From Haloarcula halobia (lineage in GTDB: Archaea; Halobacteriota; Halobacteria; Halobacteriales; Haloarculaceae): DNA of 64,000 bases. This document shows positions 1-64,000 of the stretch, piece after piece. The notes beneath the pieces are model-generated. The model worked only from the letters and a program-made list of their open reading frames with translations. It ran no database searches and was not told where the DNA came from. The stretch spans positions 1,984,001 through 2,048,000 of the forward strand of contig NZ_CP119787.1 in assembly GCF_029338255.1 (NCBI RefSeq), given 5' to 3'. Numbering within the stretch: position 1 is the first letter of the stretch; every line of letters starts with the position of its first letter. The position numbers and the translations under genes are program-made.

Positions 1-826
1 GCTCGCCGCGTATCCTCCGAGTAATCGCTACTTATCGGCTTCGTCCGTTCACGCCGTCCCGAGCTCGCCGCGTAGCGACGCTCTACCAGGCACGTGGTAC
101 TGCCGCCGGGGACGCCGAGCGTGCCATTTCACCTGGCGAAACCGGCGATAGGAAGACATTTACAATGTCAGATCGCACCGGGACCGGGTATGCCGGACAC
201 GGGCGGAGCGTCGGCCGAAGCCTGCTGGCCCCGACGTCGGAACTGGCTACACTCGCGTGAGACGCCTCCCGCGTCGACGTGAGAGCGGCCCCGGCCGACT
301 TCCTCATTTCGGCCGGCGTACGCGGGCACGAGGACCCCCGCTCTGTGTCGTCAGTCGCCTGCCGCTGTATCTCCGCACGGTCGGCGCAATCCGCTATTAC
401 TCCCGGATAACTCGGTTATAACAATAGTACTGTACCGCCTGGTATCTCTCGGGGAGAGGAGTTATAGAGACTAGCTGGCCGACATCCCTTGCCATCCCAC
501 CCGACCCCACCCACCCCCAGGCCACGCACCGGGACGATTGCCGGGCCGTTTTCGGCACTCGCACCCCGCATCTCTCCCCGAAAACTCTCATCCAGTGTGT
601 CTCTCGAGCCAGGTCTCTCGGTGGCGACGCTGTAGCGTACGTGCTCCCACCAGACCCCTCCAGGGGCTCTGACTGCGTCGGGGGAGTGGGACACTCGTCG
701 ACTGCGACGCACCGCCGCGATTACACTCCCACCATCCGGCGGTGAGGGGGAACGAAGGCCCGGGGATCGGAATTACCGACGTCTCAGAAAGGGACCACGG
801 ACGGCACGGAGTCGTCCGGCCCCGGT
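1..826. other. Gene-free stretch at left edge
   Basis: I see no credible coding sequence. The short open frames are arginine- or serine-rich and resemble no known protein. GCTCGCCGCGTA occurs at 1-12 and again at 63-74. The stretch around 390-470 is more AT-rich and carries an ATAACAA box with no gene downstream on that strand. Together with the glmS remnant next door, this suggests decayed intergenic DNA. Confidence 0.5.
418..424 (+). promoter_or_regulatory. Orphan ATAACAA promoter-like box
   Basis: The same ATAACAA core precedes several glycan genes in this window. Here no ATG or GTG lies at the usual 24-30 base spacing and no gene follows on the plus strand. It may be a relic promoter or drive a non-coding transcript. 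Confidence 0.25.
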
Positions 827-1385
827 TCACTCGACGGTCACGCTCCTCGCGAGGTTTCGGGGCCTGTCTATCGCCCTGTCGAGCGTGTCGGCGACGCAGT
901 ACGCGAACAGCTGGAGGTTCCCGAGGACGCCGGTCAGTTCCGGGGCGGTGTCCGGGACGGGCAGCCTTTCGTCGAACCCGCCGTCGACCAGGTGACCGAC
1001 CACGTCGGTGTCCGTCTCGCTCGCGAACCGGTGGCCACGCGCGACCAGTTCGGTCTGCAGGCCCTCGTGGTTCTCGATGATGCCGTTGTGGACCACCGCC
1101 ACCCGACCGCTACAGTCCGTGTGCGGGTGGGCGTTCGCATCGGTCGGCGGTCCGTGGATGCTCCATCGGGTGTGCCCGATGGCCCCACGTCCGATCGGGG
1201 AGTTCACCGCAGACGTCGTCGAGGAGGCCCGAGATCTGCCCGGCGTGCTTGCAGACGGCAGGCGAGTCCCCCAGGCCGACGGCGACTTCCGCGGAGTCGT
1301 AGCCCCGATACTCGAGGTTCTGCAGTCCACGCAGGACGCTCTCGAGGTCCGGGTCGGTGCCGTTGGCCGCGATAATACCACACAT
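827..1385 (-). pseudogene. glmS: glmS pseudogene (frameshift plus large internal deletion)
   Basis: This is a remnant of glutamine--fructose-6-phosphate aminotransferase, which makes glucosamine-6-phosphate for amino-sugar synthesis. The N-terminus starts MCGIIAANG with the catalytic Cys2 of the Ntn-type glutaminase, followed by [14 protein letters not shown]. Near 1185-1205 the frame shifts, and the protein continues in another frame with [14 protein letters not shown] and [13 protein letters not shown]. After about 130 residues it jumps directly to [14 protein letters not shown] and ends [12 protein letters not shown], the normal GlmS C-terminus. The two SIS (isomerase) domains are gone: about 185 residues remain of a family usually near 600. 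It cannot make a working enzyme. An intact copy is presumably elsewhere in the genome. Confidence 0.88.
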
Positions 1386-1603
1386 CGCTACCTCCGGTGA
1401 GTCGTGCTGCCTGGCGGTCGGAGCGTGGTCGCGATGTCCGGGTGTGTTCACGTCTGAGGGCGACTCCGGCGTGCTGCGTCGTATCATAGCACTGGCTGCT
1501 GGTAGACACTGGTCTGGAGACGTCGCCGCTGCACCGTAATCGGAGTCTTGCTGGAGAGTATCCACAGTCTACTCCGAGCGCTGCTGCCGCCGAAAACGAA
1601 GCC

Positions 1604-2224
1604 TCAGACGTCGCGGTTCTCGGCCGCCCAGTGCAGCGCGGAGGTGGCGCCGGCGATGCCGACGACGAGTGCGAGCATCGCCATGACCGCCCAGCCGGGA
1701 ACCGGTGCGAGGACCGAAAGCGCCAGGACGAGGACCCCGACGACGGAGACGCCCGCGTAGTACTTGTACCAGCGCCGGGCGGGTCCCTCGTCGGCGTGAT
1801 CCAGGTACTTCTCGAAGTGGACGGCTTCGTCGGTGAGTTCGACGTGGCCGCGGTTCTGGTTGAACTCGACGACACCGATGTCGTCCATCTTCGGTAGGTG
1901 ACACTGGTAGAGGCCGACGTAGACCCGCTTGCGCTGGCTCGAACTGAGTTCGGCCGTCGTGATCCCGTTCTCGACGGCCGCGACGTGTTCGGCGAGGTCC
2001 GACAGCGAGACTCGTTCGTCGCGCTCGCGGAGGTACTTGATGACCTCGCGGCGGCGGCTGTTCTTCAGAATCTCGAAGATGAGGTCGAGCGACGGCTCCG
2101 GCAGGGCGTCCGACGCCTCGTCGCTTTCTGACTCCGGCGTAGCCGGTTCTGAAGTGCTAGTAGTGACTGATTGCTCGTCCACGTCCCGTTCCGATTGCGA
2201 CATTTGTTGGTCCTTGACTCCCAT
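1604..2224 (-). CDS. DUF7344-like winged-helix membrane protein
   Basis: A 206-residue protein with a Ser/Thr/Glu-rich N-terminal tail (about 1-40), a winged-helix domain (about 43-140, with LKNSRRREVIKYL and SSQRKRVYVGLYQCHLPKM) and two C-terminal membrane helices (about 152-195). The domain matches the haloarchaeal DUF7344 pattern of DNA-binding-like proteins tethered to the membrane. I take the ATG at 2224; MSQSER (start 2203) is an alternative. A related gene is divergent at 2771 and a third lies at 41000. It is probably a membrane-anchored transcription regulator; its ligand and targets are unknown. Confidence 0.8.
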   Translation of the reverse strand: MGVKDQQMSQSERDVDEQSVTTSTSEPATPESESDEASDALPEPSLDLIFEILKNSRRREVIKYLRERDERVSLSDLAEHVAAVENGITTAELSSSQRKRVYVGLYQCHLPKMDDIGVVEFNQNRGHVELTDEAVHFEKYLDHADEGPARRWYKYYAGVSVVGVLVLALSVLAPVPGWAVMAMLALVVGIAGATSALHWAAENRDV

Positions 2225-2770
2225 AGTTTCCCTTTCCCGATACCGTGGCCGATTCACGAAGCCTTACGAGGGTGAGTCGGCTCTCCCCCCGTGGCCGTTG
2301 TAGCCACCCGATTGTACTCGGTGTAACTGTTATTCTATTGGAAAGTACTTAATCCTTTGCAACTGCTGAGTAGGCGATACTAATTCGATAATATCATCTT
2401 ATACAGATAGTAGGGAAGCCGTTGCTGTGGCCGACCGGGTCCCTGGGACGCTCTTGGGGCCGTGCTGTCGGCGGTCGTATCGGGCTCGGTAGGGTACTCG
2501 TTTCCGGTGTTGAGGTTTGCTGGTGCCTCGCCGTCTCCGGAGACGCGGCCGCTATTACGTCGGGTCTGTGGTAGCGAGGGACCCCCTGGGTCCTTCGTGG
2601 AAACAGCCGTCAAAACCACCCGGCGCTGCGCGAGCTATCTCGACATTTGGCTCCGAATACATGAGGTATGGCCCAGGTAACAAAGGCCTTTATAGGCCAA
2701 ATCCTGCACTGTGATTTACGAATACCACCTGACTCGGACCCCGTACGAAAGACACTGGGAGTAACAGCCG
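2225..2770. other. Intergenic region between divergent DUF7344-like genes
   Basis: There is no convincing gene. The stretch 2315-2415 is clearly AT-richer than its surroundings and probably holds promoter elements. A palindrome overlapping a TATA-like box lies near 2685-2698. Confidence 0.5.
2685..2698 (+). promoter_or_regulatory. Palindrome overlapping TATA-like box (candidate operator)
   Basis: GGCCT-TTAT-AGGCC is a 5-base inverted repeat whose centre is a TTTATA-type TATA box. It lies about 75 bases before the DUF7344-like start at 2771. A protein bound here would block TBP, so autorepression is possible. This is inferred from position only. Confidence 0.35.
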
Positions 2771-3337
2771 ATGATAGGCTCTGACTCTGCAGTGATACCA
2801 CGCGACGACGCCTACGAGGTGCTCAGCAACCCTCGCCGTCGGGCGATACTCCACATCCTCCGGACCGCAGAGACACCGGTAGAAGTGACCACGCTGGCTG
2901 CGAAGGTCGCCGGGTGGGAGGAGGGCGTTGCGCCCGTCGACCTCACGAGTCGACAGCGAAAGCGTGTCTACGTTTCGATGTACCAAACGCACATTCCGAA
3001 GCTCGAGTCGGTGGGGCTCGTTGCCCACGAAGGCGAGTCGGTTCGCCCGACAGATCGGATTCACGAGATAGACGGCTACCTCTCGAAAGAGAGCCGGTGG
3101 GTCCCCTGGTACTACCTGACGACGGCGACCTCCGCGTTCGCGGTGGTCCTGTTCGGCGTCGCCCCACTGGTGCCGTCGTTGACCCTGTCGCTGGCTTACT
3201 TCGCCGTGTTCTTGCTCGTGGCCGCCATCGGGCTCAGCGCCGTCGGCGGCTTCGTCGAACACAGGAACCGTACCCGTAAACTCCCGGCCGAGCTTTCGAC
3301 CTACCCGCCGTCGATACAGGTGACCACCAGTGACTGA
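2771..3337 (+). CDS. DUF7344-like winged-helix membrane protein
   Basis: A 188-residue paralogue of the divergent neighbour. The winged helix spans about residues 12-95 (DDAYEVLSNPRRRAILHIL and SRQRKRVYVSMYQTHIPKL), followed by two membrane helices (about 112-133 and 138-160) and a short basic tail. This layout suggests a membrane-tethered DNA-binding regulator. The ATG follows TAACAGCCG without a strong Shine-Dalgarno site. Its pairing with another copy of the same family and with two small regulators downstream marks this as a regulatory island at the edge of the glycan locus. Confidence 0.82.
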   Translation: MIGSDSAVIPRDDAYEVLSNPRRRAILHILRTAETPVEVTTLAAKVAGWEEGVAPVDLTSRQRKRVYVSMYQTHIPKLESVGLVAHEGESVRPTDRIHEIDGYLSKESRWVPWYYLTTATSAFAVVLFGVAPLVPSLTLSLAYFAVFLLVAAIGLSAVGGFVEHRNRTRKLPAELSTYPPSIQVTTSD

Positions 3338-3496
3338 CGCCAACCGTCCGGGAAGGGTCGCGGAGACGCGCCCCTCCCGTGCGCAAGAGTTATCCGCGAA
3401 CCGCGTGAAACAGATAGCAGTCGGTGTGACAACAAACCGCAGGGACCGGCGTGAGCGCGCCGTCGGCTCCTGGACTACAGCGCCGAACTACGCATA

Positions 3497-3778
3497 ATGG
3501 CAGACTTCGATCAGTGGGACAAGGTAAGTTACGTGATCAGTTCACGGTATCGCGTGGAGACGATTCGACGGTTGTCGGAGGGTCCGGCGACACCGTCACT
3601 CATCGCGAGTGACCGCGAGCTCAGCATCGCGCACGTCTCACGGGCACTACAGGAGCTTCGGGAGATGGACCTCGTCGACCTCCTGGTTTCGGAAGATCGG
3701 AAGAAAGGGCGCGTCTACGGTATCACGGACGGGGGGTTGCAGGTCTGGGAGACCATCGAACGAAAGAACATGGCCTGA
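3497..3778 (+). CDS. Small winged-helix DNA-binding protein
   Basis: A 93-residue single-domain protein. SSRYRVETIRRLSEGPATP forms the first helices, SIAHVSRALQELREMDLVD fits a recognition helix, and RKKGRVYGITDGGLQVWE fits the wing. The layout is that of short haloarchaeal ArsR/MarR-like transcription regulators. There is no ligand domain and no membrane segment. It may act alone as a repressor or with the neighbouring regulators; its target is unknown. Confidence 0.75.
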   Translation: MADFDQWDKVSYVISSRYRVETIRRLSEGPATPSLIASDRELSIAHVSRALQELREMDLVDLLVSEDRKKGRVYGITDGGLQVWETIERKNMA

Positions 3779-3832
3779 CCGTCTCCCGTTTGGACCGACC
3801 GTCCCACGTCGTTTCTCGTCTTGGTATCCGGG

Positions 3833-4114
3833 TCAGTCGTGTGCACTGTCGAGCCTATCGACCTGGATGCCCGTCCGGTCGAGCTCGATGTGACAGCCCG
3901 CGTGTGTGAACTCGAACCGGAAGTCGTCGCCTGCGCTCTGCCGGACCAGGCGGTTCAGCGCGTCGGTGTCGATCTGATCCCCGATCGGCTCGATGTCCGT
4001 GACGCTCTTCTCGAGTGTCTCGGAGAGCTTGATAGCGATCTCGGTGCTCGGTGCCCGGTCGACGGAGTCCGTGACGCTACTCTCTTCAGTTCTCAGTTTC
4101 TCGTCCGTCCACAT
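3833..4114 (-). CDS. HalOD1 output-domain protein
   Basis: A 93-residue protein in which most of the length is one HalOD1 domain, a haloarchaeal domain proposed to be a signalling output module. Diagnostic features are the central IDTDALNRLVRQSAGDDFRF and the following beta strands. A GGAGGT sequence abuts the ATG and a TATATATAA-like stretch lies about 20 bases further upstream. A paralogue at 39636 shares the DTDALN core. The molecular role of stand-alone HalOD1 proteins is not established. Confidence 0.8.
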   Translation of the reverse strand: MWTDEKLRTEESSVTDSVDRAPSTEIAIKLSETLEKSVTDIEPIGDQIDTDALNRLVRQSAGDDFRFEFTHAGCHIELDRTGIQVDRLDSAHD

Positions 4115-4317
4115 ACCTCCGCTTTCGTGAGTGGTTATATATATCTACTGAACTCGATGGAAGCGACGTGTCCTCGCGTCCGGCGACTGACCCGCCGGCC
4201 ACCACCGAAACCGAGCGACGGAAGCCCTTCCTAATCGGATCGTTCTAGGCGGCTTACCGGGGCCGTTCGATGTCCCAACTCGAACTGGCACGTACCCGGG
4301 TGCCATTACAATCTATC

Positions 4318-4325
4318 TAACAATA
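4318..4325 (+). promoter_or_regulatory. TAACAATA promoter box for CARDB protein gene
   Basis: The box ends 24 bases before the ATG at 4350, the spacing expected of a TATA element for a leaderless haloarchaeal transcript. It belongs to the same AT-rich motif family as the ATAACAA boxes in the glycan locus. Confidence 0.45.
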
Positions 4326-4349
4326 TCTCCGTATTCGGTCTACTGTGAC

Positions 4350-6194
4350 ATGGCTATCAGCCACAGACAGCTGATTCTGATCGGCTTCGCAGTCGTCGGA
4401 ATCGTCACGGTCGGCGCCGTGACGGGAGGGTTTAGTGAACCACTCTCTGCACAGGAACAATCACTCGAGACAACGGACGTCGGCTTCGCGGTCGACGACG
4501 TGAACGACTCCGATCGCGTCCTCCCGGGCGAGGACCTGACCGTCTGGGCGACGGTCCAGAACCCCGAATCGTCCGAGCAGTCGCGGCAAGTCGAACTCCG
4601 TGTGGACACGGACGGTGACGGCGTCCTCGACACGACGGTGGCACAGCAGGAGGTTACGCTCGGTGCGGACGCGTCCAGGACAGTCGAACTGACCGTCCCG
4701 AGCGAGGGGCTGGCCCCGGGCACCTACACGTACGGGGTCACGACTGGCGACGACGACCCGCTCGAGACGAACGAGTTCGTCGTCCTCCGACCGACGACGT
4801 TCACCTTCGACGACGCCAGCGCGTCCTCCCCGGTCATCCAGGGCGACAGTACGACCATCACGGCCACCATCACGAACGACGGCGAGACGAGCGGTGTCCA
4901 GGACGTCGAACTCTACCTGACCGACGGGAGCGGCTTCGGCGAGGACGACCTCGAGACGAGCAAGTCACTCTCGCTCGGCCCGAACGAGTCCGGGACCGTC
5001 TCCTTCTCGGTCGGGACTGCCGACCGCTCGGCCGGGTGGTACCGCTACGAACTGCGCACCGAGGACGACGAGCGGACCGGTAGCCTCGTCGTCCACCAGC
5101 CGGCCACGTTCGAGGTGACCGACGTGAACGGCTCACTCGACGTCGTTCGCGGTGAGACGGCCAACGTCACCTGGACTGTGACGAACGTCGGCGACGTGAA
5201 CGGCACGCAGACGGTCACGTTCGCTCACGACGGCGAAGCCATCGAGAACAGAACGCTGACGCTCGGCGCCCGTGAGTCCGCGGACCTCAAGTTCAGCGTC
5301 GACACAACCAACCACACGCGCGGGAACTACACCTACTCACTGGCTTCGACTGACCACGAGGCGTCGGCCGACCTGCGCGTCCGCGATAGCGAGTTCACTG
5401 TGGTCGAACTCCGGGGGAACGACACCCTCTACATCGGCGACCCGATGGTGTTTACCGCCACGATCCAGAACACCGGCGACGCGAACGAAACGCAGACCGT
5501 CGAGTTCAAGGTCGACGTCGACGGCGACGACCAGCCCGAGTCCTACGGCATCACGAAGAACGTAACCCTCGCGCCAAACGAGACCAGGGCCGTCGCGTTC
5601 GAGGTGCCCTACATGGAGGACCCCGACCCGTTCAACACCGTCGAGGACTGGGTCCGCGGGACCTACATCTACGGCGTCTACACCGAGGACACGGAGATGA
5701 AATCCGTCTTCGTCGCCAAGAACAAGGGCTCCGGTGGCTCCGGTGGCGGTAGCGGCGACGCCTCCACGGAGTCCAGCGACTCCAGCAGCGAGGACATCCT
5801 CTACCCGACGCTCGACGAGATCTCGGTCGCCAAGACCGGACACCACTACGACGATCTCAGCGCGGAGACCACCCCCCAGATCGAGGAGATCTTCGCCCGC
5901 CAACCGTTCGCCGACGGCCTCGACATCACGCAGGTCTACACGCGCGAAGAGTTCGCGCGCAAGGTCTACGACGTCCCGGTCCCCCGGAGCGCCGACTTCG
6001 AGTTCAGCGAACTCGACATGGACCTCCAGCAGACGATAGAGGCCGAGTACGACGCCCAGTTCCTCACCGAGGAGGGTGACACGGTCGAATCCTGGGACGA
6101 ACTCGCCCAGGCGAAACACGGGACCGACTACGAGAGCCTGAACGACACCGAACAGGCTGCCATCCGCGACGCGTACCTGGCGCAGTTCGACTGA
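4350..6194 (+). CDS. Secreted CARDB-repeat protein with C-terminal short repeats
   Basis: A 614-residue exported protein. Residues 7-27 are a hydrophobic signal segment ending near SAQ. Four CARDB-like immunoglobulin-type repeats follow, each of about 95-115 residues and starting near residues 40, 150, 250 and 350, with many N-x-S/T sites that could be N-glycosylated. After a Gly/Ser linker (about residue 456) comes an acidic tail of about 130 residues. It holds three related units built like DELAQAKHGTDYESL and ending in ARQPF, DAQF and LAQF. CARDB domains usually mediate adhesion or protein contacts at the cell surface. A leaderless promoter box precedes the ATG. Exact function unknown. Confidence 0.75.
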   Translation: MAISHRQLILIGFAVVGIVTVGAVTGGFSEPLSAQEQSLETTDVGFAVDDVNDSDRVLPGEDLTVWATVQNPESSEQSRQVELRVDTDGDGVLDTTVAQQEVTLGADASRTVELTVPSEGLAPGTYTYGVTTGDDDPLETNEFVVLRPTTFTFDDASASSPVIQGDSTTITATITNDGETSGVQDVELYLTDGSGFGEDDLETSKSLSLGPNESGTVSFSVGTADRSAGWYRYELRTEDDERTGSLVVHQPATFEVTDVNGSLDVVRGETANVTWTVTNVGDVNGTQTVTFAHDGEAIENRTLTLGARESADLKFSVDTTNHTRGNYTYSLASTDHEASADLRVRDSEFTVVELRGNDTLYIGDPMVFTATIQNTGDANETQTVEFKVDVDGDDQPESYGITKNVTLAPNETRAVAFEVPYMEDPDPFNTVEDWVRGTYIYGVYTEDTEMKSVFVAKNKGSGGSGGGSGDASTESSDSSSEDILYPTLDEISVAKTGHHYDDLSAETTPQIEEIFARQPFADGLDITQVYTREEFARKVYDVPVPRSADFEFSELDMDLQQTIEAEYDAQFLTEEGDTVESWDELAQAKHGTDYESLNDTEQAAIRDAYLAQFD

Positions 6195-6442
6195 ACCACG
6201 GTCGCGGCTCGTTCTTACGCACGGTATCGCAGTTCGGTCACCCCGAGACTCGCTCGGAGTCCCCAGAGCGTCCCCGTTCGCTCGTCGTCTCCAGACAGTG
6301 TGTCCGCACGCTCGCTCACGGCGGTCGCGGGACCGCCCGGCGGGTCGCCACCGGCCACGCGCCGTCGTCGGGCCTGTCCGGACATGTCCCATCCTGGTAT
6401 CGAGTTGCCCCGAATACCGTCACTACCGACTGAAAGCAAGGA

Positions 6443-6449
6443 ATAACAA
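6443..6449 (+). promoter_or_regulatory. ATAACAA box upstream of leader ORF and GT2 gene
   Basis: It ends 24 bases before a GTG at 6474 that opens a 63-codon leader frame. This spacing fits a leaderless transcript. The real glycosyltransferase start is 217 bases downstream of the box. Confidence 0.45.
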
Positions 6450-6473
6450 TGCGACTTTCAGGGCAAGGAGAGG

Positions 6474-6665
6474 GTGGGAACGGGATGGTCGACACGGGGT
6501 CGACGTCACCGGTACCGACGCAGCATGAGATTTACTGAACGTACCCACGCACGAACCGACGACGGTCGCTCTGATGGTCACCCGCAGGACGTGTGCCTCC
6601 AGCACAGACGACGAGCGGTCGGTACGTCGACCGGGACTCGACTGTCCACCGGCGGAGGTGGCTGA
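6474..6665 (+). CDS. Candidate leader ORF coupled to GT2
   Basis: A 63-residue Arg/Thr-rich frame resembling no known protein. It opens with GTG 24 bases after an ATAACAA box and stops one base before the ATG at 6667. Its last codons contain GGAGGTG, the Shine-Dalgarno site of the next gene. Ribosomes translating this frame would end exactly at the glycosyltransferase start, so it may be a leader for translational coupling. It could also be a chance frame in a 5' untranslated region. Confidence 0.35.
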   Translation: MGTGWSTRGRRHRYRRSMRFTERTHARTDDGRSDGHPQDVCLQHRRRAVGTSTGTRLSTGGGG

Positions 6666-6666
6666 G

Positions 6667-7524
6667 ATGTACAGAGGATCCTCGGTCGGGGTCGTCATCC
6701 CCGTCTACAACGAGGCGGCGTTCATCGGCGAGGTGCTGGAGACGATACCCGGATTCGTCGACAAGGTGTTCGTTGTCGACGACAAATCGACCGACGAGAC
6801 GTGGTCTGTCATCAACGAGTACGTCGCCGAGATGCCGCTGGAGACAGACCGGGCGCTCGAGTCGACCACCGACGGAATCGCCGCCCTCACCGACGGTTCT
6901 GGGGAGGAGTTCGCGTCGCCGTCCCCGGTCGAGGGCCGCATCGTCCCGGTCAGGCACCAGACAAACAGTGGGCGAGGCGCCGCGGTCAAGACCGGCTATC
7001 GACTCGCCCTGATAAACGACCTCGACGTCGTCGCCGTCATGGACGGGGACGGACAGATGGATCCGGACATCCTCGACCGTATCATCGACCCGGTCGTCGA
7101 GGGGACCGCCGATTACGCGAAGGGGAACCGCCTGGTCTCGCTCGAGCACTGCCGGCAGATGTCCAACTGGCGGCTCTTCGGGAACACGCTGTTGAGCGTC
7201 CTCACGATGGTCGCCAGCGGCCACTGGACCATCCGAGACCCACAGAACGGCTACACGGCCATCTCCGGGAAGGCGCTGGACCGACTGTCGCTCGACGACC
7301 TCTACGACGATTACGGGTTCCTCAACGACGTCCTCATCAAGATGAACGTCCACGACTTCACCGTCGTCGACGTCCCGATGGACGCCCTGTACGGCGACGA
7401 GGAGAGCGGCATCCGCTACGGTTCCTTCGTTCCCAAGCTCTCCCTGCTCCTGTTGCGCGGCCTCATGTGGCGGCTGTGGACGAAGTACGTCGAGCGACCG
7501 AGCCGCTCTGCCACGACTGCCTGA
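6667..7524 (+). CDS. GT2 family glycosyltransferase (dolichyl-phosphate-sugar synthase-like)
   Basis: A 285-residue GT-A fold enzyme. VGVVIPVYNEAAFIGEVLE (near the N-terminus) binds the nucleotide sugar, VFVVDDKSTDET follows, and DGDGQMDPD is the metal-binding DxD region. DPQNGYTAISGKAL is typical of DPM1/DPG-type enzymes that move a sugar onto polyprenyl phosphate. There is no C-terminal membrane helix, unlike AglJ in this window. I chose the ATG at 6667 because GGAGGTG lies 6 bases upstream. It is the first enzyme of the glycan locus and may supply a lipid-linked sugar. Donor and acceptor are not visible from the sequence. Confidence 0.82.
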   Translation: MYRGSSVGVVIPVYNEAAFIGEVLETIPGFVDKVFVVDDKSTDETWSVINEYVAEMPLETDRALESTTDGIAALTDGSGEEFASPSPVEGRIVPVRHQTNSGRGAAVKTGYRLALINDLDVVAVMDGDGQMDPDILDRIIDPVVEGTADYAKGNRLVSLEHCRQMSNWRLFGNTLLSVLTMVASGHWTIRDPQNGYTAISGKALDRLSLDDLYDDYGFLNDVLIKMNVHDFTVVDVPMDALYGDEESGIRYGSFVPKLSLLLLRGLMWRLWTKYVERPSRSATTA

Positions 7525-7970
7525 AAACCACGCGGCGCGAGGCGGGGCGATTTTCGGTACCGATGGCCAGTCCAGTGAGCTGCTGCACTGGCTGGTGGCA
7601 GCTCACAGTGGTGGTCGTCATCGAGCGAGCCGTCCCAATAGAACACGAGCGGCGCCGATCGAGTTCGTTCCCGGGAGTGGATCGATGACGTGATCGAGAT
7701 CGACGACGACCGGTCGGTCCGGGCGTCTCCAGCTCGGTCCGCCCACAACGACAGGCGGTGGTGCGGAGGCGGTGATGCGGGCGTGGCGTCGTGAACCGGG
7801 ACTCATCGGTGTACTCATCGCGTCCTGCCGGTCGGCCCTTTCGCCCCCCGAGACACGTCGCCGTGGCTTCGACCGTCTGAACCTACGTCGGGCATGCTCG
7901 AGTCGGAGGTGTACAGAAATCTCTCAGAGCTCCTCTCGCACCTGGACGACTGCGGTCCCGAAAACCTTCG
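7525..7970. other. Intergenic region after GT2
   Basis: No credible gene. It contains one strong RNA hairpin candidate near its left end. Otherwise it separates two convergent transcripts (GT2 and wecB-wecC). Confidence 0.5.
7576..7605 (+). terminator. Hairpin downstream of GT2
   Basis: TGAGCTGC and GCAGCTCA form an 8-base stem with a 14-base loop, about 50 bases after the GT2 stop. No T-run follows, so its role as terminator or RNA-stability element is uncertain. Confidence 0.3.
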
Positions 7971-9251
7971 TTACAGCTGTTCGACGTCCATGCCGTGTTC
8001 GGCCCACTCCTCGGCGTCGAGGACCCACTTCGTGTCGATGACGAGGGTGCCCCGCATCCGGTCGCGGAGGTCGTCCGGGGAGAGGTCGGCGAACTCGTCG
8101 TGGTCCGTGGTGATGACCACGGCGTCGGCGTCGGCGAGTGCGCTCTCGTAGTCCGAGAGCTCGAACTCGGAGTCCGTGACGTACGGGTCGTAGACGCGGA
8201 CCTCGAGGCTCTGCTCACCCCCGTCGGTGGTGATGAGCGGCGGTTCCTCGAACAGGGTCCTGGCGAAGCGCTCGCCGGGGCTGTTGCGGGCGTCGTCGAC
8301 GTTTCCCTTGTACGCCAGACCGAAGACGGCGACGGTGGCGCCGGCGAGGCTACCCAGTTCGTCCGTGAGCATATCGGAGACGTACTCGACCATCCCGTCG
8401 TTGACCTCGCGGGCACACTCGATGAGGTCCACGGAGTCGGAGTTCTGGCCCAGGTAGTGGGGGTCGACAGGCAGGCAATGGCCCCCGACGCCCGGCCCGG
8501 GGGTGAGCAACGAGACGCGCGGATGTGTGTTGGCGAGGTCGAAGCTCGAGCGCACGTCGACGCCGTAGTCCCGTGCAACCTTCGCGAGCTCGTTGGCCAG
8601 CGCGATGTTCGTGTCCCGGAAGGTGTTCTGCGTGAGTTTCACGAACTCCGCCGTGGTCGGGTCGGGAGCGCGGTGGACGCGGCTCTCGGTCACGGACTCG
8701 AACAGCCACGCGGCCGACTCGGTGGAGGCGTCGTCGATACCGCCGACGATGCGGTCGTTGTGCTTGATCTCGTGGAGGATGTTCCCGGGGAGGATGGTCT
8801 CGGGACAGTGTGCCAGGTGGAAGTCCCGGCCGGCGCGGAGGCCACCTATCTCGAGTGCGGGGCCGACGACGTTCTCGGTCGTCCCCGGGGGCGACGTGGA
8901 GGTGAGGATGACCGTGTCGCCCTCGCGGAGGTGGGGTTCGACGTTCCGGGCGGCCTGCTCGACGTACGTGAGCACGGCCCGCTCGGCGTCCTCGTCGAAC
9001 GGCGTCGGGACGCAGATGAGGTGGTAGTCACTCGCCGCGGGCGTCGTCTGGAGCGACAGCCGCCCCGAGTCCAGCGCCTGCTGGACGTACGCCTCGAGTT
9101 CGACCTCGTTGTACGGCGGTGCGCTCTCACGCAGCATCTCGATGCGCTCGCGGTCGGTGTCGACGCCGACGACGGAGAAGCCCTCGTTCGCAAAGAGCGC
9201 GGCGGTCGGCAGGCCGACGTACCCGAGTCCGTGGACGGCGACGCTCGTCAT
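7971..9251 (-). CDS. wecC: UDP-N-acetyl-D-mannosamine dehydrogenase
   Basis: A 426-residue UDP-glucose/GDP-mannose dehydrogenase family member that oxidises UDP-ManNAc to UDP-ManNAcA with NAD+. The NAD-binding loop is GLGYVGLPTAALF near residue 8. EFVKLTQNTFRDTNIALANE is the central dimer region with conserved Lys and Asn, and GPGVGGHCLPVDPHYL carries the catalytic Cys. The C-terminal UDP-binding domain includes AYKGNVDDARNSP. The ATG overlaps the wecB stop (ATGA), so the two are translated as a unit. The wecB partner is what favours ManNAc over other UDP-sugar substrates. Confidence 0.9.
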   Translation of the reverse strand: MTSVAVHGLGYVGLPTAALFANEGFSVVGVDTDRERIEMLRESAPPYNEVELEAYVQQALDSGRLSLQTTPAASDYHLICVPTPFDEDAERAVLTYVEQAARNVEPHLREGDTVILTSTSPPGTTENVVGPALEIGGLRAGRDFHLAHCPETILPGNILHEIKHNDRIVGGIDDASTESAAWLFESVTESRVHRAPDPTTAEFVKLTQNTFRDTNIALANELAKVARDYGVDVRSSFDLANTHPRVSLLTPGPGVGGHCLPVDPHYLGQNSDSVDLIECAREVNDGMVEYVSDMLTDELGSLAGATVAVFGLAYKGNVDDARNSPGERFARTLFEEPPLITTDGGEQSLEVRVYDPYVTDSEFELSDYESALADADAVVITTDHDEFADLSPDDLRDRMRGTLVIDTKWVLDAEEWAEHGMDVEQL

Positions 9252-10357
9252 GCCCGCACCTCCGAGGTGACAGCCGTCTCGACGCCACACCCTTCCAGGA
9301 TGCGGGCCGCGGCGTGGCCGTCGCCGAAGGGGAGGTCCCAGTCGGTGTCCCGGGTCTGCATCTCGAAGGCGTTGACCACGATGCTCTCCGGTTCTGGGCC
9401 GGCGAGCACGTTCGACCCGACCTCGAGCGTCTCGGGGCGTTCGGTGTTCTCCCTGAGCGTGACACAGGGGGTCCCGAGGATGCAGGTCTCTTCCTGGACG
9501 CCGCCGGAGTCCGTGAACACGAGCGAGGCGGTGTCCTCGAGGTGGAGGAACTCGAGGAAGTTCAGCGGTTCGATACACCGGATGTGTTCGGGCACCGTCA
9601 GGCCGAACTCCTCGAGCTTCGCCTCGGAGCGGGGGTGAATCGGGTAGAGGACGGTCTTGTCGGTCAGCTCCGCGTACCGGTTCACGCCCTCGAGTAGCTG
9701 GGCGAACCGCTCCGGGTCGTCGACGTTGCCCGGCCGGTGGGCGGTAAGCAGGACGAACTCGCCGGCGGCCACGCCCAGGTCCTCGAGGACGGTGCTACGG
9801 TCCGCGGCGATGTCCCTGTTCTGGAGGACCGCGTCGACGACGGTGTTGCCGGTGACGCTGACTCTGTCGGCGGGGATGCCCTCCTCCCGGAGGTGCTCGG
9901 CCGAATCGCCGGTCGGTGGAAAGAGGAGGTCTGCGGCGTGGTCGACGAGGATGCGGTTGTGTTCCTCGGGCATGTCGCGGTCGAAGCTGCGGAGGCCCGC
10001 CTCGACGTGTCCGAGCTGGACGTCGAGTTTCATCGCCGCGATGCCGCCGGCCAGTGCGGAGTTCGTATCGCCCTGGACCAGCACGACGTCCGGGTCCTCG
10101 TCGAGGAGAATCTGCTCGATCTCGATGAGCATCTGCCCGGTCTGCTCGCCGTGGGTTCCGGAACCCACACCGAGATTGTAGTCGGGCTCGGGGAGCTGGA
10201 GGTCGGTAAAGAACACGTCGTCGAGCTTCTCGGAGTAGTGCTGTCCGGTGTGGACGACCGTGAAGGGCACGTCTCCGTCGACACACGCTCTGATTACCGG
10301 GGCGAGTTTGATTATCTCGGGTCTGGTCCCGAGGACGAACGCGATGTGTGTGCTCAC
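9248..10357 (-). CDS. wecB: UDP-N-acetylglucosamine 2-epimerase (non-hydrolysing)
   Basis: A 369-residue GT-B-fold epimerase converting UDP-GlcNAc to UDP-ManNAc. Family signatures are GTRPEIIKLAPVI at the N-terminus, HTGQHYS, QGDTNSALAGG, GHVEAGLRS and DSGGVQEE near residue 280. The start is a GTG; a TTTACAAA box ends 26 bases upstream (10384-10390), consistent with a leaderless transcript. The gene overlaps wecC by four bases. Together they supply ManNAcA for a surface polysaccharide or N-glycan. Confidence 0.92.
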   Translation of the reverse strand: MSTHIAFVLGTRPEIIKLAPVIRACVDGDVPFTVVHTGQHYSEKLDDVFFTDLQLPEPDYNLGVGSGTHGEQTGQMLIEIEQILLDEDPDVVLVQGDTNSALAGGIAAMKLDVQLGHVEAGLRSFDRDMPEEHNRILVDHAADLLFPPTGDSAEHLREEGIPADRVSVTGNTVVDAVLQNRDIAADRSTVLEDLGVAAGEFVLLTAHRPGNVDDPERFAQLLEGVNRYAELTDKTVLYPIHPRSEAKLEEFGLTVPEHIRCIEPLNFLEFLHLEDTASLVFTDSGGVQEETCILGTPCVTLRENTERPETLEVGSNVLAGPEPESIVVNAFEMQTRDTDWDLPFGDGHAAARILEGCGVETAVTSEVRA

Positions 10358-10732
10358 AGGCCAGAAAACCCGGTATATCCGCTTTGTAAATCGTTTCTTA
10401 TCGCGACGGCTGTGTGAAACTCGTGGCCGGAAGTAACTGCTTTCGTCGGTTTGGTCCCTTTACTACCTGGTCACGGACTCACTGTTCAAATTCCGGCTAT
10501 TACGCCGAGGGTAGCGTAGGGTTGCTCTCCGAGTGATGGGTGTTTTGCCAGGCGGCGACGGGTGCCGTCCTGCAAACCCGTCGCATCAAGGATGTGGCGG
10601 CCCGTCGAGGACCGCCGCGTCTCCCCCGACGTCTGGTGGACCCGTTGCGCGTTAGTAACCCGCTTCTGGCCGTCGGTCCCGATAAGGGCCTCCTTCTCTC
10701 GCTGCTGTACCGCGCCGAAGTCGGGGCAACGG
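10358..10732. other. Intergenic region wecB / GT4
   Basis: No credible gene in 375 bases. The side next to wecB holds its probable promoter (TTTACAAA on the minus strand at 10384-10390). I see nothing else of note. Confidence 0.5.
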
Positions 10733-11881
10733 TCAGTCGGTCACCTGGACATCGACGGTGACCCGGCCGGGTCGGGCGTCGTCCCCGGTCACGAGACGGT
10801 CGTACGTCTCGAGGAGCTGGTCGGTGATGTGGTCCCACGTGTACTCGTCCTCGATGGTCGCCCTGTTCGTCCGGGCCATCGCAGTCCGCCGGTCGTCGTC
10901 GCGGACGAGCGACTCCATGGCTTCACCGAGCTCGTCGACGTCGACGGGCGCCACCAGGATGCCGTTCTCCGGGCCGACGACCTCGGGGATGCTCCCCACG
11001 GTCGTCGAGACGATGGCGTTCCCGCCGGCCATCCCCTCGAGCAGCGAGATGGGGAGTCCCTCCGCGTACGTGGGGAGGACGTATATCGACCCCTCGTTCA
11101 GGAGTTCGAGCTTGCGCGGTTCGCTCACGAACCCGTGGTACTCGACGGCGTCGAACTCGCTCGCCAGGTCCGTCACGAGGTCCGATCGCGGCCCCTTCCC
11201 GGCGATGCTGACCGTGAAGGCGAGGTCCGCCCAGTCCAGGAGGCGGCGCACCGCCGTCACGAACTCCTCGACGCCTTTGCGATCGATGAGGTTCGAGACG
11301 TAGACGATCCGTGGGGGGTCGACGTCGTAGACAGGGGCGAAATCCTCGGCCCGGACCGGGTTCGGGAGCACGCTGACGGACTCGAGGGCCAGCTCCTGCT
11401 CGAGGACCGTCGCCCAGTACTCCGAGAGGACGATGACCTCGGTGCAGCGGTCGAAGATGAACTGGATGTACGCCCGCCTGAGCGATCCGGCCTCCGCGAG
11501 GAAGTCGTCGAAGTCCGACCCGTGGATGTGGACGACGATGGGGACGTCACGGAGGAGCGCCACCAGCACGATGTATATCGACTTCCGGTAGAACGAGACG
11601 CGGGAGGACGCGTGGACGTGGACGACGTCGGCGTCGAGATACAGCGGGAAGAGGAGCACTCGCGAGAGCGCCGAGAGCGCCGCGAGGAACAGCCAGCGGA
11701 CCTTCGCGAACCCGCCGGCGTCCAGGGCGTCGGTCCCGGCAGGGACGCTCGTGTTGTAGACGGTCACGTCCAGATGATCGCCTAGCTCGTCTGCCTGCCC
11801 TCGGAGGAACTGTGATACGCCGCCGGTCTCTTGCCGACACGGTCCGACGATGAGCAGCGACTCGGGCGATGGATCGGTCAT
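10733..11881 (-). CDS. GT4 family glycosyltransferase
   Basis: A 382-residue retaining GT-B glycosyltransferase. The N-terminal acceptor domain has GGVSQFLRGQADEL and HIHGSDFDDF. The C-terminal donor domain has YVSNLIDRKGVEEFV and PTYAEGLPISLLEGMAGG, which contains the E-x7-E motif that holds the nucleotide sugar. It is cytoplasmic and probably loosely membrane-bound. A TTAACAA box (11909-11915) ends 27 bases before the ATG, indicating its own leaderless promoter. The sugar specificity cannot be read from sequence. Confidence 0.88.
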   Translation of the reverse strand: MTDPSPESLLIVGPCRQETGGVSQFLRGQADELGDHLDVTVYNTSVPAGTDALDAGGFAKVRWLFLAALSALSRVLLFPLYLDADVVHVHASSRVSFYRKSIYIVLVALLRDVPIVVHIHGSDFDDFLAEAGSLRRAYIQFIFDRCTEVIVLSEYWATVLEQELALESVSVLPNPVRAEDFAPVYDVDPPRIVYVSNLIDRKGVEEFVTAVRRLLDWADLAFTVSIAGKGPRSDLVTDLASEFDAVEYHGFVSEPRKLELLNEGSIYVLPTYAEGLPISLLEGMAGGNAIVSTTVGSIPEVVGPENGILVAPVDVDELGEAMESLVRDDDRRTAMARTNRATIEDEYTWDHITDQLLETYDRLVTGDDARPGRVTVDVQVTD

Positions 11882-11908
11882 TGCGGAGCAGTTCCCGAAG
11901 CCGACGTA

Positions 11909-11915
11909 TTGTTAA
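11909..11915 (-). promoter_or_regulatory. TTAACAA box for GT4 gene
   Basis: Read on the minus strand, it lies 27 bases from the GT4 start codon, the spacing of a TATA element on leaderless transcripts. Confidence 0.45.
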
Positions 11916-12020
11916 TCACATCATGTCGCCGGCCGCCCCGACCGGGACGGCGGGGATTTCAGGGTGGAAAGGGACGTATAATAAATACTGATAGTGGCGA
12001 GCTTCCGGACGAAGATTTCA

Positions 12021-12842
12021 ATGGTTTCGGTAAGCGTCGTCGTGGCGACGTTACAATCCTACGACGAGTTAGACGTCGTGGACTATCTCGAACGGGGGAC
12101 GTACGACGACTACGAGGTGGTCGTTCGTGACGACTATCCAGTCTGTAGAGCGCGAAACGAGGGGATACGACAGGCCAGCGCCGACAAAATCGTCTTCCTC
12201 GACGACGACTCGCTCCCGCGTGAGGACTATCTCGAGCGGGCCGTCGAGACGCTCGAGCAAGAGCCGGCGTTCTCCGGGCGGACGGTCCACCCCCGGGCGG
12301 ACGTCTTCGGCCGTCACTTCACGGCCCACTACAACCGGGGCGAGGAGCCCCGTTACGTCGATACGTTCTGGGGAAACAACATGGGCGTCCGCAGGGAGGT
12401 CTTCGAGACAGTCGGCGGCTGGGACGAGAACATGGGCTGGGGCCACGAGGAGAAAGAGCTCGCCGCGCGGGTGCGGACGCAGTTCGACATCCTCTATGAC
12501 CCCGACCTGGTGGTCTCACACTCCTACGCCGACAGCGTCCCCGGCTACTGGCGGAAGATGTACAACCTCGAGACACAGCACCCGTACTACTGGCGCAAGG
12601 TCGGCTACTCGATGCGCGAGGTCGTCTCGATGACGGTGTTCGGCGCGTTGAACCCGAAGTACTACGTCGTGCGGGGGCTCAAGGGGTCGCTTGTCAAGGC
12701 CGGAGCCCAGCTCGCCGGGACCGCGGGGCGCATCAGGGGCGTCCTCGACCTGCTGGGGACGGACTCGCCCGATTTCGACTCGGGGATCCCGTCATTCGAG
12801 AGTCGAACCGCCCGCCAGAATCCGACGACGTCGACAGAATAG
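12021..12842 (+). CDS. GT2 family glycosyltransferase with galactosyltransferase-like C-terminus
   Basis: A 273-residue GT-A enzyme. It starts VSVSVVVATLQSYDELD, then DDYPVCRARNEGI and FLDDDSLPREDYLERA carry the metal-binding acidic cluster. GNNMGVRREVFETVGGWDE and MGWGHEEKELAAR form the catalytic-base region seen in galactosyl/GalNAc-transferase-like GT2 proteins. I chose the ATG at 12021; a GTG at 11994 would add nine residues. An AT-rich ATAATAAATA box ends 32 bases before the ATG. It stands between the GT4 gene and an FG-GAP protein within the glycan locus. Confidence 0.82.
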   Translation: MVSVSVVVATLQSYDELDVVDYLERGTYDDYEVVVRDDYPVCRARNEGIRQASADKIVFLDDDSLPREDYLERAVETLEQEPAFSGRTVHPRADVFGRHFTAHYNRGEEPRYVDTFWGNNMGVRREVFETVGGWDENMGWGHEEKELAARVRTQFDILYDPDLVVSHSYADSVPGYWRKMYNLETQHPYYWRKVGYSMREVVSMTVFGALNPKYYVVRGLKGSLVKAGAQLAGTAGRIRGVLDLLGTDSPDFDSGIPSFESRTARQNPTTSTE

Positions 12843-12857
12843 GGGTCCGTCTACCGG

Positions 12858-14039
12858 TCAGTTCTCGTTGTACCAGACGTCGACGTGGTGGTCCGGCGCG
12901 TAGGACTTCCCGACGATGTCCATCCGGCCGTCCCCTGTCATGTCGACGGCGACGGCCTCGTGAGTCTCGATACCACGGGACGCGACCTCCTTATCGAAGG
13001 TCCCGTCGCCGCGGTTCCTGAACAGGAGGTGGACCGGGTCGTCGTTCTGGCCCAGTCCCATCTCGGCGACGTATATGTCGGGGTTCCCGTCGCCGTCGAA
13101 GTCCGCGACTTGCAGCGTGTGGGGGCAAAAGAGGCCGTCTTCGAGGATCGTTCCGGTCCACTCCGGCCCGTCGAAGACCGCGACGCGCCCGGGATGGGTC
13201 CCGTAGTGGGGCGAGTCTCCCTCGGAGAATATCACCTCGAGGTCGCCGTCGCCGTCGAGGTCGGCCAGCTCGACGCGCGTGTCGTCCCACCCGGTCACGA
13301 CGGGGTCGCGCCGCCACCCGGTCGCGGCGCCGCTGTCGCGGTGGTAGACGTAGGTGCCGGCGATGATCTCGCTCTGTCCGTCGTGGTCGATGTCCCTGAT
13401 GCGGAGCCCCTCGATCTCGATGCCTCGGTCGACGATGTGGAGACACGATTCGGGCCACGGCACGACGGTCGGGTCCTCCGGGATGTCGTAGTAGAATACG
13501 GTCTCGGACTCCTGGGAGAGGCCGACGAGCTCGTCGGCCCCGTCGCCGTCGACGTCGCCGGCCGCCAGGTCGTGGTACTTCTCGAAGGTGTCGGTGACCA
13601 GGTGGGGCGTCCACGGCTCGCGCGGATCGTCGGGCATCTCGAACCAGTAGACGTCGGTGTTGTTGATGCCCTGTCCGGCGACGACGTTTTGCCGCCCGTC
13701 GCCGGTCACGTCACACAGCGTCGCGCCGACGTCGAGGTTCGGGACGAAGGCCACGTCGTGGCGCTCCCACCCGGGGTTTTCGTACCAGAAGAGGTTGGTG
13801 TGTTCTATCCCGACCACATCGAGAATCGCCTCCACCGGAAGTGGGGTGTCTCGATCGAGCTGATAGGCGAGGTCGCGGGCGGGGAACCCCTGCCCGGCGC
13901 CGCCGACGATGACGTCGGGCAGGCCGTTCCCCGTCAGGTCTGTCGTGAGACAGAACCCGAGGCGGGAACACGGCGGGTTCGCGTCGATCTGTTCGTGTCT
14001 GAACTGCGTCCGGGACTGCTGTCGTTCGGTCTCGCTCAT
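12858..14039 (-). CDS. FG-GAP/VCBS-repeat beta-propeller protein without signal peptide
   Basis: A 393-residue protein made almost entirely of FG-GAP/VCBS-type repeats with calcium-loop motifs such as DLTGNGLPDVIVGG, DVTGDGRQNVVAGQG, DLDGDGDLEVIFSEGD, DFDGDGNPDIYVAEM and DMTGDGRMDIVGKSY. About seven repeats suggest an integrin-alpha-like propeller. Most such proteins are exported, but this N-terminus (MSETERQQSRTQFRHE) is hydrophilic with no Sec or Tat signal. It may be cytoplasmic, or exported another way. The gene is convergent with the GT2. An 86-codon frame (14036-14296) overlaps its ATG by ATGA but has little other support. Confidence 0.8.
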   Translation of the reverse strand: MSETERQQSRTQFRHEQIDANPPCSRLGFCLTTDLTGNGLPDVIVGGAGQGFPARDLAYQLDRDTPLPVEAILDVVGIEHTNLFWYENPGWERHDVAFVPNLDVGATLCDVTGDGRQNVVAGQGINNTDVYWFEMPDDPREPWTPHLVTDTFEKYHDLAAGDVDGDGADELVGLSQESETVFYYDIPEDPTVVPWPESCLHIVDRGIEIEGLRIRDIDHDGQSEIIAGTYVYHRDSGAATGWRRDPVVTGWDDTRVELADLDGDGDLEVIFSEGDSPHYGTHPGRVAVFDGPEWTGTILEDGLFCPHTLQVADFDGDGNPDIYVAEMGLGQNDDPVHLLFRNRGDGTFDKEVASRGIETHEAVAVDMTGDGRMDIVGKSYAPDHHVDVWYNEN

Positions 14040-14275
14040 GGTTCGTGGCCGGGACCGCGGACCGACGCTCGCGCCAGCGCGTGCGGACAGTCCGGCTGGG
14101 TCCCGTCTCGTACTGGTCGTGGGTGCCGGGACAGATAATTAGCCAGCGCGTACCGCCCGGTATCGCCGGTCCCGGCGCTCGTCTCCCCTCGCTGTGACCC
14201 GATCGCGAGAACGCACTCACTCACCCCTGCCGGAGTACGGCCGAGACACGAGGGCGGCCGCCAGTACGCGGTTTC

Positions 14276-14282
14276 TAACCTT
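14276..14282 (+). promoter_or_regulatory. TAACCTT box for Gfo/Idh gene
   Basis: It ends 26 bases before the ATG at 14309, fitting a leaderless promoter. Close variants (ATAACCTT) occur at 34440-34447 and, on the minus strand, at 42104-42111. Confidence 0.4.
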
Positions 14283-14308
14283 GTGAACTCGGCCACACAG
14301 GTTCACCG

Positions 14309-15439
14309 ATGACCTACAAGGTTGCAATCGTGGGGACCGGTGCGGACCCGGACAATCCAGACAGCGACGGGTTCGCCATGGCGTACCGCCACGCCGGCGC
14401 GTACGCCCGACTGGACTCGTGTGAGCTGGTCGGCTGTGCCGACATCGTCCGGGAGAACGCCGAACGGTTCGCCCAGCGCTGGGACATCCCGGCCGAGAAC
14501 GTCTTCGAAGACGCGAGGGAGATGCTGGCGGGCGTCGAGCCCGACATCGTCAGCGTCTGTGTCCCGCCACACGTCCACGCGCCCGTCGTGATGGAAGTCG
14601 CCCGGGGTGAGAGCGTCCGGGCCATCCACTGCGAGAAACCGATGGCGACGACGTGGGAGGACTGCCGGGAGATGGTCGAGACCTGCGAACAGCGAGGGGT
14701 GACCCTGACCTTCAACCACCAGCGACGCTTCGCCGGCCCGTTCACGAAGGCGAAAGACGAGCTCGAGGACGGGACCATCGGGACGCTCGAGCGCATCGAG
14801 CTCGGCGGGGACAACCTCTTTGACTTCGGGTCGCACCTCTTTGACCTCTGTGGCTACTTCACCGACCAGGCCCGGGCCGAGTGGGTGCTTTCCGGCCTCG
14901 ACTACTCCGAGGAGAACGTCCAGTTCGGCGCCCACAACGAGAACATGGCCATCGCGCAGTGGCGCTACGAGAACGGCGTCTACGGACTCGCCGCGACCGG
15001 CGACGACAGCATGCTCTCGTGTCTGATTCGCCTGGTCGGCAGCGACGGCGTCATCGAAATCGGCGGGGACGAGGCTCCCCTCCGGGTCCGAAGCGACGGC
15101 GCGTGGCGCACGCGCGATACCGGTGGCGACACCGTCCACGGCCCGAAGGGGTCGCTGGTGGAGGCCGCGAAACAGCGCGTCGCCGCTCGGCTACCGATGG
15201 TGAGCGCCGAGCGAGCTCGCACCCCGACGCTCATCGACCGGGCCATCGCCGACGTCGTCGACGCCGTCGACACCGACAGCGAATCGGGCCTCTCGGCGTC
15301 GAACGCGCTCCAGGCGACGGAGCTCATCTTCGCCTGCTGGGAGTCCTCGCGGCGCCGCACGTGCGTCCACCTGCCGCTCGAGATCGCCGACAACCCACTC
15401 GAGTCGATGGTCGAAGACGGCGAACTGCTGGCCGACTGA
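14309..15439 (+). CDS. Gfo/Idh/MocA family oxidoreductase
   Basis: A 376-residue NAD(P)-dependent sugar oxidoreductase. The N-terminal Rossmann fold begins YKVAIVGTGADPDNPDSDG. CEKPMATTWEDC carries the conserved EKP motif near residue 110. The C-terminal alpha/beta domain follows with NHQRRFAGPFTKAK. Members oxidise or reduce sugar hydroxyls and are common in gene clusters making unusual nucleotide sugars. It may modify a UDP-sugar made here. A TAACCTT promoter box lies 26 bases before the ATG. The exact substrate is unknown. Confidence 0.87.
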   Translation: MTYKVAIVGTGADPDNPDSDGFAMAYRHAGAYARLDSCELVGCADIVRENAERFAQRWDIPAENVFEDAREMLAGVEPDIVSVCVPPHVHAPVVMEVARGESVRAIHCEKPMATTWEDCREMVETCEQRGVTLTFNHQRRFAGPFTKAKDELEDGTIGTLERIELGGDNLFDFGSHLFDLCGYFTDQARAEWVLSGLDYSEENVQFGAHNENMAIAQWRYENGVYGLAATGDDSMLSCLIRLVGSDGVIEIGGDEAPLRVRSDGAWRTRDTGGDTVHGPKGSLVEAAKQRVAARLPMVSAERARTPTLIDRAIADVVDAVDTDSESGLSASNALQATELIFACWESSRRRTCVHLPLEIADNPLESMVEDGELLAD

Positions 15440-15562
15440 TCCTCTGGCATTCGCTTCATCGCGTCGTCGGAAACGACACACGACAGCTGATCTCCAGTCG
15501 TCGAGACCAGCGTCTCGGTGTCGAAAATAGTCTCAATCGCCCCTTCACCGGTCACCGGACCG

Positions 15563-16546
15563 TCACATGGGTTCGGTGACGTCGATCGACAGCGACAGGT
15601 AGCGGTAGGCGTTGTCGGTCGTCGGATTCTCCGGTGGCGTCCCGGCGTAAACGAGGTAGACGACACGCAGGTCCTCGCCGAACAGCGTGGGCGTGACGGT
15701 GTGGTCGTAGTCCCAGGACTCGCCGCTCTCGACGCGCTGGACGTCACGGAGGAGTTCGGACCGCTCGGTGACCGCCCGTGCACCCTCGCCCTCCGCCCCG
15801 AGGCGCTGTATCTGCACCACGACGGTGTAGACTACGGCTTGCCCCTCGTTGTTCGACACGCGCAACACGAGGTCGGCCCGTCCGTCGGGGCCGAGCTCGG
15901 TGGGGTAGTTGCCTGCCACCAGCTCCCCGTCGGGTGACTCCGTCAGGAGCGACGTCTCCGTGTACTTGACACCGTCCTGGGGGGTCGTCAGCGCCACGGC
16001 GAAGGTGCTCATCGCCGCGATGACCACCACGGCCAGCCCGACGTTGAGCACGGCGTCGAGGGTGTTGCCCTGGAGCCCCCGATACCCCTCGCCCAGCCAG
16101 TACCAGAACGGTGCCTCGTAGCGTGCGTCCGCCGGCGTCCGGAGCCGTCGGATCGTGCCGCCGGCCAGGGCGGCAACGACGAACGCCGTCACCACGAGCA
16201 GGATGTTCTGTAACGTGAGAGGGAGAGCGGCGAAGGCCATGCCCATGCCGAACAGCGGGAGCAGCGCGACGCTGAGACCGAGGGAGAGAGCGGCCCGCTC
16301 GCCCTCGCCGAGGACGCCGTCGTTCAAGTTCTGCCTGAACGGGTTCGCCGTCTGCCGCCCGCGCCGTGCCGGGAACACGAGCGTCGTGAGCGCGTAGCCC
16401 GGCAGCAGACACAGGAAGACGCCGGCGAGTACCAGTCGAACGGGCGAAGGGAGCAAGAGCAACGCGACGTTGGCCACTGCGAGCAGGCCCACGATCAGCC
16501 AGACGTCCGCCAGTTGCGCGACGAGGGACCGGATGCTATCGCCCAC
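15563..16546 (-). CDS. DUF1616 membrane protein
   Basis: A 327-residue protein with several N-terminal membrane helices (LADVWLIVGLLAVANVALLL, a second ending in LCLLPGYALTTLVFPARR, two between about 95 and 150, and one near 195-215). An extracytoplasmic beta-rich C-terminal domain of about 110 residues follows. LLPGYALTTLVFP and the C-terminal layout match DUF1616, often found in archaeal surface-glycan clusters. I favour GTG at 16546, preceded by GAGGGGGG; the frame stays open to a GTG at 16618. A 36-codon leader frame overlaps the start by 11 bases. The role is unknown, perhaps glycan assembly at the membrane. Confidence 0.72.
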   Translation of the reverse strand: MGDSIRSLVAQLADVWLIVGLLAVANVALLLLPSPVRLVLAGVFLCLLPGYALTTLVFPARRGRQTANPFRQNLNDGVLGEGERAALSLGLSVALLPLFGMGMAFAALPLTLQNILLVVTAFVVAALAGGTIRRLRTPADARYEAPFWYWLGEGYRGLQGNTLDAVLNVGLAVVVIAAMSTFAVALTTPQDGVKYTETSLLTESPDGELVAGNYPTELGPDGRADLVLRVSNNEGQAVVYTVVVQIQRLGAEGEGARAVTERSELLRDVQRVESGESWDYDHTVTPTLFGEDLRVVYLVYAGTPPENPTTDNAYRYLSLSIDVTEPM

Positions 16547-16646
16547 GGTACCCCCCTCGCGCGTCGGCGTCGGAACCAGCCACGGGGCCCGACTCGTCGG
16601 TCCGCTCCGGGCCCCCACCGGCCCGCACGTAATCTACGATAGCCAT
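16536..16646 (-). CDS. Candidate leader ORF overlapping DUF1616 start
   Basis: A 36-residue frame beginning MAIVDYVRAGG, with its ATG 30 bases after an ATAACAA box. Its TAG stop falls 11 bases inside the DUF1616 gene if that gene starts at GTG 16546. The Shine-Dalgarno-like GAGGGGGG is inside the frame. The geometry matches the leader ahead of the gene at 29124. It may couple translation, or may be chance. Confidence 0.33.
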   Translation of the reverse strand: MAIVDYVRAGGGPERTDESGPVAGSDADARGGYRGR

Positions 16647-16676
16647 CTTGTAACGCCACTTTGTGGATATTCGTCT

Positions 16677-16683
16677 TTGTTAT
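16677..16683 (-). promoter_or_regulatory. ATAACAA box for DUF1616 transcript
   Basis: On the minus strand the context is CCATAACAAAG, the same extended core as at 28943. It lies 30 bases before the leader ATG at 16646. Confidence 0.45.
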
Positions 16684-16901
16684 GGTCGTACTATGATTCC
16701 GCACACAGGCCAGTGCGAGCGGTCGGTCGGCATCGCATCGCCCGGACGGCCTCGATCCGACATACTCGTTGCAGGTCGTCGGACGGCGCTGGAACCGTCA
16801 CCGTGTCCGCCGGACTGTCAGTCCCCGATAGCACAATAGGCGTCTCCTACTGGAGAGTAGTAGGGTCAGTACAAACCGTCCGGGGAGACATCCGATACCA
16901 A

Positions 16902-18257
16902 ATGAACGGCCCTCCCATCTCGAGGCGTACTGCCATCAAGGCCGGCGCGGTAGCGCTGACAGGGCTCGCGGGCTGTCTGGTCCGGCCGGCGAACTCGAAC
17001 CCGGGTGCGGGTAGCGACGACCGGGAACCGACCGACGGCGACGCTCGTGACGGCCCCGTCGGCACGGACGACGACTGCTCGCCGGCGACGGGGTCCGGGC
17101 CGACCGGTCCCCTGACCGTCGAGTTCGACAGCCGCGAGCGGTCCCGCTGTCAGGGACGCCTCCTCGAGGACTTCAGCAACCTCAGTTACTGGGAGGTCTT
17201 CGACGGGTCGCTGGCCGGCGGCGAGTCGCCGTATCCCGGCCAGTCGGCCCGACTGACGGCGTCCGAATCGGAGGTGCGGACGTGGATCGGCCGGTCGTTC
17301 GATGACGGTCTCGACCTGCGCGACTGGGACCTCTCGATGGCCGTCCACCCGGGTACCGGTGAGACGCGCGTCTCGAACGTCCGCCTGCAACTCCTGGCCC
17401 CGAACCGCCAGAACCGCCTCGACATGTGGCGCCCGCTGGACGAGACCGACGGCTGGTTGCGACTCGACTTCGGTGCGACAAGCGAGATCGGGTCGCCGGA
17501 CCTGACCGACGTGCGGGAGATCCGCGTCCAGTCGTGGGTCGGCGACGAGCGGGCCGCCGACTTCCGCATCGACGAACTGCGCGTCACGCCGAAGCTCGAC
17601 GAGGGGGGCGTCCTCATCACGTTCGACGACATGTCGCTGTCGCAGTACGAGAACGCGTTCCCGGTGATGCAGGAGTACGATTTCCCCGGCGTCGCGGGTG
17701 TCATCCCGCGCCTCGTCGGCGCTGAGCAACGTATCGACCTCACACAGCTCCAGGCGCTGCAGGGCGCGGGGTGGGACGTCGTGAGTTACCCGCAGGGCGA
17801 GACCTCCCTCTCTGAGTTCGTCCGGTCGGAACAGGCCGCGATGATACGCGAGGCAAAGCAGTGGCTCGTCGACAACGGCTTCGAGTCCGGCGCCCGGTTC
17901 GCCGCGTTCCCGTTCAGGCGCGTGACACAGACGACGTTCGACATCGTCTCGAAGTACCACTACCTCGGCCTCTGGAGTGGTCGGTGCCCGAGCGGCCAGC
18001 TGACCGGGCCCCTGTCTGTCAGCCGGGTCAACGGCGCGGATCCGGAGACGACGAGACGGACGGTCGAACTCGCACAGAAGTACCGCCAGGTCGTCCCGAT
18101 CATGTACCGCACGGTCGGCGATTCGACGGACCACGTCACGACGGCGGCCTTCGAGGAGACGGTGCAGCTCATCGACGACCTCGGGGTCCCCGTCCTCACG
18201 ATGTCGGACCTCTGGGACATGCAGTCCATCTCGGACGGTGCGCCACCGGCCGAGTGA
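16902..18257 (+). CDS. Tat lipoprotein with degenerate polysaccharide-deacetylase domain
   Basis: A 451-residue exported lipoprotein. SRRTAIKAG is a twin-arginine signal and LAGC a lipobox, placing it on the outer face of the membrane. Residues about 75-225 form a beta-rich, jelly-roll-like region. From about residue 240, GVLITFDDMSLSQYENAFPV starts a NodB-like barrel and AAFPFRRVTQTTFDIV fits a later strand. The usual His-x3-His zinc site is not seen: the position expected for SHTxTH reads SYPQGETSL. The fold is recognisable, but metal catalysis is doubtful. The ATG is chosen for the signal peptide; a TACAAACC box ends 24 bases upstream. Confidence 0.75.
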   Translation: MNGPPISRRTAIKAGAVALTGLAGCLVRPANSNPGAGSDDREPTDGDARDGPVGTDDDCSPATGSGPTGPLTVEFDSRERSRCQGRLLEDFSNLSYWEVFDGSLAGGESPYPGQSARLTASESEVRTWIGRSFDDGLDLRDWDLSMAVHPGTGETRVSNVRLQLLAPNRQNRLDMWRPLDETDGWLRLDFGATSEIGSPDLTDVREIRVQSWVGDERAADFRIDELRVTPKLDEGGVLITFDDMSLSQYENAFPVMQEYDFPGVAGVIPRLVGAEQRIDLTQLQALQGAGWDVVSYPQGETSLSEFVRSEQAAMIREAKQWLVDNGFESGARFAAFPFRRVTQTTFDIVSKYHYLGLWSGRCPSGQLTGPLSVSRVNGADPETTRRTVELAQKYRQVVPIMYRTVGDSTDHVTTAAFEETVQLIDDLGVPVLTMSDLWDMQSISDGAPPAE

Positions 18258-18295
18258 GCGGACCAATGCGACAGACGGTGCGGAACAGACGTATC

Positions 18296-18302
18296 ATAAC
18301 AA
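18296..18302 (+). promoter_or_regulatory. ATAACAA box for GT2 gene
   Basis: It ends 26 bases before the ATG at 18329 and supports that start over the in-frame ATG at 18266, which lies upstream of the box. Confidence 0.5.
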
Positions 18303-18328
18303 AGTGGTTCGTAGCGAACCGACGTGTG

Positions 18329-19291
18329 ATGGAGACCGACACCGAGTCACCGCTGGTCAGCGTCGTCATCCCGACGTACGGCCGCCCGGAGTTTCTCATC
18401 GACGCCGTCCAGAGCGTCGTCGACCAGACCTATCCCGAGGTCGAACTCGTGGTCGTCGACGACCACTCCCCCGATCCCGTCGAACCGTCTCTCGCGGACA
18501 TCCCGTTCGACGAGCTGGCCCGCGCCGAAGTCGTCCGCCACGAGGAGAACCGGGGCGGGAACGCCGCTCGCCGGACCGGCATCGAGCGGTCCAGCGGCGA
18601 GTTCGTCGCCTTCCTGGACGACGACGATCACTGGGACCCGACGCTCGTCGAGCGCGTGGTCTCGGTGTTCCAGGCGGCAGGCCCCGACGTCGGCGTCGTC
18701 ATGGCCGGGACGCGCATCGTCGACGAGGACGGTGACGAGATCGGCAGGGTCGTCCCGGACGCCGAGGGGGACGTGACCGAGGGGATTCTCCGCGGGACGG
18801 TCCGGGCGGGGTCGTTCTCCCGATTTACCGTCCGTCGGAGCGTCGTCGACGCGACGGGCCTCCCGGACGAGCGATTGCCCAGCTGGCAGGACCTAGAGTG
18901 GCACATCCGCCTCTCGGCCCGGTGTGAGTACGCGTCGCTCAGGGACGCCGTCGTCACGCGACGGGTCACCTCACACGACCAGATCACCGACGATTTCGAG
19001 GCGAAGCGAGACGTCTCTTACCCGCTCTTGCTCGAGAAACACCGACCCCTGGCCGCCGAGTTCGGTCGGGGGACCGAGCGGCGGTTCGTCGCGACGCTGA
19101 CGCTCACGCTCGGGTTCTCCGCGCTGCGAAACGGCTATTACGCGACGGCCGTCCGGACGTTCGGCCGGGCGATCAGGTACGACCCGCTCGCCCCGAAGGC
19201 GTACCTGTACCTCCTGCTGGCGCTGGGCGGGCCGTTGACGTACAAGCCGGCCAAGGGACTCCGGCGAAAACTCAAGGCCTCGATGGGCTAG
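18329..19291 (+). CDS. GT2 family glycosyltransferase
   Basis: A 320-residue GT-A enzyme with VSVVIPTYGRPEFLIDAVQS, VVVDDHSPDP, GNAARRTGIE and FLDDDDHWDP (the metal-binding DxD region). PSWQDLEWHIRLS lies near the catalytic base. The C-terminal 90 residues are helical (LRNGYYATAVRTFGRAIRYD and YLYLLLALGG) and probably associate with the membrane or partners. The start at 18329 fits the ATAACAA box 26 bases upstream. It is convergent with the asparagine-synthase-like gene. Donor sugar unknown. Confidence 0.87.
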   Translation: METDTESPLVSVVIPTYGRPEFLIDAVQSVVDQTYPEVELVVVDDHSPDPVEPSLADIPFDELARAEVVRHEENRGGNAARRTGIERSSGEFVAFLDDDDHWDPTLVERVVSVFQAAGPDVGVVMAGTRIVDEDGDEIGRVVPDAEGDVTEGILRGTVRAGSFSRFTVRRSVVDATGLPDERLPSWQDLEWHIRLSARCEYASLRDAVVTRRVTSHDQITDDFEAKRDVSYPLLLEKHRPLAAEFGRGTERRFVATLTLTLGFSALRNGYYATAVRTFGRAIRYDPLAPKAYLYLLLALGGPLTYKPAKGLRRKLKASMG

Positions 19292-19306
19292 GCGTCGAGC
19301 GACCGT

Positions 19307-21130
19307 TCACTCGGCCGTGCCGGCGCTGGCACCGTGTCGGGCTGGCGTTTCGCTGTCGGTCGACTTCGTATCGAGGTGCAACTGGAACCAGCGTTCGACC
19401 GTCGAGAGCGCCGCGAGCGGTCCGAGGTTGTTGGCCTCGCCGTTCCAGTGGTCCGTCCGCAGCGCCTCGATGGCGTCCGCGTCGAACACCGCTCGCTCGC
19501 AGGCGTCGTCGAGGAGACCGTCTATCAGGTCGCGCATCTCGTCGTGTTCCTCGTACCACATCTGCTGGAGCCGTCGTCCGCCGTAGGCGTTCTTGCCGAG
19601 CAGTCGCTTGGTGGCCGTGTCGGCGACGAACCCGACGACGTGGAGCCAGAGCGGTCGGCTCGGGGGCATCTTGGTCCGCTCGTAGGGGATGCCGTTCAGC
19701 CCGTAATCCAGCCGTCGCGCGAGTTCGAGCTTCCCGCGCGACGTGCCGGCCGGAATCGTCCCGCCGGTGAACGGGATCGTATCACCCCTGTACTCCAGAG
19801 GGAGCTTGCTCACGGCGTCGAGGAAGCCGCTGGTGCAGATGGGAATCCGGCTCCCGACCTGACTCCGTGCCAGCGGGTTGCTGGCGAACTCGCCGCGTGC
19901 CATGTAGTTCCGGTAGTAACAGTCGAGGGCCTTGCCGACCGAGTCCGGCGCCGTCGAGTCGGCGACGACGGACCGGTAGGTCGCCATCGGGTCGACCTCG
20001 TCGGTCAGCAGGCGTCGCACGTCGCGTCGGCTGCTCTGGTGTTTCTCCTGGTAGAGCGACTCTTCGGGGGTGTCGTAGCGCCTGAGCACGTCCTGGCTGA
20101 GGCCGCCGCCGAGCATCGTCCCCTGGCCACAGCCCTCGAGGACGACGTCGGCCGGGTCCTCGATGTTGAACACGGCGGTGAGGTTGAGGAACGTCCGCCA
20201 GGTCAGCATGCCGCTGGTGAGTGTGACCGCCTCGTCGAAGACGTCCACGAACCGGTCGGGCGTGAGCGGGACCTCCTCGTTCCTGGCGCCCAGGCGCTCG
20301 GAGATCTGGCGCGCAATACGCCTGTTGCCCCCGTCCGAGGGGTTGGCGTTGTAGGTGTAGGTGGTGATGGTGTCGAAGTGTTCGCACAGCGCGCCGGCGA
20401 GGGTCCGGCTGTCGAGGCCGCCCGACAGCCAGAGGCCGATTGACCCGTCCATGGTGGCGGACGTGTCCGCGACGGCCTGCCGGTACGCCTCGACGATGGG
20501 ACTCATGGGGTCGTCCTGCGGACCGGTCTCGAACTCGAACTGCCAGTACTGGCGGACGTCACGGCTCCCACCCTCGTACTCGAGGACGGAGGCCGCGGGG
20601 AGCGCCGAGATCTCCTCGATGAGGGTCTTCTCGCCCCACACCTGTCCGATGAGCAGCATGTCGCTGAGGCCCTGGACGTCGATGGTCGGCCCGTCTACCG
20701 CCGCGAGCGGTGTCGCGAGGTTCGAACCGAACGCGAACGGGCCCTCGCTGGTGTAGAAGCACTGTCGCGTCCCGAGCTTGTCCGTCCCGACGACCAGTCG
20801 GTCGGCGTCCCGGTCGAGCGCGACGAGCAGGAACGGCCCGTCGAGTGCAGCCAGCGTCTCGTCGGGCCGTGAGAGCACCGCCTCGAAGAGGTCCTCGCTG
20901 GAGAATTCGAGGGCCTCGAGGTTCGTGATGGCCCCGTAGACGACGCCTGCGCGGTGCTGGTCGTGCCACGTGCGACCGCCGCCGGGGTCTCTCTGTCCGT
21001 GGTGGACGAGCGCGACGCCCAGGTCGGCGAAGTCGACGGCGTCGACCTCGTACCACGATTCCTCGTGCATCGGCTCGAGGAGGGACTCGAGCGGCGTCGA
21101 ACGTGTCACCCCGCCGGCGACGCCGGTCAT
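19307..21130 (-). CDS. Asparagine synthase-like amidotransferase lacking the glutaminase Cys
   Basis: A 607-residue AsnB-family protein. The N-terminal half resembles the class II glutamine amidotransferase domain (GPFLLVALDRDADRLVVG and KLGTRQCFY) but does not begin Met-Cys, so the catalytic Cys2 is missing. The C-terminal domain has the ATP-pyrophosphatase loop SIGLWLSGGLDSRTLAG near residue 235. Glutamine hydrolysis is unlikely; it may use ammonia or activate another carboxylate, perhaps amidating a uronic acid such as ManNAcA. That substrate is inference. I chose ATG 21130 because a 43-codon upstream frame ends there with an ATGA overlap; an in-frame start at 21184 is possible. Confidence 0.8.
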   Translation of the reverse strand: MTGVAGGVTRSTPLESLLEPMHEESWYEVDAVDFADLGVALVHHGQRDPGGGRTWHDQHRAGVVYGAITNLEALEFSSEDLFEAVLSRPDETLAALDGPFLLVALDRDADRLVVGTDKLGTRQCFYTSEGPFAFGSNLATPLAAVDGPTIDVQGLSDMLLIGQVWGEKTLIEEISALPAASVLEYEGGSRDVRQYWQFEFETGPQDDPMSPIVEAYRQAVADTSATMDGSIGLWLSGGLDSRTLAGALCEHFDTITTYTYNANPSDGGNRRIARQISERLGARNEEVPLTPDRFVDVFDEAVTLTSGMLTWRTFLNLTAVFNIEDPADVVLEGCGQGTMLGGGLSQDVLRRYDTPEESLYQEKHQSSRRDVRRLLTDEVDPMATYRSVVADSTAPDSVGKALDCYYRNYMARGEFASNPLARSQVGSRIPICTSGFLDAVSKLPLEYRGDTIPFTGGTIPAGTSRGKLELARRLDYGLNGIPYERTKMPPSRPLWLHVVGFVADTATKRLLGKNAYGGRRLQQMWYEEHDEMRDLIDGLLDDACERAVFDADAIEALRTDHWNGEANNLGPLAALSTVERWFQLHLDTKSTDSETPARHGASAGTAE

Positions 21131-21258
21131 CGGTCGCTCACCGTCCAGCAGTGACTCGCCGGGGACACGGCCGACGGACGCCACCGCGTCGTTGGCGCGT
21201 CGGGCTGTGGTACCGTCGGGGCAAGCAGTATCGGTAGTAACGTCCGTCGTCGTATCAT
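21127..21258 (-). CDS. Candidate leader ORF ahead of asnB-like gene
   Basis: A 43-residue frame starting MIRRRTLLPILLAP whose TGA overlaps the downstream ATG as ATGA. The nearest ATAACAA box on this strand is 76 bases before its start, longer than in the other cases. This makes it the least regular member of the leader-frame series. Confidence 0.25.
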   Translation of the reverse strand: MIRRRTLLPILLAPTVPQPDAPTTRWRPSAVSPASHCWTVSDR

Positions 21259-21334
21259 GGCAGAGTAGTCCCGAGGAACGGGTCTTCGAGTCGGCCCGCT
21301 GGGGGGATATCGAAAGTACTGCCGTCGTCAGGCA

Positions 21335-21341
21335 TTGTTAT
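21335..21341 (-). promoter_or_regulatory. ATAACAA box upstream of asnB-like gene
   Basis: On the minus strand it reads CGATAACAATGCC. No start codon lies at 24-30 bases, so a longer 5' leader is implied. Confidence 0.35.
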
Positions 21342-21389
21342 CGGTAGACTAAACCGCCACACCGTCGGTCTCGGGGGTGTATCGAGACA

Positions 21390-21396
21390 ATAACAA
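21390..21396 (+). promoter_or_regulatory. ATAACAA box for DACRYD phosphatase-superfamily gene
   Basis: It ends 25 bases before the ATG at 21422. It faces away from the minus-strand box at 21335-21341, so the two form a divergent promoter pair. Confidence 0.5.
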
Positions 21397-21421
21397 TGCG
21401 TAGATACCGGGAAGGACGCCC

Positions 21422-22330
21422 ATGTACGATTTGCAGCAATTGCTACGCGGGATTGCCAACCCTGGCCTGGCCGTCCGTGAGGTGAACCGCCTCTATCACA
21501 CCCGGCTGGGTCGCCAGAACGGGAATCCCCGCGGCATCGACGTCTTCGAGGAGGACTGGGACAACCTCCTCATCCTCGACGCGTGCCGGTACGACATGTT
21601 CGAGGAACAACACTCTCTCCCCGGCACTCTCGAGTCCCGGATCTCGAAGAGCTCTCACACCAGCGAGTTCCTGCAATCGAACTTCGCCGACCGCGACCTC
21701 CGGGACACCGTCTACGTCACGGCGAGTCCGATGTACTACCGCAACAGGGACCGCCTGAACGCCCGACTGCACGACGTCGTCAACGTCTGGCAGGACTTCG
21801 GGTGGCACGAGGAGTACCGGACGGTGCTGCCCGAGACGGTCCGCGAGTTCGCGATCGACGCCGCCGAGACGTACCCGGACAAGCGACTCGTCGTCCACTT
21901 CCTCCAGCCCCACTACCCCTTCATCGGGCCGACCGGCCGGCATCACTTCGACCTCGACCAGCTGAACTTCGAGTGGGACAGCGCACTGACTGGCGATCTT
22001 GGCATCTCCGACGAGGTGCTGTGGGCGGCCTTCCGCGAGAACCTCGACGTGGCGCTGCCACACGTCGAGGCGCTCATGACCGAGTTACGGGGCAGGACGG
22101 TCGTGACGGCGGACCACGGGCAGATGATCGGGGACCGCTCCGCACCGCTGCCGGTGACCGACTACGGACACCCGCCGGGGCTGTACACCGAACAGCTGGT
22201 GAAGGTCCCGTGGTTGATCTACGAGAACGGGCCGCGCAGGGAGATCACCGCCGACGCGGCTGCCAGCGAGGACGCCGACGTCAGCGAGGAGGCGGTCCAG
22301 GACCGCCTCGCGGACCTCGGATACCTCTGA
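21422..22330 (+). CDS. Alkaline-phosphatase-superfamily protein, DACRYD type
   Basis: A 302-residue cytoplasmic protein. NLLILDACRYDMF holds the first metal-binding Asp where classic members have DSxRxD. SKSSHTSEFL is the likely nucleophile region (Ser/Thr). HFLQPHYPF and TADHGQMIGD supply further metal ligands, and KVPWLIYENG fits the core end. There is no signal peptide and no C-x-P-x-R formylglycine motif, so it is not a classical sulfatase. It could be a phosphotransferase or phosphodiesterase acting on glycan intermediates. It ends DRLADLGYL, a tail shared by six proteins in this window. A close paralogue lies at 31466. A leaderless promoter box precedes it. Confidence 0.78.
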   Translation: MYDLQQLLRGIANPGLAVREVNRLYHTRLGRQNGNPRGIDVFEEDWDNLLILDACRYDMFEEQHSLPGTLESRISKSSHTSEFLQSNFADRDLRDTVYVTASPMYYRNRDRLNARLHDVVNVWQDFGWHEEYRTVLPETVREFAIDAAETYPDKRLVVHFLQPHYPFIGPTGRHHFDLDQLNFEWDSALTGDLGISDEVLWAAFRENLDVALPHVEALMTELRGRTVVTADHGQMIGDRSAPLPVTDYGHPPGLYTEQLVKVPWLIYENGPRREITADAAASEDADVSEEAVQDRLADLGYL

Positions 22331-22428
22331 GCGCGCCGGTTCGAAAAGCGATGGAGAACGGAGACGGGGCTGTTGCAACGAGAGTCACGCCGTCCCGGGT
22401 GCAGGGCTGACTCGGCCGGCGGTGGCGG

Positions 22429-25074
22429 TTACGACGAGACGACCGTCTGGTCGGTGACGGAGTTGCCCGCCAGGTCGGTCACGGTGATCGACACCGTGTA
22501 GTCGACCCCGCCGCCCTTCTTGAATCGATACTCGTCGGTGTCCGACGCCCTGCTCGTGCCGTTGAACGTCCAGGACGTGCTGCGGACGACGGACCCGGAG
22601 TCGTCGGCGATCTCGAGCGAGACAGTGTCGAGGTCCCCGTCGACGTCGGAGACGTCCCAGTTGACCGTGATCTCGGCGTGTGGGTTGTTCCGACCGGCCT
22701 CGGAGACGTTGAACCGGTTTATCACCGGCGGCGAGTCCGTCGTGGCCTCGCCGGAGGTGAACGTCTTCGTGCCGCCGGTCGCCGCGTCGCCGTCCGACGC
22801 GGCCGCCGTCGCCCGGTACTCGTAGTCCGTGCTGTCGCTCAGCCCGGAAATCGACTGCGAGAACGACCCGGCGGCAGACAGCGTCTGGGACGCGGTGGCG
22901 GTCCAGGACCCGCCGACGGGCCGGTACTCGAAGGCGACGTCGACGGAACTTGCCCCACCCAGGTCGCTGAGCGTGCCGTCGAGCGTCGCCGACGTGCTGC
23001 CGACGTCGCTGACGGCGTCGGTGGTCACGGTCAGCGCGGGTTCGGTCGTGGTGCCGTCGAAATTGGCGGGGTCTATCTGGGACCCGTTCAGGTAGACGGT
23101 GGTTCCGCCCTCGACGAACTCGATGGACTCCAGCTGGCCGGAGAACTGGAGGCCGTCCATCTCGTCGGTGACCCAGCCGTCGACGGTGTCCCCGTCGACC
23201 GTGTCGTACTGGCTGAGCGAGGTGCCGAAGGCCGGATGGTCGACGATTTCGCCGGAGACTGAGGCCACGTAGTTCGTGGTCGTCCCGTCCCCGACGATCT
23301 GGAGCGTGTTGGGGTACGCCGAGTTCGCACTCAACGTCGCCGGCTCTACCTGTACGCCGTTGACCGACACCTCGGCCTCGCCCTCGACGAACTCGACGCT
23401 CCCGAGCGCCTTCGAGTAGGTGTAGGTGTCGTTGGTGCCGTCGCTCGTGATCCAGGCGTCGACGGACGACTCGTTGACCGTGTCCCAGTCCTCGATGTCG
23501 CTGGTCGCCTCGACGGTCCCGCTGACCGCGTACCGGTAGTTGGTGGTCGTTCCCGTGCCGGTGACCGTGACCTGGTTGTCCAGCGTCGTGGTCTCCTCCT
23601 CGGTCGTGGTGGTCGTGTCGTCGGTCGACTCGGCGGGTGCAGAGGTGTCCGGAATCTCGCAGGCGTCCCGCGAGACGTTGTCGTAGACCTCGACGCCCGA
23701 GACCGGCGACGAGAGACAGCCGCCGTCCATGATGGCGGGCCGCCCGCCGACGACTTCCAGTTCGCCCGCGCCGGAGAACTGGCTGTCGATGACGTCGATG
23801 CTCTGGTCGGGCGCCGGGTCACCCCACCGCGGGTCCGTCCGTGCGTAGACGGCGTTGACCGCCGACACCTCGGAGCGAACGCGGCTGTTCCTGACCTCGA
23901 GGGGACCCGCGTTACCGTCGACGAAGATGCACCGGCCGCGGTCCGGGCCGCTCTTGTACATGAACTCGCAGTTCTCGACGAGGATGGGCCCGGGCGTCAC
24001 GCGCTTGGTCTCACAGATGACGCCGTGGGGGTTGATGAACTCGCCGCCGATGTCCTGGTGTGCGTTCTCCGTGTCGATGAGGAACGTACAGTCCCGGATC
24101 GTGTTCTGGTCGCCACCGCCACCGCCGATGCGGATGGACGTCTGGTTGTTGTTCTCGAACAGGCAGCTGTCGTAGTGGACCGTCCCGGGCGTCCGGGAGG
24201 CGTAGACGGCGTTCGTGCCCGTGTTCGCGAAGTGGCAGTTCCGGAAGAGGATCGACCCCTCGTGGCGCTCGCCCAGCCAGACGGGGCCCTCGTTGGAGTT
24301 GCCGTCGAGGTGGCCGTGCGAGACGATGTCCGTCGGGCCGGTGCGCTCGACGCCGTCGATGACGGCCGAGCCGTTCGGGTCGGTGGCCATCGGGACGAGG
24401 TTGTTGACGGCGCCTGCCTCGTTGGTCGGATTGAACCCGACGTAGTGGACGTCCTGGACCCGGATGGCGTCGGGACCCCGGATGATCATCCCGAGACTCC
24501 CGTCGTGGTCCGAGCTGTAGTCGAGGGTGACGTTCTCGACGAGCTGGCCGCTGCCGCCGTTGGTCTTCAGGAAGAACTTTCCTTCGCCGGCGTCGGTGAA
24601 AAAGCGGACGTCGCCGGGGGTCGACCCGAGCCCGCGGATCCCCCAGTTGTCCGGCGATCCGAAGGTGTTCGTGCTCTCGAAGTAGTAGTCGCCGGCCGGG
24701 AACTCGATGAGGACGTTGCCGTCGCTCAGCGTGTTCTCGAGGGCCGAGTCGATAGCGGCGTCTCCGTTCGGGTCCATCCCCAGGTCGTCGACGGCGTTGA
24801 CGACCGTCCCGAACTGGATGCCGTAGCGTTCTGTCGCGGCGGTGGCGCTCCCGACGATGCCCGTCGAACTGACCGCGACCGCGGCGGCGCCGAGTCGGAG
24901 GTAGTCACGCCGGTTAAGGTCTGGTTTCCAGCGACCGTCGGCCCCCTCGTCCGTCCTTTCGCTCCCCTCATCCTCGGGGGGTGTCGCCTCTCGTTCACGA
25001 GCCTCGCGGGGCGTTGCATCGGATCGTTCCGCCCCGGTAGGGGCATCTTTCTGCGGTTGGGTTTTGTCGTCCAT
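22429..25074 (-). CDS. Tat-exported beta-helix (pectate-lyase-like) multidomain protein
   Basis: An 881-residue secreted protein. After a charged leader, NRRDYLRLGAAAVAVSST (about 54-71) is a Tat signal. Residues about 85-480 form a right-handed beta-helix starting GIQFGTVVNAVDDLGMDPNG, like pectate_lyase_3 proteins. A Thr/Glu linker leads to two tandem domains of about 85 residues (about 511-675), each starting TTTNY and ending VNGVQVEP or LNGSQIDP. A fibronectin-like domain (about 676-778) and another beta domain (about 779-881) follow. It may bind or cleave the surface polysaccharide. Its beta-helix has a paralogue at 34475. A TTAATTA box ends 26 bases before the ATG. Confidence 0.82.
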   Translation of the reverse strand: MDDKTQPQKDAPTGAERSDATPREAREREATPPEDEGSERTDEGADGRWKPDLNRRDYLRLGAAAVAVSSTGIVGSATAATERYGIQFGTVVNAVDDLGMDPNGDAAIDSALENTLSDGNVLIEFPAGDYYFESTNTFGSPDNWGIRGLGSTPGDVRFFTDAGEGKFFLKTNGGSGQLVENVTLDYSSDHDGSLGMIIRGPDAIRVQDVHYVGFNPTNEAGAVNNLVPMATDPNGSAVIDGVERTGPTDIVSHGHLDGNSNEGPVWLGERHEGSILFRNCHFANTGTNAVYASRTPGTVHYDSCLFENNNQTSIRIGGGGGDQNTIRDCTFLIDTENAHQDIGGEFINPHGVICETKRVTPGPILVENCEFMYKSGPDRGRCIFVDGNAGPLEVRNSRVRSEVSAVNAVYARTDPRWGDPAPDQSIDVIDSQFSGAGELEVVGGRPAIMDGGCLSSPVSGVEVYDNVSRDACEIPDTSAPAESTDDTTTTTEEETTTLDNQVTVTGTGTTTNYRYAVSGTVEATSDIEDWDTVNESSVDAWITSDGTNDTYTYSKALGSVEFVEGEAEVSVNGVQVEPATLSANSAYPNTLQIVGDGTTTNYVASVSGEIVDHPAFGTSLSQYDTVDGDTVDGWVTDEMDGLQFSGQLESIEFVEGGTTVYLNGSQIDPANFDGTTTEPALTVTTDAVSDVGSTSATLDGTLSDLGGASSVDVAFEYRPVGGSWTATASQTLSAAGSFSQSISGLSDSTDYEYRATAAASDGDAATGGTKTFTSGEATTDSPPVINRFNVSEAGRNNPHAEITVNWDVSDVDGDLDTVSLEIADDSGSVVRSTSWTFNGTSRASDTDEYRFKKGGGVDYTVSITVTDLAGNSVTDQTVVSS

Positions 25075-25176
25075 CGCTGTATCTGAGACTTAATCTGCCC
25101 TTAATTAGCCGTTCTTCCCACTTTACTCTAGTAAACAGCTCACCGGCTGAATGATTGTAGGCCGGGTAACATCGTT

Positions 25177-25189
25177 TACGTACCAGTTA
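25177..25189. repeat. TACGTACCAGTTA element, copy 1
   Basis: This 13-base word lies about 100 bases upstream of the beta-helix gene and recurs identically at 38182-38194, where its first 10 bases are repeated again. Both copies sit in intergenic DNA near a CAATAT sequence, so it may be a shared regulator site. Confidence 0.35.
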
Positions 25190-25334
25190 GTGCAATATCA
25201 ACCAAGATTGTTGCTGTAATGGGCATCAGGGGGTGGGACTCTCGGCCCAGCTCGTCCCGTAGTAAGCGCGTCCTACTGGCCCGAACTGCCACCAACGGGC
25301 AGTGCGTCGCCCTCGTCTCGCCTTCGGACCGCCC

Positions 25335-26729
25335 TCAGAGATAGCCGAGATCCCTGAGCTGGCGCTCCATGTTCCGCGAGAACGCCGCTTCCCCCTCGGA
25401 GACGCGAGTCCGTGAGTGCTCGTCGAGCCACTCGGTACAGCGTGCCTGCATCCGCTCGAGTTCGTCGGGGTGGGCCCCGGAGACGTCCACCACCTCGTCG
25501 GGGAGTCGGAACAGCCCCTCCCCGGAGTCGCTTCGCTGGTACCGGAAGTCCCGGGTCCTGATGCTGGTCAGGTCGCCCTCCGGGAACGCCGACTCGTCGT
25601 AGTCCGGCCGCTGGTCTTTGAGCTGGCGAACTTTCTTGGCCGCTCGCTTCCCGCCGCGCTGGGTGACCGCGAACGGACGCTCGCTGTCCCTGAGGTCGAA
25701 CCCCGCCGGGACCGGTATCTCCACGCCACACTCGTGTAGCGCCATCCGCATCGCGTCGGCGTGCTGGACGAGTTCGTCGCTGCCTGCCAGGCCGTCGACG
25801 CCGTAGACGACCATCGGGACGTTCGACACCGCCGTGTTGGCCACGAGCATGTGCGCGAGGAGGCCCTGTTCGCCGAGGAGCTCACCGTGGTCGGCGGTGA
25901 CGACGATTATCGGGTCGTCGAGGCGCTTCCGTGCCGCCTCGACGATGATCCCGGCGAGGTGGTCGACGTACAGGAGACACTGATCGTACATGACCTCGAT
26001 GGCGTTCCACTCGGCCTCGCTGAACGACGCTCCGTTCGCGATGTGTTCGACCAACCGGTCGGACATGTCGAGCGAGACGGCGAGCGCGTCCTCGAGTGGG
26101 AGCTCGAGGTCGTCCTCGAACTGGGTGCGCCACCCCTTGGGCGGGTAGTAGGCGTGGTGGCTGTCACCGATGTGCGTATAGAGGAAGAGCGGGTCCTCCG
26201 ACGTCTCTGCCTGCCGGATGTGCCGCTTGGCGATCTCGGTTCCGAGGTAGCCGATGCAGTGTTTCTTCGTGTCGGTCGTCAGCCCGGCCGAGTGGCGGTT
26301 GAGGTTGAGTAGGAACTTCGCCATCGTCAGCGGGCCGGCCTCCTGCAGGAGGGTGTCGTAGTTGAGGTAGTGGAAGTCGTCGAACCCTCTGTCCAGGCCA
26401 GTCGCCTCGCTCACCTGCGCGATGGGGGAGACACAGGCCGTGTGGTAGCCGGCCGCGGCCAGCTGTTCCGGTATCGTCGCCACCTCCGGGCTGAGCTTGG
26501 AGTCGAACGCGAGGACGCCGTGGTCGGCCGGCGCCCGTCCGGTGAGTATCGACGTGCTCGACGTCCGGGTCCAGATGCCGTGGGAGAAGCAGTTCCCGAA
26601 CGCCGCCCCGCGCGGGTCGGCCGCGAGTCGCGCCAGGTTCGGCGTCGTGTCTCTGTCGTGTCCACCGAGGGTGGTGTGGTCCTGTCGGACGCTCTCGAGG
26701 GAGATCCAGACGATATCTCGCTGTACCAT
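25335..26729 (-). CDS. Sulfatase-like alkaline-phosphatase-superfamily protein
   Basis: A 464-residue protein without a signal peptide. IVWISLESVRQDHTTLGGHD supplies the first metal ligand region. GIWTRTSSTSILTGRAP contains the probable Thr/Ser nucleophile but no C-x-P-x-R. YTHIGDSHHAYYPPKGW and TADHGELLGEQGLLAH carry further metal ligands. This resembles the sulfatase/phosphoglycerol-transferase branch, but formylglycine chemistry is not supported. It ends RQLRDLGYL. A TTAATT element lies about 24 bases before the ATG. The flippase gene ends 75 bases upstream on the same strand. It probably modifies or trims charged groups on the glycan. Confidence 0.82.
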   Translation of the reverse strand: MVQRDIVWISLESVRQDHTTLGGHDRDTTPNLARLAADPRGAAFGNCFSHGIWTRTSSTSILTGRAPADHGVLAFDSKLSPEVATIPEQLAAAGYHTACVSPIAQVSEATGLDRGFDDFHYLNYDTLLQEAGPLTMAKFLLNLNRHSAGLTTDTKKHCIGYLGTEIAKRHIRQAETSEDPLFLYTHIGDSHHAYYPPKGWRTQFEDDLELPLEDALAVSLDMSDRLVEHIANGASFSEAEWNAIEVMYDQCLLYVDHLAGIIVEAARKRLDDPIIVVTADHGELLGEQGLLAHMLVANTAVSNVPMVVYGVDGLAGSDELVQHADAMRMALHECGVEIPVPAGFDLRDSERPFAVTQRGGKRAAKKVRQLKDQRPDYDESAFPEGDLTSIRTRDFRYQRSDSGEGLFRLPDEVVDVSGAHPDELERMQARCTEWLDEHSRTRVSEGEAAFSRNMERQLRDLGYL

Positions 26730-26804
26730 TGACTCTCACGTGACCGCCGATCGGTTTAATTCAATGGTGACTACCGCCGCTTTCAGGGAGGGGAGCGCCC
26801 GAGA

Positions 26805-28313
26805 TCAGGCCTTGATACTCGTGATCACGGTCTGGACGTTCTGCCGGACGCCCCAGTTGAACTGGGTCTCGAGGACGATGACCGCGGCGCCGTAGACGAC
26901 GACGCCCAGCACGATGAGAAGCGGGAGTTCGAAGACCGGGCGCAGGTCCAGCATCGAGGCAGTGTACCAGCCGACGGCGGCCATCGTGCCGCTCGCGGCG
27001 AGCGGGTAGAACAGCTCGCGGAGCACCTGCGTGAAGGTGCCGTCGATGGCCTTGACGGTCAGGTACATGTCCATCGGCATCATCGGGAAGATGAAGATGC
27101 CGGTCACCACGAGGGCCGTGCCGACGATACCGTATGCCTCGGTCGCCGGCCAGATGAATATGGCGAGCAGCACCACGCGGATGAAGCTCAGCTTGGTGAT
27201 GTAGTCCGGCCGGCCGATGGCCTTCCAGAGTGGACCGAAGGTCTTCGAGACGGCCCGGAGGAGGCCGAAGATGGCCAGAACCTGCATCACGGGGATCATC
27301 CGCTCCCACTCGGGACCCAGGAACACCTGGACGAAGCTCGGGGCGATTATCATGATGCCCATCGCGGCCGGGAACGAGACGAACGCGGTGACCCGAAGCG
27401 TCTGCAAGTACCCCTCACGGAGTTTGCTGGTGTCTTCCTTGAGCTTCGAGAGCGCCGGGAACATCACGCTCGAGACGACCTGGGCGATCTCGGTCGCCGG
27501 GGCGTTCGAGAACTGGTACGCGTACTGGTAGAAGCCGAGTGCGGCAGGGGTCAGCAACCAGCCGATGAACGCGTCGTCGCCCTCGCTGTACAGCCAGTAC
27601 AGGATCGACGAGGCGGTGAGCCACTTCCCGTAGTCGATGAGTTCGCCCGCCTTCGACCGGTCGAACGAGGGCCACGGGCGGTAGTCGTGGAGGACGTACG
27701 ACAGCACGAGCTTCATCACGTCGCCGCTGACGAACCCGAAGATGAACGCCCAGGCCGTCGGTTCGTAGAGCGCGTAGCCGACGGCGACGGCCAGCTGGAG
27801 GATCTGTCCCGACAGGTAGTAGACGAACCGCTTGTGGAAATCGAGGTTCTTCGAGAAGTACACCACGCCCGGGTTCTGGAGGCCAAGGACGAGCGGCGAC
27901 AGCCCGATGACACGGACCATGTCCGCTGCACGCGGGGTACCGAAGAACTGTGCGATGAACGGTGCGGCGGCGAACAGCACGGTGAAGATGATCACACCGC
28001 GGGCGATCTCGAGGAGCCACGTCGTGTTGAGATAGCTGTCGACGTTCGAGTCGACCTGCTGAATCAGCTGGGAGTTCAGCCCCATCTTGGTGAACTTCCG
28101 GACCCCGCTCAGCGTCAGCAGTGCGATACCCATCAGTCCCACCTCGGAGGGGCCGATGAGGCGCGCGAGGACGATGAGCATGACAAGCTGCAGCGCCCGG
28201 CCGAACGCGTTCTGGCCGGCCATCCAGATGCCGCTCTTGACGGCGCGCTCGGCGACACCGCCGCTGGGAATCAGGCGGTCGATGAGGTTTCTGACCTTCG
28301 AACGGAGGCTCAT
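26805..28313 (-). CDS. Polysaccharide flippase (Wzx/MOP-type exporter)
   Basis: A 502-residue polytopic membrane protein with about 12-14 helices. The N-terminus (KSGIWMAGQNAFGRALQLVM and VLARLIGPSEVGLMGIALL) is characteristic of oligosaccharide flippases that move lipid-linked glycans across the membrane. It lies in the middle of the glycan locus, so it is the likely exporter of this locus's product. I chose ATG 28313, which follows GGAGGG and sits one base after the stop of a 71-codon leader frame. Upstream starts in the same frame (28430) lack such support. Confidence 0.9.
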   Translation of the reverse strand: MSLRSKVRNLIDRLIPSGGVAERAVKSGIWMAGQNAFGRALQLVMLIVLARLIGPSEVGLMGIALLTLSGVRKFTKMGLNSQLIQQVDSNVDSYLNTTWLLEIARGVIIFTVLFAAAPFIAQFFGTPRAADMVRVIGLSPLVLGLQNPGVVYFSKNLDFHKRFVYYLSGQILQLAVAVGYALYEPTAWAFIFGFVSGDVMKLVLSYVLHDYRPWPSFDRSKAGELIDYGKWLTASSILYWLYSEGDDAFIGWLLTPAALGFYQYAYQFSNAPATEIAQVVSSVMFPALSKLKEDTSKLREGYLQTLRVTAFVSFPAAMGIMIIAPSFVQVFLGPEWERMIPVMQVLAIFGLLRAVSKTFGPLWKAIGRPDYITKLSFIRVVLLAIFIWPATEAYGIVGTALVVTGIFIFPMMPMDMYLTVKAIDGTFTQVLRELFYPLAASGTMAAVGWYTASMLDLRPVFELPLLIVLGVVVYGAAVIVLETQFNWGVRQNVQTVITSIKA

Positions 28314-28314
28314 A

Positions 28315-28530
28315 TCAGTCCCTCCCCGGAGCGGGGCCCGTTCCCGGCGAGAGCCGGTCGGCCGGGCGGCGGCCGGCAGCGACACCCGTCGACGACCGAT
28401 ACCGAACACCGGCGACGGACTGGGACACACACCAGTTCGCGTGCGTCAACGACCCGTTCGCCGGGCGACCCTGCGAGCGGGTCGCCGGAGGACAGGCAGA
28501 CGACCCGCTCGGTCTGGGGTTTGCTTCCAT
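28315..28530 (-). CDS. Candidate leader ORF coupled to flippase
   Basis: A 71-residue Ser/Pro/Arg-rich frame with no family resemblance. Its ATG is 28 bases after an ATAACAA box and its TGA stops one base before the flippase ATG. The flippase Shine-Dalgarno GGAGGG lies in its last codons. The arrangement matches that at 6474-6667. Confidence 0.37.
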   Translation of the reverse strand: MEANPRPSGSSACPPATRSQGRPANGSLTHANWCVSQSVAGVRYRSSTGVAAGRRPADRLSPGTGPAPGRD

Positions 28531-28558
28531 GTGGGACTCACTTTCGATGACCGGGCTA

Positions 28559-28565
28559 TTGTTAT
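28559..28565 (-). promoter_or_regulatory. ATAACAA box for flippase transcript
   Basis: It lies 28 bases before the leader ATG at 28530. Its extended context nearly equals that of the divergent box at 28943-28949. Confidence 0.5.
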
Positions 28566-28942
28566 GGTCGGGATAATGGAGTCACAGACCGGTGTGGCAA
28601 CCGGCATCCGGTCGCCCTCCCGGGAAACTGGGGTCCCAGCGCTCCGACTGGTCCCGCCACAGGCCCGCTGTCGTCGGCGCTGACACGTTCCACGGTCACC
28701 CGGTCCCCGAAAGCGCCGATTACCGTCCCTCGACGGCGCGGCAGGACCCTGCCGGCGGCTCGGGCGTTCGCCACCGCCGCTGTGGATGATGGGTCAGGGA
28801 CCGCCGACGGTCGACGAAACTCACCGAACGGGTCGATTCCGGCCGCTGACGGGCTCTGCTTCCGGTCCCCGTCCCGACGATGTGCCACAACACCGGTCGG
28901 ACGGGGCAGCTGTCCGACAGGTTCTGCAGGGACAGGCCGGCC

Positions 28943-28949
28943 ATAACAA
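28943..28949 (+). promoter_or_regulatory. ATAACAA box for DUF354-toroid-phosphatase operon
   Basis: It lies 35 bases before the leader ATG at 28985, slightly longer than the usual spacing. The context is CCATAACAAAGCCC. Confidence 0.45.
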
Positions 28950-28984
28950 AGCCCACAGACGGTTCCTGTCGACATATCCGAGAC

Positions 28985-29134
28985 ATGAGAGCGAACAGGC
29001 ACGACGGAAGCCGAGAACGTCGGGTAGAGCGCGTCCCAGTCAGACCGCCGTGCGTCGCAGAGTCGGCGGCCCGAAGCGGTGTGAGCGGCCGGGCCGGCCG
29101 GAGGCCGGCCGGTGGAGGTGCACATGGCGACTGA
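28985..29134 (+). CDS. Candidate leader ORF overlapping DUF354-like gene
   Basis: A 49-residue Arg-rich frame, MRANRHDGSRERRV and onward. Its TGA lies 11 bases inside the next gene, and GGAGGTG, the Shine-Dalgarno of that gene, is inside this frame. The 11-base overlap equals that proposed for the DUF1616 leader. Confidence 0.37.
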   Translation: MRANRHDGSRERRVERVPVRPPCVAESAARSGVSGRAGRRPAGGGAHGD

Positions 29135-30209
29135 GGCGAGCGTCGGGTCGTCCGTCCCCCGGGAGTCCCACACGTGGGTTGACCTCGTGAGTCCCTCCCA
29201 CCCGTTTTTCTTCCGTGCACTGGTCGACGGCCTCGACCCGATGGCGACGACGGTGACTGTCCGCAAGAAGACGGAGACGGTCCCACTCGCCCGGGAGGTC
29301 GGGTTCGACGTCCGGACGGTGGGCCGTGACTTCGACAACCCGACGGTCCGCAAACTCGGGATTCCGCTCCGGACGGCACAGCTGAGCCTCCGGGCGCCTG
29401 ACGCTGACGTCGCGCTCTGTTCGCGAAACGCAATGTGCATCCTCGCGGCGAAGGCGCGTGGCATCCCTTCCATCCACTTCACCGACAACGACATCACGGC
29501 CCACGTCGACGGCCTCCGGGCCGAGGAACTGTACAACCGCCTCGAGGCGATGGCGACGCACAACGTGGTGCCCGCCGCGTTCGACACCTGGGAACTCAAG
29601 CGGTGGGGGGCCAGCAGCGGGTCGATTCACACCTACGACGGCCTCAAGGAACACGTCTACGTCGCTGACTTCGAACCGAATCCGCAGTTCCTCGAGAAAC
29701 TCCCGTTCGACGAGTACGTCGTGGTCCGTCCCGAGGCGATGACCGCGGCCTACGTCGACGTCGACCAGTCTATCGTCCCGCGACTGCTGGCCGAGGTGGT
29801 CGACCGTGGCTACAACGTGGTTTACCTGCCCCGCTCGCGCGGTGACGAGACGTACGCGGACGCCTTCGCCGACGACAGGGTGTACACGCCGCCGAACGCG
29901 CTGAACGGCCTGGACCTGGCCTGGCACGCCCGGTGTGTCATGACCGGGTCGGGGACGATGGCCCGCGAGGCGGCCTGTATGGAGACGCCCGCGGTGTCGT
30001 TCTTCCCGAACTCGCTGCTCTCGGTCGACCAGCAGCTGGTCGACGAGGGCAAGGTGTTCCACTCGCGGGACGTGCCCGACATCGGCGAGTACCTCACGGG
30101 CCTCGACGCCGCCGACGCCGAGCCGAGTCGAGAGCGCGCCCGGACGGTCCGAGACGACGTCGTCTCGCTCACCCAGAGTCTCATCGACGACCTGGAGGGT
30201 GATCGATGA
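29124..30209 (+). CDS. DUF354-like GT-B fold protein (putative glycosyltransferase)
   Basis: A 361-residue protein resembling DUF354, a family with a GT-B-like fold related to UDP-GlcNAc 2-epimerase. VDLVSPSHPFFFRALVDGL and a Rossmann-like N-terminal half are followed by FTDNDITAHVDGL, YVVVRPEAMTAAYVDVDQS and VMTGSGTMAREAACMETPAV, the last resembling the nucleotide-binding end of these proteins. The ATG at 29124 follows GGAGGTG; a GTG at 29112 is an alternative. Its stop overlaps the next start (ATGA), making the first gene of a three-gene operon. The family is common in archaeal glycan clusters; catalysis is unproven. Confidence 0.78.
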   Translation: MATEASVGSSVPRESHTWVDLVSPSHPFFFRALVDGLDPMATTVTVRKKTETVPLAREVGFDVRTVGRDFDNPTVRKLGIPLRTAQLSLRAPDADVALCSRNAMCILAAKARGIPSIHFTDNDITAHVDGLRAEELYNRLEAMATHNVVPAAFDTWELKRWGASSGSIHTYDGLKEHVYVADFEPNPQFLEKLPFDEYVVVRPEAMTAAYVDVDQSIVPRLLAEVVDRGYNVVYLPRSRGDETYADAFADDRVYTPPNALNGLDLAWHARCVMTGSGTMAREAACMETPAVSFFPNSLLSVDQQLVDEGKVFHSRDVPDIGEYLTGLDAADAEPSRERARTVRDDVVSLTQSLIDDLEGDR

Positions 30210-31465
30210 GCGGGGAGGGACTGGCGGCCCAGGGCCGCTCCAACGGCGACCGGTGGGTCCAGGACACGGGACACGCCATGGACCGGGACGACCTCCCGGC
30301 CGACGAGGCGTTCCTGCTCCAGGTGATGCTCGATACACTCGCGTACGCCCGGGAGCGGGACTACACCGGGTGGGACTACTTCGACGGGATGAGCAGCCGC
30401 GTCCTCGAGGGGCTCCCCGCCGACAACAAGTGGGTCAACATCGCCGTCCAGGAGAGCATCAAACGCGCGCCGGTGAACGTCAGGCCCCTCCTGCTGGTCG
30501 AACAGCGCCAGAACTTCAAGGGGACCGCGCTGTTCGCGATGGCAAACGAGACGGCCTACGCGCTCACCAGCGGCGAGCGCTACCGCGAGGAGTCGCGGGC
30601 CCTCGTCGACTGGCTGGTCGACAACAAGGCCGACGGCTACGCCGGGTTCTGTGGCGGCCACACCCACGAGATGCAGCAACTGGACGAGCGGCGGCCGGCC
30701 AACACGCCCAACGTCGTCCCGACGTCCTACGGCGTCAAGGCGCTCCTCCGTGCAGCGGAGTACGACGACGAGTACGGCGCCGTCGCGCGCTCGGCGGCGT
30801 CGTTCGTCGCGGAGGACCTGAAGTACACCGAGTTCGACGGCGGCGCGCGCATCGTCTACCAACCGCTCTTCGACGGGGAGTTCTACACGCTGAACGGCGG
30901 CGCCCTCGGGGCACGCATCCACGTCGACCTCTACGAGGCGTTCGACGACCCCGTCTACCTCGAACGAGCACAGAAACTCCTGGACTACATCGCGACCAAA
31001 CAGGCCGACATCGGGGGCTGGAAGTACCGCGATCCGCCCTCGGCGTCACACCTCTCGATGGACAACCACCACAACGGCTTCGTCCTCGAGGCCTACCAGC
31101 GGTACCAGGAGGTCGTCGGCGACGACCGGTACAGCGAGACCATCGAGCGGGCGCTCGACTTCCACCGGGAGTACCTGTTCGACGCCAACGGCGCGCCAAA
31201 CTGGGACGAGACGAAGGCCTACCCGAAGGACATCCACGCGGCCACGCAGGGCATCATCGTGTTCTCGAAGGCCGGCGAGTTCACCTTCGCCCGGAAGATA
31301 CTCGACTGGGTCTTCGCCAACCTCTATGCCGGCGAAGGGCAGTTCTACTACCAGAAACGGCGCTTCTACACGAAGCGGTTCACGCTGATGCGCTGGTGTC
31401 AGGCGTGGATGGCCTACGCGATATCGGTGTACCTCGAGGAACGTCACCTCGACGGGGGGACCTGA
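30206..31465 (+). CDS. Alpha/alpha-toroid (six-hairpin) protein of glycan operon
   Basis: A 419-residue soluble protein of repeated helix pairs. FKGTALFAMANETAYALTSG, VVPTSYGVKALLRAAEYDD, DLYEAFDDPVYLERAQKLLD, NGFVLEAYQRYQEVVGDD and GIIVFSKAGEFTFARKILDW recur at about 60-residue spacing, as in (alpha/alpha)6-toroid glycosidases, lyases and isomerases. It overlaps the DUF354-like gene by ATGA and abuts the phosphatase-superfamily gene directly (TGA-ATG). Homologues are sometimes labelled antibiotic ABC transporter permease, which does not fit: there are no membrane helices. It may act on a glycan intermediate. Confidence 0.7.
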   Translation: MSGEGLAAQGRSNGDRWVQDTGHAMDRDDLPADEAFLLQVMLDTLAYARERDYTGWDYFDGMSSRVLEGLPADNKWVNIAVQESIKRAPVNVRPLLLVEQRQNFKGTALFAMANETAYALTSGERYREESRALVDWLVDNKADGYAGFCGGHTHEMQQLDERRPANTPNVVPTSYGVKALLRAAEYDDEYGAVARSAASFVAEDLKYTEFDGGARIVYQPLFDGEFYTLNGGALGARIHVDLYEAFDDPVYLERAQKLLDYIATKQADIGGWKYRDPPSASHLSMDNHHNGFVLEAYQRYQEVVGDDRYSETIERALDFHREYLFDANGAPNWDETKAYPKDIHAATQGIIVFSKAGEFTFARKILDWVFANLYAGEGQFYYQKRRFYTKRFTLMRWCQAWMAYAISVYLEERHLDGGT

Positions 31466-32443
31466 ATGGACGTCGACGTCGTCCGGGCGAACCTCCGGAA
31501 CCACTGGAACGACCCGAAGTGGTGGCGCGAGATAGCGATGCCCTTCGCCGTCCGTGCCACGATCGTCCAGCCGTACTTCCGGTACGTCCACGACAACGAC
31601 GGTATCGACGTCATGGACGAGGAGTGGGACAACCTCCTCATCCTCGATGCGTGTCGCTACGACATGTTCGCCGCGCACAACACACTGGCGGGCGACCTGC
31701 AGCGCCGGGTCTCGAAGGGGTCCAACACCGCCGAGTTCCTGCAGCGGAACTTCGCCGGGCAGACGTTCGACGACACGGTCTACGTCACGGCGAACCCCCA
31801 GGTCGACGTCCGCCTGGACGCACCGTTCTACGAGACGGTGTCGGTCTGGAAGGACGCCTGGGACGAGGCATTCAACACCGTCCGCCCCGAGGCGATGGTC
31901 GAGGCGACCCTCGAGGCCCAGGAGCGGTTCCCCGAGAAGCGCATCATCGCCCACTTCGTCCAGCCCCACTACCCGTTCATCGGCGAGTTCGGGCGGACGC
32001 TCGTCGACGACCAGGCCGGCATCGAGCTCTCGAAGCGGCAGGCGACCGGCGAGACGGCCGAGAGCGACCACTACAACGTCTGGGACCTCCTCCAGCGCGG
32101 CGTCGTCTCGGAGGCCGACGTCTGGAAGGGGTACAACGAGAACCTCCAGCTGACCCTCGAGCACGTCGAGGACCTGCTCGAGGAGCTCTTCGGCCGCACG
32201 GTGGTGACCTCGGACCACGGGAACCTCGTGGGCGAACGGCCCACGCCGTGTCCGGTCCCGTTCCGGATGTACGGGCATCCGCCGTCGGTCTACGCGGACG
32301 CGCTCGTCACCGTCCCGTGGCTGGTCGTCGAGAGCGAAACGCGCCGGGACATCGTCGAGGGCGTCCCCACGGACGAACGGGGGGACGAGCCCGTCGAGGA
32401 CGAGGACGCCGAGGAACGTCTCCGTGCGCTGGGTTACCTGTAA
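31466..32443 (+). CDS. Alkaline-phosphatase-superfamily protein, DACRYD type (paralogue)
   Basis: A 325-residue paralogue of the protein at 21422. Shared features are NLLILDACRYDMF, the SKGSNTAEFLQRNF nucleophile region, HFVQPHYPFIGEF, TSDHGNLVGER and YGHPPSVYADALVTVPWL. It ends ERLRALGYL. It has no signal peptide and no formylglycine motif. It starts immediately after the toroid gene's stop codon, so it is translated in the same operon and probably works on the same substrate. Phosphotransfer or phosphate removal on a glycan intermediate is the best guess. Confidence 0.78.
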   Translation: MDVDVVRANLRNHWNDPKWWREIAMPFAVRATIVQPYFRYVHDNDGIDVMDEEWDNLLILDACRYDMFAAHNTLAGDLQRRVSKGSNTAEFLQRNFAGQTFDDTVYVTANPQVDVRLDAPFYETVSVWKDAWDEAFNTVRPEAMVEATLEAQERFPEKRIIAHFVQPHYPFIGEFGRTLVDDQAGIELSKRQATGETAESDHYNVWDLLQRGVVSEADVWKGYNENLQLTLEHVEDLLEELFGRTVVTSDHGNLVGERPTPCPVPFRMYGHPPSVYADALVTVPWLVVESETRRDIVEGVPTDERGDEPVEDEDAEERLRALGYL

Positions 32444-32496
32444 CCGCGTCGACACGGCGTCGGGGATCGACCCGGTGTCGGGGCGTTATTCTGACG

Positions 32497-32503
32497 ATAA
32501 CTA
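32497..32503 (+). promoter_or_regulatory. ATAACTA box for GT-C-like gene
   Basis: A variant of the ATAACAA element. It ends 28 bases before the ATG at 32532, which opens a three-codon frame overlapping the gene start. Confidence 0.35.
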
Positions 32504-32531
32504 TCTGGGAACGACCTATAGCAGGAGCAAG

Positions 32532-32543
32532 ATGGCATCATGA
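32532..32543 (+). CDS. Minimal leader ORF (Met-Ala-Ser-stop)
   Basis: ATG-GCA-TCA-TGA stands 28 bases after an ATAACTA box, and its TGA overlaps the ATG at 32540. If the transcript is leaderless, ribosomes would start here and terminate on the real start codon. It is the shortest member of the leader-frame series and could be coincidental. Confidence 0.28.
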   Translation: MAS

Positions 32544-34342
32544 ATGTGAGTGGGAACCGTCCGTCCAACCGGCGGGTGTACGCGCTCAAAGCCGCCCTGA
32601 TAGTCGGGTTCGGAGCGCTCGCTTTCGCCTTCATCACCGCGCACACCAGTCCCACCACCGGGTACGAGGTGTCGATATACACGGACACCCCACTGGCCTA
32701 CTGGGTCGCCCTCTCGATTGCGCTCCTCATTGCGATCGGCGTGGCCATCGTGGCCTACGACAACCGACTGGGGACGCTCGCACTCCTGCTCGCCGCCCTC
32801 GGCGTGCTGAGCGTCTTCGCGCTCCCGATCATCCGTGGCTACCTGTTTTACGGTCACGGTGACTCGCTCCACCACCTCGGCTGGGCGCGCGACATCGCCG
32901 GCGGGATGCTCGCCCCACAGGAGATGATCTACCCCGGGTTCCACATGATCTCGGTGTTCCTCTCGGCCTTGGGGGGTGTTGCGATGACGCAGTCGATGCT
33001 GTACGTGACGCTCCTGGTGAAACTGCTGTTTGTCGTGTTCATCCCGCTGGCCCTCTACATGCTGTACTCGAACCGGAAGGCGATCTTCATCGGTGTGTTC
33101 TCCGGGTTCCTGATGCTGCCGATAAACCACATCAGTACCCACGAGAGCTTCCACACCTTCTCGATGACGATTCTGTTCACTGCGTTCATCTACTACCTGC
33201 TGTTCGCGCACGTCACGAAGAAACACGTCGACGAGGCTCTGCCGCGGTTCCTGTCGCCGACGGGGCTCGTCCTCCCCGTCGCCCTCGTGGCGGTCGTCTT
33301 CTTGCACCCCCAGGCCGCGTTCAACGTGTTGCTCCTGTTTGGGACCATCACGCTGGTGCAGTTCGTCTACCGGCGCCGCTCCAAGGAGCACGCCGTCTCC
33401 CAGATGCGGGGCATCTACGGCCAGTTCGTCCTGCTTGCCGTCGTGTTCGCGCTCTGGGCCGGGCAGTTCGAGAACACGTACCGCGTCCTCGACCTGATGA
33501 TAACCGGCGTCCAGGAGACCATCACCGGCAACGAGGAGGCCGGGCAGGTCGTCCAGCAGCACGGCGATTCGACGACTGCGGTCGGTGCAAGCCTCGCCGA
33601 GATATTCGTGAAGCTGTTCGGCGTGAGCACCGTCTACTCGCTGCTCGCGGGCGGCCTGGTCCTCAGCGTGCTCTCCTCGCGCTTCCAGGCCCGGTCGGAG
33701 AAGACCGACGGCGTCGTCATCTACTTCGCGTACGGCGGCCTCGTGCTCATCCCGTTCCTGGGCGTCCACTTCCTGGGCGACATCGACGCCTACCTCTTCA
33801 GGCAGGTGGGATTCGGGATGGTGCTGGTGACTATCCTCGGCGCCATCGCGCTCTTCCACATCGCCTCGACCCCACTACGTCGCGACCTGCGGCCAGTCCT
33901 GGGCGTCGCGACGGTGGTCGTCCTCGCGGCCGGGCTGCTCGTCGCGTTCTCGTCGCCGTTCATCCTCCTGCCGAACGCGCAGGTGACCGAGACGGAGATG
34001 AACGGGTACGACACACTGCTCGAGAACCAGGACAAGGAGGTGCGCATCTTCGGCGGGGTGCGGATGGGCGCCGGGCGCTTCATCAACGCCCTCCAGTACA
34101 GCGAGGAGGGGCGCGACCGCGGCCCGGAGGTGTTCAATGAGACGGTGTTCAACGAGGGGGTGACGGGGGTCTACGACAGTGACAAGTATCTCGTCATCAG
34201 TCAGTACGACCGGACCCGCGACATCGAGGTGTACAACGGCTTCCGGTACTCCGAGGCGGGCTTCGAGCGGATAGGGACCACCGACAGCGTCCATCGCGTC
34301 CAGTCGAACGGCGACGTGAACGTCTACTACATCGACGAGTGA
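32540..34342 (+). CDS. Polytopic membrane protein, probable GT-C-type glycosyltransferase
   Basis: A 600-residue protein with about 11-13 membrane helices over the first 480 residues and a soluble outward C-terminal domain of about 120 residues. HGDSLHHLGWARDI in the first long loop contains an acidic/His pair of the kind used by GT-C enzymes that transfer sugars from polyprenyl phosphate on the outer face. YPGFHMISVFL and HISTHESFHTF follow in later loops. The family is not one I can name with certainty. It follows the DACRYD operon and may add the final sugar or ligate the exported glycan. Confidence 0.65.
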   Translation: MNVSGNRPSNRRVYALKAALIVGFGALAFAFITAHTSPTTGYEVSIYTDTPLAYWVALSIALLIAIGVAIVAYDNRLGTLALLLAALGVLSVFALPIIRGYLFYGHGDSLHHLGWARDIAGGMLAPQEMIYPGFHMISVFLSALGGVAMTQSMLYVTLLVKLLFVVFIPLALYMLYSNRKAIFIGVFSGFLMLPINHISTHESFHTFSMTILFTAFIYYLLFAHVTKKHVDEALPRFLSPTGLVLPVALVAVVFLHPQAAFNVLLLFGTITLVQFVYRRRSKEHAVSQMRGIYGQFVLLAVVFALWAGQFENTYRVLDLMITGVQETITGNEEAGQVVQQHGDSTTAVGASLAEIFVKLFGVSTVYSLLAGGLVLSVLSSRFQARSEKTDGVVIYFAYGGLVLIPFLGVHFLGDIDAYLFRQVGFGMVLVTILGAIALFHIASTPLRRDLRPVLGVATVVVLAAGLLVAFSSPFILLPNAQVTETEMNGYDTLLENQDKEVRIFGGVRMGAGRFINALQYSEEGRDRGPEVFNETVFNEGVTGVYDSDKYLVISQYDRTRDIEVYNGFRYSEAGFERIGTTDSVHRVQSNGDVNVYYIDE

Positions 34343-34439
34343 GAGGCGTTGCAACACGCCCCTGGCGCCCGGCCCGCATCACCCTCCGTTTTCAGGCACG
34401 GGCCGGGTCCGTGCAGACGGAACGCGCGGTAGGCTATCA

Positions 34440-34447
34440 ATAACCTT
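34440..34447 (+). promoter_or_regulatory. ATAACCTT box for beta-helix lipoprotein gene
   Basis: It ends 27 bases before the GTG at 34475, which supports a leaderless GTG start. Confidence 0.42.
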
Positions 34448-34474
34448 GCACGCACGGGCCAACCGTCAGCCAAC

Positions 34475-36010
34475 GTGAAGCGACGCGACTTTCTCACTAC
34501 GAGTGTTACACTCGCCGGGGCGGGGGTGCTGGCCGGCTGTTCGTCCCTGCTGTCGGACGACGACGGGGAGACAGAGCCGACGCCCTCGAATCGGACCGAG
34601 GAGCCACCCACCAGTGAGACCAAGACGCCCGAGCCCTCCGATTCGCTGAACCCGCGTCACGGAATCTCTTTCGAGACGGTGGTCCACGCAGTCAAAGACC
34701 TCGGGATGGACCCGAATGGCAAGAAGCCCATCGACGACCAACTGCTCGCCAGCTTCAAGCAGGGGAACGTCCTCATCACGTTCCCGCCGGGAACCTACCG
34801 CTTCGAGACCGAACCGCCGGCCGAACCGGTCACCAACTGGGGCGTGCTCGGCCTCGGCAAGAAACCCCGCGACGTGCGCTTCGTCACGACGCCCGGCAAG
34901 GGCCGGCGGTTCGTGAACTCCGACGGCGGCAGCGGCCAGCTCGTCGAGAACGTGGCGTTCGACTACAGCCAGTCGAGGGAAGGAAGCCTCGGCCTGGTCA
35001 TGCGGGCCAACGACAAGGTCCACGTCCAGGACGTCGAGTTCATCGGCTTCAACCCGGTCGTCGACGATGGGGCCATCGACAACGTGGTGCCGATGGCCCT
35101 GAAGCCCGACGGCACGGCGGTCGTCGACGGACTGGTCCGAACCGGCCCCACCGAAATCGTCTCCCACGGCCACAAAGACGACAACGCGAACGCGGGCTGT
35201 ATCTGGCTCGGCCAACGGCACGTCGGCGACCTGCACATCCGGAACTGCCACATCTCGAACACGGGCACCAACGCGATCTACGCCTCCCGGACCCGGGGTT
35301 CCGTCCGCATCTCCGACTGCCTCTTCGAGAACAACAACCAGACCAGCCTGCGCATCGGCGGCGAGGGGGCGCTCGTGGAGAACAGCCGGTTCGTCATCGA
35401 CGCCGAGAACCTGCATCCGGACAGTCGCGGCTCGCTCATCAACCCCAACGGCATCATCTGGGAGACGGGCAAGCTCGGGAAGTCTGGCGGGCGCATCGAG
35501 AACTGCGAGTTCATCGTCAGGAACACGCCACAGCGGACGAAGGCAGCCGTGTGGGCCGACGGGTCGGCCGGTGCCTTCGAGGTCGTCGGGTGCCGGTTCG
35601 AAATCGACGCCAACGGCGTCCAGGCGCTGAAGATCGACGACCCGCGGGACCCTCGCCTCGGCGTCACGGCGGACCGCCCGTGGGACGTGACGATACGCGA
35701 CATCGTCGCGATGGGCAACTCCTTCGGCAGACCCGTCATCGAGATCAACGGACGGCCCGGGTCGCTCATCGACGGCGGGTGCATCCTCTGGAACCAGTTC
35801 CGCGACGCCATCCTCATCAACGACTCCGACAACACCACGATTCGAAACCTCAACATCGACGTCCAGGGGGCAGATATCACGAACATCGCCTCGACGGTCG
35901 ACGTCCAGGAGTTGACCAGTATCAGCGAGTGTACCGACCTGCCCATCGAAGCCTCACAGCAGGGGAGCCGTGGGAACGTCTCGGTCGGTGACGGTGATAC
36001 CTCGACGTAG
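34475..36010 (+). CDS. Tat lipoprotein with pectate-lyase-like beta-helix
   Basis: A 511-residue paralogue of the beta-helix part of the protein at 22429. KRRDFLTTSVTLAGAGVLAGC is a twin-arginine signal ending in a lipobox Cys, so it is anchored on the outer membrane face. The helix starts GISFETVVHAVKDLGMDPNG and shares WLGQRHVGDLHIRNC, GTNAIYASRTRGS and CLFENNNQTSLRIGG with the paralogue. The C-terminal repeat and fibronectin-like domains are absent. It starts at GTG; an ATAACCTT box lies 27 bases upstream. It may bind, trim or shape the exported polysaccharide; no lyase catalytic residues are evident. Confidence 0.83.
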   Translation: MKRRDFLTTSVTLAGAGVLAGCSSLLSDDDGETEPTPSNRTEEPPTSETKTPEPSDSLNPRHGISFETVVHAVKDLGMDPNGKKPIDDQLLASFKQGNVLITFPPGTYRFETEPPAEPVTNWGVLGLGKKPRDVRFVTTPGKGRRFVNSDGGSGQLVENVAFDYSQSREGSLGLVMRANDKVHVQDVEFIGFNPVVDDGAIDNVVPMALKPDGTAVVDGLVRTGPTEIVSHGHKDDNANAGCIWLGQRHVGDLHIRNCHISNTGTNAIYASRTRGSVRISDCLFENNNQTSLRIGGEGALVENSRFVIDAENLHPDSRGSLINPNGIIWETGKLGKSGGRIENCEFIVRNTPQRTKAAVWADGSAGAFEVVGCRFEIDANGVQALKIDDPRDPRLGVTADRPWDVTIRDIVAMGNSFGRPVIEINGRPGSLIDGGCILWNQFRDAILINDSDNTTIRNLNIDVQGADITNIASTVDVQELTSISECTDLPIEASQQGSRGNVSVGDGDTST

Positions 36011-36058
36011 GCCGGAACTCGTGGCCGGAGTAGAATCCTCAGCGACGGCCCGGTTCCG

Positions 36059-36787
36059 TTACGGTGTCTGTGCGGTGGCCGACTGTAACCGGCGTTCGGC
36101 CTCGTCGCGGTCCTCGGGGTAGCCGACGTCGATGCGCCAGCCCTCTATCGGGATCGCGTCGATGGTCCGCCCGGAGTCCAACAGGAGGTCGATGGCGTCA
36201 GACAGCTCGTACTCGCCACGGGCCGATGGCTGGACGAGGTGGCAGGCGTGGAAGATGGCCGGCGAGAACGTGTAGAACCCGGTCATCACCAGGTTCGAGG
36301 GCGGATCGGCCGGTTTCTCGACGACGGCGGTTATCTCGCCGTACTCGTTCGTGTCACAGACGCCATAGCGGCTCGCCTCGTCCCAGGCGATCTCCTCGAC
36401 GAGGAACGCCGCGTCCGCCCTGGCCTCGCGCTGGCGGGTGACGACGTCCTCCAGGTTCGCCCGGAAGACGTTGTCGCCCAGTATCAGCATGAAGTCGTCG
36501 TCGATGCGGTCCTCGACGGTCAGCAGGGCGTGGGCGAGGCCCGCCTGCTCGCGCTGGTGGGCGTACGTTATCGGGATGTCGGCGTACTCGTCGCCGAAGT
36601 GACTGATGATGTCCTCCTTTCGATAGCCGACGACGACGTGAAACGCCGTCGCACCCAGGTCGCGCAGCTGTTCGAAGCAATCGGTCAGAATCGGACGACC
36701 GTCGACCTCGACCATTCCCTTGGGCTTGTCGTCGGTCAACGGGCGGAGCCTGGTCCCCTCACCGGCCGCGAGAATGACAGCGTCCAT
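36059..36787 (-). CDS. Sugar nucleotidyltransferase (glucose-1-phosphate thymidylyl/uridylyl type)
   Basis: A 242-residue enzyme activating a sugar-1-phosphate with an NTP. The N-terminal VILAAGEGTRLRPLTDDKPK is the nucleotide-binding signature with its catalytic Arg and Lys. LILGDNVF supplies the metal-binding Asp, and TAVVEKPADPPSN and the GYPEDRDEAE end match the RmlA/GalU superfamily. No C-terminal acyltransferase domain is present. A TTTATA-type box about 23 bases before the ATG gives it its own promoter. The sugar (glucose, mannose or other) cannot be told from sequence. Confidence 0.87.
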   Translation of the reverse strand: MDAVILAAGEGTRLRPLTDDKPKGMVEVDGRPILTDCFEQLRDLGATAFHVVVGYRKEDIISHFGDEYADIPITYAHQREQAGLAHALLTVEDRIDDDFMLILGDNVFRANLEDVVTRQREARADAAFLVEEIAWDEASRYGVCDTNEYGEITAVVEKPADPPSNLVMTGFYTFSPAIFHACHLVQPSARGEYELSDAIDLLLDSGRTIDAIPIEGWRIDVGYPEDRDEAERRLQSATAQTP

Positions 36788-36834
36788 GGGCTGGATACCA
36801 GCAGCCCGATATAAAGTATACGTCCGCTTACGAC

Positions 36835-37695
36835 TCAGACGCTGATGTCGCGCTGCTGGTCGCCGAGCGAGATGAGGTCTCTCGCCACCTCGAACGTGGC
36901 AAACGAGCGCTGGGAGTGGAAGACGAGTTCGCCGACCCGCTGGACGAGCTGGGCGTTGTCCTGTACCGGGGTCTCGCGGTCGAGGTAGAGGTTGTCCTCC
37001 ATTCCGGTCCGCACGTGTGCGCCGTAGAACGCGGCGATGGTAGTCAGGGGGTACTGGTTGGGGCCGCTCGCACTCACGAGGACGTTGGCCTGGTCGGGGG
37101 CGGCATCGAGCAGCGCCAGCAGCATCTGTGGCGTCGCCACCGTCCCGTCGCGCGCACCGAGCTTGAGCGTCAGGAGCGGGTTGGACTCGACGACGTTCGA
37201 CCGAACGAGCCGGTGCACCTCGTTGAGGTCCCGTCCGCTGGTGACAAGCAGGTTCGGTTTGACCCCCCGGTCGCGGAGTTCTTCGAGGAACCGGTCGACG
37301 TCGCGGCGGTTCACGGTGCTGACCCCGCGGTGGCCGTACTGCTCCGGACCGACCCGCACCTCCGCGATGTCTGGCCGCGGTCCCTTGTCGATGACGTCGA
37401 GGTAGTCACCCAGCTCGGTGTCCGGGCCGACGCCGTACTCGACCAGGGCGTCGGTCGTCTGGGCCCTGATGGCCCGTGTGACCGCGGGCAGGCGCTTTGG
37501 CTCCGGAGTCCCGTCGTCGCGCCGGCCGTGGACGTGTGCGATGCTGACCCCCTGCAGCTGGCCCTCGTAGACGGCCGTCGCGATGTCCTCGGGCGTCGCG
37601 GGTACGTAACTCGTCTGTTCGTCGGGTTCTCGATAGCCGGTCGGAGCGAGGCTGAGAATCAGGTCGTCGCCTCGCAGATAGTCGTGGTAAGTCAT
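36835..37695 (-). CDS. BKACE family (DUF849) beta-keto acid cleavage enzyme
   Basis: A 286-residue TIM-barrel protein of the BKACE family, zinc enzymes that cleave beta-keto acids with acetyl-CoA. LILSLAPTGYRE begins the barrel and GVSIAHVHGRRDDGTPE carries the His-x-His zinc ligands. LLTLKLGARDG and LVSASGPNQYPLTTIAAFYG follow later strands, and the family's usual C-terminal RTGMEDNLY is present. An ATAACAA box 58 bases upstream implies a short 5' leader. The substrate is unknown and such an enzyme is unexpected in a glycan locus. It could be a neighbour by chance or metabolise an unusual sugar-acid fragment. Confidence 0.82.
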   Translation of the reverse strand: MTYHDYLRGDDLILSLAPTGYREPDEQTSYVPATPEDIATAVYEGQLQGVSIAHVHGRRDDGTPEPKRLPAVTRAIRAQTTDALVEYGVGPDTELGDYLDVIDKGPRPDIAEVRVGPEQYGHRGVSTVNRRDVDRFLEELRDRGVKPNLLVTSGRDLNEVHRLVRSNVVESNPLLTLKLGARDGTVATPQMLLALLDAAPDQANVLVSASGPNQYPLTTIAAFYGAHVRTGMEDNLYLDRETPVQDNAQLVQRVGELVFHSQRSFATFEVARDLISLGDQQRDISV

Positions 37696-37753
37696 CGTTT
37701 CGTCGAGTCCCCCAGGCAGGAACTGATACCGGTGGCTAAGCCAGTACGAGGTA

Positions 37754-37760
37754 TTGTTAT
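37754..37760 (-). promoter_or_regulatory. ATAACAA box for BKACE gene
   Basis: On the minus strand it reads TAATAACAATACC, 58 bases before the ATG. No start codon lies at the leaderless spacing, so a leader of about 30 bases is expected. Confidence 0.38.
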
Positions 37761-37799
37761 TAGGTGCGTATCCGCCGGCGCGCGGTCCTCGACGGCGCG

Positions 37800-38096
37800 T
37801 TACTGTTCTAGTTCACAGAGCGCGCGTTTTCCGACGACGATGAACTCCTCTTCGCCGAGCTGGGACTCGTCGGCCGGGAGGAAGATGTACTTCGAGTCCG
37901 TGGCCGATTCGATGACCGTGAGCTCCTCCATCTCGTACCCGAGGTGCTTCTCGGGGTGCGGGTCGTCGGGGACGTCGTCCCAGTCTGTCTCCTCACCGAG
38001 TTGTTCCATCTCTTCAGGCCTCCCTGGCATCGGCCCGCCAGGGCCGCCGTTCGATGCGAGTAAGTCCAACTTTACGCCGCCCACCGGTTCGTCCAC
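37800..38096 (-). CDS. Small acidic hypothetical protein
   Basis: A 98-residue protein not assigned to a family. The first 22 residues are Gly-rich; the second half (YEMEELTVIESATDSKYIFL and onward) predicts short beta strands. Composition is acidic and codon use resembles its neighbours, so it is probably real. A shorter start at 38030 is possible. There are no membrane segments or metal motifs. Confidence 0.55.
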   Translation of the reverse strand: MDEPVGGVKLDLLASNGGPGGPMPGRPEEMEQLGEETDWDDVPDDPHPEKHLGYEMEELTVIESATDSKYIFLPADESQLGEEEFIVVGKRALCELEQ

Positions 38097-38584
38097 GTCG
38101 GTCCATATCTCGGAAAGAACATACTACCCGAAAAGGATTTGCGTCAGACTGCCAGCCATCTGCTGGCAATATACCATCATGTACGTACCAGTTACGTACC
38201 AGCCTTGGACTCGGTGGTCGGTCGCCGGTGCGCGCTTCGTCCGACATACGAGCTGTCTCCAACCATCGATAACGCGGTAATCCGATGTTAATAGTCCTGA
38301 AAAGACAGAGCAGGGGAGGCTGGACAGTCCCGGTCGGCGAGGCGGTCACGCTCGCCGGCCGAGCGCTGATCGGCAAGACCGGTGTCGAGGCTCCCGTCCA
38401 ATCCAGATAAGCTCGTACTTATCGTGCCCGGACGGCCGACGCCGAGCGGGTGTCACGACCCCCCGCGAGCAACCGTCGAGTAGTTCGAATCAACCCGCGT
38501 GAACGGTCACGAAACACCGTCGTTACCGTCGAAACGGTCTGCTACAGTTTTATCGATACCCTGGAAACTAGTCGAGCGAGACGA
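38097..38584. other. Intergenic region with clustered repeats
   Basis: No credible gene. It holds GCCAGC-N5-GCTGGC (38151-38167), then an AATATA stretch, then two direct copies of TACGTACCAG (38182-38191 and 38193-38202). A TTTAT element near 38548 probably serves the gene at 38585. Confidence 0.45.
38151..38202. promoter_or_regulatory. Inverted repeat plus direct TACGTACCAG repeats (candidate control region)
   Basis: A 6-base dyad (GCCAGC/GCTGGC) and a pair of 10-base direct repeats spaced 11 bases apart, about one helical turn, lie within 52 bases. The repeat word is shared with 25177-25189. This looks like a regulator-binding region for the gene at 38096 or one nearby. Confidence 0.38.
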
Positions 38585-39118
38585 ATGGACAACTACAGCG
38601 GCACAGAATCACCCATCGGAGCGTATCTGCCAACCCCGGGATCGGAGAGTCGCATCGAGTTTTTCGTCCAGACGCTCGCTCCGGTCGAGAACCACGGGTC
38701 ACAGAACCGCCTCGTCGACACGCTCACCGAACTCCGGGCGAACGAGCAACTGGGTGACGTGTGTGTGACGGTGTGGGGGACGCGGATCTGCACGGAGGGT
38801 CCGCTCGCCTCGCTCGACAGCGGCAAACACATCGTCGAAACCATCGCCGACTTCTTCGCGTTCGCGGCGGAGGAAGACGTGAAGATCTCTCCACACTTCC
38901 GTATCAAGGACGTCGACTCGTCGATGACCGGCCAGTCGTTCAGGAGTATCGTCCCGCCGAGTCAGTGCATCGCGATGTACGAGGCAGACGAACTCGTGGG
39001 CGTCTTCCCCTGTCACATCGACGGCGAGTGCTACACAGTCAGAGACGCCCTCGCGGCCCTGCAGGCCCGGGCGGATCAGTCAACCGAACACGTCGCCGAG
39101 ACGCCGGCGACGGAGTGA
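38585..39118 (+). CDS. Haloarchaeal hypothetical regulator-like protein
   Basis: A 177-residue soluble protein I cannot place firmly. It has IEFFVQTLAPVENHGSQNRL, DVCVTVWGTRICTEGPLAS and SIVPPSQCIAMYEADELVGV, with four Cys spread along the chain, and predicts alternating strands and helices. It lies beside a HalOD1 protein and membrane regulators, so a signalling role is possible but unproven. The ATG at 38585 is chosen for the TTTAT box about 32 bases upstream; the frame stays open further upstream. Confidence 0.62.
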   Translation: MDNYSGTESPIGAYLPTPGSESRIEFFVQTLAPVENHGSQNRLVDTLTELRANEQLGDVCVTVWGTRICTEGPLASLDSGKHIVETIADFFAFAAEEDVKISPHFRIKDVDSSMTGQSFRSIVPPSQCIAMYEADELVGVFPCHIDGECYTVRDALAALQARADQSTEHVAETPATE

Positions 39119-39143
39119 GTCCCCCGCTCGGGTGACACGCTTC

Positions 39144-39518
39144 TCAGACGCAGGCTGCCGCGTGATTGATAAAGAGCATCGTGTTGAGCACCGTAGCGGT
39201 CAGTTGTGGGATTGTAAACCCCACGAGTGCCGCGAGCGTGTATCTCACCGGGAGCCGCTCGACGACGCCGTAGAGGACGACCAGGGCACCCCCCTTCAGC
39301 AGTATCAGCCCTAGCCCGCCCATCCGTTCGATCGCCCACGCGGCCACCGGGTTCGCCTCCACGAAACAGAGCTGGAGGCCCACGAGTGTGAGGACGGTGT
39401 CTGCCGTGGCCGTCCCGAGCACCAGGGCCCAGAGTCCCCGTTCGAGGGACGAGACCAATCCCACGGACGGCCGAACGTAGAACCAGCCGACGTTCACTGA
39501 CCCTCGCTGGTCGGACAT
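39144..39518 (-). CDS. Small membrane protein, DUF5658-like
   Basis: A 124-residue protein with three to four membrane helices. DTVLTLVGLQLCFVEANPVA and the following Gly-rich helix (MGGLGLILLKGGALVVLYG) match the pattern of DUF5658, a small integral membrane family frequent in haloarchaea. I chose ATG 39518 (MSDQRGS); an upstream in-frame start at 39539 is possible. Function unknown. Confidence 0.68.
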   Translation of the reverse strand: MSDQRGSVNVGWFYVRPSVGLVSSLERGLWALVLGTATADTVLTLVGLQLCFVEANPVAAWAIERMGGLGLILLKGGALVVLYGVVERLPVRYTLAALVGFTIPQLTATVLNTMLFINHAAACV

Positions 39519-39635
39519 ACACGTATGTCGACATGACACTACAAGGTAACGAGCTCAGTACCGACGGAATCAAACCGTAACTTTGGATTACCGACGTTCT
39601 ACCGGGCGAGGAGCACAGGTGGGCAGGATAGGGCG

Positions 39636-39923
39636 TTAACTGCGGGTGATGACCACGGACCGGTCGCCGGCGACCTCGGCCGTGTACCCGTCGATGGAGA
39701 AGGTGATGCGAAAGTCTTCGTCGGTGCTCTGCGCGACCAGTTTGTTCAGCGCGTCCGTGTCGATGCTGTCGGCCAGCGGGCCGACGTCCAGCGGGCTACA
39801 CCCCTCTATTTCCGCGAGCAGTCCGGCGATAGTCTGCGTCGCGGGTCGTTCGTTCGTGATGTAACTCCGGTACGTGTCGTGCTCGCTGTCGATTCGCTCT
39901 GAGTCGGGCTTGGTTTCGGCCAT
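39636..39923 (-). CDS. HalOD1 output-domain protein
   Basis: A 95-residue protein whose C-terminal 70 residues are a HalOD1 domain: SIDTDALNKLVAQSTDEDF, then strands ending in RSVVITRS. It is related to the protein at 3833-4114. A TATATAAT box (about 39970) stands roughly 46 bases before the ATG, leaving a short leader. A signalling role is assumed only from the domain's name and its co-occurrence with sensors in other haloarchaeal proteins. Confidence 0.8.
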   Translation of the reverse strand: MAETKPDSERIDSEHDTYRSYITNERPATQTIAGLLAEIEGCSPLDVGPLADSIDTDALNKLVAQSTDEDFRITFSIDGYTAEVAGDRSVVITRS

Positions 39924-40018
39924 GATGCTAAACTACTGGGTCCGCCAGTACTGGAGAGTAGTGTCTGTGGATATATAATCTTTGAGTAACCTGATACTGA
40001 GTGGATAGTATCCGGCTG

Positions 40019-40606
40019 CTACCGCGAGGGCGTGTTCTCGTCCGCGGTGCGTCGACGGCCACGCGTTGGGAGGCCCGGATGCCCGTCCCGCAGCCACAGG
40101 ACCAGCGCCGTCCCCAGCAACAGCGCCTCGAACACGACGTAGACGGCCCCGGCACTGCCGGTCAGCTCGCCGGCGAAGTACGTCAGCAGCTCGAGCGTCC
40201 GGCCGAGCACCGTCACCGGTTCAGACTCGGGCGCGGGGACGATCGGCCAGAGGAGGAACCGGTAGGCCACGTCGCCACCCAGCAGCGCGGGGTAGGCCAT
40301 GTCCCCCGGGAGGTGCAACAGGTAGCCGACGCCGAACGCTTCCCCGACGTCCCGTCTGCCGAGGTGTCGCGCGACCAGATACCCGACGACAACCACCGGC
40401 ACGACGAAAAAAAGGGAGTGGCCGAGCGACCGCCCGCCGGGCAGCACACCGAGCCCCCATCCCAGCAGTTTGTCGACGAGGTCCGGCAGCTGGGTCCCCA
40501 CCGCGAGGGTGACGGCCGCCGACGTCCCGACGCCCCGGCCGCCGCGTGCTCGCTGGAGAAGCGAGAACGCGATGTACCCAACGGCGAGATGTTCCCACGG
40601 CCACAT
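40019..40606 (-). CDS. YdjM/DUF457-like membrane-bound metal-dependent hydrolase
   Basis: A 195-residue membrane protein with about five helices. HLAVGYIAFSLLQRARGG, GTQLPDLVDKLLGWGL and GRSLGHSLFFVVPVVVVGYL contain the His and Asp residues conserved in the YdjM/DUF457 family. A few members are annotated as metal-dependent hydrolases; activity is rarely tested. The ATG shares one base with the stop of a 14-codon leader frame (TGATG). Function in this context unknown. Confidence 0.75.
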   Translation of the reverse strand: MWPWEHLAVGYIAFSLLQRARGGRGVGTSAAVTLAVGTQLPDLVDKLLGWGLGVLPGGRSLGHSLFFVVPVVVVGYLVARHLGRRDVGEAFGVGYLLHLPGDMAYPALLGGDVAYRFLLWPIVPAPESEPVTVLGRTLELLTYFAGELTGSAGAVYVVFEALLLGTALVLWLRDGHPGLPTRGRRRTADENTPSR

Positions 40607-40650
40607 CAGGCGATCACGTCCCCTCGTGACGACCGTCCTGGCTCGTTCAC
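40606..40650 (-). CDS. Candidate 14-codon leader ORF ahead of YdjM-like gene
   Basis: GTG opens MNEPGRSSRGDVIA 25 bases after an ATAACAA box, and its TGA shares a base with the next ATG (TGATG). No other start lies between box and gene. This is one of the cleanest members of the leader-frame series because box, start, stop and downstream start all fit. Confidence 0.42.
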   Translation of the reverse strand: MNEPGRSSRGDVIA

Positions 40651-40675
40651 AGGCCTGCTACTACCGAGTCGACAG

Positions 40676-40682
40676 TTGTTAT
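40676..40682 (-). promoter_or_regulatory. ATAACAA box for YdjM-like transcript
   Basis: On the minus strand it reads CTATAACAACT, ending 25 bases before the GTG at 40650. Confidence 0.45.
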
Positions 40683-40839
40683 AGTGAGACTACGCGTCGG
40701 AATGGTGTATTCGTCCCTTTCCGAACGGTCTCACGTCTCTTTACTCGGGAACAAATAAACTACCATGCTCGAAGAACACGGCCACTACTCGGATATACGG
40801 ACTCAATTACTATCCCTTCGGCTATCGTGTACCCGTCTA

Positions 40840-40959
40840 ATGCCAGAGTTCATTTCTGAAAGCGAGATGGAACGGATCGCCGAGTTCGCGAAGACGCCGG
40901 TCTACATGCGGAAACCGGAACAGCTCATGCCCGAACAGAGCGCGGACGACGAGGAGTGA
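40840..40959 (+). CDS. 39-residue haloarchaeal small protein
   Basis: The protein starts MPEFISESEMERIAEFAKTP and ends in an acidic tail. From memory, similar mini-proteins (a SE-x-E-RI-x-x-FA pattern followed by a short basic/Pro segment) recur in haloarchaea, but I cannot name the family. I chose ATG 40840 because AATTACT lies 28 bases upstream, fitting a leaderless transcript; the same frame is open from 40765. Function unknown. Confidence 0.6.
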   Translation: MPEFISESEMERIAEFAKTPVYMRKPEQLMPEQSADDEE

Positions 40960-40999
40960 GGGGCGCGACGCGGTGACCGGCGACGGCGGTAACGCGAAC

Positions 41000-41533
41000 T
41001 TACATTTCTTCGAAGCCGCCAGAAGTCCCGGATTGCTCCCGGTAATGCATGGCGGCGTGCACCGCAGTGAGCACCAGGAACGAGGCGACGACGACGAACG
41101 CGACGACTGTCTCGCCGATGCCCAGGAAGCCCAGGCTCGTGGACGCGAGCAGAGCGACGTTCGCGGCCGCGAGCACCATGTAGTAGAGGTACCAGGGCCG
41201 CTCGTCGTTCTCGGTCCCCAGGTAGGGATCGATCTCCGCCGCCTGGTTCGAGAGCGCCACGTCTCCTGACTCGGAGTCGTACTCGATGAGCCCCGCTTCC
41301 GAGAGCTTGGGGATATGTGTTTGATACAGCGATACGTACACACGTTTCCGGTCCTGCGACGATAGTTTCTCTACGGTCGTGTCGTTTTCCCAGGCCGCGA
41401 CCTCTTCGGCGAGTGCCGTCAGCTCGATGGGGCTCTCCTCGGTTCGCAGGTAGTGGAGCACGTAGCGGCGTCTCGGACTACTGAGGATGTCGAAGACACG
41501 GTCCCGCGAGAGTTCCGGTTTATCAGTTGACAT
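41000..41533 (-). CDS. DUF7344-like winged-helix membrane protein
   Basis: A 177-residue third member of the family seen at 1604 and 2771. The winged helix (VFDILSSPRRRYVLHYLRTE and SSQDRKRVYVSLYQTHIPKL) is followed by two membrane helices (about 115-155) and a short polar tail. It is probably a membrane-tethered regulator. A GGTAACG/CGTTACC inverted repeat lies about 75-100 bases upstream and may be its operator. Together with the HalOD1 protein at 39636 it mirrors the left-hand regulator group. Confidence 0.82.
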   Translation of the reverse strand: MSTDKPELSRDRVFDILSSPRRRYVLHYLRTEESPIELTALAEEVAAWENDTTVEKLSSQDRKRVYVSLYQTHIPKLSEAGLIEYDSESGDVALSNQAAEIDPYLGTENDERPWYLYYMVLAAANVALLASTSLGFLGIGETVVAFVVVASFLVLTAVHAAMHYREQSGTSGGFEEM

Positions 41534-41872
41534 TGGTTCCGTTCAAGTTCTCCTTGCCGTCCAGAGGCTGTCACTGGTCTGTCAGTGGCTATCCGTACCC
41601 ACCTCCGGGTAACGCATTGTTACAACTACGTTACCTGTGACCCTATGGGTAAATACGAATTAACGCTCGAGTGGCCAAACACTAACGGGATTACCGGTCG
41701 GTAACGTCGTGTCGAACAACTGAAAAGCAAACGTGTCTGTCGCGCTCGAAAACGGCATGACCTCCCGCGCCGCGTACTGCGGCGCGGTAATCCCCGCACA
41801 GTCCACTGACCGACAGACCGACCTGCCGACCCCGAGCATCCCTTCGTGACACGTGAGTCCCGGAGCCCGGGC
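41534..41872. other. Intergenic region upstream of DUF7344-like gene
   Basis: No gene seen. It contains an inverted repeat (41608-41635) and an AT-rich stretch near 41640-41690. Confidence 0.45.
41608..41635. promoter_or_regulatory. Inverted repeat GGTAACG-N14-CGTTACC
   Basis: Seven-base arms have centres 21 bases apart, two helical turns, which suits a dimeric winged-helix protein. It stands 75 bases upstream of the DUF7344-like start. Confidence 0.4.
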
Positions 41873-42070
41873 TTATCGTATCAGCTCCGAGAACACGAAC
41901 GAGCCCTCCGTCGCGGACAGCCAGCGCGTCGTGCTCATCCTCCCGCTCGAATCGGTGTCGAATATCGTACACCGGTCGGGACGCTGCCGGGACCGTTCGA
42001 TGACGGTCCGGCAGACCGCTTTGTCGTCGAGCATCCCTTCCGAGTTGCCATCCGTGTCAAACCGTGCCAT
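41873..42070 (-). CDS. DUF7511-like small protein
   Basis: A 65-residue protein. The C-terminal half, CTIFDTDSSGRMSTTRWLSA followed by TEGSFVFSELIR, fits the haloarchaeal DUF7511 pattern (CTIY-type strand, charged turn, TTxW strand, then a short helix). ATG 42070 is preferred; the frame extends to a TTG at 42082. An AATAACCTT box on this strand lies 33 bases upstream. The function of the family is unknown. Confidence 0.65.
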   Translation of the reverse strand: MARFDTDGNSEGMLDDKAVCRTVIERSRQRPDRCTIFDTDSSGRMSTTRWLSATEGSFVFSELIR

Positions 42071-42501
42071 TCTTCTTCGCAAGGGAATCTCCCCGTTGGC
42101 GACAAGGTTATTGACATACTGACACTCGTTAGGGCCGGTTTACGATACGATCCCCTGGAAGGCCATGTGTGGGGGTCGCGGTCGGCGCGTGCCGCTCGCC
42201 TTGATGTCTTCTCCCCGTGTGGGCGTGTCCTGCACCGTTCGGACCCACCGAGGGAGTTTTTTCGATTGTTTTGACACTTCCTGGCTCATATGAAGAAAAT
42301 ATGTTCTTAAAAAAAGTATACGTAGATATCCTTGTGGGAACCGTAGATCGAATCGAGTGCGATAGTTCTATACTGGCGAAAAGCCGGCACGGGTTCCGTG
42401 CGCCTGTAGCTTTCGAGGGTGTCGACACGGACCGAGCACAACGCCTCGTGCGCCGCCGGCGCAGTCGGTGCGCTGTCCGGTGCGTGAGGGTCCACAGAAG
42501 G

Positions 42502-42528
42502 ACCCCCGAAGACGCTCCTCGGGGGGTG
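42502..42528 (+). other. Hairpin candidate upstream of nos promoter
   Basis: CCCCCGA and TCGGGGG can pair with a nine-base loop. It lies before the nos TATA box, so it is probably not in the nos mRNA. It could terminate an upstream transcript or be a DNA-level element. Confidence 0.28.
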
Positions 42529-42540
42529 TATTGAATCGCC

Positions 42541-42556
42541 CCCGAACGTGTTCGGG
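42541..42556. promoter_or_regulatory. CGAA-N4-TTCG palindrome (probable NarO-type site)
   Basis: CCCGAAC-GT-GTTCGGG is a palindrome of 7-base arms containing CGAA-CGTG-TTCG. To my knowledge, CGAA-N4-TTCG is the motif described upstream of NarO-dependent denitrification promoters in Haloferax. Here it lies 33 bases upstream of the TATATA box of the nos operon, fitting anaerobic activation. Confidence 0.72.
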
Positions 42557-42589
42557 TGGGTTCCCGACTAGTGAAAGCCCGGTTCCCTG

Positions 42590-42595
42590 TATATA
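42590..42595 (+). promoter_or_regulatory. TATATA box of nos operon
   Basis: It lies 34 bases before the halocyanin ATG, so the transcript would start roughly 8-12 bases before the ATG. Confidence 0.6.
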
Positions 42596-42629
42596 GGGGA
42601 GTCTCCCTTTCGTCGAACTGTGAGAAAAC

Positions 42630-43142
42630 ATGAAAACGCGTAGAGCGTTCATCCGTGGACTCGCCGTATCGGCGGTCGGCGCCGGAATCGCCGGGTGCTC
42701 CTCTTCCGGACAGTCGAGCGGTTCCAGCGGCGGCGGCTCCGGCGGTTCGACGGAGACGGACGGGGGGTCCGGTTCCGGCAGCGATGACGGGAGCGGCTCC
42801 GAGTTCGTCGAGGCGACCACTGTCGAGATGACCGACGAGCTCGCCTACGAACCGAAGCAGGTCGAAGTCGAGGCCGGGACGACGCTCACCTTCGAGAACG
42901 TCGGCAGCATCGGCCACACGGTGACGGCCTACGAGGACGAGATTCCGGACGGCGCGTCCTACTTCGCCTCCGGCGGGTACGACTCCGAGCAGGCGGCCAA
43001 GGACGCCTACGGCAACGATCAGGGTGGCAACGTCCCGAAAGGGGAGTCCTACGAGGTCACCCTCGAGACGACCGGTACGTACGAGTACTACTGCATCCCC
43101 CACGAGATGAACGGGATGGTCGGTACCATCAAGGTGGTCTAA
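42630..43142 (+). CDS. Halocyanin-type blue copper lipoprotein
   Basis: A 170-residue cupredoxin. TRRAFIRGLAVSAVG is a Tat signal and IAGC a lipobox, followed by a Gly/Ser linker. The plastocyanin-like domain starts near residue 65. The copper ligands are the His in SIGHTVTAYE and the Cys, His and Met in YYCIPHEMNGMVG. It is anchored outside the membrane and probably passes electrons to the nitrous oxide reductase encoded three bases downstream. As the first gene of the nos operon it follows the NarO-type palindrome and TATA box. Confidence 0.9.
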   Translation: MKTRRAFIRGLAVSAVGAGIAGCSSSGQSSGSSGGGSGGSTETDGGSGSGSDDGSGSEFVEATTVEMTDELAYEPKQVEVEAGTTLTFENVGSIGHTVTAYEDEIPDGASYFASGGYDSEQAAKDAYGNDQGGNVPKGESYEVTLETTGTYEYYCIPHEMNGMVGTIKVV

Positions 43143-43145
43143 TCT

Positions 43146-45128
43146 ATGTCACAGCATACCAACGACGACGAGCATCGAGAATCGAACGACGTCATCGACG
43201 AGTACGAACAGACCTTAGACGAGGTGCTGGCCGACGTCGAGGCACCGGAGTCCACCGACGACGGCGTCTCGCTGGACCTCCCCGGACTCAGCCTGAACCG
43301 CCGGGACTTCATGAAGGCCGGCGCGGCGGTCGGCGCGATGGGCGCCGTCGCCGGCTGTTCCGGACTCTCGAACGGCGACGGTGGGGGCGGGGGCTCCCAG
43401 TCCGGCGGCGAGTCCGGCGCGGGCCACCTGGTCGAACCCGGCGAGCACGACGAGTACTACGGGTTCTGGTCCGGGGGCCACTCCGGCGAACTGCGCGTCG
43501 TCGGTATCCCGTCGATGCGCGAACTGACCCGTATCCCCGTGTTCAACACCGACTGTGCGAGCGGGTACGGCTACACCGACCGCTCGACGGAGATGCTCGA
43601 AGAAGGCGGCGGGTACACCTGGGGTGACAACCACCACCCGAACCTCTCGGAGACCGGTGGCGACTACGACGGCGAGTACCTCTACGTCAACGACAAGGCC
43701 AACGGCCGCATCGCCCGTGTCAATCTGACGTACTTCGAGACGGACGCCATCACGGACGTCCCGAACATGCAGGCCATCCACGGCTGTACGGTGCTCTCGC
43801 CGGACACCAAGTACGTCCTGGGCAACGGGGAGTTCCGTGCGCCCCTGCCCAACGACGGCCGTGACGTGCACGACCCGGACGAGTACACGTCCCTGCTCGT
43901 CGCTGTGGACCCAGAATCCATGGAGACCCAGTGGCAGGTCAAGGTCGACGGCAACCTCGACATCAACGACACTGGGAAGGAGGGACGCTGGATCATCGCC
44001 TCCTGTTACAACAGCGAGGAGGCGACCGCCATCCAGGGCATGACCAAGGACGACCGGGACAACGTCAAGGCCTTCGACGTGCCGGCCATCGAGCAGGCCG
44101 TCGAGAACGGCAACTACGAGGAGGTCAACGGCGTTCCCGTCGTCGACGGCACCCAGTCCAGTTCCCTCAACCAGGGCGACCGTCCCATCGTGAAGTACAT
44201 CCCGACGCCCAAGAGCCCCCACTGTGTCGAGGTCGGGCCCAACGGTGACTACGCGTTCATCGCCGGCAAGCTCTCGCCGACGGTGACGATGCTCGACCTC
44301 AACAAGCTCGCCGACTCCAGCGACCCCGAAGAGGTCGTCGCCGGGCGGCCGCGGGTCGGGCTCGGACCGCTGCACACCACCTTCGACGGCAACGGCCACG
44401 CCTACACGTCCCTGTTCATCGACTCTCAGGTCGCGAAGTGGGACATCCAGCAGGCGGTGGAGGCCGAGACCGGGTCCGAGGACCCCATCATCGAGAAGCA
44501 GGACGTCCACTACAACCCCGGCCACATCCAGGCCCTGGAGGCGATGACCACCGACCCCGACGGGGAGTGGCTCGTCTGCCTGAACAAGCTCTCGAAGGAC
44601 CGCTTCCTGCCGGTCGGGCCCATCATGCCCGACAACGACCAGCTCATCCACATCGGCGACGGTGAAAAGTCGATGGAACTGGTCGCCGACCACCCGGCCT
44701 ATCCCGAACCGCACGATTGTGTGTTCGCACACAAGGACAAGATCGACGCCAAGAAGGTCTACGACAAGAACGACTACGAGGAAACCTACATCGAAGAGGG
44801 CGATACCGGCGTCGAGCGTACGGGCGAGAACAGCGTCGAGGTCAAGATGATCACCAAGCGCTCGGAGTACGGCCTGCCGGATTTCACCGTCAAGCAGGGC
44901 GACGAGGTCACGCTGAAGACGACCAACATCGAGAGCGTCCAGGACATCATCCACGGCGTCGCCATCCCCGGACACGACATCAACTACGCGGTGGCCCCGC
45001 AGGACACCCAGCACGTCACGTTCACCGCGGACGACCCCGGCGTGTACTGGATCTACTGCACGTACTTCTGCAGCGCCCTGCACCTGGAGATGCGCAGTCG
45101 GATGATCGTCGAACCGGCGGAGGAGTAA
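43146..45128 (+). CDS. nosZ: Nitrous-oxide reductase
   Basis: A 660-residue enzyme reducing N2O to N2. LNRRDFMKAGAAVGAMGAVA is a Tat signal preceded by a long acidic leader, and VAGC may be a lipobox. The seven-bladed propeller carries the CuZ ligands in DNHHPNLSETGGDYDG, IHGCTV, SPHCVEVG, GPLHTTFDGNGHAYT and EPHDCVF. The C-terminal cupredoxin domain holds CuA in YCTYFCSALHLEM, with IIHGVAIPGHDINY upstream. All expected copper motifs are present, so it should be functional. It is followed by nosB-like, nosD, nosF and nosY. Confidence 0.95.
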   Translation: MSQHTNDDEHRESNDVIDEYEQTLDEVLADVEAPESTDDGVSLDLPGLSLNRRDFMKAGAAVGAMGAVAGCSGLSNGDGGGGGSQSGGESGAGHLVEPGEHDEYYGFWSGGHSGELRVVGIPSMRELTRIPVFNTDCASGYGYTDRSTEMLEEGGGYTWGDNHHPNLSETGGDYDGEYLYVNDKANGRIARVNLTYFETDAITDVPNMQAIHGCTVLSPDTKYVLGNGEFRAPLPNDGRDVHDPDEYTSLLVAVDPESMETQWQVKVDGNLDINDTGKEGRWIIASCYNSEEATAIQGMTKDDRDNVKAFDVPAIEQAVENGNYEEVNGVPVVDGTQSSSLNQGDRPIVKYIPTPKSPHCVEVGPNGDYAFIAGKLSPTVTMLDLNKLADSSDPEEVVAGRPRVGLGPLHTTFDGNGHAYTSLFIDSQVAKWDIQQAVEAETGSEDPIIEKQDVHYNPGHIQALEAMTTDPDGEWLVCLNKLSKDRFLPVGPIMPDNDQLIHIGDGEKSMELVADHPAYPEPHDCVFAHKDKIDAKKVYDKNDYEETYIEEGDTGVERTGENSVEVKMITKRSEYGLPDFTVKQGDEVTLKTTNIESVQDIIHGVAIPGHDINYAVAPQDTQHVTFTADDPGVYWIYCTYFCSALHLEMRSRMIVEPAEE

Positions 45129-45155
45129 CCCCTCTCCCACCGGAGGTGTCCAGAT

Positions 45156-45932
45156 ATGCAACGACCCACCCTCGACGACTTCCGTGAGGTCAGGCGCGGC
45201 CTCCCCGTGGTAGCGGCGCTGCTGTTCGTGGCGGCGCTGGCCTTCCCCATGTGGGAGATCAGCGTTAAGGCGGTGCAGTACCCCGACACGATCCTTCGCC
45301 TCCAGCTGTACGCGTACCCGCACCTGAGCGGCGACTTCACGGAGATGGCACGGCTGAACCACTACATCGGGTTCTACTACCCGGACCCGGTGTTCATCGA
45401 GCCGAACTTCCCGGTCGAGGAGCGGGCCATCGACGTTCCCGAGTGGTCGCTGGGACCGTTCGCGTTCGTCGCCGTCTCGCTGCTGTCGGTGTTCGTGGCC
45501 ATCGCGCCGACCATCGAGAAGCTCAAGCGTGGGCTCACCTACCAGTTCGCCGGCACCGTCACGGTGTTCACCGTCATGGTCGCCGACATCCAGTACCGGC
45601 TCTGGCAGGCCGGCCACACCCTCGACCCCGACGCGCCCGTGATGGGCGTCAGCGGGTTCACCCCGCCCCTGTGGGGTCGCTACGAGGTGGCGAACATCAC
45701 CAGCGTCTCCCGGTTCGGCCTCGGGGCGTACATGGCGATGACCGCCGTCGGGATGCTCGCCGTGGCGTTCTACTACCGGAACGCCGACGTGCGGTTCGGT
45801 GACCTCCCGGGGCGAATCCGTGGCGGGGTCGCACGACTGCCCGGCGTCGGCCCGCGCCCGAACGACGAGCGTGCGGACGAACCGACCGAATCGGCGGCGC
45901 CACCCGTCGAAACCGGCACGAGGGATCCCTGA
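45156..45932 (+). CDS. NosB-like membrane protein of nos operon
   Basis: A 258-residue protein with about five membrane helices. VVAALLFVAALAFPMWEISV is the first, and a conserved-looking loop contains RLNHYIGFYYPDP. It lies between nosZ and nosD, where clade II nos clusters carry nosB, a membrane protein of unknown function. Identity with NosB is inferred from position and the NHYIG-type loop. GGAGG lies about 10 bases before the ATG. It may help deliver electrons or assemble NosZ. Confidence 0.68.
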   Translation: MQRPTLDDFREVRRGLPVVAALLFVAALAFPMWEISVKAVQYPDTILRLQLYAYPHLSGDFTEMARLNHYIGFYYPDPVFIEPNFPVEERAIDVPEWSLGPFAFVAVSLLSVFVAIAPTIEKLKRGLTYQFAGTVTVFTVMVADIQYRLWQAGHTLDPDAPVMGVSGFTPPLWGRYEVANITSVSRFGLGAYMAMTAVGMLAVAFYYRNADVRFGDLPGRIRGGVARLPGVGPRPNDERADEPTESAAPPVETGTRDP

Positions 45933-45934
45933 CC

Positions 45935-47317
45935 ATGGTCCGGACCCACCGCGCGGAACGCGCGTTCGTCCTCGCTACAGTCGTGGTACTCGTCCTGTCG
46001 GTCGTCGCGGCGGCCGCCGTCGCCGGCCAGGACCGACCCGAGGACGACCTGGCGTTCGACCCTGCCGTCCCGGAGACCGACGCCTTCAGCGCCCCCCGGG
46101 CCGACGGCACGGCCACCGTCAGCGGAGAGACCTACGCTAGTCTCCAGCGGGCCGTCGACGCGGCCGAAGCGGGCCAGACCGTCCGTGTCGAGGGCCGGTT
46201 CGACGAGACGGTCACCGTCGAGACACCGAACCTGACTGTCGTCGGCGAGGGGCCGGGGTCGGCCCTGCTCCACGGCGACGGCGAGGGCGACGTGCTCACC
46301 GTCGAGGCAACCGGCGTCACCGTCCGCGGCCTGTGGGTCCGGAACAGCGGGTACAGCACCGCAGAGAACGACGCGGCGGTCCGGGTCAACGCCAGTCACG
46401 TCACGATACGGGACAGCCGTATCACCGAGATGACCTTCGGCGTCTGGCTGAACGGCGTCAGCGACGCGACGGTCGCGAACAACACCATCGTCGGCCGCGA
46501 GGAGATCACCCGCCTGACCGACCGTGGCAACGGCATCCAGATCTGGAAGACCGAGGACTCGACCATCAGGAACAACGACATCACCACCGTCCGCGACGGC
46601 CTCTACTACAACTGGGCGGAAGACGTCGTCGCCAGCAACAATACCCTGTGGGACCTCCGCTACGGGGTCCACTACATGTACTCCGACGACAGCGCCCTCT
46701 ATAACAACACGGCGTTCGACAACGACGTCGGGTACGCGCTGATGGTCTCGAAGCACCTGGTCGTCCAGGACAACGTCGCGGTCAACAACACCGGTCAGTC
46801 CGGCCACGGCCTGCTGGTCAAGAGCATCGACGATACGGCGATCCGCGGGAACCACCTGGTCGGCAACGACAACGGCCTGTTCGTCTACAACTCCGTCGGC
46901 AACGAGCTAGCGAGCAACCTCGTCGTCGGCAACGACGTCGGCGTCCACATCGCGGCCGGCAGCACGGACGAGACGGTGTTCAACAACAGCTTCGTCCGGA
47001 ACGACCGCGCGGTGCTGGCCGTGATGAGCGAACAGGTCACCTGGAACGAGAGCGTCGGGAACTACTGGTCGGGCGCGAACCCGACCGACCTGGACGACGA
47101 CGGCGTCGGCGAGACGCGCTACCAGCCCGCCGGCGTCGTCCAGCAGGTGACCGCCGAGACGCCGGCCGCCCGCGTCTTCGCGAGCAGTCCGGCGTTCGAC
47201 GCCGTCCGCCTCGCCCAGTCTGCCGTGCCGGTCATCGAGTCGCCCGGCGTGGTCGACGCCCGCCCACTTACCGAACCGCCCCACGACAACTGGAGGACCT
47301 ACTATGAACGCGATTGA
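45935..47317 (+). CDS. nosD: NosD copper-site assembly protein
   Basis: A 460-residue exported protein needed for building the NosZ CuZ centre. The N-terminal FVLATVVVLVLSVVAAAAVA is a signal segment. From about residue 60 (YASLQRAVDAAEAGQTVRVE) to 400 it is a right-handed beta-helix of CASH/NosD repeats, such as VWLNGVSDATVANNTIVG. It begins two bases after the nosB-like stop and overlaps nosF by 14 bases, so the genes are co-translated. No C-terminal membrane anchor is evident. Confidence 0.92.
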   Translation: MVRTHRAERAFVLATVVVLVLSVVAAAAVAGQDRPEDDLAFDPAVPETDAFSAPRADGTATVSGETYASLQRAVDAAEAGQTVRVEGRFDETVTVETPNLTVVGEGPGSALLHGDGEGDVLTVEATGVTVRGLWVRNSGYSTAENDAAVRVNASHVTIRDSRITEMTFGVWLNGVSDATVANNTIVGREEITRLTDRGNGIQIWKTEDSTIRNNDITTVRDGLYYNWAEDVVASNNTLWDLRYGVHYMYSDDSALYNNTAFDNDVGYALMVSKHLVVQDNVAVNNTGQSGHGLLVKSIDDTAIRGNHLVGNDNGLFVYNSVGNELASNLVVGNDVGVHIAAGSTDETVFNNSFVRNDRAVLAVMSEQVTWNESVGNYWSGANPTDLDDDGVGETRYQPAGVVQQVTAETPAARVFASSPAFDAVRLAQSAVPVIESPGVVDARPLTEPPHDNWRTYYERD

Positions 47318-48284
47318 CATCGAGGACGTGACGAAGCGATACGGCGACGTGCAGGCCCTCGACGGGCTCAGTCTGTCCGTTGAGCGGGGGACGACCCTGG
47401 GCGTGTTCGGCACCAACGGCGCCGGCAAGACCACGCTGTTCAAGCTGCTCGTTGGCCTGAACCGGCCCGACGACGGGACCGTCCGCGTCGCGGGCCTGGA
47501 CCCGGCCGACGGGACGGCGGTCCGCGAGCGGGTGCGCTACCTCCCGGAACACGCGGGCTTCCCGCCGAACCTCACCGGCCGCGAGATACTTCGCTTCCAC
47601 GCCCGGATGCGGTCGGTGCCCGGCGAGCAGCGGGCCCATCACGTCGAGCGCATCCTCCACACCGTCGGGCTGGCCGAGGCGGCCGACCGCCCTGTCAGTG
47701 GCTACTCCAACGGGATGAACCGCCGCCTCGGCCTGGGGACGACCCTGGTCGGCGATCCGGCGGTGCTGATCCTCGACGAACCGACCGCCGGCCTCGACCC
47801 CGAGGGCATCCAGGCCTTCCACGACATCGTCGAGTCGCTGGCGGCCGAAACCGAGGTGACGATCGTCTTCTCATCGCACGCGCTGAGTGAAATCGAACAG
47901 CTCTGCGACCAGGCCGTCGTCGTCGCCGACGGCAGGGTCGCGATGCGCGGCCCGGTCGAGACGCTCCGGCGGGCGGCCGGCGACGAGGTGACGATCCGCC
48001 TCACGCTGGCCGACGCCGACGAGGCCCAGCGAGCGACGGCGACGCTCCGCGACGACCCACACGCCGAGAACGTCGCCTGGAACGGCCCGCGTCTCGAAGC
48101 GACCTGCCACCCCGACGCCGCCTACGATCTGTTGACGGGCGTCCAGAGCCGGTACGACGTCGACCGCTTCGAGGTGCGTGAACCCGGACTGGAGGCTGCC
48201 TTCCACGAGGCCGTGGGGACCGCATCGAGGGCCCCCCGGCCCGAGACCGGACGTGACGACGTCCAGGGAGGTGAGACGGCGTGA
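47304..48284 (+). CDS. nosF: NosF ABC transporter ATPase
   Basis: A 326-residue ATP-binding subunit. Walker A is GTNGAGKTTL near residue 37, the ABC signature region is SGYSNGMNRRL, and Walker B is VLILDEPTAGLDP. The C-terminal 100 residues form a beta-rich extension. It works with NosY in the inner membrane and NosD outside to supply sulfur or copper for the NosZ centre. GGAGG lies 8 bases before the ATG, inside the end of nosD. Its stop overlaps the nosY GTG. Confidence 0.93.
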   Translation: MNAIDIEDVTKRYGDVQALDGLSLSVERGTTLGVFGTNGAGKTTLFKLLVGLNRPDDGTVRVAGLDPADGTAVRERVRYLPEHAGFPPNLTGREILRFHARMRSVPGEQRAHHVERILHTVGLAEAADRPVSGYSNGMNRRLGLGTTLVGDPAVLILDEPTAGLDPEGIQAFHDIVESLAAETEVTIVFSSHALSEIEQLCDQAVVVADGRVAMRGPVETLRRAAGDEVTIRLTLADADEAQRATATLRDDPHAENVAWNGPRLEATCHPDAAYDLLTGVQSRYDVDRFEVREPGLEAAFHEAVGTASRAPRPETGRDDVQGGETA

Positions 48285-49201
48285 CCTCCGACGACCACAG
48301 CGACGGGAGCCGATCCGACCCGGCGGTCGAATCCGACGGCGGGTACACCTCGGCGGCGGCCACCGGCGAACTGCGAGCGGACGGCGGCCGTCTCCGACTG
48401 CCCGACTGGCCGGTGCTCACCGTCGCCGCCCGCGAGTACCGCCTCGCGGTGCGGAGTCGCTGGGCGCTCGGCGTCGTCTTGCTGTTCGGGCTGTTCAGCG
48501 GCGCGGTCGTCCAGTTCGGGGCCACGTCCGTCGGTCCCGGCCGCTTCGACGCCGTCGTCGCGACGCTGGCCGAACTGGGCGTCTACCTGGTACCGCTGGC
48601 CGCGCTCGCCTTCGGCTACGATACGATCGTCGGGGCCGACGAGCAGGGGTCGCTCGAACTCCTGCTGTCGCTCCCGGTGTCCCAGGGTCGGGTCGTCACC
48701 GGGGCGTACCTCGGCCGGTCGGCGGTGCTGGGCGGCGCGATGTTGCTCGGGTTCGTCCCCGGCGCGCTGCTCACCGTCAGGTACCTGGGACTCGGGAGCC
48801 TCGGGACGTACGCGGCCGTCGCCCTGACGGCGGTGCTGATGGCCTGCGCGGTGCTCGCCGTCGCCGTCCTCGTCTCGACGCTCGTCGCCGAGAAGGCCCA
48901 CGCGCTCGGCGTCGCGCTGGCGCTGTGGCTGTGGATGGCCCTGTTGCACGACCTGGTGGCGCTGGGCGTGGTCGCCACGCTTGACGCAGGCGGAACCGCC
49001 GTCGCCGCGGCCGTCCTGCTCAATCCCGTCGACTGCTTCCGGGTCCTGGCGCTCTCGCAGGTCGACGTCGTCGCCGGCGGGTTCGGTGCCGTCATGGCCC
49101 AGGCCGGCCTCTCGGTGCCCGTCGTCGGCGCGGCGCTGCTCGGCTGGACCGTCGTGCCGATGGCCCTGGCGAGTCGGGCCATCTCCCGGCGCCGACTCTG
49201 A
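48281..49201 (+). CDS. nosY: NosY ABC transporter permease
   Basis: A 306-residue membrane protein with about six helices after a polar N-terminal tail of about 45 residues. LTVAAREYRLAVRSRWALGV and DEQGSLELLLSLPVSQGRVV are typical of ABC-2-type permeases including NosY. It starts at a GTG overlapping the nosF stop (GTGA). It is the last nos gene here: neither nosL nor nosR is in the window, so copper delivery and electron supply must rely on genes elsewhere or on the halocyanin and NosB-like protein. Confidence 0.9.
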   Translation: MTSDDHSDGSRSDPAVESDGGYTSAAATGELRADGGRLRLPDWPVLTVAAREYRLAVRSRWALGVVLLFGLFSGAVVQFGATSVGPGRFDAVVATLAELGVYLVPLAALAFGYDTIVGADEQGSLELLLSLPVSQGRVVTGAYLGRSAVLGGAMLLGFVPGALLTVRYLGLGSLGTYAAVALTAVLMACAVLAVAVLVSTLVAEKAHALGVALALWLWMALLHDLVALGVVATLDAGGTAVAAAVLLNPVDCFRVLALSQVDVVAGGFGAVMAQAGLSVPVVGAALLGWTVVPMALASRAISRRRL

Positions 49202-49211
49202 AGGCTCGCGG

Positions 49212-49464
49212 TCAGCGTTCCGCCCCTTCTGTCCGCTGGAGACAGACGAAGTAGGTCGACGCCGAGCACGTCGTGACCGCGGCGCGCGAGAAACAGCGCG
49301 AGTTCGCCGGTGCCACAGCCGGCGTCGAGGACCGGATCCCGGACCAGCCCCTGTTCTTCCAGGTAGACGAACGCCCGCTGTGGACGGTCGATGTCCCAGT
49401 GCTGGACGCCCGTGTGGGCCGCGTCGTAGACGTGCCGGAGCGGGCACTCCAGGCCGGGGACCAT
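49212..49464 (-). pseudogene. Class I SAM methyltransferase remnant
   Basis: The N-terminal 70 residues are a clear class I methyltransferase start: RAFVYLEEQGLVRDPVLDAG, CGTGELALFLARRGHDVLGV and D (motif I and the acidic residue of motif II). Directly after GVD the good frame is lost; one frame over, YFVCLQRTEGAER ends in a TGA at 49214-49212, which looks like the original C-terminus. About 110-140 central residues typical of the fold are missing. This is therefore a gene with an internal deletion and frameshift, the same kind of damage as in glmS at 827. Confidence 0.72.
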
Positions 49465-49513
49465 GCCCGGACTAGTATCGAGATTTTGACAGTAGGGTGG
49501 CCTCGACGGCGTC

Positions 49514-50410
49514 TCAGACCGACTGGAGCGCCGTCGCCTCGGGTCGCTCGAACAGTCGCGCGACCCGCTCGGTGGTCGGCGTGCGCTCGTGTTCGTTCTC
49601 GAGCAGCACCGTCTCGCTCGGGAACAGGCGCTCGCCCAGCTCCAGGCCGTGGTCGCGGGCAGTCGACCCCGAGACGGTGAGGTAGACGCCCAGGCCCGCC
49701 GCCGCGATGTCGGCTTCCTCCTCGCGGCCGCCGTCCGGGTAGGTGAACGAGACGTCCTGGAGGGCCTCCGTCCCGAGGACGGCCTCGACGAGTCGCTCGT
49801 AGCGCGGCGAGATACACAGGTCGCCCGTGTACGCCGAGACGAACGCCCGGTCGAGCGACCGGTCCTGTGAGTCGACGACCTCCGGCGTCGCGAGCAGCGT
49901 GTGGTACACCGTATCGCCCAGGCCGGTGACGACGCGCACGTCGGTGTCGAGCGGGTCGATGCGGTCGTTTATCTCCGCGATGCTGGTCAGGGGGTCCGCA
50001 CGCAGCTGGACGACCTCCTCCAGGACGAGGTCGGCGCTGTCGAAGCCAAGTGCGAACTCGTGGGTCCGCAGTGCCCGGAAGGGCTCCTCGCGGCCGACCA
50101 GTTGCACGTCGCCGTGATCGGTCGGGACGGTGACGCTGTCGAAGACGACGCGCCGGGGCATCCCGTCCCGGTCGTCCCGGAGCAGGGTGAACTCCGGTTC
50201 CGTCGGGTCCTCGAGCGAGGAGTAGTCGGCGAGTCGCTGGTAGACCTGCTCGTCGGCGGTCTGGCGTCCCTTGGTGACGGCCTTCTCGTACTGCAGGGTG
50301 GAGATGATGTCGTCGGCCAGCTCGGTCGTCCCGGTCCGAGTGGCGAGCCGTTCGAGCACGGCTTCGAGGGGGCGTCCCTTCCGCGGGACGGCCACTCTTG
50401 TCGTCGTCAT
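49514..50410 (-). CDS. HisG-like protein of unknown function
   Basis: A 298-residue soluble protein. The start TTTRVAVPRKGRPLEAVLE and the later HEFALGFDSADLVLEEV recall the two-lobed periplasmic-binding-type fold of ATP phosphoribosyltransferase (HisG). However, its phosphoribosyl-binding motif is not obvious and the length is unusual. ADPLTSIAEINDRIDP and VVTGLGDTVYHTLLATPEVV follow. I chose ATG 50410 over an upstream start at 50491. It may be a haloarchaeal paralogue with another substrate. Confidence is high that it is a real gene, low in its function. Confidence 0.6.
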   Translation of the reverse strand: MTTTRVAVPRKGRPLEAVLERLATRTGTTELADDIISTLQYEKAVTKGRQTADEQVYQRLADYSSLEDPTEPEFTLLRDDRDGMPRRVVFDSVTVPTDHGDVQLVGREEPFRALRTHEFALGFDSADLVLEEVVQLRADPLTSIAEINDRIDPLDTDVRVVTGLGDTVYHTLLATPEVVDSQDRSLDRAFVSAYTGDLCISPRYERLVEAVLGTEALQDVSFTYPDGGREEEADIAAAGLGVYLTVSGSTARDHGLELGERLFPSETVLLENEHERTPTTERVARLFERPEATALQSV

Positions 50411-50451
50411 TGTCGGGACGAGAGCGGGCGACGGTAAAACGAGTTCGGTTG

Positions 50452-51621
50452 CTAGTTGCCGCCGATGACCGAGGAGAGCTGCTCGCGCCACTCGTTGAGC
50501 TCTTCGATGTCTGACTCGAGACCCGAGAGCCGGTCGTCGATTTCGCCGTCACCGAGCTCGTCGCGGACCGCCTCGACGTCGGCCTCCACAGACTCCACCC
50601 AGTCCTGCAGGTCCGCCAGCGACGCCTCGACGTCGTCGACCTCGTTCGAGGCCGCTTGGGCCGTCGACTTGGCCGTCTGGATGTCGGCCTCGTAGGCGTC
50701 CAGTTCGGCCTCGTAGGCGTCCAGTTCGGCCTCGAAGGCGTCGAGGCGCTCGCTGAACTCCTCGATGAGCTCCTCGCCGGTCCCGTGTTCGTCGAGGAAC
50801 TCCTCGAGTGCGTCGGTGTACGCGCGCAGGTCCGCGATGTCGGACTGGATGCGATTGATGCGGGCCGCGTCCGCTCCGCTCCCGTCCGCGTCGTCGGAGA
50901 CGGCGTCGAGTGCCCGCTTGAGCATCTCGACGTCCTCCTCCGAGACCTCGTTCTGGCGAATCTCGGCGGCCATCGCGGCGACGACGCTCCCCTCCGCGAC
51001 GGCGGCCTCGGGGGACTGGACCTGGGCGTCGGCGTTGTCGTCGGTCTCCTCGTCGTCGGGGTCGCTCTCGGCATCGGCGATGTCAGCCTCGGGGGCTTTG
51101 CCGCCGCTGCTCGGGTCCTTCAGGTCCAGGGTCTCGACGTCCTCGTCCTCGCTGTCCTCGTCGTCTTCCAGTCCCGGCATGCTGTCGGCCTCGCCGGAGA
51201 TGACGTCCTTGATGGCGTCGTCGGTGCTGCCGACGATGTCGTCCTCGTCGCCCTCGAACGGCGGGTCGACATCCTCGATGATGGGTTCGGTGAGGAACTT
51301 CTCGATGTCGTCGGTGCCCGTCGCCCGGATGCCGTAGACCGTCGTGTACTCGGACTCGGGTTCCAGTTCCCGCTCGAAGGTGATCTGCTCGTCCGTGATG
51401 TCCCAGTACTCGCTGCCGTACTCGGGGTGAAAGCCCAGGTCCTCGACAGCGACGTCGTCCGGGACGCTGTCGACGAGTCGAAGGGTGACGGCCTCCGTCC
51501 GCTGCGATACGACGTTGAATGCGATAGCAGGCACGGGGAAATCGTCCTCCTCGAACCGCTTCGTGACGGTCACGCCGTCGGCGGAAGCGGTGACAGTCTC
51601 GTAGGCCTGTGAGTCGCTCAT
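50452..51621 (-). CDS. Acidic coiled-coil protein
   Basis: A 389-residue very acidic protein. Residues 1-105 form a beta-rich domain (AYETVTASADGVTVTKRFEE and onward). About 105-200 is a low-complexity Asp/Glu linker. From about 215 to the end long heptad-like helices follow, with near-repeats of ELDAYEAELDAYEADI. It has no signal peptide or membrane segment. Such architecture suits an oligomeric scaffold or chromosome/cell-shape factor, but no family is recognised with certainty. ATG 51621 (MSDSQAY) is chosen over an in-frame start at 51642. It is followed by the HisG-like gene on the same strand. Confidence 0.7.
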   Translation of the reverse strand: MSDSQAYETVTASADGVTVTKRFEEDDFPVPAIAFNVVSQRTEAVTLRLVDSVPDDVAVEDLGFHPEYGSEYWDITDEQITFERELEPESEYTTVYGIRATGTDDIEKFLTEPIIEDVDPPFEGDEDDIVGSTDDAIKDVISGEADSMPGLEDDEDSEDEDVETLDLKDPSSGGKAPEADIADAESDPDDEETDDNADAQVQSPEAAVAEGSVVAAMAAEIRQNEVSEEDVEMLKRALDAVSDDADGSGADAARINRIQSDIADLRAYTDALEEFLDEHGTGEELIEEFSERLDAFEAELDAYEAELDAYEADIQTAKSTAQAASNEVDDVEASLADLQDWVESVEADVEAVRDELGDGEIDDRLSGLESDIEELNEWREQLSSVIGGN

Positions 51622-51702
51622 GTATCCTATTGCGTCAGTCAACGCTCTTAAAGATACGTGCCAGTTCTCGTGACTGGGAGCGAGAATCTAGTGTAATTTG
51701 AA

Positions 51703-52533
51703 CTACAGGTCGACGCGGTCCCCGATCTCGACGATCTCCAGCGAACGGGGATACTCGAAGCTGTTCGCGTGGTTGTGCAGCACGGTCGGCTCTGTCGTCA
51801 TCCCTTTCCACATGTCCCAGTGGGCCGGCAGGAGGGCGTCGAGCTGGAGCTCGTTGGCCGCCTCGATTATCATGTTCTCGTCGCTGTACCACCGCGTTCG
51901 CGCCGGTTCGCCGGTCTCGCTGTCGGCTATCATGCCGACGGTCCCGAACGCGAGTGCGCCGAGGTCGATATCGTAGGCCTCGCCGACCGGCCCGAACTCG
52001 CCGGGCCGGGCGTCGCCGCCGTGGAAGAAGGTCCCCGCCTCGTGCTCGAAGACGAACGACACGGGGTGTTCGGCGTCGGGGTCGTTGGCCGGTTCGACGT
52101 GTATCGTGAGGTCGCCCAGTTCGACGGTGTCGCCCTCGCTGACCTCGTGGAGCTGGTCGTCCGTGACTGCCCAGTTCTCGAGCCACCGCTCCTCGCTGAC
52201 GACCTTGTGACCGCTGTCCGTGGTGTAGTAGTCGGCGTTCGTCCCGGCGAGGATGGGCGCCTGGGACGGGCCGTGGACGTGGTCCGTGTGCTCGTGTGTG
52301 CCCAGGACCGCGTCGGCCTCGATGACGTCCTCGGGGTTGAACGGCACCGGAATCATCCGGACGGTCCGCGGGGGGTCGCCGATGCCGAGATACGGGTCGA
52401 CGAACACCGTCGTGCCGCCGCTGGATTTCACGGCGAAGCCGTTGCAGCCGAGGAACCAGACGGCGAGGCCGTCGGGGTCGGCGTCTTCGATAGCGCGCGG
52501 GAGCCAGTCGTCCCAGTCGGATTCGATGGGCAT
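51703..52533 (-). CDS. UlaG-like metallo-beta-lactamase-fold hydrolase
   Basis: A 276-residue MBL-fold enzyme resembling L-ascorbate-6-phosphate lactonase UlaG. GCNGFAVKSSGGTTVFVDPY begins the fold. THEHTDHVHG is the His-x-His-x-Asp-His metal site. HGGDARPGEFG supplies the bridging Asp and LLPAHWDMW a late His. Haloarchaeal members may act on other lactones or phosphodiesters. It stands alone between the coiled-coil protein and ylbF. Substrate unknown. Confidence 0.83.
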   Translation of the reverse strand: MPIESDWDDWLPRAIEDADPDGLAVWFLGCNGFAVKSSGGTTVFVDPYLGIGDPPRTVRMIPVPFNPEDVIEADAVLGTHEHTDHVHGPSQAPILAGTNADYYTTDSGHKVVSEERWLENWAVTDDQLHEVSEGDTVELGDLTIHVEPANDPDAEHPVSFVFEHEAGTFFHGGDARPGEFGPVGEAYDIDLGALAFGTVGMIADSETGEPARTRWYSDENMIIEAANELQLDALLPAHWDMWKGMTTEPTVLHNHANSFEYPRSLEIVEIGDRVDL

Positions 52534-52638
52534 ACCGTGGACTGCTCGTGGCTCGGGTTAAGTCGTTACGGACCACCGGCGGGGTCGTCCGCGCGTGGTC
52601 ACCAGATGTGGCTCGTGGAGACCCGACGTGTCGGCCCG

Positions 52639-53037
52639 TCAGTCCTCACAGCAGCCGCCGGCCTTCCCGCCGAAGTCGACGGTCAGTTCCGCGGAGACGA
52701 GTTCGTTGAGTTCCTGCAGGCGCAGTTCGAGCTCGTTTTGCACCTCGAGGTACTCGCTCATCACGGGCATCTCGTGTAGGTCCTCCTGAGCCGCCTGGAC
52801 CGACCGGAGGTCCTCCTGGGTGGCGCGGCCGGTCTGTCGGGCCAGCATGTACTCCTCGCGGATCTGCTCGAACTCCTGGATGGCCGCCTGGGCCTCCTCG
52901 TCGGCCTCGACGGCCGCCTTGGCCTCCTGGTAGCGCTGGTAGACCGGCAGGTCCGCGATGGCCTCGCCGAACTCGCGTGCGAGCTGGTCGACCCGGTCGC
53001 CGGCCTCTTCGGTCGCAGTGTCGGTCTCGATGCTCAT
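52639..53037 (-). CDS. YlbF family protein with C-terminal CC motif
   Basis: A 132-residue helical protein. QLAREFGEAIADLPVYQRYQ and LEVQNELELRLQELNELVSA match the YlbF/YmcA (Com_YlbF) family, which in bacteria forms an RNase Y-associated complex. The C-terminus GGKAGGCCED adds a vicinal Cys pair that could bind iron or zinc. ATG 53037 (MSIETDT) is chosen over the longer frame starting at 53097. It is divergent from dph2. Its role in archaea is not established. Confidence 0.8.
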   Translation of the reverse strand: MSIETDTATEEAGDRVDQLAREFGEAIADLPVYQRYQEAKAAVEADEEAQAAIQEFEQIREEYMLARQTGRATQEDLRSVQAAQEDLHEMPVMSEYLEVQNELELRLQELNELVSAELTVDFGGKAGGCCED

Positions 53038-53151
53038 CAGCGAACGATTGGGACTCGCGCTGTATGAACCTGCCGAAGCCGTGTGCGGGGCCGTCACGGC
53101 CGCCAGGACGAAGCGCGGAGGTTTTACGCACCGAGCGGGTACCCCGGATCA

Positions 53152-54198
53152 ATGAGCCAGGAACGGACCGAGGGCGACCTCCGCAACACGGGCCTCTCGC
53201 TGAAGCACGACCGCGAGTGGGACTACGAACTCGACCGCATCGTCGACGCGGTCGTCGAGCGGGACGCCGCGACCGTCGGCCTCCAGTTCCCGGAGGGGCT
53301 GAAACGGCGTGGTCCCGCCGTCGCCGACGACCTCCGGGCGGAACTGCCCGACGACGTCCAGGTGATGATATCCGGTCAGCCGTGTTACGGCGCCTGCGAC
53401 CTCGATACGTACCTGATGCGCCGGACCGACGTCTTCGTCCACTTCGGCCACTCCCCGATGAAGGAGTCCGAGAAGATCATCTACGTGCCCCTGTTCTCGA
53501 ACGTCGACGTCTTCCCCATCATGGAGCAGGCCCACGAGGAGGAGCTCGCACCCCCCGAGGACGACCCCGACGTGGGTCTCGTGACGACGGCCCAGCACAT
53601 GAACAAGTTCGGCGAGATGCGCGAGTGGCTCGAGGACCGGGGCTACGAGGTCCACACGCGCAAGGGCGACGACCGCCTCACCCACGAGGGCCAGGTGCTG
53701 GGCTGTAACTACGCCTCGGCGGACGTCGACGCCGGCCAGATTCTCTACGTCGGCGGGGGGAAGTTCCACCCGCTGGGCCTCGCGATGGAACACCCCGACA
53801 AGAAGGTAATCATCGCGGACCCGGTCAACAACGCACTGACCGTCGCCGACACGGAGCAGTTCATGAAACAGCGCTACGCGTCGGTCCACAAGGCGATGGA
53901 CGCCGAGACCTGGGGCGTCATCTTCTGTACGAAGATCGGGCAGGGCCGCTGGGAACAGGCCCAGGAGATCGTCGAGAACAACGACGACGCCTACATCATC
54001 ACGATGGACGAGGTCACCCCCGACCGCCTGACCAACTTCGGGATGGACGCCTACGTCAACACCGGCTGTCCGCGCATCACGACCGACGACGGGCCGCAGT
54101 TCAAGAAGCCGATGCTGACCCCCGGCGAGTACGAGATCGCAATCGGCGAGAAACCGCTCGAGGAACTCGAGTTCGACACGTTCCACGGCACCTGGTAG
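53152..54198 (+). CDS. dph2: Diphthamide biosynthesis enzyme Dph2
   Basis: A 348-residue 2-(3-amino-3-carboxypropyl)histidine synthase. It transfers the aminocarboxypropyl group of SAM to a His of elongation factor aEF2, the first step of diphthamide. It uses a non-canonical radical-SAM 4Fe-4S cluster held by three spread-out Cys, seen here in GQPCYGACD, VLGCNYASADVD and NTGCPRITTDD. VGLQFPEGLKRRGP begins the first domain. A TTTTACG box ends about 23 bases before the ATG, fitting a leaderless transcript. Confidence 0.95.
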   Translation: MSQERTEGDLRNTGLSLKHDREWDYELDRIVDAVVERDAATVGLQFPEGLKRRGPAVADDLRAELPDDVQVMISGQPCYGACDLDTYLMRRTDVFVHFGHSPMKESEKIIYVPLFSNVDVFPIMEQAHEEELAPPEDDPDVGLVTTAQHMNKFGEMREWLEDRGYEVHTRKGDDRLTHEGQVLGCNYASADVDAGQILYVGGGKFHPLGLAMEHPDKKVIIADPVNNALTVADTEQFMKQRYASVHKAMDAETWGVIFCTKIGQGRWEQAQEIVENNDDAYIITMDEVTPDRLTNFGMDAYVNTGCPRITTDDGPQFKKPMLTPGEYEIAIGEKPLEELEFDTFHGTW

Positions 54199-54337
54199 GT
54201 GCTGTCTCGCGGCTCTCTTCCCGCGCCTCGATAGACCGGTCCGTCGCCCGGACGCCAGGCGGACCGCGGGCCGCATCGGGTGGATAACTGCTGGACATTT
54301 CCAAACATTTTTGCATGAATCCAGCGTATCGCGACCG

Positions 54338-54964
54338 ATGCCGACGAAGAGCGCCCTCGCCCAGCAACTCGCCGTCGTCGCCGGGTTCGAGAACCCACGG
54401 GCCGGTCTGGAACAGTATCGGACGCCGCCCGAGCTGGCGGCTCACCTCGTCCACACGGCCGACCTGCAGGGGGACGTCGAGGGCCGCATCGTCGTCGACC
54501 TCGGGTGTGGCACCGGGATGCTCGCGCTCGGCGCGGCGCTCCGGTCGCCCGAGACGGTCGTCGGGGTCGACATCGACCCCGCGCCGCTCGCGACCGCCCG
54601 GCAGAACGAGCGCAAGGTCGGGTCGACTACATCGGTCTCGTGGGTGCGCGGCGACGCCACGGCGGCGCCTCTGTGCCCGCCCGTCGAAGACACGACGGTG
54701 GTGATGAACCCGCCCTTCGGCGCCCAGTCGGGCAACGAACACGCCGACCGGCGGTTCCTGGAGACGGCCGCCGAGATCTCGACGGTCTCCTACTCGGTCC
54801 ACAACGAGGGCAGCCGGGAGTTCGTCGAGTCCTTCGCGGCCGACAACGGCGGCAAGGTGACCCACGCCTTCGAGACGGAGTTCGAGCTCCCCCGCCAGTT
54901 CGACTTCCACGACGAGGAGGCACGTGTCATCACCGCCGAGGTCTTCCGCGTCGCCTGGCAGTGA
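54338..54964 (+). CDS. METTL5-like SAM-dependent RNA methyltransferase
   Basis: A 208-residue class I methyltransferase. LAQQLAVVAGFENPRAGLEQ and the Y-x-TPPELAAHLVH segment are typical of the METTL5/archaeal orthologue group. VVDLGCGTGMLALGAAL binds SAM and MNPPFGAQSG is the NPPF catalytic motif of N6-adenine methylases. HNEGSREFVESFAADNG follows. METTL5 acts on an rRNA adenine in eukaryotes, and the archaeal enzyme probably does likewise. ATG 54338 is chosen; a TTG at 54311 is unlikely. Confidence 0.87.
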   Translation: MPTKSALAQQLAVVAGFENPRAGLEQYRTPPELAAHLVHTADLQGDVEGRIVVDLGCGTGMLALGAALRSPETVVGVDIDPAPLATARQNERKVGSTTSVSWVRGDATAAPLCPPVEDTTVVMNPPFGAQSGNEHADRRFLETAAEISTVSYSVHNEGSREFVESFAADNGGKVTHAFETEFELPRQFDFHDEEARVITAEVFRVAWQ

Positions 54965-54965
54965 G

Positions 54966-56624
54966 TCACCGCTCGCGCTGGTCGGTCTGGTAGCGCGCTA
55001 TCTGGACGCGGGTGTCGTTGCGCCCCACGTAGAGTCGCGTCCGGTTCCGTTCGAAGGTCAGCCCACCAACGTCCGCCGTGGTCATGTTGGCGGGGACGCG
55101 GCCGACGCCGAGCGTCTGGTTCCCCCGCCACACCTCGAGGACGAACCCATCCTCGGCTGCCCGAACGGTGACGTTCCGGCCGGCGACGGTCGTCGGCGGC
55201 GTCGAGGGCGGCGACGCGAACACCGGTTTCGGCTCGCCGCCCGCCCGACGGAGGGTGACCCGATAGACGGTGTCGTTGCCGAACACGACCCACCCGGCCC
55301 GGTTGGCGACGACGCGTTCGCGCCACCCGACCCCGCCCACGACGACCGTCGCTCGTCCGTTCAGCGCGAGCTGTCCCTTCTGGACGACCGGGAGCCACGT
55401 CTCGCGGGCGTCGCTCGCGACGATGACGCCGCTCTCGTTGACGGCGGTTCGGTCCGTCTCGACCGGCGTCCAGATGCCGGCCGCGTACTCGTTTCGGACG
55501 TTCTCGTCGTAGGTGACGACGTAATCGCGGACCGTCACGCCGTCGTCCGGGACCTCCTCGGGCCCGATGGTGACGACGCTCGCGGGGACAGCCGCGAACG
55601 CGAGGGCGCCGATGACGACCAGCAGCACGAGCGTCGCCAGCGACGCGCTCGGCCGCTCGAACCCGACCTCGAGCGGTTGCTCCACGTCGGCCACGGCCAG
55701 CGCCACGACGAGCGCGAGCAGGAACACTCCCGCGGTCCCGACCCATCGGAACAGCGTGAACCGGGCCCCGCCGAGTGGCACGTAGATGGCCCACAGTCCC
55801 TGGAAGACGGCGAAGACGAGGGCCGCAAAGAAGACGCGGGGCACGTTGGGCTGGGACTCGCGCCGTCGGAGCATCCAGGCGGCAAGCACGACGCCGGCCA
55901 GCATCCCGATGGCGTGACCCTGGATGGCGACGTCGGCCCACCACGGGGTCACGAACTGCTGGCGCGCTCGCGCTGTGAACTCAGGGAACCGGAGCGCACG
56001 CACGAACAGGTCGACGATGCGACCGGCCAGCAGGGCTCCCAGGAAGAGGACCGGCCGGGTCACGAGTGCAAAGCCGGCCAGCGCGAAGACGACGCCGGAG
56101 AACCCGACCACGGGGCCGATGGCAAACAGTGCGGTGAAGAGGCCGACGACGAACGCCGCCAGCGGGATTGCGAGCACCCTGGCGAAGGGGTTCGTCCGGA
56201 TCGAGGAGAACGTCTGGACCCCCCGCCGTCGCGGGTAGTGACCCCAGGCGTACTCGACGACAGAGCCGTAGACGAGGGTCCCGAGCAGGTTGCCCGTGAT
56301 GTGGCTCTGCCCGCTGTGGGTGAACGCGCTCGTGAGGATGCCCAGCGGGTAGAAGTACGACCACGTCCGGAACGGCGTCACGAGCGGGCGCGCGTGCCAC
56401 CACGTCCCCTGCAGGAACAGGTAGACGGCCACGAGGGCCCCCATCGTCAGGAGCGTCCCCCACGGCACGCCCAGGAGGAGACGCGTCCGGGCTGTCTCGG
56501 GCACCCGCACGCCGGTCACCCGTCGCAACCCGAGGCCGGTCGCGAGGACGACCAGGACTACGGCGGCCCCACGCAGTGGGAGGCCGGTCAACACGCTCGG
56601 CAACTCGGGCGTCGCCTGTATCAT
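54966..56624 (-). CDS. Rhomboid family intramembrane serine protease with large C-terminal domain
   Basis: A 552-residue membrane protease. SGQSHITGNLLGTLVYG holds the oxyanion-loop His/Asn, GFSGVVFALAGFALV the GxSG nucleophile Ser, and GHAIGMLAGVVLAAW the catalytic His, so it should be active. About nine helices precede an extracytoplasmic beta-rich domain of about 190 residues near the end (about 360-552), with many short strands and possible N-glycosylation sites. The added domain is not part of the basic rhomboid fold. ATG 56624 (MIQATPE) is chosen. It is convergent with the METTL5-like gene by two bases. Confidence 0.88.
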   Translation of the reverse strand: MIQATPELPSVLTGLPLRGAAVVLVVLATGLGLRRVTGVRVPETARTRLLLGVPWGTLLTMGALVAVYLFLQGTWWHARPLVTPFRTWSYFYPLGILTSAFTHSGQSHITGNLLGTLVYGSVVEYAWGHYPRRRGVQTFSSIRTNPFARVLAIPLAAFVVGLFTALFAIGPVVGFSGVVFALAGFALVTRPVLFLGALLAGRIVDLFVRALRFPEFTARARQQFVTPWWADVAIQGHAIGMLAGVVLAAWMLRRRESQPNVPRVFFAALVFAVFQGLWAIYVPLGGARFTLFRWVGTAGVFLLALVVALAVADVEQPLEVGFERPSASLATLVLLVVIGALAFAAVPASVVTIGPEEVPDDGVTVRDYVVTYDENVRNEYAAGIWTPVETDRTAVNESGVIVASDARETWLPVVQKGQLALNGRATVVVGGVGWRERVVANRAGWVVFGNDTVYRVTLRRAGGEPKPVFASPPSTPPTTVAGRNVTVRAAEDGFVLEVWRGNQTLGVGRVPANMTTADVGGLTFERNRTRLYVGRNDTRVQIARYQTDQRER

Positions 56625-56744
56625 TGGTTTCCCTCTGGACGGCGAGGATTTATCACTGACGCCGTGTCTGTGGCCATCTTCGGCCGCCCGCAAGCGAATC
56701 GATCGCGCCGCCGGAGGCCCACACCGGGACCGGCACAGCCCCCT

Positions 56745-57164
56745 TCAGAACAGGCCGACGCCGAGGCTGTAGGGCCAGTTCGTCCCCGCCAGGGCCAGCA
56801 GCGTGAACGCGCCGCCGGCCATCGCGACGTTCTTCAGGAACTGCGTCATCTCGTCTTGCTGCTGGTCCTCCGGGACGGCCCAGAAGTCGTGCATCGTCAG
56901 GGCCGACCCGAGGAGGAACGTCGCGAGTGCGCCGGCCGCGAGGACCGGATAGGCACCCAGGATGAGCAACACGCCGCTGGACGCCAGCAGCCCACCGCTG
57001 AGGTACACCGACAGCGCGGGCGCGGGGAGCCCTTTCATCTCTGCGTACGGGATCATCTGGTCGCCGTTCAGGAAGTGGTTCAGGCCCATGAACGCCAGGA
57101 TGCCGCCAAACAGGATCCGTCCGAGGAGGAACACCTCGGCCGAACCGGCAGTCTCGAAGGCCAT
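56745..57164 (-). CDS. DoxX family membrane protein
   Basis: A 139-residue protein with four membrane helices. AEVFLLGRILFGGILAFMGL, MKGLPAPALSVYLSGGLLAS and AMAGGAFTLLALAGTNWPYS fit the DoxX/DoxD family of small quinone-linked or redox-stress membrane proteins. GGAGGTG lies about 10 bases before the ATG. It is divergent from an HxlR-type regulator, which probably controls it. Confidence 0.83.
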   Translation of the reverse strand: MAFETAGSAEVFLLGRILFGGILAFMGLNHFLNGDQMIPYAEMKGLPAPALSVYLSGGLLASSGVLLILGAYPVLAAGALATFLLGSALTMHDFWAVPEDQQQDEMTQFLKNVAMAGGAFTLLALAGTNWPYSLGVGLF

Positions 57165-57242
57165 CAGGTCCGCACCTCCGTCGCCGCTGTGGTCGTCGTT
57201 CGGTTCCGGTACCAGTCGACAAGTGGTTTCGTCACGTTACGT

Positions 57243-57258
57243 GGTTCGAATCCGAACC
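57243..57258. promoter_or_regulatory. GGTTCG-AATC-CGAACC palindrome upstream of hxlR-type gene
   Basis: Perfect 6-base arms around AATC directly abut a TATATAT box (57259-57265) facing the HxlR-type gene at 57301. The position is ideal for autoregulation and possibly for control of doxX. Confidence 0.55.
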
Positions 57259-57300
57259 TATATATCGATTCCCGGACATAGCCGATACCAGGTAGCATCG

Positions 57301-57648
57301 ATGTCATCTGACGTATTCACAGACGCTGTCGAGGAAGAGACCGGGCCGTGTGCCGTCGTCGAGTCGATCGACCAGATCGGGTCGCGCTGGCGCCTGGTCG
57401 TGCTCCACGAACTCCAGGACGGGGAACGACGCTTCAACGAACTCAAGCGGGCGACCGACGCGAGCTCGCGGACGCTCTCGCGCGTGCTCGACGACCTCCA
57501 GGAGACCGACTTCGTCGAACGCCGCCTGGAGGAAGACGCACCCGTCGCGACGTACTACCGACTCACCTCCAAGGGGCGGTCGCTCTGTCCGGTCTTCGAG
57601 GAGATCGAGGCGTGGGCCGACGAGTGGCTCGCGACCGAGGCCGAGTGA
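57301..57648 (+). CDS. HxlR family winged-helix regulator
   Basis: A 115-residue protein of the HxlR/MarR-like family. PCAVVESIDQIGSRWRLVVL is the family's first segment with its N-terminal Cys. GERRFNELKRATDASSRTLS is the recognition region, YYRLTSKGRSL the wing, and EIEAWADEWL the dimerisation helix. HxlR proteins respond to redox or electrophile stress, often through that Cys. It is divergent from doxX, with a palindrome and TATA box just upstream. Confidence 0.88.
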   Translation: MSSDVFTDAVEEETGPCAVVESIDQIGSRWRLVVLHELQDGERRFNELKRATDASSRTLSRVLDDLQETDFVERRLEEDAPVATYYRLTSKGRSLCPVFEEIEAWADEWLATEAE

Positions 57649-57696
57649 GGAACGCGAACACAGGATTTTCGACCCCCCGGGCCGAACCAACACCCA

Positions 57697-58023
57697 ATGG
57701 GAGTCCGGCCACCAAGCGACGACAGCGACGAACCAGACGTCATCGAGTTCGGGATCGCAGCACTGGACGGCAAACTGCCCAGCGACGACCTGGAGTTCCC
57801 AGCCACTGCCGGTGAGATTCGCGCTCACGCAGGCACGATCGAGGTACCCTACGACCCGGCCGGACACACGATGACGGTCGGCGAGGCCCTCGACGAGAGT
57901 CCAGAGCAGCGCTTCGAGACCGAACAGGACCTGCTGAACGCGCTCCACCCTGTTTTCGAACGGAAACGGCTGTCGGGCGGGACCAGCCTACTCGCACAGT
58001 TGCGCTCGCTCGTCCCCTTCTGA
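57697..58023 (+). CDS. DUF5789-like small acidic protein
   Basis: A 108-residue protein. IEFGIAALDGKLPSDDLEFP, then TAGEIRAHAGTIEVPYDP and TVGEALDESPEQRFETEQDL, fits the haloarchaeal DUF5789 family of small soluble proteins of unknown function. It ends two bases before the convergent aglJ stop. No promoter element stands out. Confidence 0.7.
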   Translation: MGVRPPSDDSDEPDVIEFGIAALDGKLPSDDLEFPATAGEIRAHAGTIEVPYDPAGHTMTVGEALDESPEQRFETEQDLLNALHPVFERKRLSGGTSLLAQLRSLVPF

Positions 58024-58024
58024 G

Positions 58025-59026
58025 TCAGTCTTTCGACTCGCTTGTGGTCACCGTCGGCTCCGTCTCGACGCTCCCCGACCGCTGGTCGCTCCCGTCCTCC
58101 TCGGTCAGCTTCCGGGCGATGTCTTCGAGCTGGCGCGTCTGTTCGCGATTCACCGCGACGATCATATCCGAGAGGACGCCGAACATCAGCAACTGGAGGC
58201 CGAGCAGGATGGCGACGCCGCCGACCAACGCGATGACCTCGTGGGAGGTGCTGTTGACGAACCAGTCGTAGGCGACGTAGGCCGCGAGCACGGCCCCCAG
58301 CAGAATCGAGCTCAGGCCGACGCTCCCGAAGTAAAAGAGCGGGTTGTTCGTCTTCGCCATCTGGTAGAGCGTGAGGATGATGGTCGCGCCGTCGCGCAGC
58401 GGGTGCAGGTTCGTGTCGGACTCCTCGGGCCGGGGTTCGTACGTTATCGGCACGACCGCTGTCCGGACGTTGTGCTTGACACACTCGACGGCCATCTCCG
58501 TCTCGATGCCGAAGCCGTCGGCGGACAGCGACAGCCGCTCGAAGGACTCGCGGGTGAACGCGCGGTAGCCCGAGAGGATGTCCCCCATGTCGCGGCCGTG
58601 GATGACCGCGAACGCCCGGTTGATGAATCGATTTCCGACCATGTTGAGCCGCGTCATCGCCCCCGGGAGCATGTTCGCGAACCGGTCGCCGATGACGTGC
58701 TCGGCGTCGCCATAGAGGAGCGGTTCGAGCATCCGGTCGGCCTCTTCGCTCCGGTAGGTCGCGTCGCCGTCGGCCATCAGCACGTACGGTTCGTCGATCC
58801 ACCGGCGGACCGCCTCGCGGACCGCCTGGCCCTTGCCGCTACCGGACTGCTCGACGACGCGGGCCCCGGCCGCCGCCGCGATGTCCCGGGTGTCGTCGCT
58901 CGACCCGCCGTCGACGACGAGGACGTTGTCGAATCCGGCCTCGCGAAAGCCCGTGACGACAGACCCGATGGTCTCTGCCTCGTTGTAGGTCGGCAGCAAC
59001 ACGCAGACGTCGTCACGGTCGGCCAT
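58025..59026 (-). CDS. aglJ: AglJ-type dolichol-phosphate hexosyltransferase
   Basis: A 333-residue GT2 enzyme that in Haloferax attaches the first hexose of the S-layer N-glycan to dolichol phosphate. VCVLLPTYNEAETIGSVVTG, VVDGGSSDDTRDIA, LMADGDATYRSEEADRML and DILSGYRAFTRESF match AglJ closely from memory. Two C-terminal membrane helices (about 225-245 and 255-275) anchor it. ATG 59026 (MADRDDV) is chosen over 59050; an AAATAAATC-type box about 24 bases upstream supports a leaderless start. It marks this end as an N-glycosylation cluster. Confidence 0.88.
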   Translation of the reverse strand: MADRDDVCVLLPTYNEAETIGSVVTGFREAGFDNVLVVDGGSSDDTRDIAAAAGARVVEQSGSGKGQAVREAVRRWIDEPYVLMADGDATYRSEEADRMLEPLLYGDAEHVIGDRFANMLPGAMTRLNMVGNRFINRAFAVIHGRDMGDILSGYRAFTRESFERLSLSADGFGIETEMAVECVKHNVRTAVVPITYEPRPEESDTNLHPLRDGATIILTLYQMAKTNNPLFYFGSVGLSSILLGAVLAAYVAYDWFVNSTSHEVIALVGGVAILLGLQLLMFGVLSDMIVAVNREQTRQLEDIARKLTEEDGSDQRSGSVETEPTVTTSESKD

Positions 59027-59167
59027 CGTCCGAATGTCTGCCACGCGCACTCAAATAAATCACGGGTCTGCGCTGTCGCCACGGGCCTGCCCTGACGGCG
59101 GTGGCCCCGTCCTGCTGGACGCATGGCGAGTCGCGCCTTTTACTATCGTGGCCCCGCTGGCTCCGGT

Positions 59168-60019
59168 ATGGCCGACCCGTCGGACGTGTTCGAGCGCCTG
59201 GGGCTGACCGAGTACGAGACGACTGCCCTGGAGAAACTGCTCTCGCTCGGTCGCACCACCGCGCCGAACCTCGCGTCGGCCACCGGTATCCCGAAGGCCC
59301 GCATCTACGGCGTTCTCGACTCGCTGGCCGACCGGGGGTTCATCAAGGTCGTCCCCGGCCGTCCCAAGGAATATCAGCCCAAGTCCCCCGAGGCCATCCT
59401 CGACCGCGCGGTCGAGAACCGCCGGCAGTCCTTCGAGGGATTCGCCCGGGACATCGACAGCCACCGGGAGGCGTTCCTCGCGGAGTATCGCCCCCGGTAC
59501 GAGCGGGCCAGCGAGGACATCTCGCCGACTGCGGAGCTGTTCCACGTCGTCGACGTCGGCGACCCCAGCGAGCGCGAGACGCGACGGCTCTACCGCGCCG
59601 CCGACGAGACGCTGCGCATCATCACGAACAGTTTCGCGTACCTCGACAGTGTCGCCGGCGCACTCCGGGACGCGGTCGACGCGGACGTCGACGTCGCGGT
59701 GCTGTTCCTCGACCCCGACTGGTTGCCAGCCGAGAAGGCCGCCGTCCAGGCCGAGGTGGTCGACCGACTCGAACAGGAGTATCCGGCCGCCGACGTTCGC
59801 TTCAGCGAGCAGCGCCTCCCCTGGCGTGGCACCGTCGCCGACCCGAGCATGGACTACGACGGCGGCGAGGCCATCCTGCTCGTCGAGGAACCCGACGTCC
59901 CGAACCACATGCGACAGGCGGCACTGACCGACAACGGCTCGTTCGTGGCCGGGATGCAACGGTACTTCGACCTGGTCTGGGAGTACGAGAGCCGAGAGCC
60001 GGCGGACGTCTACACGTAG
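59168..60019 (+). CDS. TrmB family transcription regulator
   Basis: A 283-residue regulator. Residues about 5-70 are a winged helix (DVFERLGLTEYETTALEKLL, ATGIPKARIYGVLDSLADRG). A coiled linker and the TrmB C-terminal ligand-binding domain follow (DETLRIITNSFAYLDSVAGA and DVAVLFLDPDW). TrmB proteins sense sugars and control sugar metabolism genes. A TTTTACTA box about 23 bases before the ATG fits a leaderless start; an in-frame start at 59123 lies upstream of that box. It is divergent from aglJ, so it may regulate glycosylation. It overlaps the convergent phosphatase-superfamily gene by ten bases. Confidence 0.88.
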   Translation: MADPSDVFERLGLTEYETTALEKLLSLGRTTAPNLASATGIPKARIYGVLDSLADRGFIKVVPGRPKEYQPKSPEAILDRAVENRRQSFEGFARDIDSHREAFLAEYRPRYERASEDISPTAELFHVVDVGDPSERETRRLYRAADETLRIITNSFAYLDSVAGALRDAVDADVDVAVLFLDPDWLPAEKAAVQAEVVDRLEQEYPAADVRFSEQRLPWRGTVADPSMDYDGGEAILLVEEPDVPNHMRQAALTDNGSFVAGMQRYFDLVWEYESREPADVYT

Positions 60020-61464
60020 CCCAGGTCCGCAAGCCGGTCGTACGTCGCGCTATCCAGTTCGTCGAAGTCCTCGCCGTCTTCGCGGACGCCGAGTTGCTCG
60101 ACGTCGGCGAACGCCGCCTCGACGCGCGCCAGGCCCTCGTCCGACGTCCGGTAACTCGTCTGTGCGTCCCGTACGTCCACGGTCACGGCCCCCCCGTCCT
60201 TGGCACAGTACTTGTGAACGACGTCGCCGTCGCGCTCGTAGACCGCCCGAGACGTCCCGAGCCACGGCGAGAGGTCGTCGACGTACTTCCCGGCCCGCTC
60301 CTGCAGCGGTTCGTCGAGTCCGACCGCCGTCGTGATGACCGGGTCGTCTGAGCGGAACGCACCGGGGGTCCTCTCACCGTCCCGGGCCCCCGCGACGACG
60401 TCCGGGAACGCGGTGAGTGAGACGGGCTCGTCGAACCGCGCTGGGTCCGTCTGTCCGGGCTGGCGGACCACGAGCGGGACGTGGAACAGTACCTCGTGGA
60501 TCGCGACACCGTGTTCGGCGACGCGGACGCCCGGGCGGAGACGACTCGGTTCGCCGAAGCCCTCGCCGTGGTCGCTCGTGATCACGAGCAGCGTGTCGTC
60601 GAGATCCCCTCGGTCCCGAAGCGCGCCGACGAGTCGTTCCAGTTCGGCGTCGAGCTGTCGTATCGCCCCGTCGTAGAGCGACTCGACGGCCCGCTTTTGC
60701 CACCAGGGCCGGTCGCCAGCGTTGAACGACCACTTCTGGTCCTCGAATGCGGACTGCAGACTCCGGGCCTTCGCCCCGCCCCACTCGTCGTACTCGCGTG
60801 CGGGTTCGTAGGGGATGTGTGCGTCCATCAGGTTGACACACGCCGCCCACGGCCCCTCCCGTCGCTCGCTCCAGTCGAGGAACGCGTCGACGTAGACGTC
60901 GGCCGGCGTCGACGACCGGACGCCGTCCGGGAGGAAGCGCTTGTAGTCCGACTGGACCTTCGTCGCGACGCCGTTGGCCAGCGACTGCAACGGCTGGTCG
61001 CTCCCGAGTGCCGCTTTGACGAAGGCGCCGTACTGGCCCTGCCCCTCGTTCGAGACGAACTCGTGGGGGTTCATCCCCGCCGGGAACGGGACGTTCCGCG
61101 CGCCGACGACGGTGTCGAACCCGTCTTTGAGACCGACGTCGACCGCCGTCAGCCAGTCGTTCTCCGTGAAGACGCCCGTCTCGTAGCCGGCATCCCGGAG
61201 CGTCGAGAAGACAGAAACCGACGGGTCGAGCCGGTGGCCCGCGGAGACGATGCCGTGTTCCTCGACGTGGAGCCCCGAGAAGAGGCTCGCGTGGCTCGTC
61301 ACGCTCCTGGCGCCGGGCGCACGTGCCTGTTCGTAGACCGTCGCGTCGGCATCGGCGAACGACTCGAGGAACGGGGTCGTCTCGTTCGCGTGCCCGTAGA
61401 GGCTGCAATTCCGCGCGCGAGCGCTGTCGAGGACGACCAGGAGGACGTTCGGGTCACCAGGCAT
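60010..61464 (-). CDS. Sulfatase-like alkaline-phosphatase-superfamily protein
   Basis: A 484-residue cytoplasmic protein. NVLLVVLDSARARNCSLYGH gives the first metal site. GARSVTSHASLFSGLHVEEH has the probable Thr/Ser nucleophile and no C-x-P-x-R. VNLMDAHIPYEPA and TSDHGEGFGEPS give further ligands, and FHVPLVVRQPG follows. It ends DRLADLGYV. It starts three bases after the stop of the next phosphatase-superfamily gene, so the pair forms an operon. Such proteins recur in haloarchaeal glycan clusters, where phosphotransferase or sulfohydrolase roles are possible. Confidence 0.82.
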   Translation of the reverse strand: MPGDPNVLLVVLDSARARNCSLYGHANETTPFLESFADADATVYEQARAPGARSVTSHASLFSGLHVEEHGIVSAGHRLDPSVSVFSTLRDAGYETGVFTENDWLTAVDVGLKDGFDTVVGARNVPFPAGMNPHEFVSNEGQGQYGAFVKAALGSDQPLQSLANGVATKVQSDYKRFLPDGVRSSTPADVYVDAFLDWSERREGPWAACVNLMDAHIPYEPAREYDEWGGAKARSLQSAFEDQKWSFNAGDRPWWQKRAVESLYDGAIRQLDAELERLVGALRDRGDLDDTLLVITSDHGEGFGEPSRLRPGVRVAEHGVAIHEVLFHVPLVVRQPGQTDPARFDEPVSLTAFPDVVAGARDGERTPGAFRSDDPVITTAVGLDEPLQERAGKYVDDLSPWLGTSRAVYERDGDVVHKYCAKDGGAVTVDVRDAQTSYRTSDEGLARVEAAFADVEQLGVREDGEDFDELDSATYDRLADLGYV

Positions 61465-61467
61465 CGG

Positions 61468-62445
61468 TCACATGTACCCCAGGTCTTCGAGTTGTTCCCT
61501 GACCGCGTCCGCGTCGCCGGGACCGGTCGTTTCGACGGTGCGCTCCGGGGGGGTGTGGTCCGCCCGCGCGAGTGCCGTCTCGATCGCGCCCTTGACGTCG
61601 AGAACGCTCTCGACGTCGTCGACGACGCTCGGTTCGGTACTGGCGACCATCGCCTCGTGGGTGTGGACGCCGTCCTGCAGGCCGTGGTCGCTCACGAGCA
61701 GCAGTTCGTCCGTCTCGCCCAGATCCTCGCGCACCTCTCTCACGAAGTCGTCGAGTTCGTCGTACGCCTCGCGCTGGAGCCCAGGGGCCTCGTACGCGAC
61801 GTGACCGACGAGGTCGAGGCCGCTCGTGTACGCGAAGACGAGCTCGGACGCGCCGCCACGGAGCGCCCGCCGGGCCCGGGCGATGCGTATCATCACCATC
61901 TCGAGGCACTGCTCGTAGAACGCCACGGGGTCCGCCGACCGGTGGCCGCCGACGGCGTCCGGGTCCCGCTGGAACAGGTCGCCCATGTTCTGGCGCAACT
62001 GGTTCTCGCGGTCGGTCTCGTCGGGGTCGACGACGTAGTTCGGGATGCCGATGGCGGTCCCGTCCGTCGTATCGAACACCGTCTCGATGCCGCGTTCGGC
62101 GTAGTACGTCGCCGGCGTCCGGAACGCGTCGGCGGCGGTGTTCGTGAGGATCCAGGCGCCGATGCGGGTCTGGATCGCGTCGGGCAGCAGGTAGTCTGCG
62201 ACCCGGCTCCCGGCGTCGAGCAACGGGTTCTCCCAGGCGACGCCGTCGTCGTCGAGCGTCAGTCCGTGCTCCCGGGGTTCCAGCCCCGTGATGATCGTCG
62301 GCCAGAGCTCGTGCGTGCTCGGTTCCCCTTCGACGCTGTCTATCGTCGCTATCGAGTCGTGGGCGTCCAGCACGAGGTTCGGGTGTCGCTGCCCGTCGAC
62401 GAGTTCCGGGTCGAGGGCGTCGATTCCCAGGACGACGAGGACCAT
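61468..62445 (-). CDS. Type I phosphodiesterase/nucleotide-pyrophosphatase-like protein
   Basis: A 325-residue member of the alkaline-phosphatase superfamily, nearer to the phosphodiesterase/nucleotide-pyrophosphatase branch. VLVVLGIDALDPELVDG is the first metal region, HELWPTIITGLEPREHGL contains the likely Thr nucleophile, and LLVSDHGLQDGVHTHEAMV carries the late Asp-His and His ligands. It has no signal peptide. It ends EQLEDLGYM. ATG 62445 is chosen as the start of the conserved domain. First gene of a two-gene operon; divergent from the sulfatase-like gene at 62542. It may hydrolyse a nucleotide-sugar or lipid-phosphate link. Confidence 0.8.
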   Translation of the reverse strand: MVLVVLGIDALDPELVDGQRHPNLVLDAHDSIATIDSVEGEPSTHELWPTIITGLEPREHGLTLDDDGVAWENPLLDAGSRVADYLLPDAIQTRIGAWILTNTAADAFRTPATYYAERGIETVFDTTDGTAIGIPNYVVDPDETDRENQLRQNMGDLFQRDPDAVGGHRSADPVAFYEQCLEMVMIRIARARRALRGGASELVFAYTSGLDLVGHVAYEAPGLQREAYDELDDFVREVREDLGETDELLLVSDHGLQDGVHTHEAMVASTEPSVVDDVESVLDVKGAIETALARADHTPPERTVETTGPGDADAVREQLEDLGYM

Positions 62446-62541
62446 CGTTGTCACGGAGGAGACTCGGCGGCCGCTAATCTCTTTCGGATGGCAACCGGAA
62501 CACAGAAACTCCTCCCCCGGAAACGGACCACTCACGTAGCG

Positions 62542-63927
62542 ATGGCGCGCCCCAACATCGTCTGGATCACGCTGGACAGCGTCAGGGCGGATCACACCAC
62601 CCTCGACGGATACGACCGCGAGACGACGCCGGACCTAGAGCGTATCGGGCGCGAGGGACACGCGTTCCGGAACTGCTTTGCACACAGTCTCTCGACGCTG
62701 CCATCGACCGGGGCGATGATGAGCGGGTATCCCCCGTCACGGAACACCGTCGGCGTCGACGGCAACCAGCTGCCCGACTCCATCAGCACGATGCCGGAGC
62801 GATTCGCCGACGCCGGCTACACGACGGCGTGTCTCTCCCGCAACTCGTATCTCAGTTCGGCGACCGGCCTCGACAGGGGATTCGATCGCTTCCAGTGGCT
62901 CTCCTCGTCGACACTCCACGAGGCTGGTCTCAGGCCGCTCCTCTCCTATGCGTTGAACCTCAGGACACATTCCGCGGGGCTGTCGACTGATACGGCCAAG
63001 CACTCGTCGGCGTACCTGATGAACGAAGTGGCGAAAGACTGGCTGTCTGACTTCCGGCGCGCGGACGACCCGTTCTTCTTCTACCTGCACTACAACGAAC
63101 CGCACCGCCCGTACTACCCGCCCCGGAAGTACCTCGACCGGTTCACCGACGACATCGCGATGTCGGGGACGGAGGCCGCCGAATTCGCGCTCGACGTCCA
63201 CTACAATCTGGAGGACGTCGTCGCGAACGGCTGTGGGCTGACCGACGACGAGTGGGCTGCACTGAAGGCGATGTACGACGCGGAGATAGCCTACACCGAC
63301 GAGATGGTGGGCCGCCTGTTCGACCATATCCAGTCGAACGCCGATCGGGACACCGTCGTGGTCATCACCGCCGACCACGGCGAGCTGTTCGGCGAGTACG
63401 GCCTCCTGTCGCACAGTTACGTCCTCCACGACGCAGTCACGCGCGTCCCACTGGTCGTCCACGGGCTCGAGGACGACCTGGCCGTCGACGGGGACGAAAC
63501 GGTCCAGCACCTCGACGTGTTCCGGACCTTGTTGAACGTCGTCGGTGGGGACCCGGGGGACACTATCGGCGTCGACCTGCGGGAGGAGACGCGGGACTTC
63601 GCCGTCTCGCAACGTGGCCCGACGGATTTCGACGAACTACTCGCACACAATTCCTCGTTCGATACGTCGCGCTTTCACACCGAGACGCTGACTGCACTCC
63701 GGACGCCGGAGTTCAAGTACCAGCGGAGCGCGGACAGATCGGAACTGTTCGCGCTCCCGGACGAGGACGAGGACGTCTCGGCCGACTACCCCGACGAACG
63801 TACGGCGCTCGACGAGGAACTGGGCGACTGGTTGGAACAGTACGGACAGCCGGTCGGGGACGCCGAGGAGGACGAGTTCTCCGACGCGGTGACCCGTCAG
63901 CTTCGCGACCTCGGCTACATGGAATGA
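62542..63927 (+). CDS. Sulfatase-like alkaline-phosphatase-superfamily protein
   Basis: A 461-residue cytoplasmic protein close in layout to the one at 25335. PNIVWITLDSVRADHTTLDG, SLSTLPSTGAMMSGYPPSRN (Ser/Thr nucleophile region, no formylglycine motif), YLHYNEPHRPYYPP and TADHGELFGEYGLLSHSYVL all match. It ends RQLRDLGYME. ATG 62542 fits the family start; an in-frame ATG at 62488 would add 18 residues. Its stop overlaps the next flippase start (ATGA), directly linking this enzyme class with glycan export. Confidence 0.83.
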   Translation: MARPNIVWITLDSVRADHTTLDGYDRETTPDLERIGREGHAFRNCFAHSLSTLPSTGAMMSGYPPSRNTVGVDGNQLPDSISTMPERFADAGYTTACLSRNSYLSSATGLDRGFDRFQWLSSSTLHEAGLRPLLSYALNLRTHSAGLSTDTAKHSSAYLMNEVAKDWLSDFRRADDPFFFYLHYNEPHRPYYPPRKYLDRFTDDIAMSGTEAAEFALDVHYNLEDVVANGCGLTDDEWAALKAMYDAEIAYTDEMVGRLFDHIQSNADRDTVVVITADHGELFGEYGLLSHSYVLHDAVTRVPLVVHGLEDDLAVDGDETVQHLDVFRTLLNVVGGDPGDTIGVDLREETRDFAVSQRGPTDFDELLAHNSSFDTSRFHTETLTALRTPEFKYQRSADRSELFALPDEDEDVSADYPDERTALDEELGDWLEQYGQPVGDAEEDEFSDAVTRQLRDLGYME

Positions 63928-64000
63928 GACTCGGGAAGACCGCCGCCTCTCACTTCGCTTCGCAGGTCGTCGTCACGCTGTCGGGGTTCGTCGCGACGTG
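63924..64000 (+). CDS. Flippase N-terminus (partial, cut by window end)
   Basis: Only 25 residues are visible: MRLGKTAASHFASQVVVTLS and a few more. The short basic start followed by a helix with SxFASQxxxTLSGF is typical of haloarchaeal polysaccharide flippases. It overlaps the sulfatase-like stop by four bases, so the two are co-translated. The call rests on a short sequence and on context. Confidence 0.6.
   Translation, partial: MRLGKTAASHFASQVVVTLSGFVAT

Follow-up and report, generated by a model that had tools for sequence, protein, structure and literature searches.

Leaderless 'coupled' small ORFs have been described in mycobacteria from transcriptome and ribosome profiling data (PMC4633059, PLoS Genet 2015). 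In Haloferax volcanii, most transcripts are leaderless, and Shine-Dalgarno (SD) sequences, which are frequent inside frames, did not drive initiation when located in a 5'-UTR (PMC3986360). Coupling was strict in 13 of 14 overlapping gene pairs tested in H. volcanii and E. coli and occurs by termination-reinitiation (PMC6728339). It requires an overlap or a very short distance between the genes and is strongly distance-dependent (PMC10666635), and for E. coli pairs the last 15 nt of the upstream gene are enough to bring it about (PMC6728339, PMC10666635). A list of uORFs in long 5'-UTRs of H. volcanii (PMC4983044, Table 2) has as its first entry one of 15 codons, located in the mapped 5'-UTR of HVO_2055 (agl15), a gene described there as a probable low-salt glycan biosynthesis flippase. 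Here we describe short frames that end on glycan genes of Haloarcula halobia and compare them with these systems.

Short frames end on the starts of glycan genes

The window, the whole stretch of 64,000 nucleotides analysed, lies on the chromosome of a 3.48 Mb genome and contains glycosyltransferases, nucleotide-sugar enzymes, a polysaccharide flippase, and DUF354, DUF1616 and YdjM-like genes. An earlier note on this DNA had pointed to six short frames, each opening behind an ATAAC box and stopping at the start of a glycan gene, and every start, stop and gap or overlap that it gave was found in the sequence. Its spacing of 24–35 bases between box and frame is correct when measured from the box end and corresponds to 31–42 bases from the first A of the box. 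Gene starts were checked independently with our own gene caller, which uses codon usage plus an SD bonus. The caller selected the same positions as the earlier note for GT2 (6667), flippase (28313), DUF354 (29124), DUF1616 (16546), YdjM (40606) and asnB (21130); for the GT-C-like gene it selected 32576, and 32540 was adopted from the earlier note. The six cases are listed below with their conservation in a related genome, G013 (∼90% DNA identity).

28559-28575, minus strand: promoter-like motif TA-N8-ATAACAA of the flippase, conserved in G013
28315-28530, minus strand: flippase leader, 71 codons; ATG at +35 from the box, stop 1 nt before the flippase ATG
26805-28313, minus strand: polysaccharide flippase (Polysacc_synt_3, PF13440)
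16677-16693, minus strand: promoter-like motif TA-N8-ATAACAA of DUF1616, conserved in G013
16536-16646, minus strand: DUF1616 leader, 36 codons; ATG at +37, 11-nt overlap with the GTG start of the gene
15563-16546, minus strand: DUF1616 gene (PF07760)
40676-40692, minus strand: promoter-like motif TA-N8-ATAACAA of YdjM
40606-40650, minus strand: YdjM leader, 14 codons; GTG at +32, TGATG junction
40019-40606, minus strand: YdjM-like membrane protein gene (PF04307)
28933-28949, plus strand: DUF354 box CA-N8-ATAACAA
28985-29134, plus strand: DUF354 leader, 49 codons; ATG at +42, 11-nt overlap with the gene ATG
29124-30209, plus strand: DUF354 gene (PF04007)
6433-6449, plus strand: GT2 box AA-N8-ATAACAA, the weakest match to the motif
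6474-6665, plus strand: GT2 leader, 63 codons; GTG at +31, stop 1 nt before the gene ATG
6667-7524, plus strand: glycosyltransferase family 2 gene, GGAGGTG upstream
32487-32503, plus strand: GT-C variant box TA-N8-ATAACTA, conserved in G013
32532-32543, plus strand: GT-C leader, three codons (MAS*); ATGA junction to 32540
32540-34342, plus strand: GT-C-like gene; label and start codon from the earlier note, no Pfam match

Two other gene groups of the window were recorded. Three DUF7344 genes (1604-2224, 2792-3337 and 41000-41533) flank the glycan cluster, and a DUF7344 gene of another genome (L189) has the same box and a 10-codon leader; a search of the published literature for DUF7344 found nothing relevant, and the genes are possibly regulators. 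Of two beta-helix genes (24122-24813 and 34670-35361), each aligns with the G013 counterpart of the other one, inverted and with ∼74% DNA identity; they look like inverted paralogues.

A bipartite promoter-like motif built around the box

The ATAAC box lies at the centre of a longer motif, TA-N8-ATAACAA. Outside gene interiors the window has ten ATAACAA sites if the one at 18296, upstream of a revised gene start at 18329, is included; exactly eight bases upstream there is a TA in seven of them and a CA in two. In the genome, ATAACAAW is about as frequent (43 sites) as its reversed control (38 sites), and but nine of the 34 chromosomal sites fall in a 37 kb part of the window, a clustering beyond what chance would give. 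TA-N8-ATAACAA sites are also clustered in ∼40 kb of a genome from another family of the order (G048). This second dense cluster spans G048:C1:1913912-1952416 (L164-L166), and several of its sites apparently drive glycan-type genes directly. On the 129 kb contig C2 of the home genome (G000), four ATAACAAW sites repeat ∼75.6 kb apart in identical surroundings (L125-L128, L130-L133), probably owing either to a large duplication or to a plasmid of which the assembly contains more than one copy.

The same box sets the gene's own start directly in many cases, at about +31 to +39. Two examples lie in the window.

21380-21396, plus strand: TA-N8-ATAACAA, directly leaderless, no leader; ATG of 21422-22330 at +32
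18286-18302, plus strand: CA-N8-ATAACAA, directly leaderless; ATG of a GT2 gene (18329) at +33, gene caller chose 18266

Among 78 box sites from other genomes, 25 have a long coding frame beginning at +28 to +46, mostly at +32 to +37, nine were scored as leaders in contact with a gene, 26 open short frames without contact, and 18 have no start. Among the genes behind the box in other genomes are those for glycosyltransferases, oxidoreductases, a flippase and DUF354; elsewhere in the home genome, beyond the window, an AAA ATPase gene and one for a copper-binding protein are among them, and the box is therefore not exclusive to glycan genes. It is concentrated in the glycan cluster without being strictly a glycan signal, since it also directly precedes genes of other kinds. 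The position and spacing of TA-N8-ATAACAA suggest a promoter, with ATAACAA at the position of the TATA element; a search of the published literature for the box sequence found nothing relevant.

Leader frames are retained while their peptides drift

Coupling between leader and gene, as the earlier note proposed it, should be accompanied by conservation of the contact in close relatives, and in G013 the leaders retain start, stop and contact. Six leaders (asnB frame included, GT-C leader not; 819 nt) differ from their G013 counterparts by 94 substitutions and, by blastn, three indel events. All three events are in the flippase leader, which has the same length in G013, and mafft alignments place none inside any leader; the asnB frame is also without indels in G013. 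The other non-coding DNA of the cluster has 20.5 indels per kb relative to G013, but they are unevenly distributed and several non-leader segments are likewise indel-free, so that this comparison alone is suggestive only.

Synonymous and nonsynonymous counts between the G000 and G013 leaders are as expected at random. Ten Haloarcula-type flippase leaders of equal length have accumulated 113 inferred changes, distributed 39/41/33 over codon positions 1/2/3, and contain no in-frame stops, as compared with 12 and 15 stops in the other frames. The missing stops are a modest signal on their own (P = 0.037 for the ten flippase leaders and 0.10 for the G013 comparison). Leaders before homologous genes have little or no peptide sequence in common. 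Because the arrangement is kept while the peptide varies freely, the frame apparently exists to carry ribosomes to the gene. The earlier note's proposal of leader-peptide-coupled control is thereby divided. Box, start, open frame and contact are kept across genera, and we infer, with good support, that leader and gene are coupled; control by a specific peptide, which would be expected to leave a codon-position or synonymous bias, is not supported by these alignments.

A nascent peptide or its codons might nevertheless respond to a signal and regulate the glycan gene by attenuation or stalling. The position of the frames at the putative transcript start resembles that of leader peptides, and most Haloarcula-type flippase leaders begin with MQAQQY. 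However, constraint on amino acids is absent in both comparisons, homologous genes are preceded by unrelated peptides of differing length, and a search of the window against Rfam families gave no match at gathering thresholds. We regard regulation by the leader peptide as unlikely.

It is also quite unlikely that these regions are 5'-UTRs with conserved DNA or RNA signals (promoter, SD), in which the gene is initiated from its own SD and the frame is open only incidentally. The stretch from box to start is the best conserved part of the leader regions, and an SD-like stretch lies immediately upstream of several genes, both of which such a 5'-UTR would explain. It predicts neither the stop-start contact nor length changes that preserve the frame (33 and 32 versus 37 codons), and in H. 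volcanii initiation was found not to be driven by an SD in the 5'-UTR (PMC3986360).

Stop-start contact recurs in homologues selected by the box

The earlier note had cautioned that open frames are frequent and that some contacts may be due to chance. Rates were determined in the window and in 300 kb sampled across the chromosome. Free upstream DNA is present at 44 genes of the window, and 16 of them show stop-start contact, compared with 15.8 after shuffling; the corresponding values in the sample are 49 of 190 and 48.7. Of random upstream ATGs, 15.6% touch the gene start, and of GTGs 10.6% do so. The caution was justified: contact occurs at the shuffled rate, and geometry alone is therefore no evidence.

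Homologues of the flippase, YdjM and DUF1616 genes were accordingly chosen by the exact box alone, and contact was scored for a leader start at +30 to +46 and a junction between a 4-nt gap and a 14-nt overlap. In 41 of the 43, a start codon 30–46 bases downstream opens a short frame that ends at the gene start (flippase 25/27, YdjM 9/9, DUF1616 7/7; one DUF1616 locus, L073, relies on a strand assigned by us). All 23 non-redundant leaders are in contact, as compared with 11.3 expected from shuffles that keep length and hence phase. If the loci were independent, P would be about 1.5e-12; this value is a guide, since the loci are partly related by descent and the limits were fixed after the first cases had been seen. 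Many of the per-locus shuffle probabilities are high for short leaders, phase being kept.

Named flippase loci from many genera illustrate the pattern. The exact box with TA is present in 27 of 80, and 25 of these have a contacting leader, of 11–71 codons; the other two have no start codon within the scanned range. In one set of 21 boxed flippase homologues, leaders of 16 to 71 codons all stop at the flippase start. Within the Haloarcula group the flippase leaders have 37, 33 or 32 codons, and in one species a one-base deletion has produced a 38-codon leader whose new stop still contacts the flippase. The nine YdjM leaders have 12–14 codons (one has 27), and DUF1616 homologues L059, L069 and L074-L076 have leaders of 21–29 codons with a 4-nt overlap. 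This overlap is the commonest junction, found in most flippase and DUF1616 homologues; overlaps of 1, 7 or 11 nt and gaps of 1–4 nt also occur and include most of the window cases. The distance from box to leader start is mostly 31–37 bases. The recurrence across homologues makes the case for a leader strong for the flippase, DUF1616 and YdjM genes.

Related motifs were read by eye at flippases that lack the exact box. In Haloferax (L257-L261, L264, L268, L269), frames of up to 28 codons reach the gene start behind TA-N8-ATAATTA in place of ATAACAA, and L225-L233 have TA-N8-ATTACAT upstream.

That GC-rich DNA yields many open upstream frames, some of which end on gene starts by chance, would account for the overall agreement with shuffled sequence and for the frequent contacts of random upstream ATGs. 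It does not account for contact in 41 of 43 box-selected homologues with divergent leaders or for the retention of the frames. As a general explanation chance is highly unlikely, and already so for flippase, YdjM and DUF1616; it may apply to asnB and in part to GT2, DUF354 and GT-C. Least probable of all is that the leaders are functional small proteins, for although the frames remain open in relatives, their substitutions are random in pattern and no peptide is common to them.

Support for the remaining leaders

For DUF354, GT2 (box without TA) and GT-C (variant box, three codons), support is moderate and comes mainly from G013. The DUF354 leader is retained there without indels, and the GT2 leader differs by seven substitutions, no indels and no new stops. 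More distant DUF354 homologues have no leader; one (L310) is directly leaderless, whereas the window copy has a leader. GT-C-like homologues were found in 42 of 60 genomes searched. Both arrangements occur among those with a box: in most, the gene's own start is at +33 to +44, whereas L386 and L389 have leaders of 14 and 29 codons with ATGA junctions. The mixture of direct and leader forms suits a leader that would act as an adaptor for genes not located at the transcript start. The GT-C-like gene of G013 (G013:C1:395734-397531) aligns as two overlapping pieces with a TGA inside, suggesting a frameshift or a broken gene.

The asnB frame, put forward earlier as a looser seventh case, was rejected as a member because of its box spacing. 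There is no ATG or GTG at +28 to +46 from the box at 21341, and the ATG of the frame is at +83.

21127-21258, minus strand: asnB 'leader' frame, not counted as a member; start at +83 from the box

Discussion

We consider it probable that the leader serves to load ribosomes, whatever peptide it encodes, with entry at its 5' end and termination-reinitiation as its link to the gene. The TA-N8-ATAACAA promoter would start transcripts ∼31–35 bases downstream, at a start codon or slightly ahead of it; in some genes this codon is the gene's own and in others it opens a short leader frame. Ribosomes would load at the 5' end, with no 5'-UTR or a very short one, and after translating the disposable leader would initiate again on the gene, aided in several cases by an SD-like stretch within the leader. 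The only requirement on the leader would be that it stay open until it ends on the gene start. The transcription start, translation of the leader and reinitiation are predictions from sequence. A leader that is entered at its 5' end and ends on the gene would join the failure of SD sequences in 5'-UTRs with coupling at overlaps.

A wider proposal is more tentative. The promoter may specify the mode of translation in haloarchaea, the TA-N8-ATAACAA class and its peptide-independent leaders turning an unusable 5'-UTR SD into a usable intragenic one and setting surface-glycan expression across several families. The loader model, if correct, would explain how genes far from the transcription start are translated where the 5'-UTR SD has been found inactive, and it would connect the surface-glycan genes of many haloarchaea with one specific promoter motif. 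For annotation, it serves as a warning that short frames that look unconserved can matter.

The leaders share several properties with known systems. Neither the conserved peptide nor the regulatory codons of a leader-peptide attenuator were found among the window and homologue leaders compared. Stop and start overlap or lie a few nt apart, as in termination-reinitiation. The overlapping H. volcanii pairs (PMC6728339, PMC10666635) have the ATGA and TGATG junctions and the reinitiation step in common with the leaders proposed here; those pairs are native genes, whereas the haloarchaeal leaders would be disposable upstream partners at the presumed transcript start. For the H. volcanii uORFs, the excerpted text of PMC4983044 describes no coupling or box, unlike the leaders here, and the 15-codon agl15 uORF was not matched to frames before the other Haloferax flippases examined.

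The nearest known case is that of the mycobacterial coupled small ORFs (PMC4633059). In both, a short frame that is leaderless (here by prediction) overlaps the gene through an RTGA-type stop/start junction, found here in most flippase and DUF1616 homologues, and the linkage is kept during divergence of the peptide: in one example in the mycobacterial paper, the peptide is unconserved and leaderless initiation and coupled linkage are retained. The haloarchaeal leaders differ in being archaeal, in recurring before the same gene families across genera, in being associated with one promoter motif, and in being predicted from sequence only. If the prediction is correct, the mycobacterial arrangement has a parallel in another domain of life. 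With so similar a class already described in mycobacteria, the haloarchaeal leaders are best described as its archaeal, promoter-linked variant.
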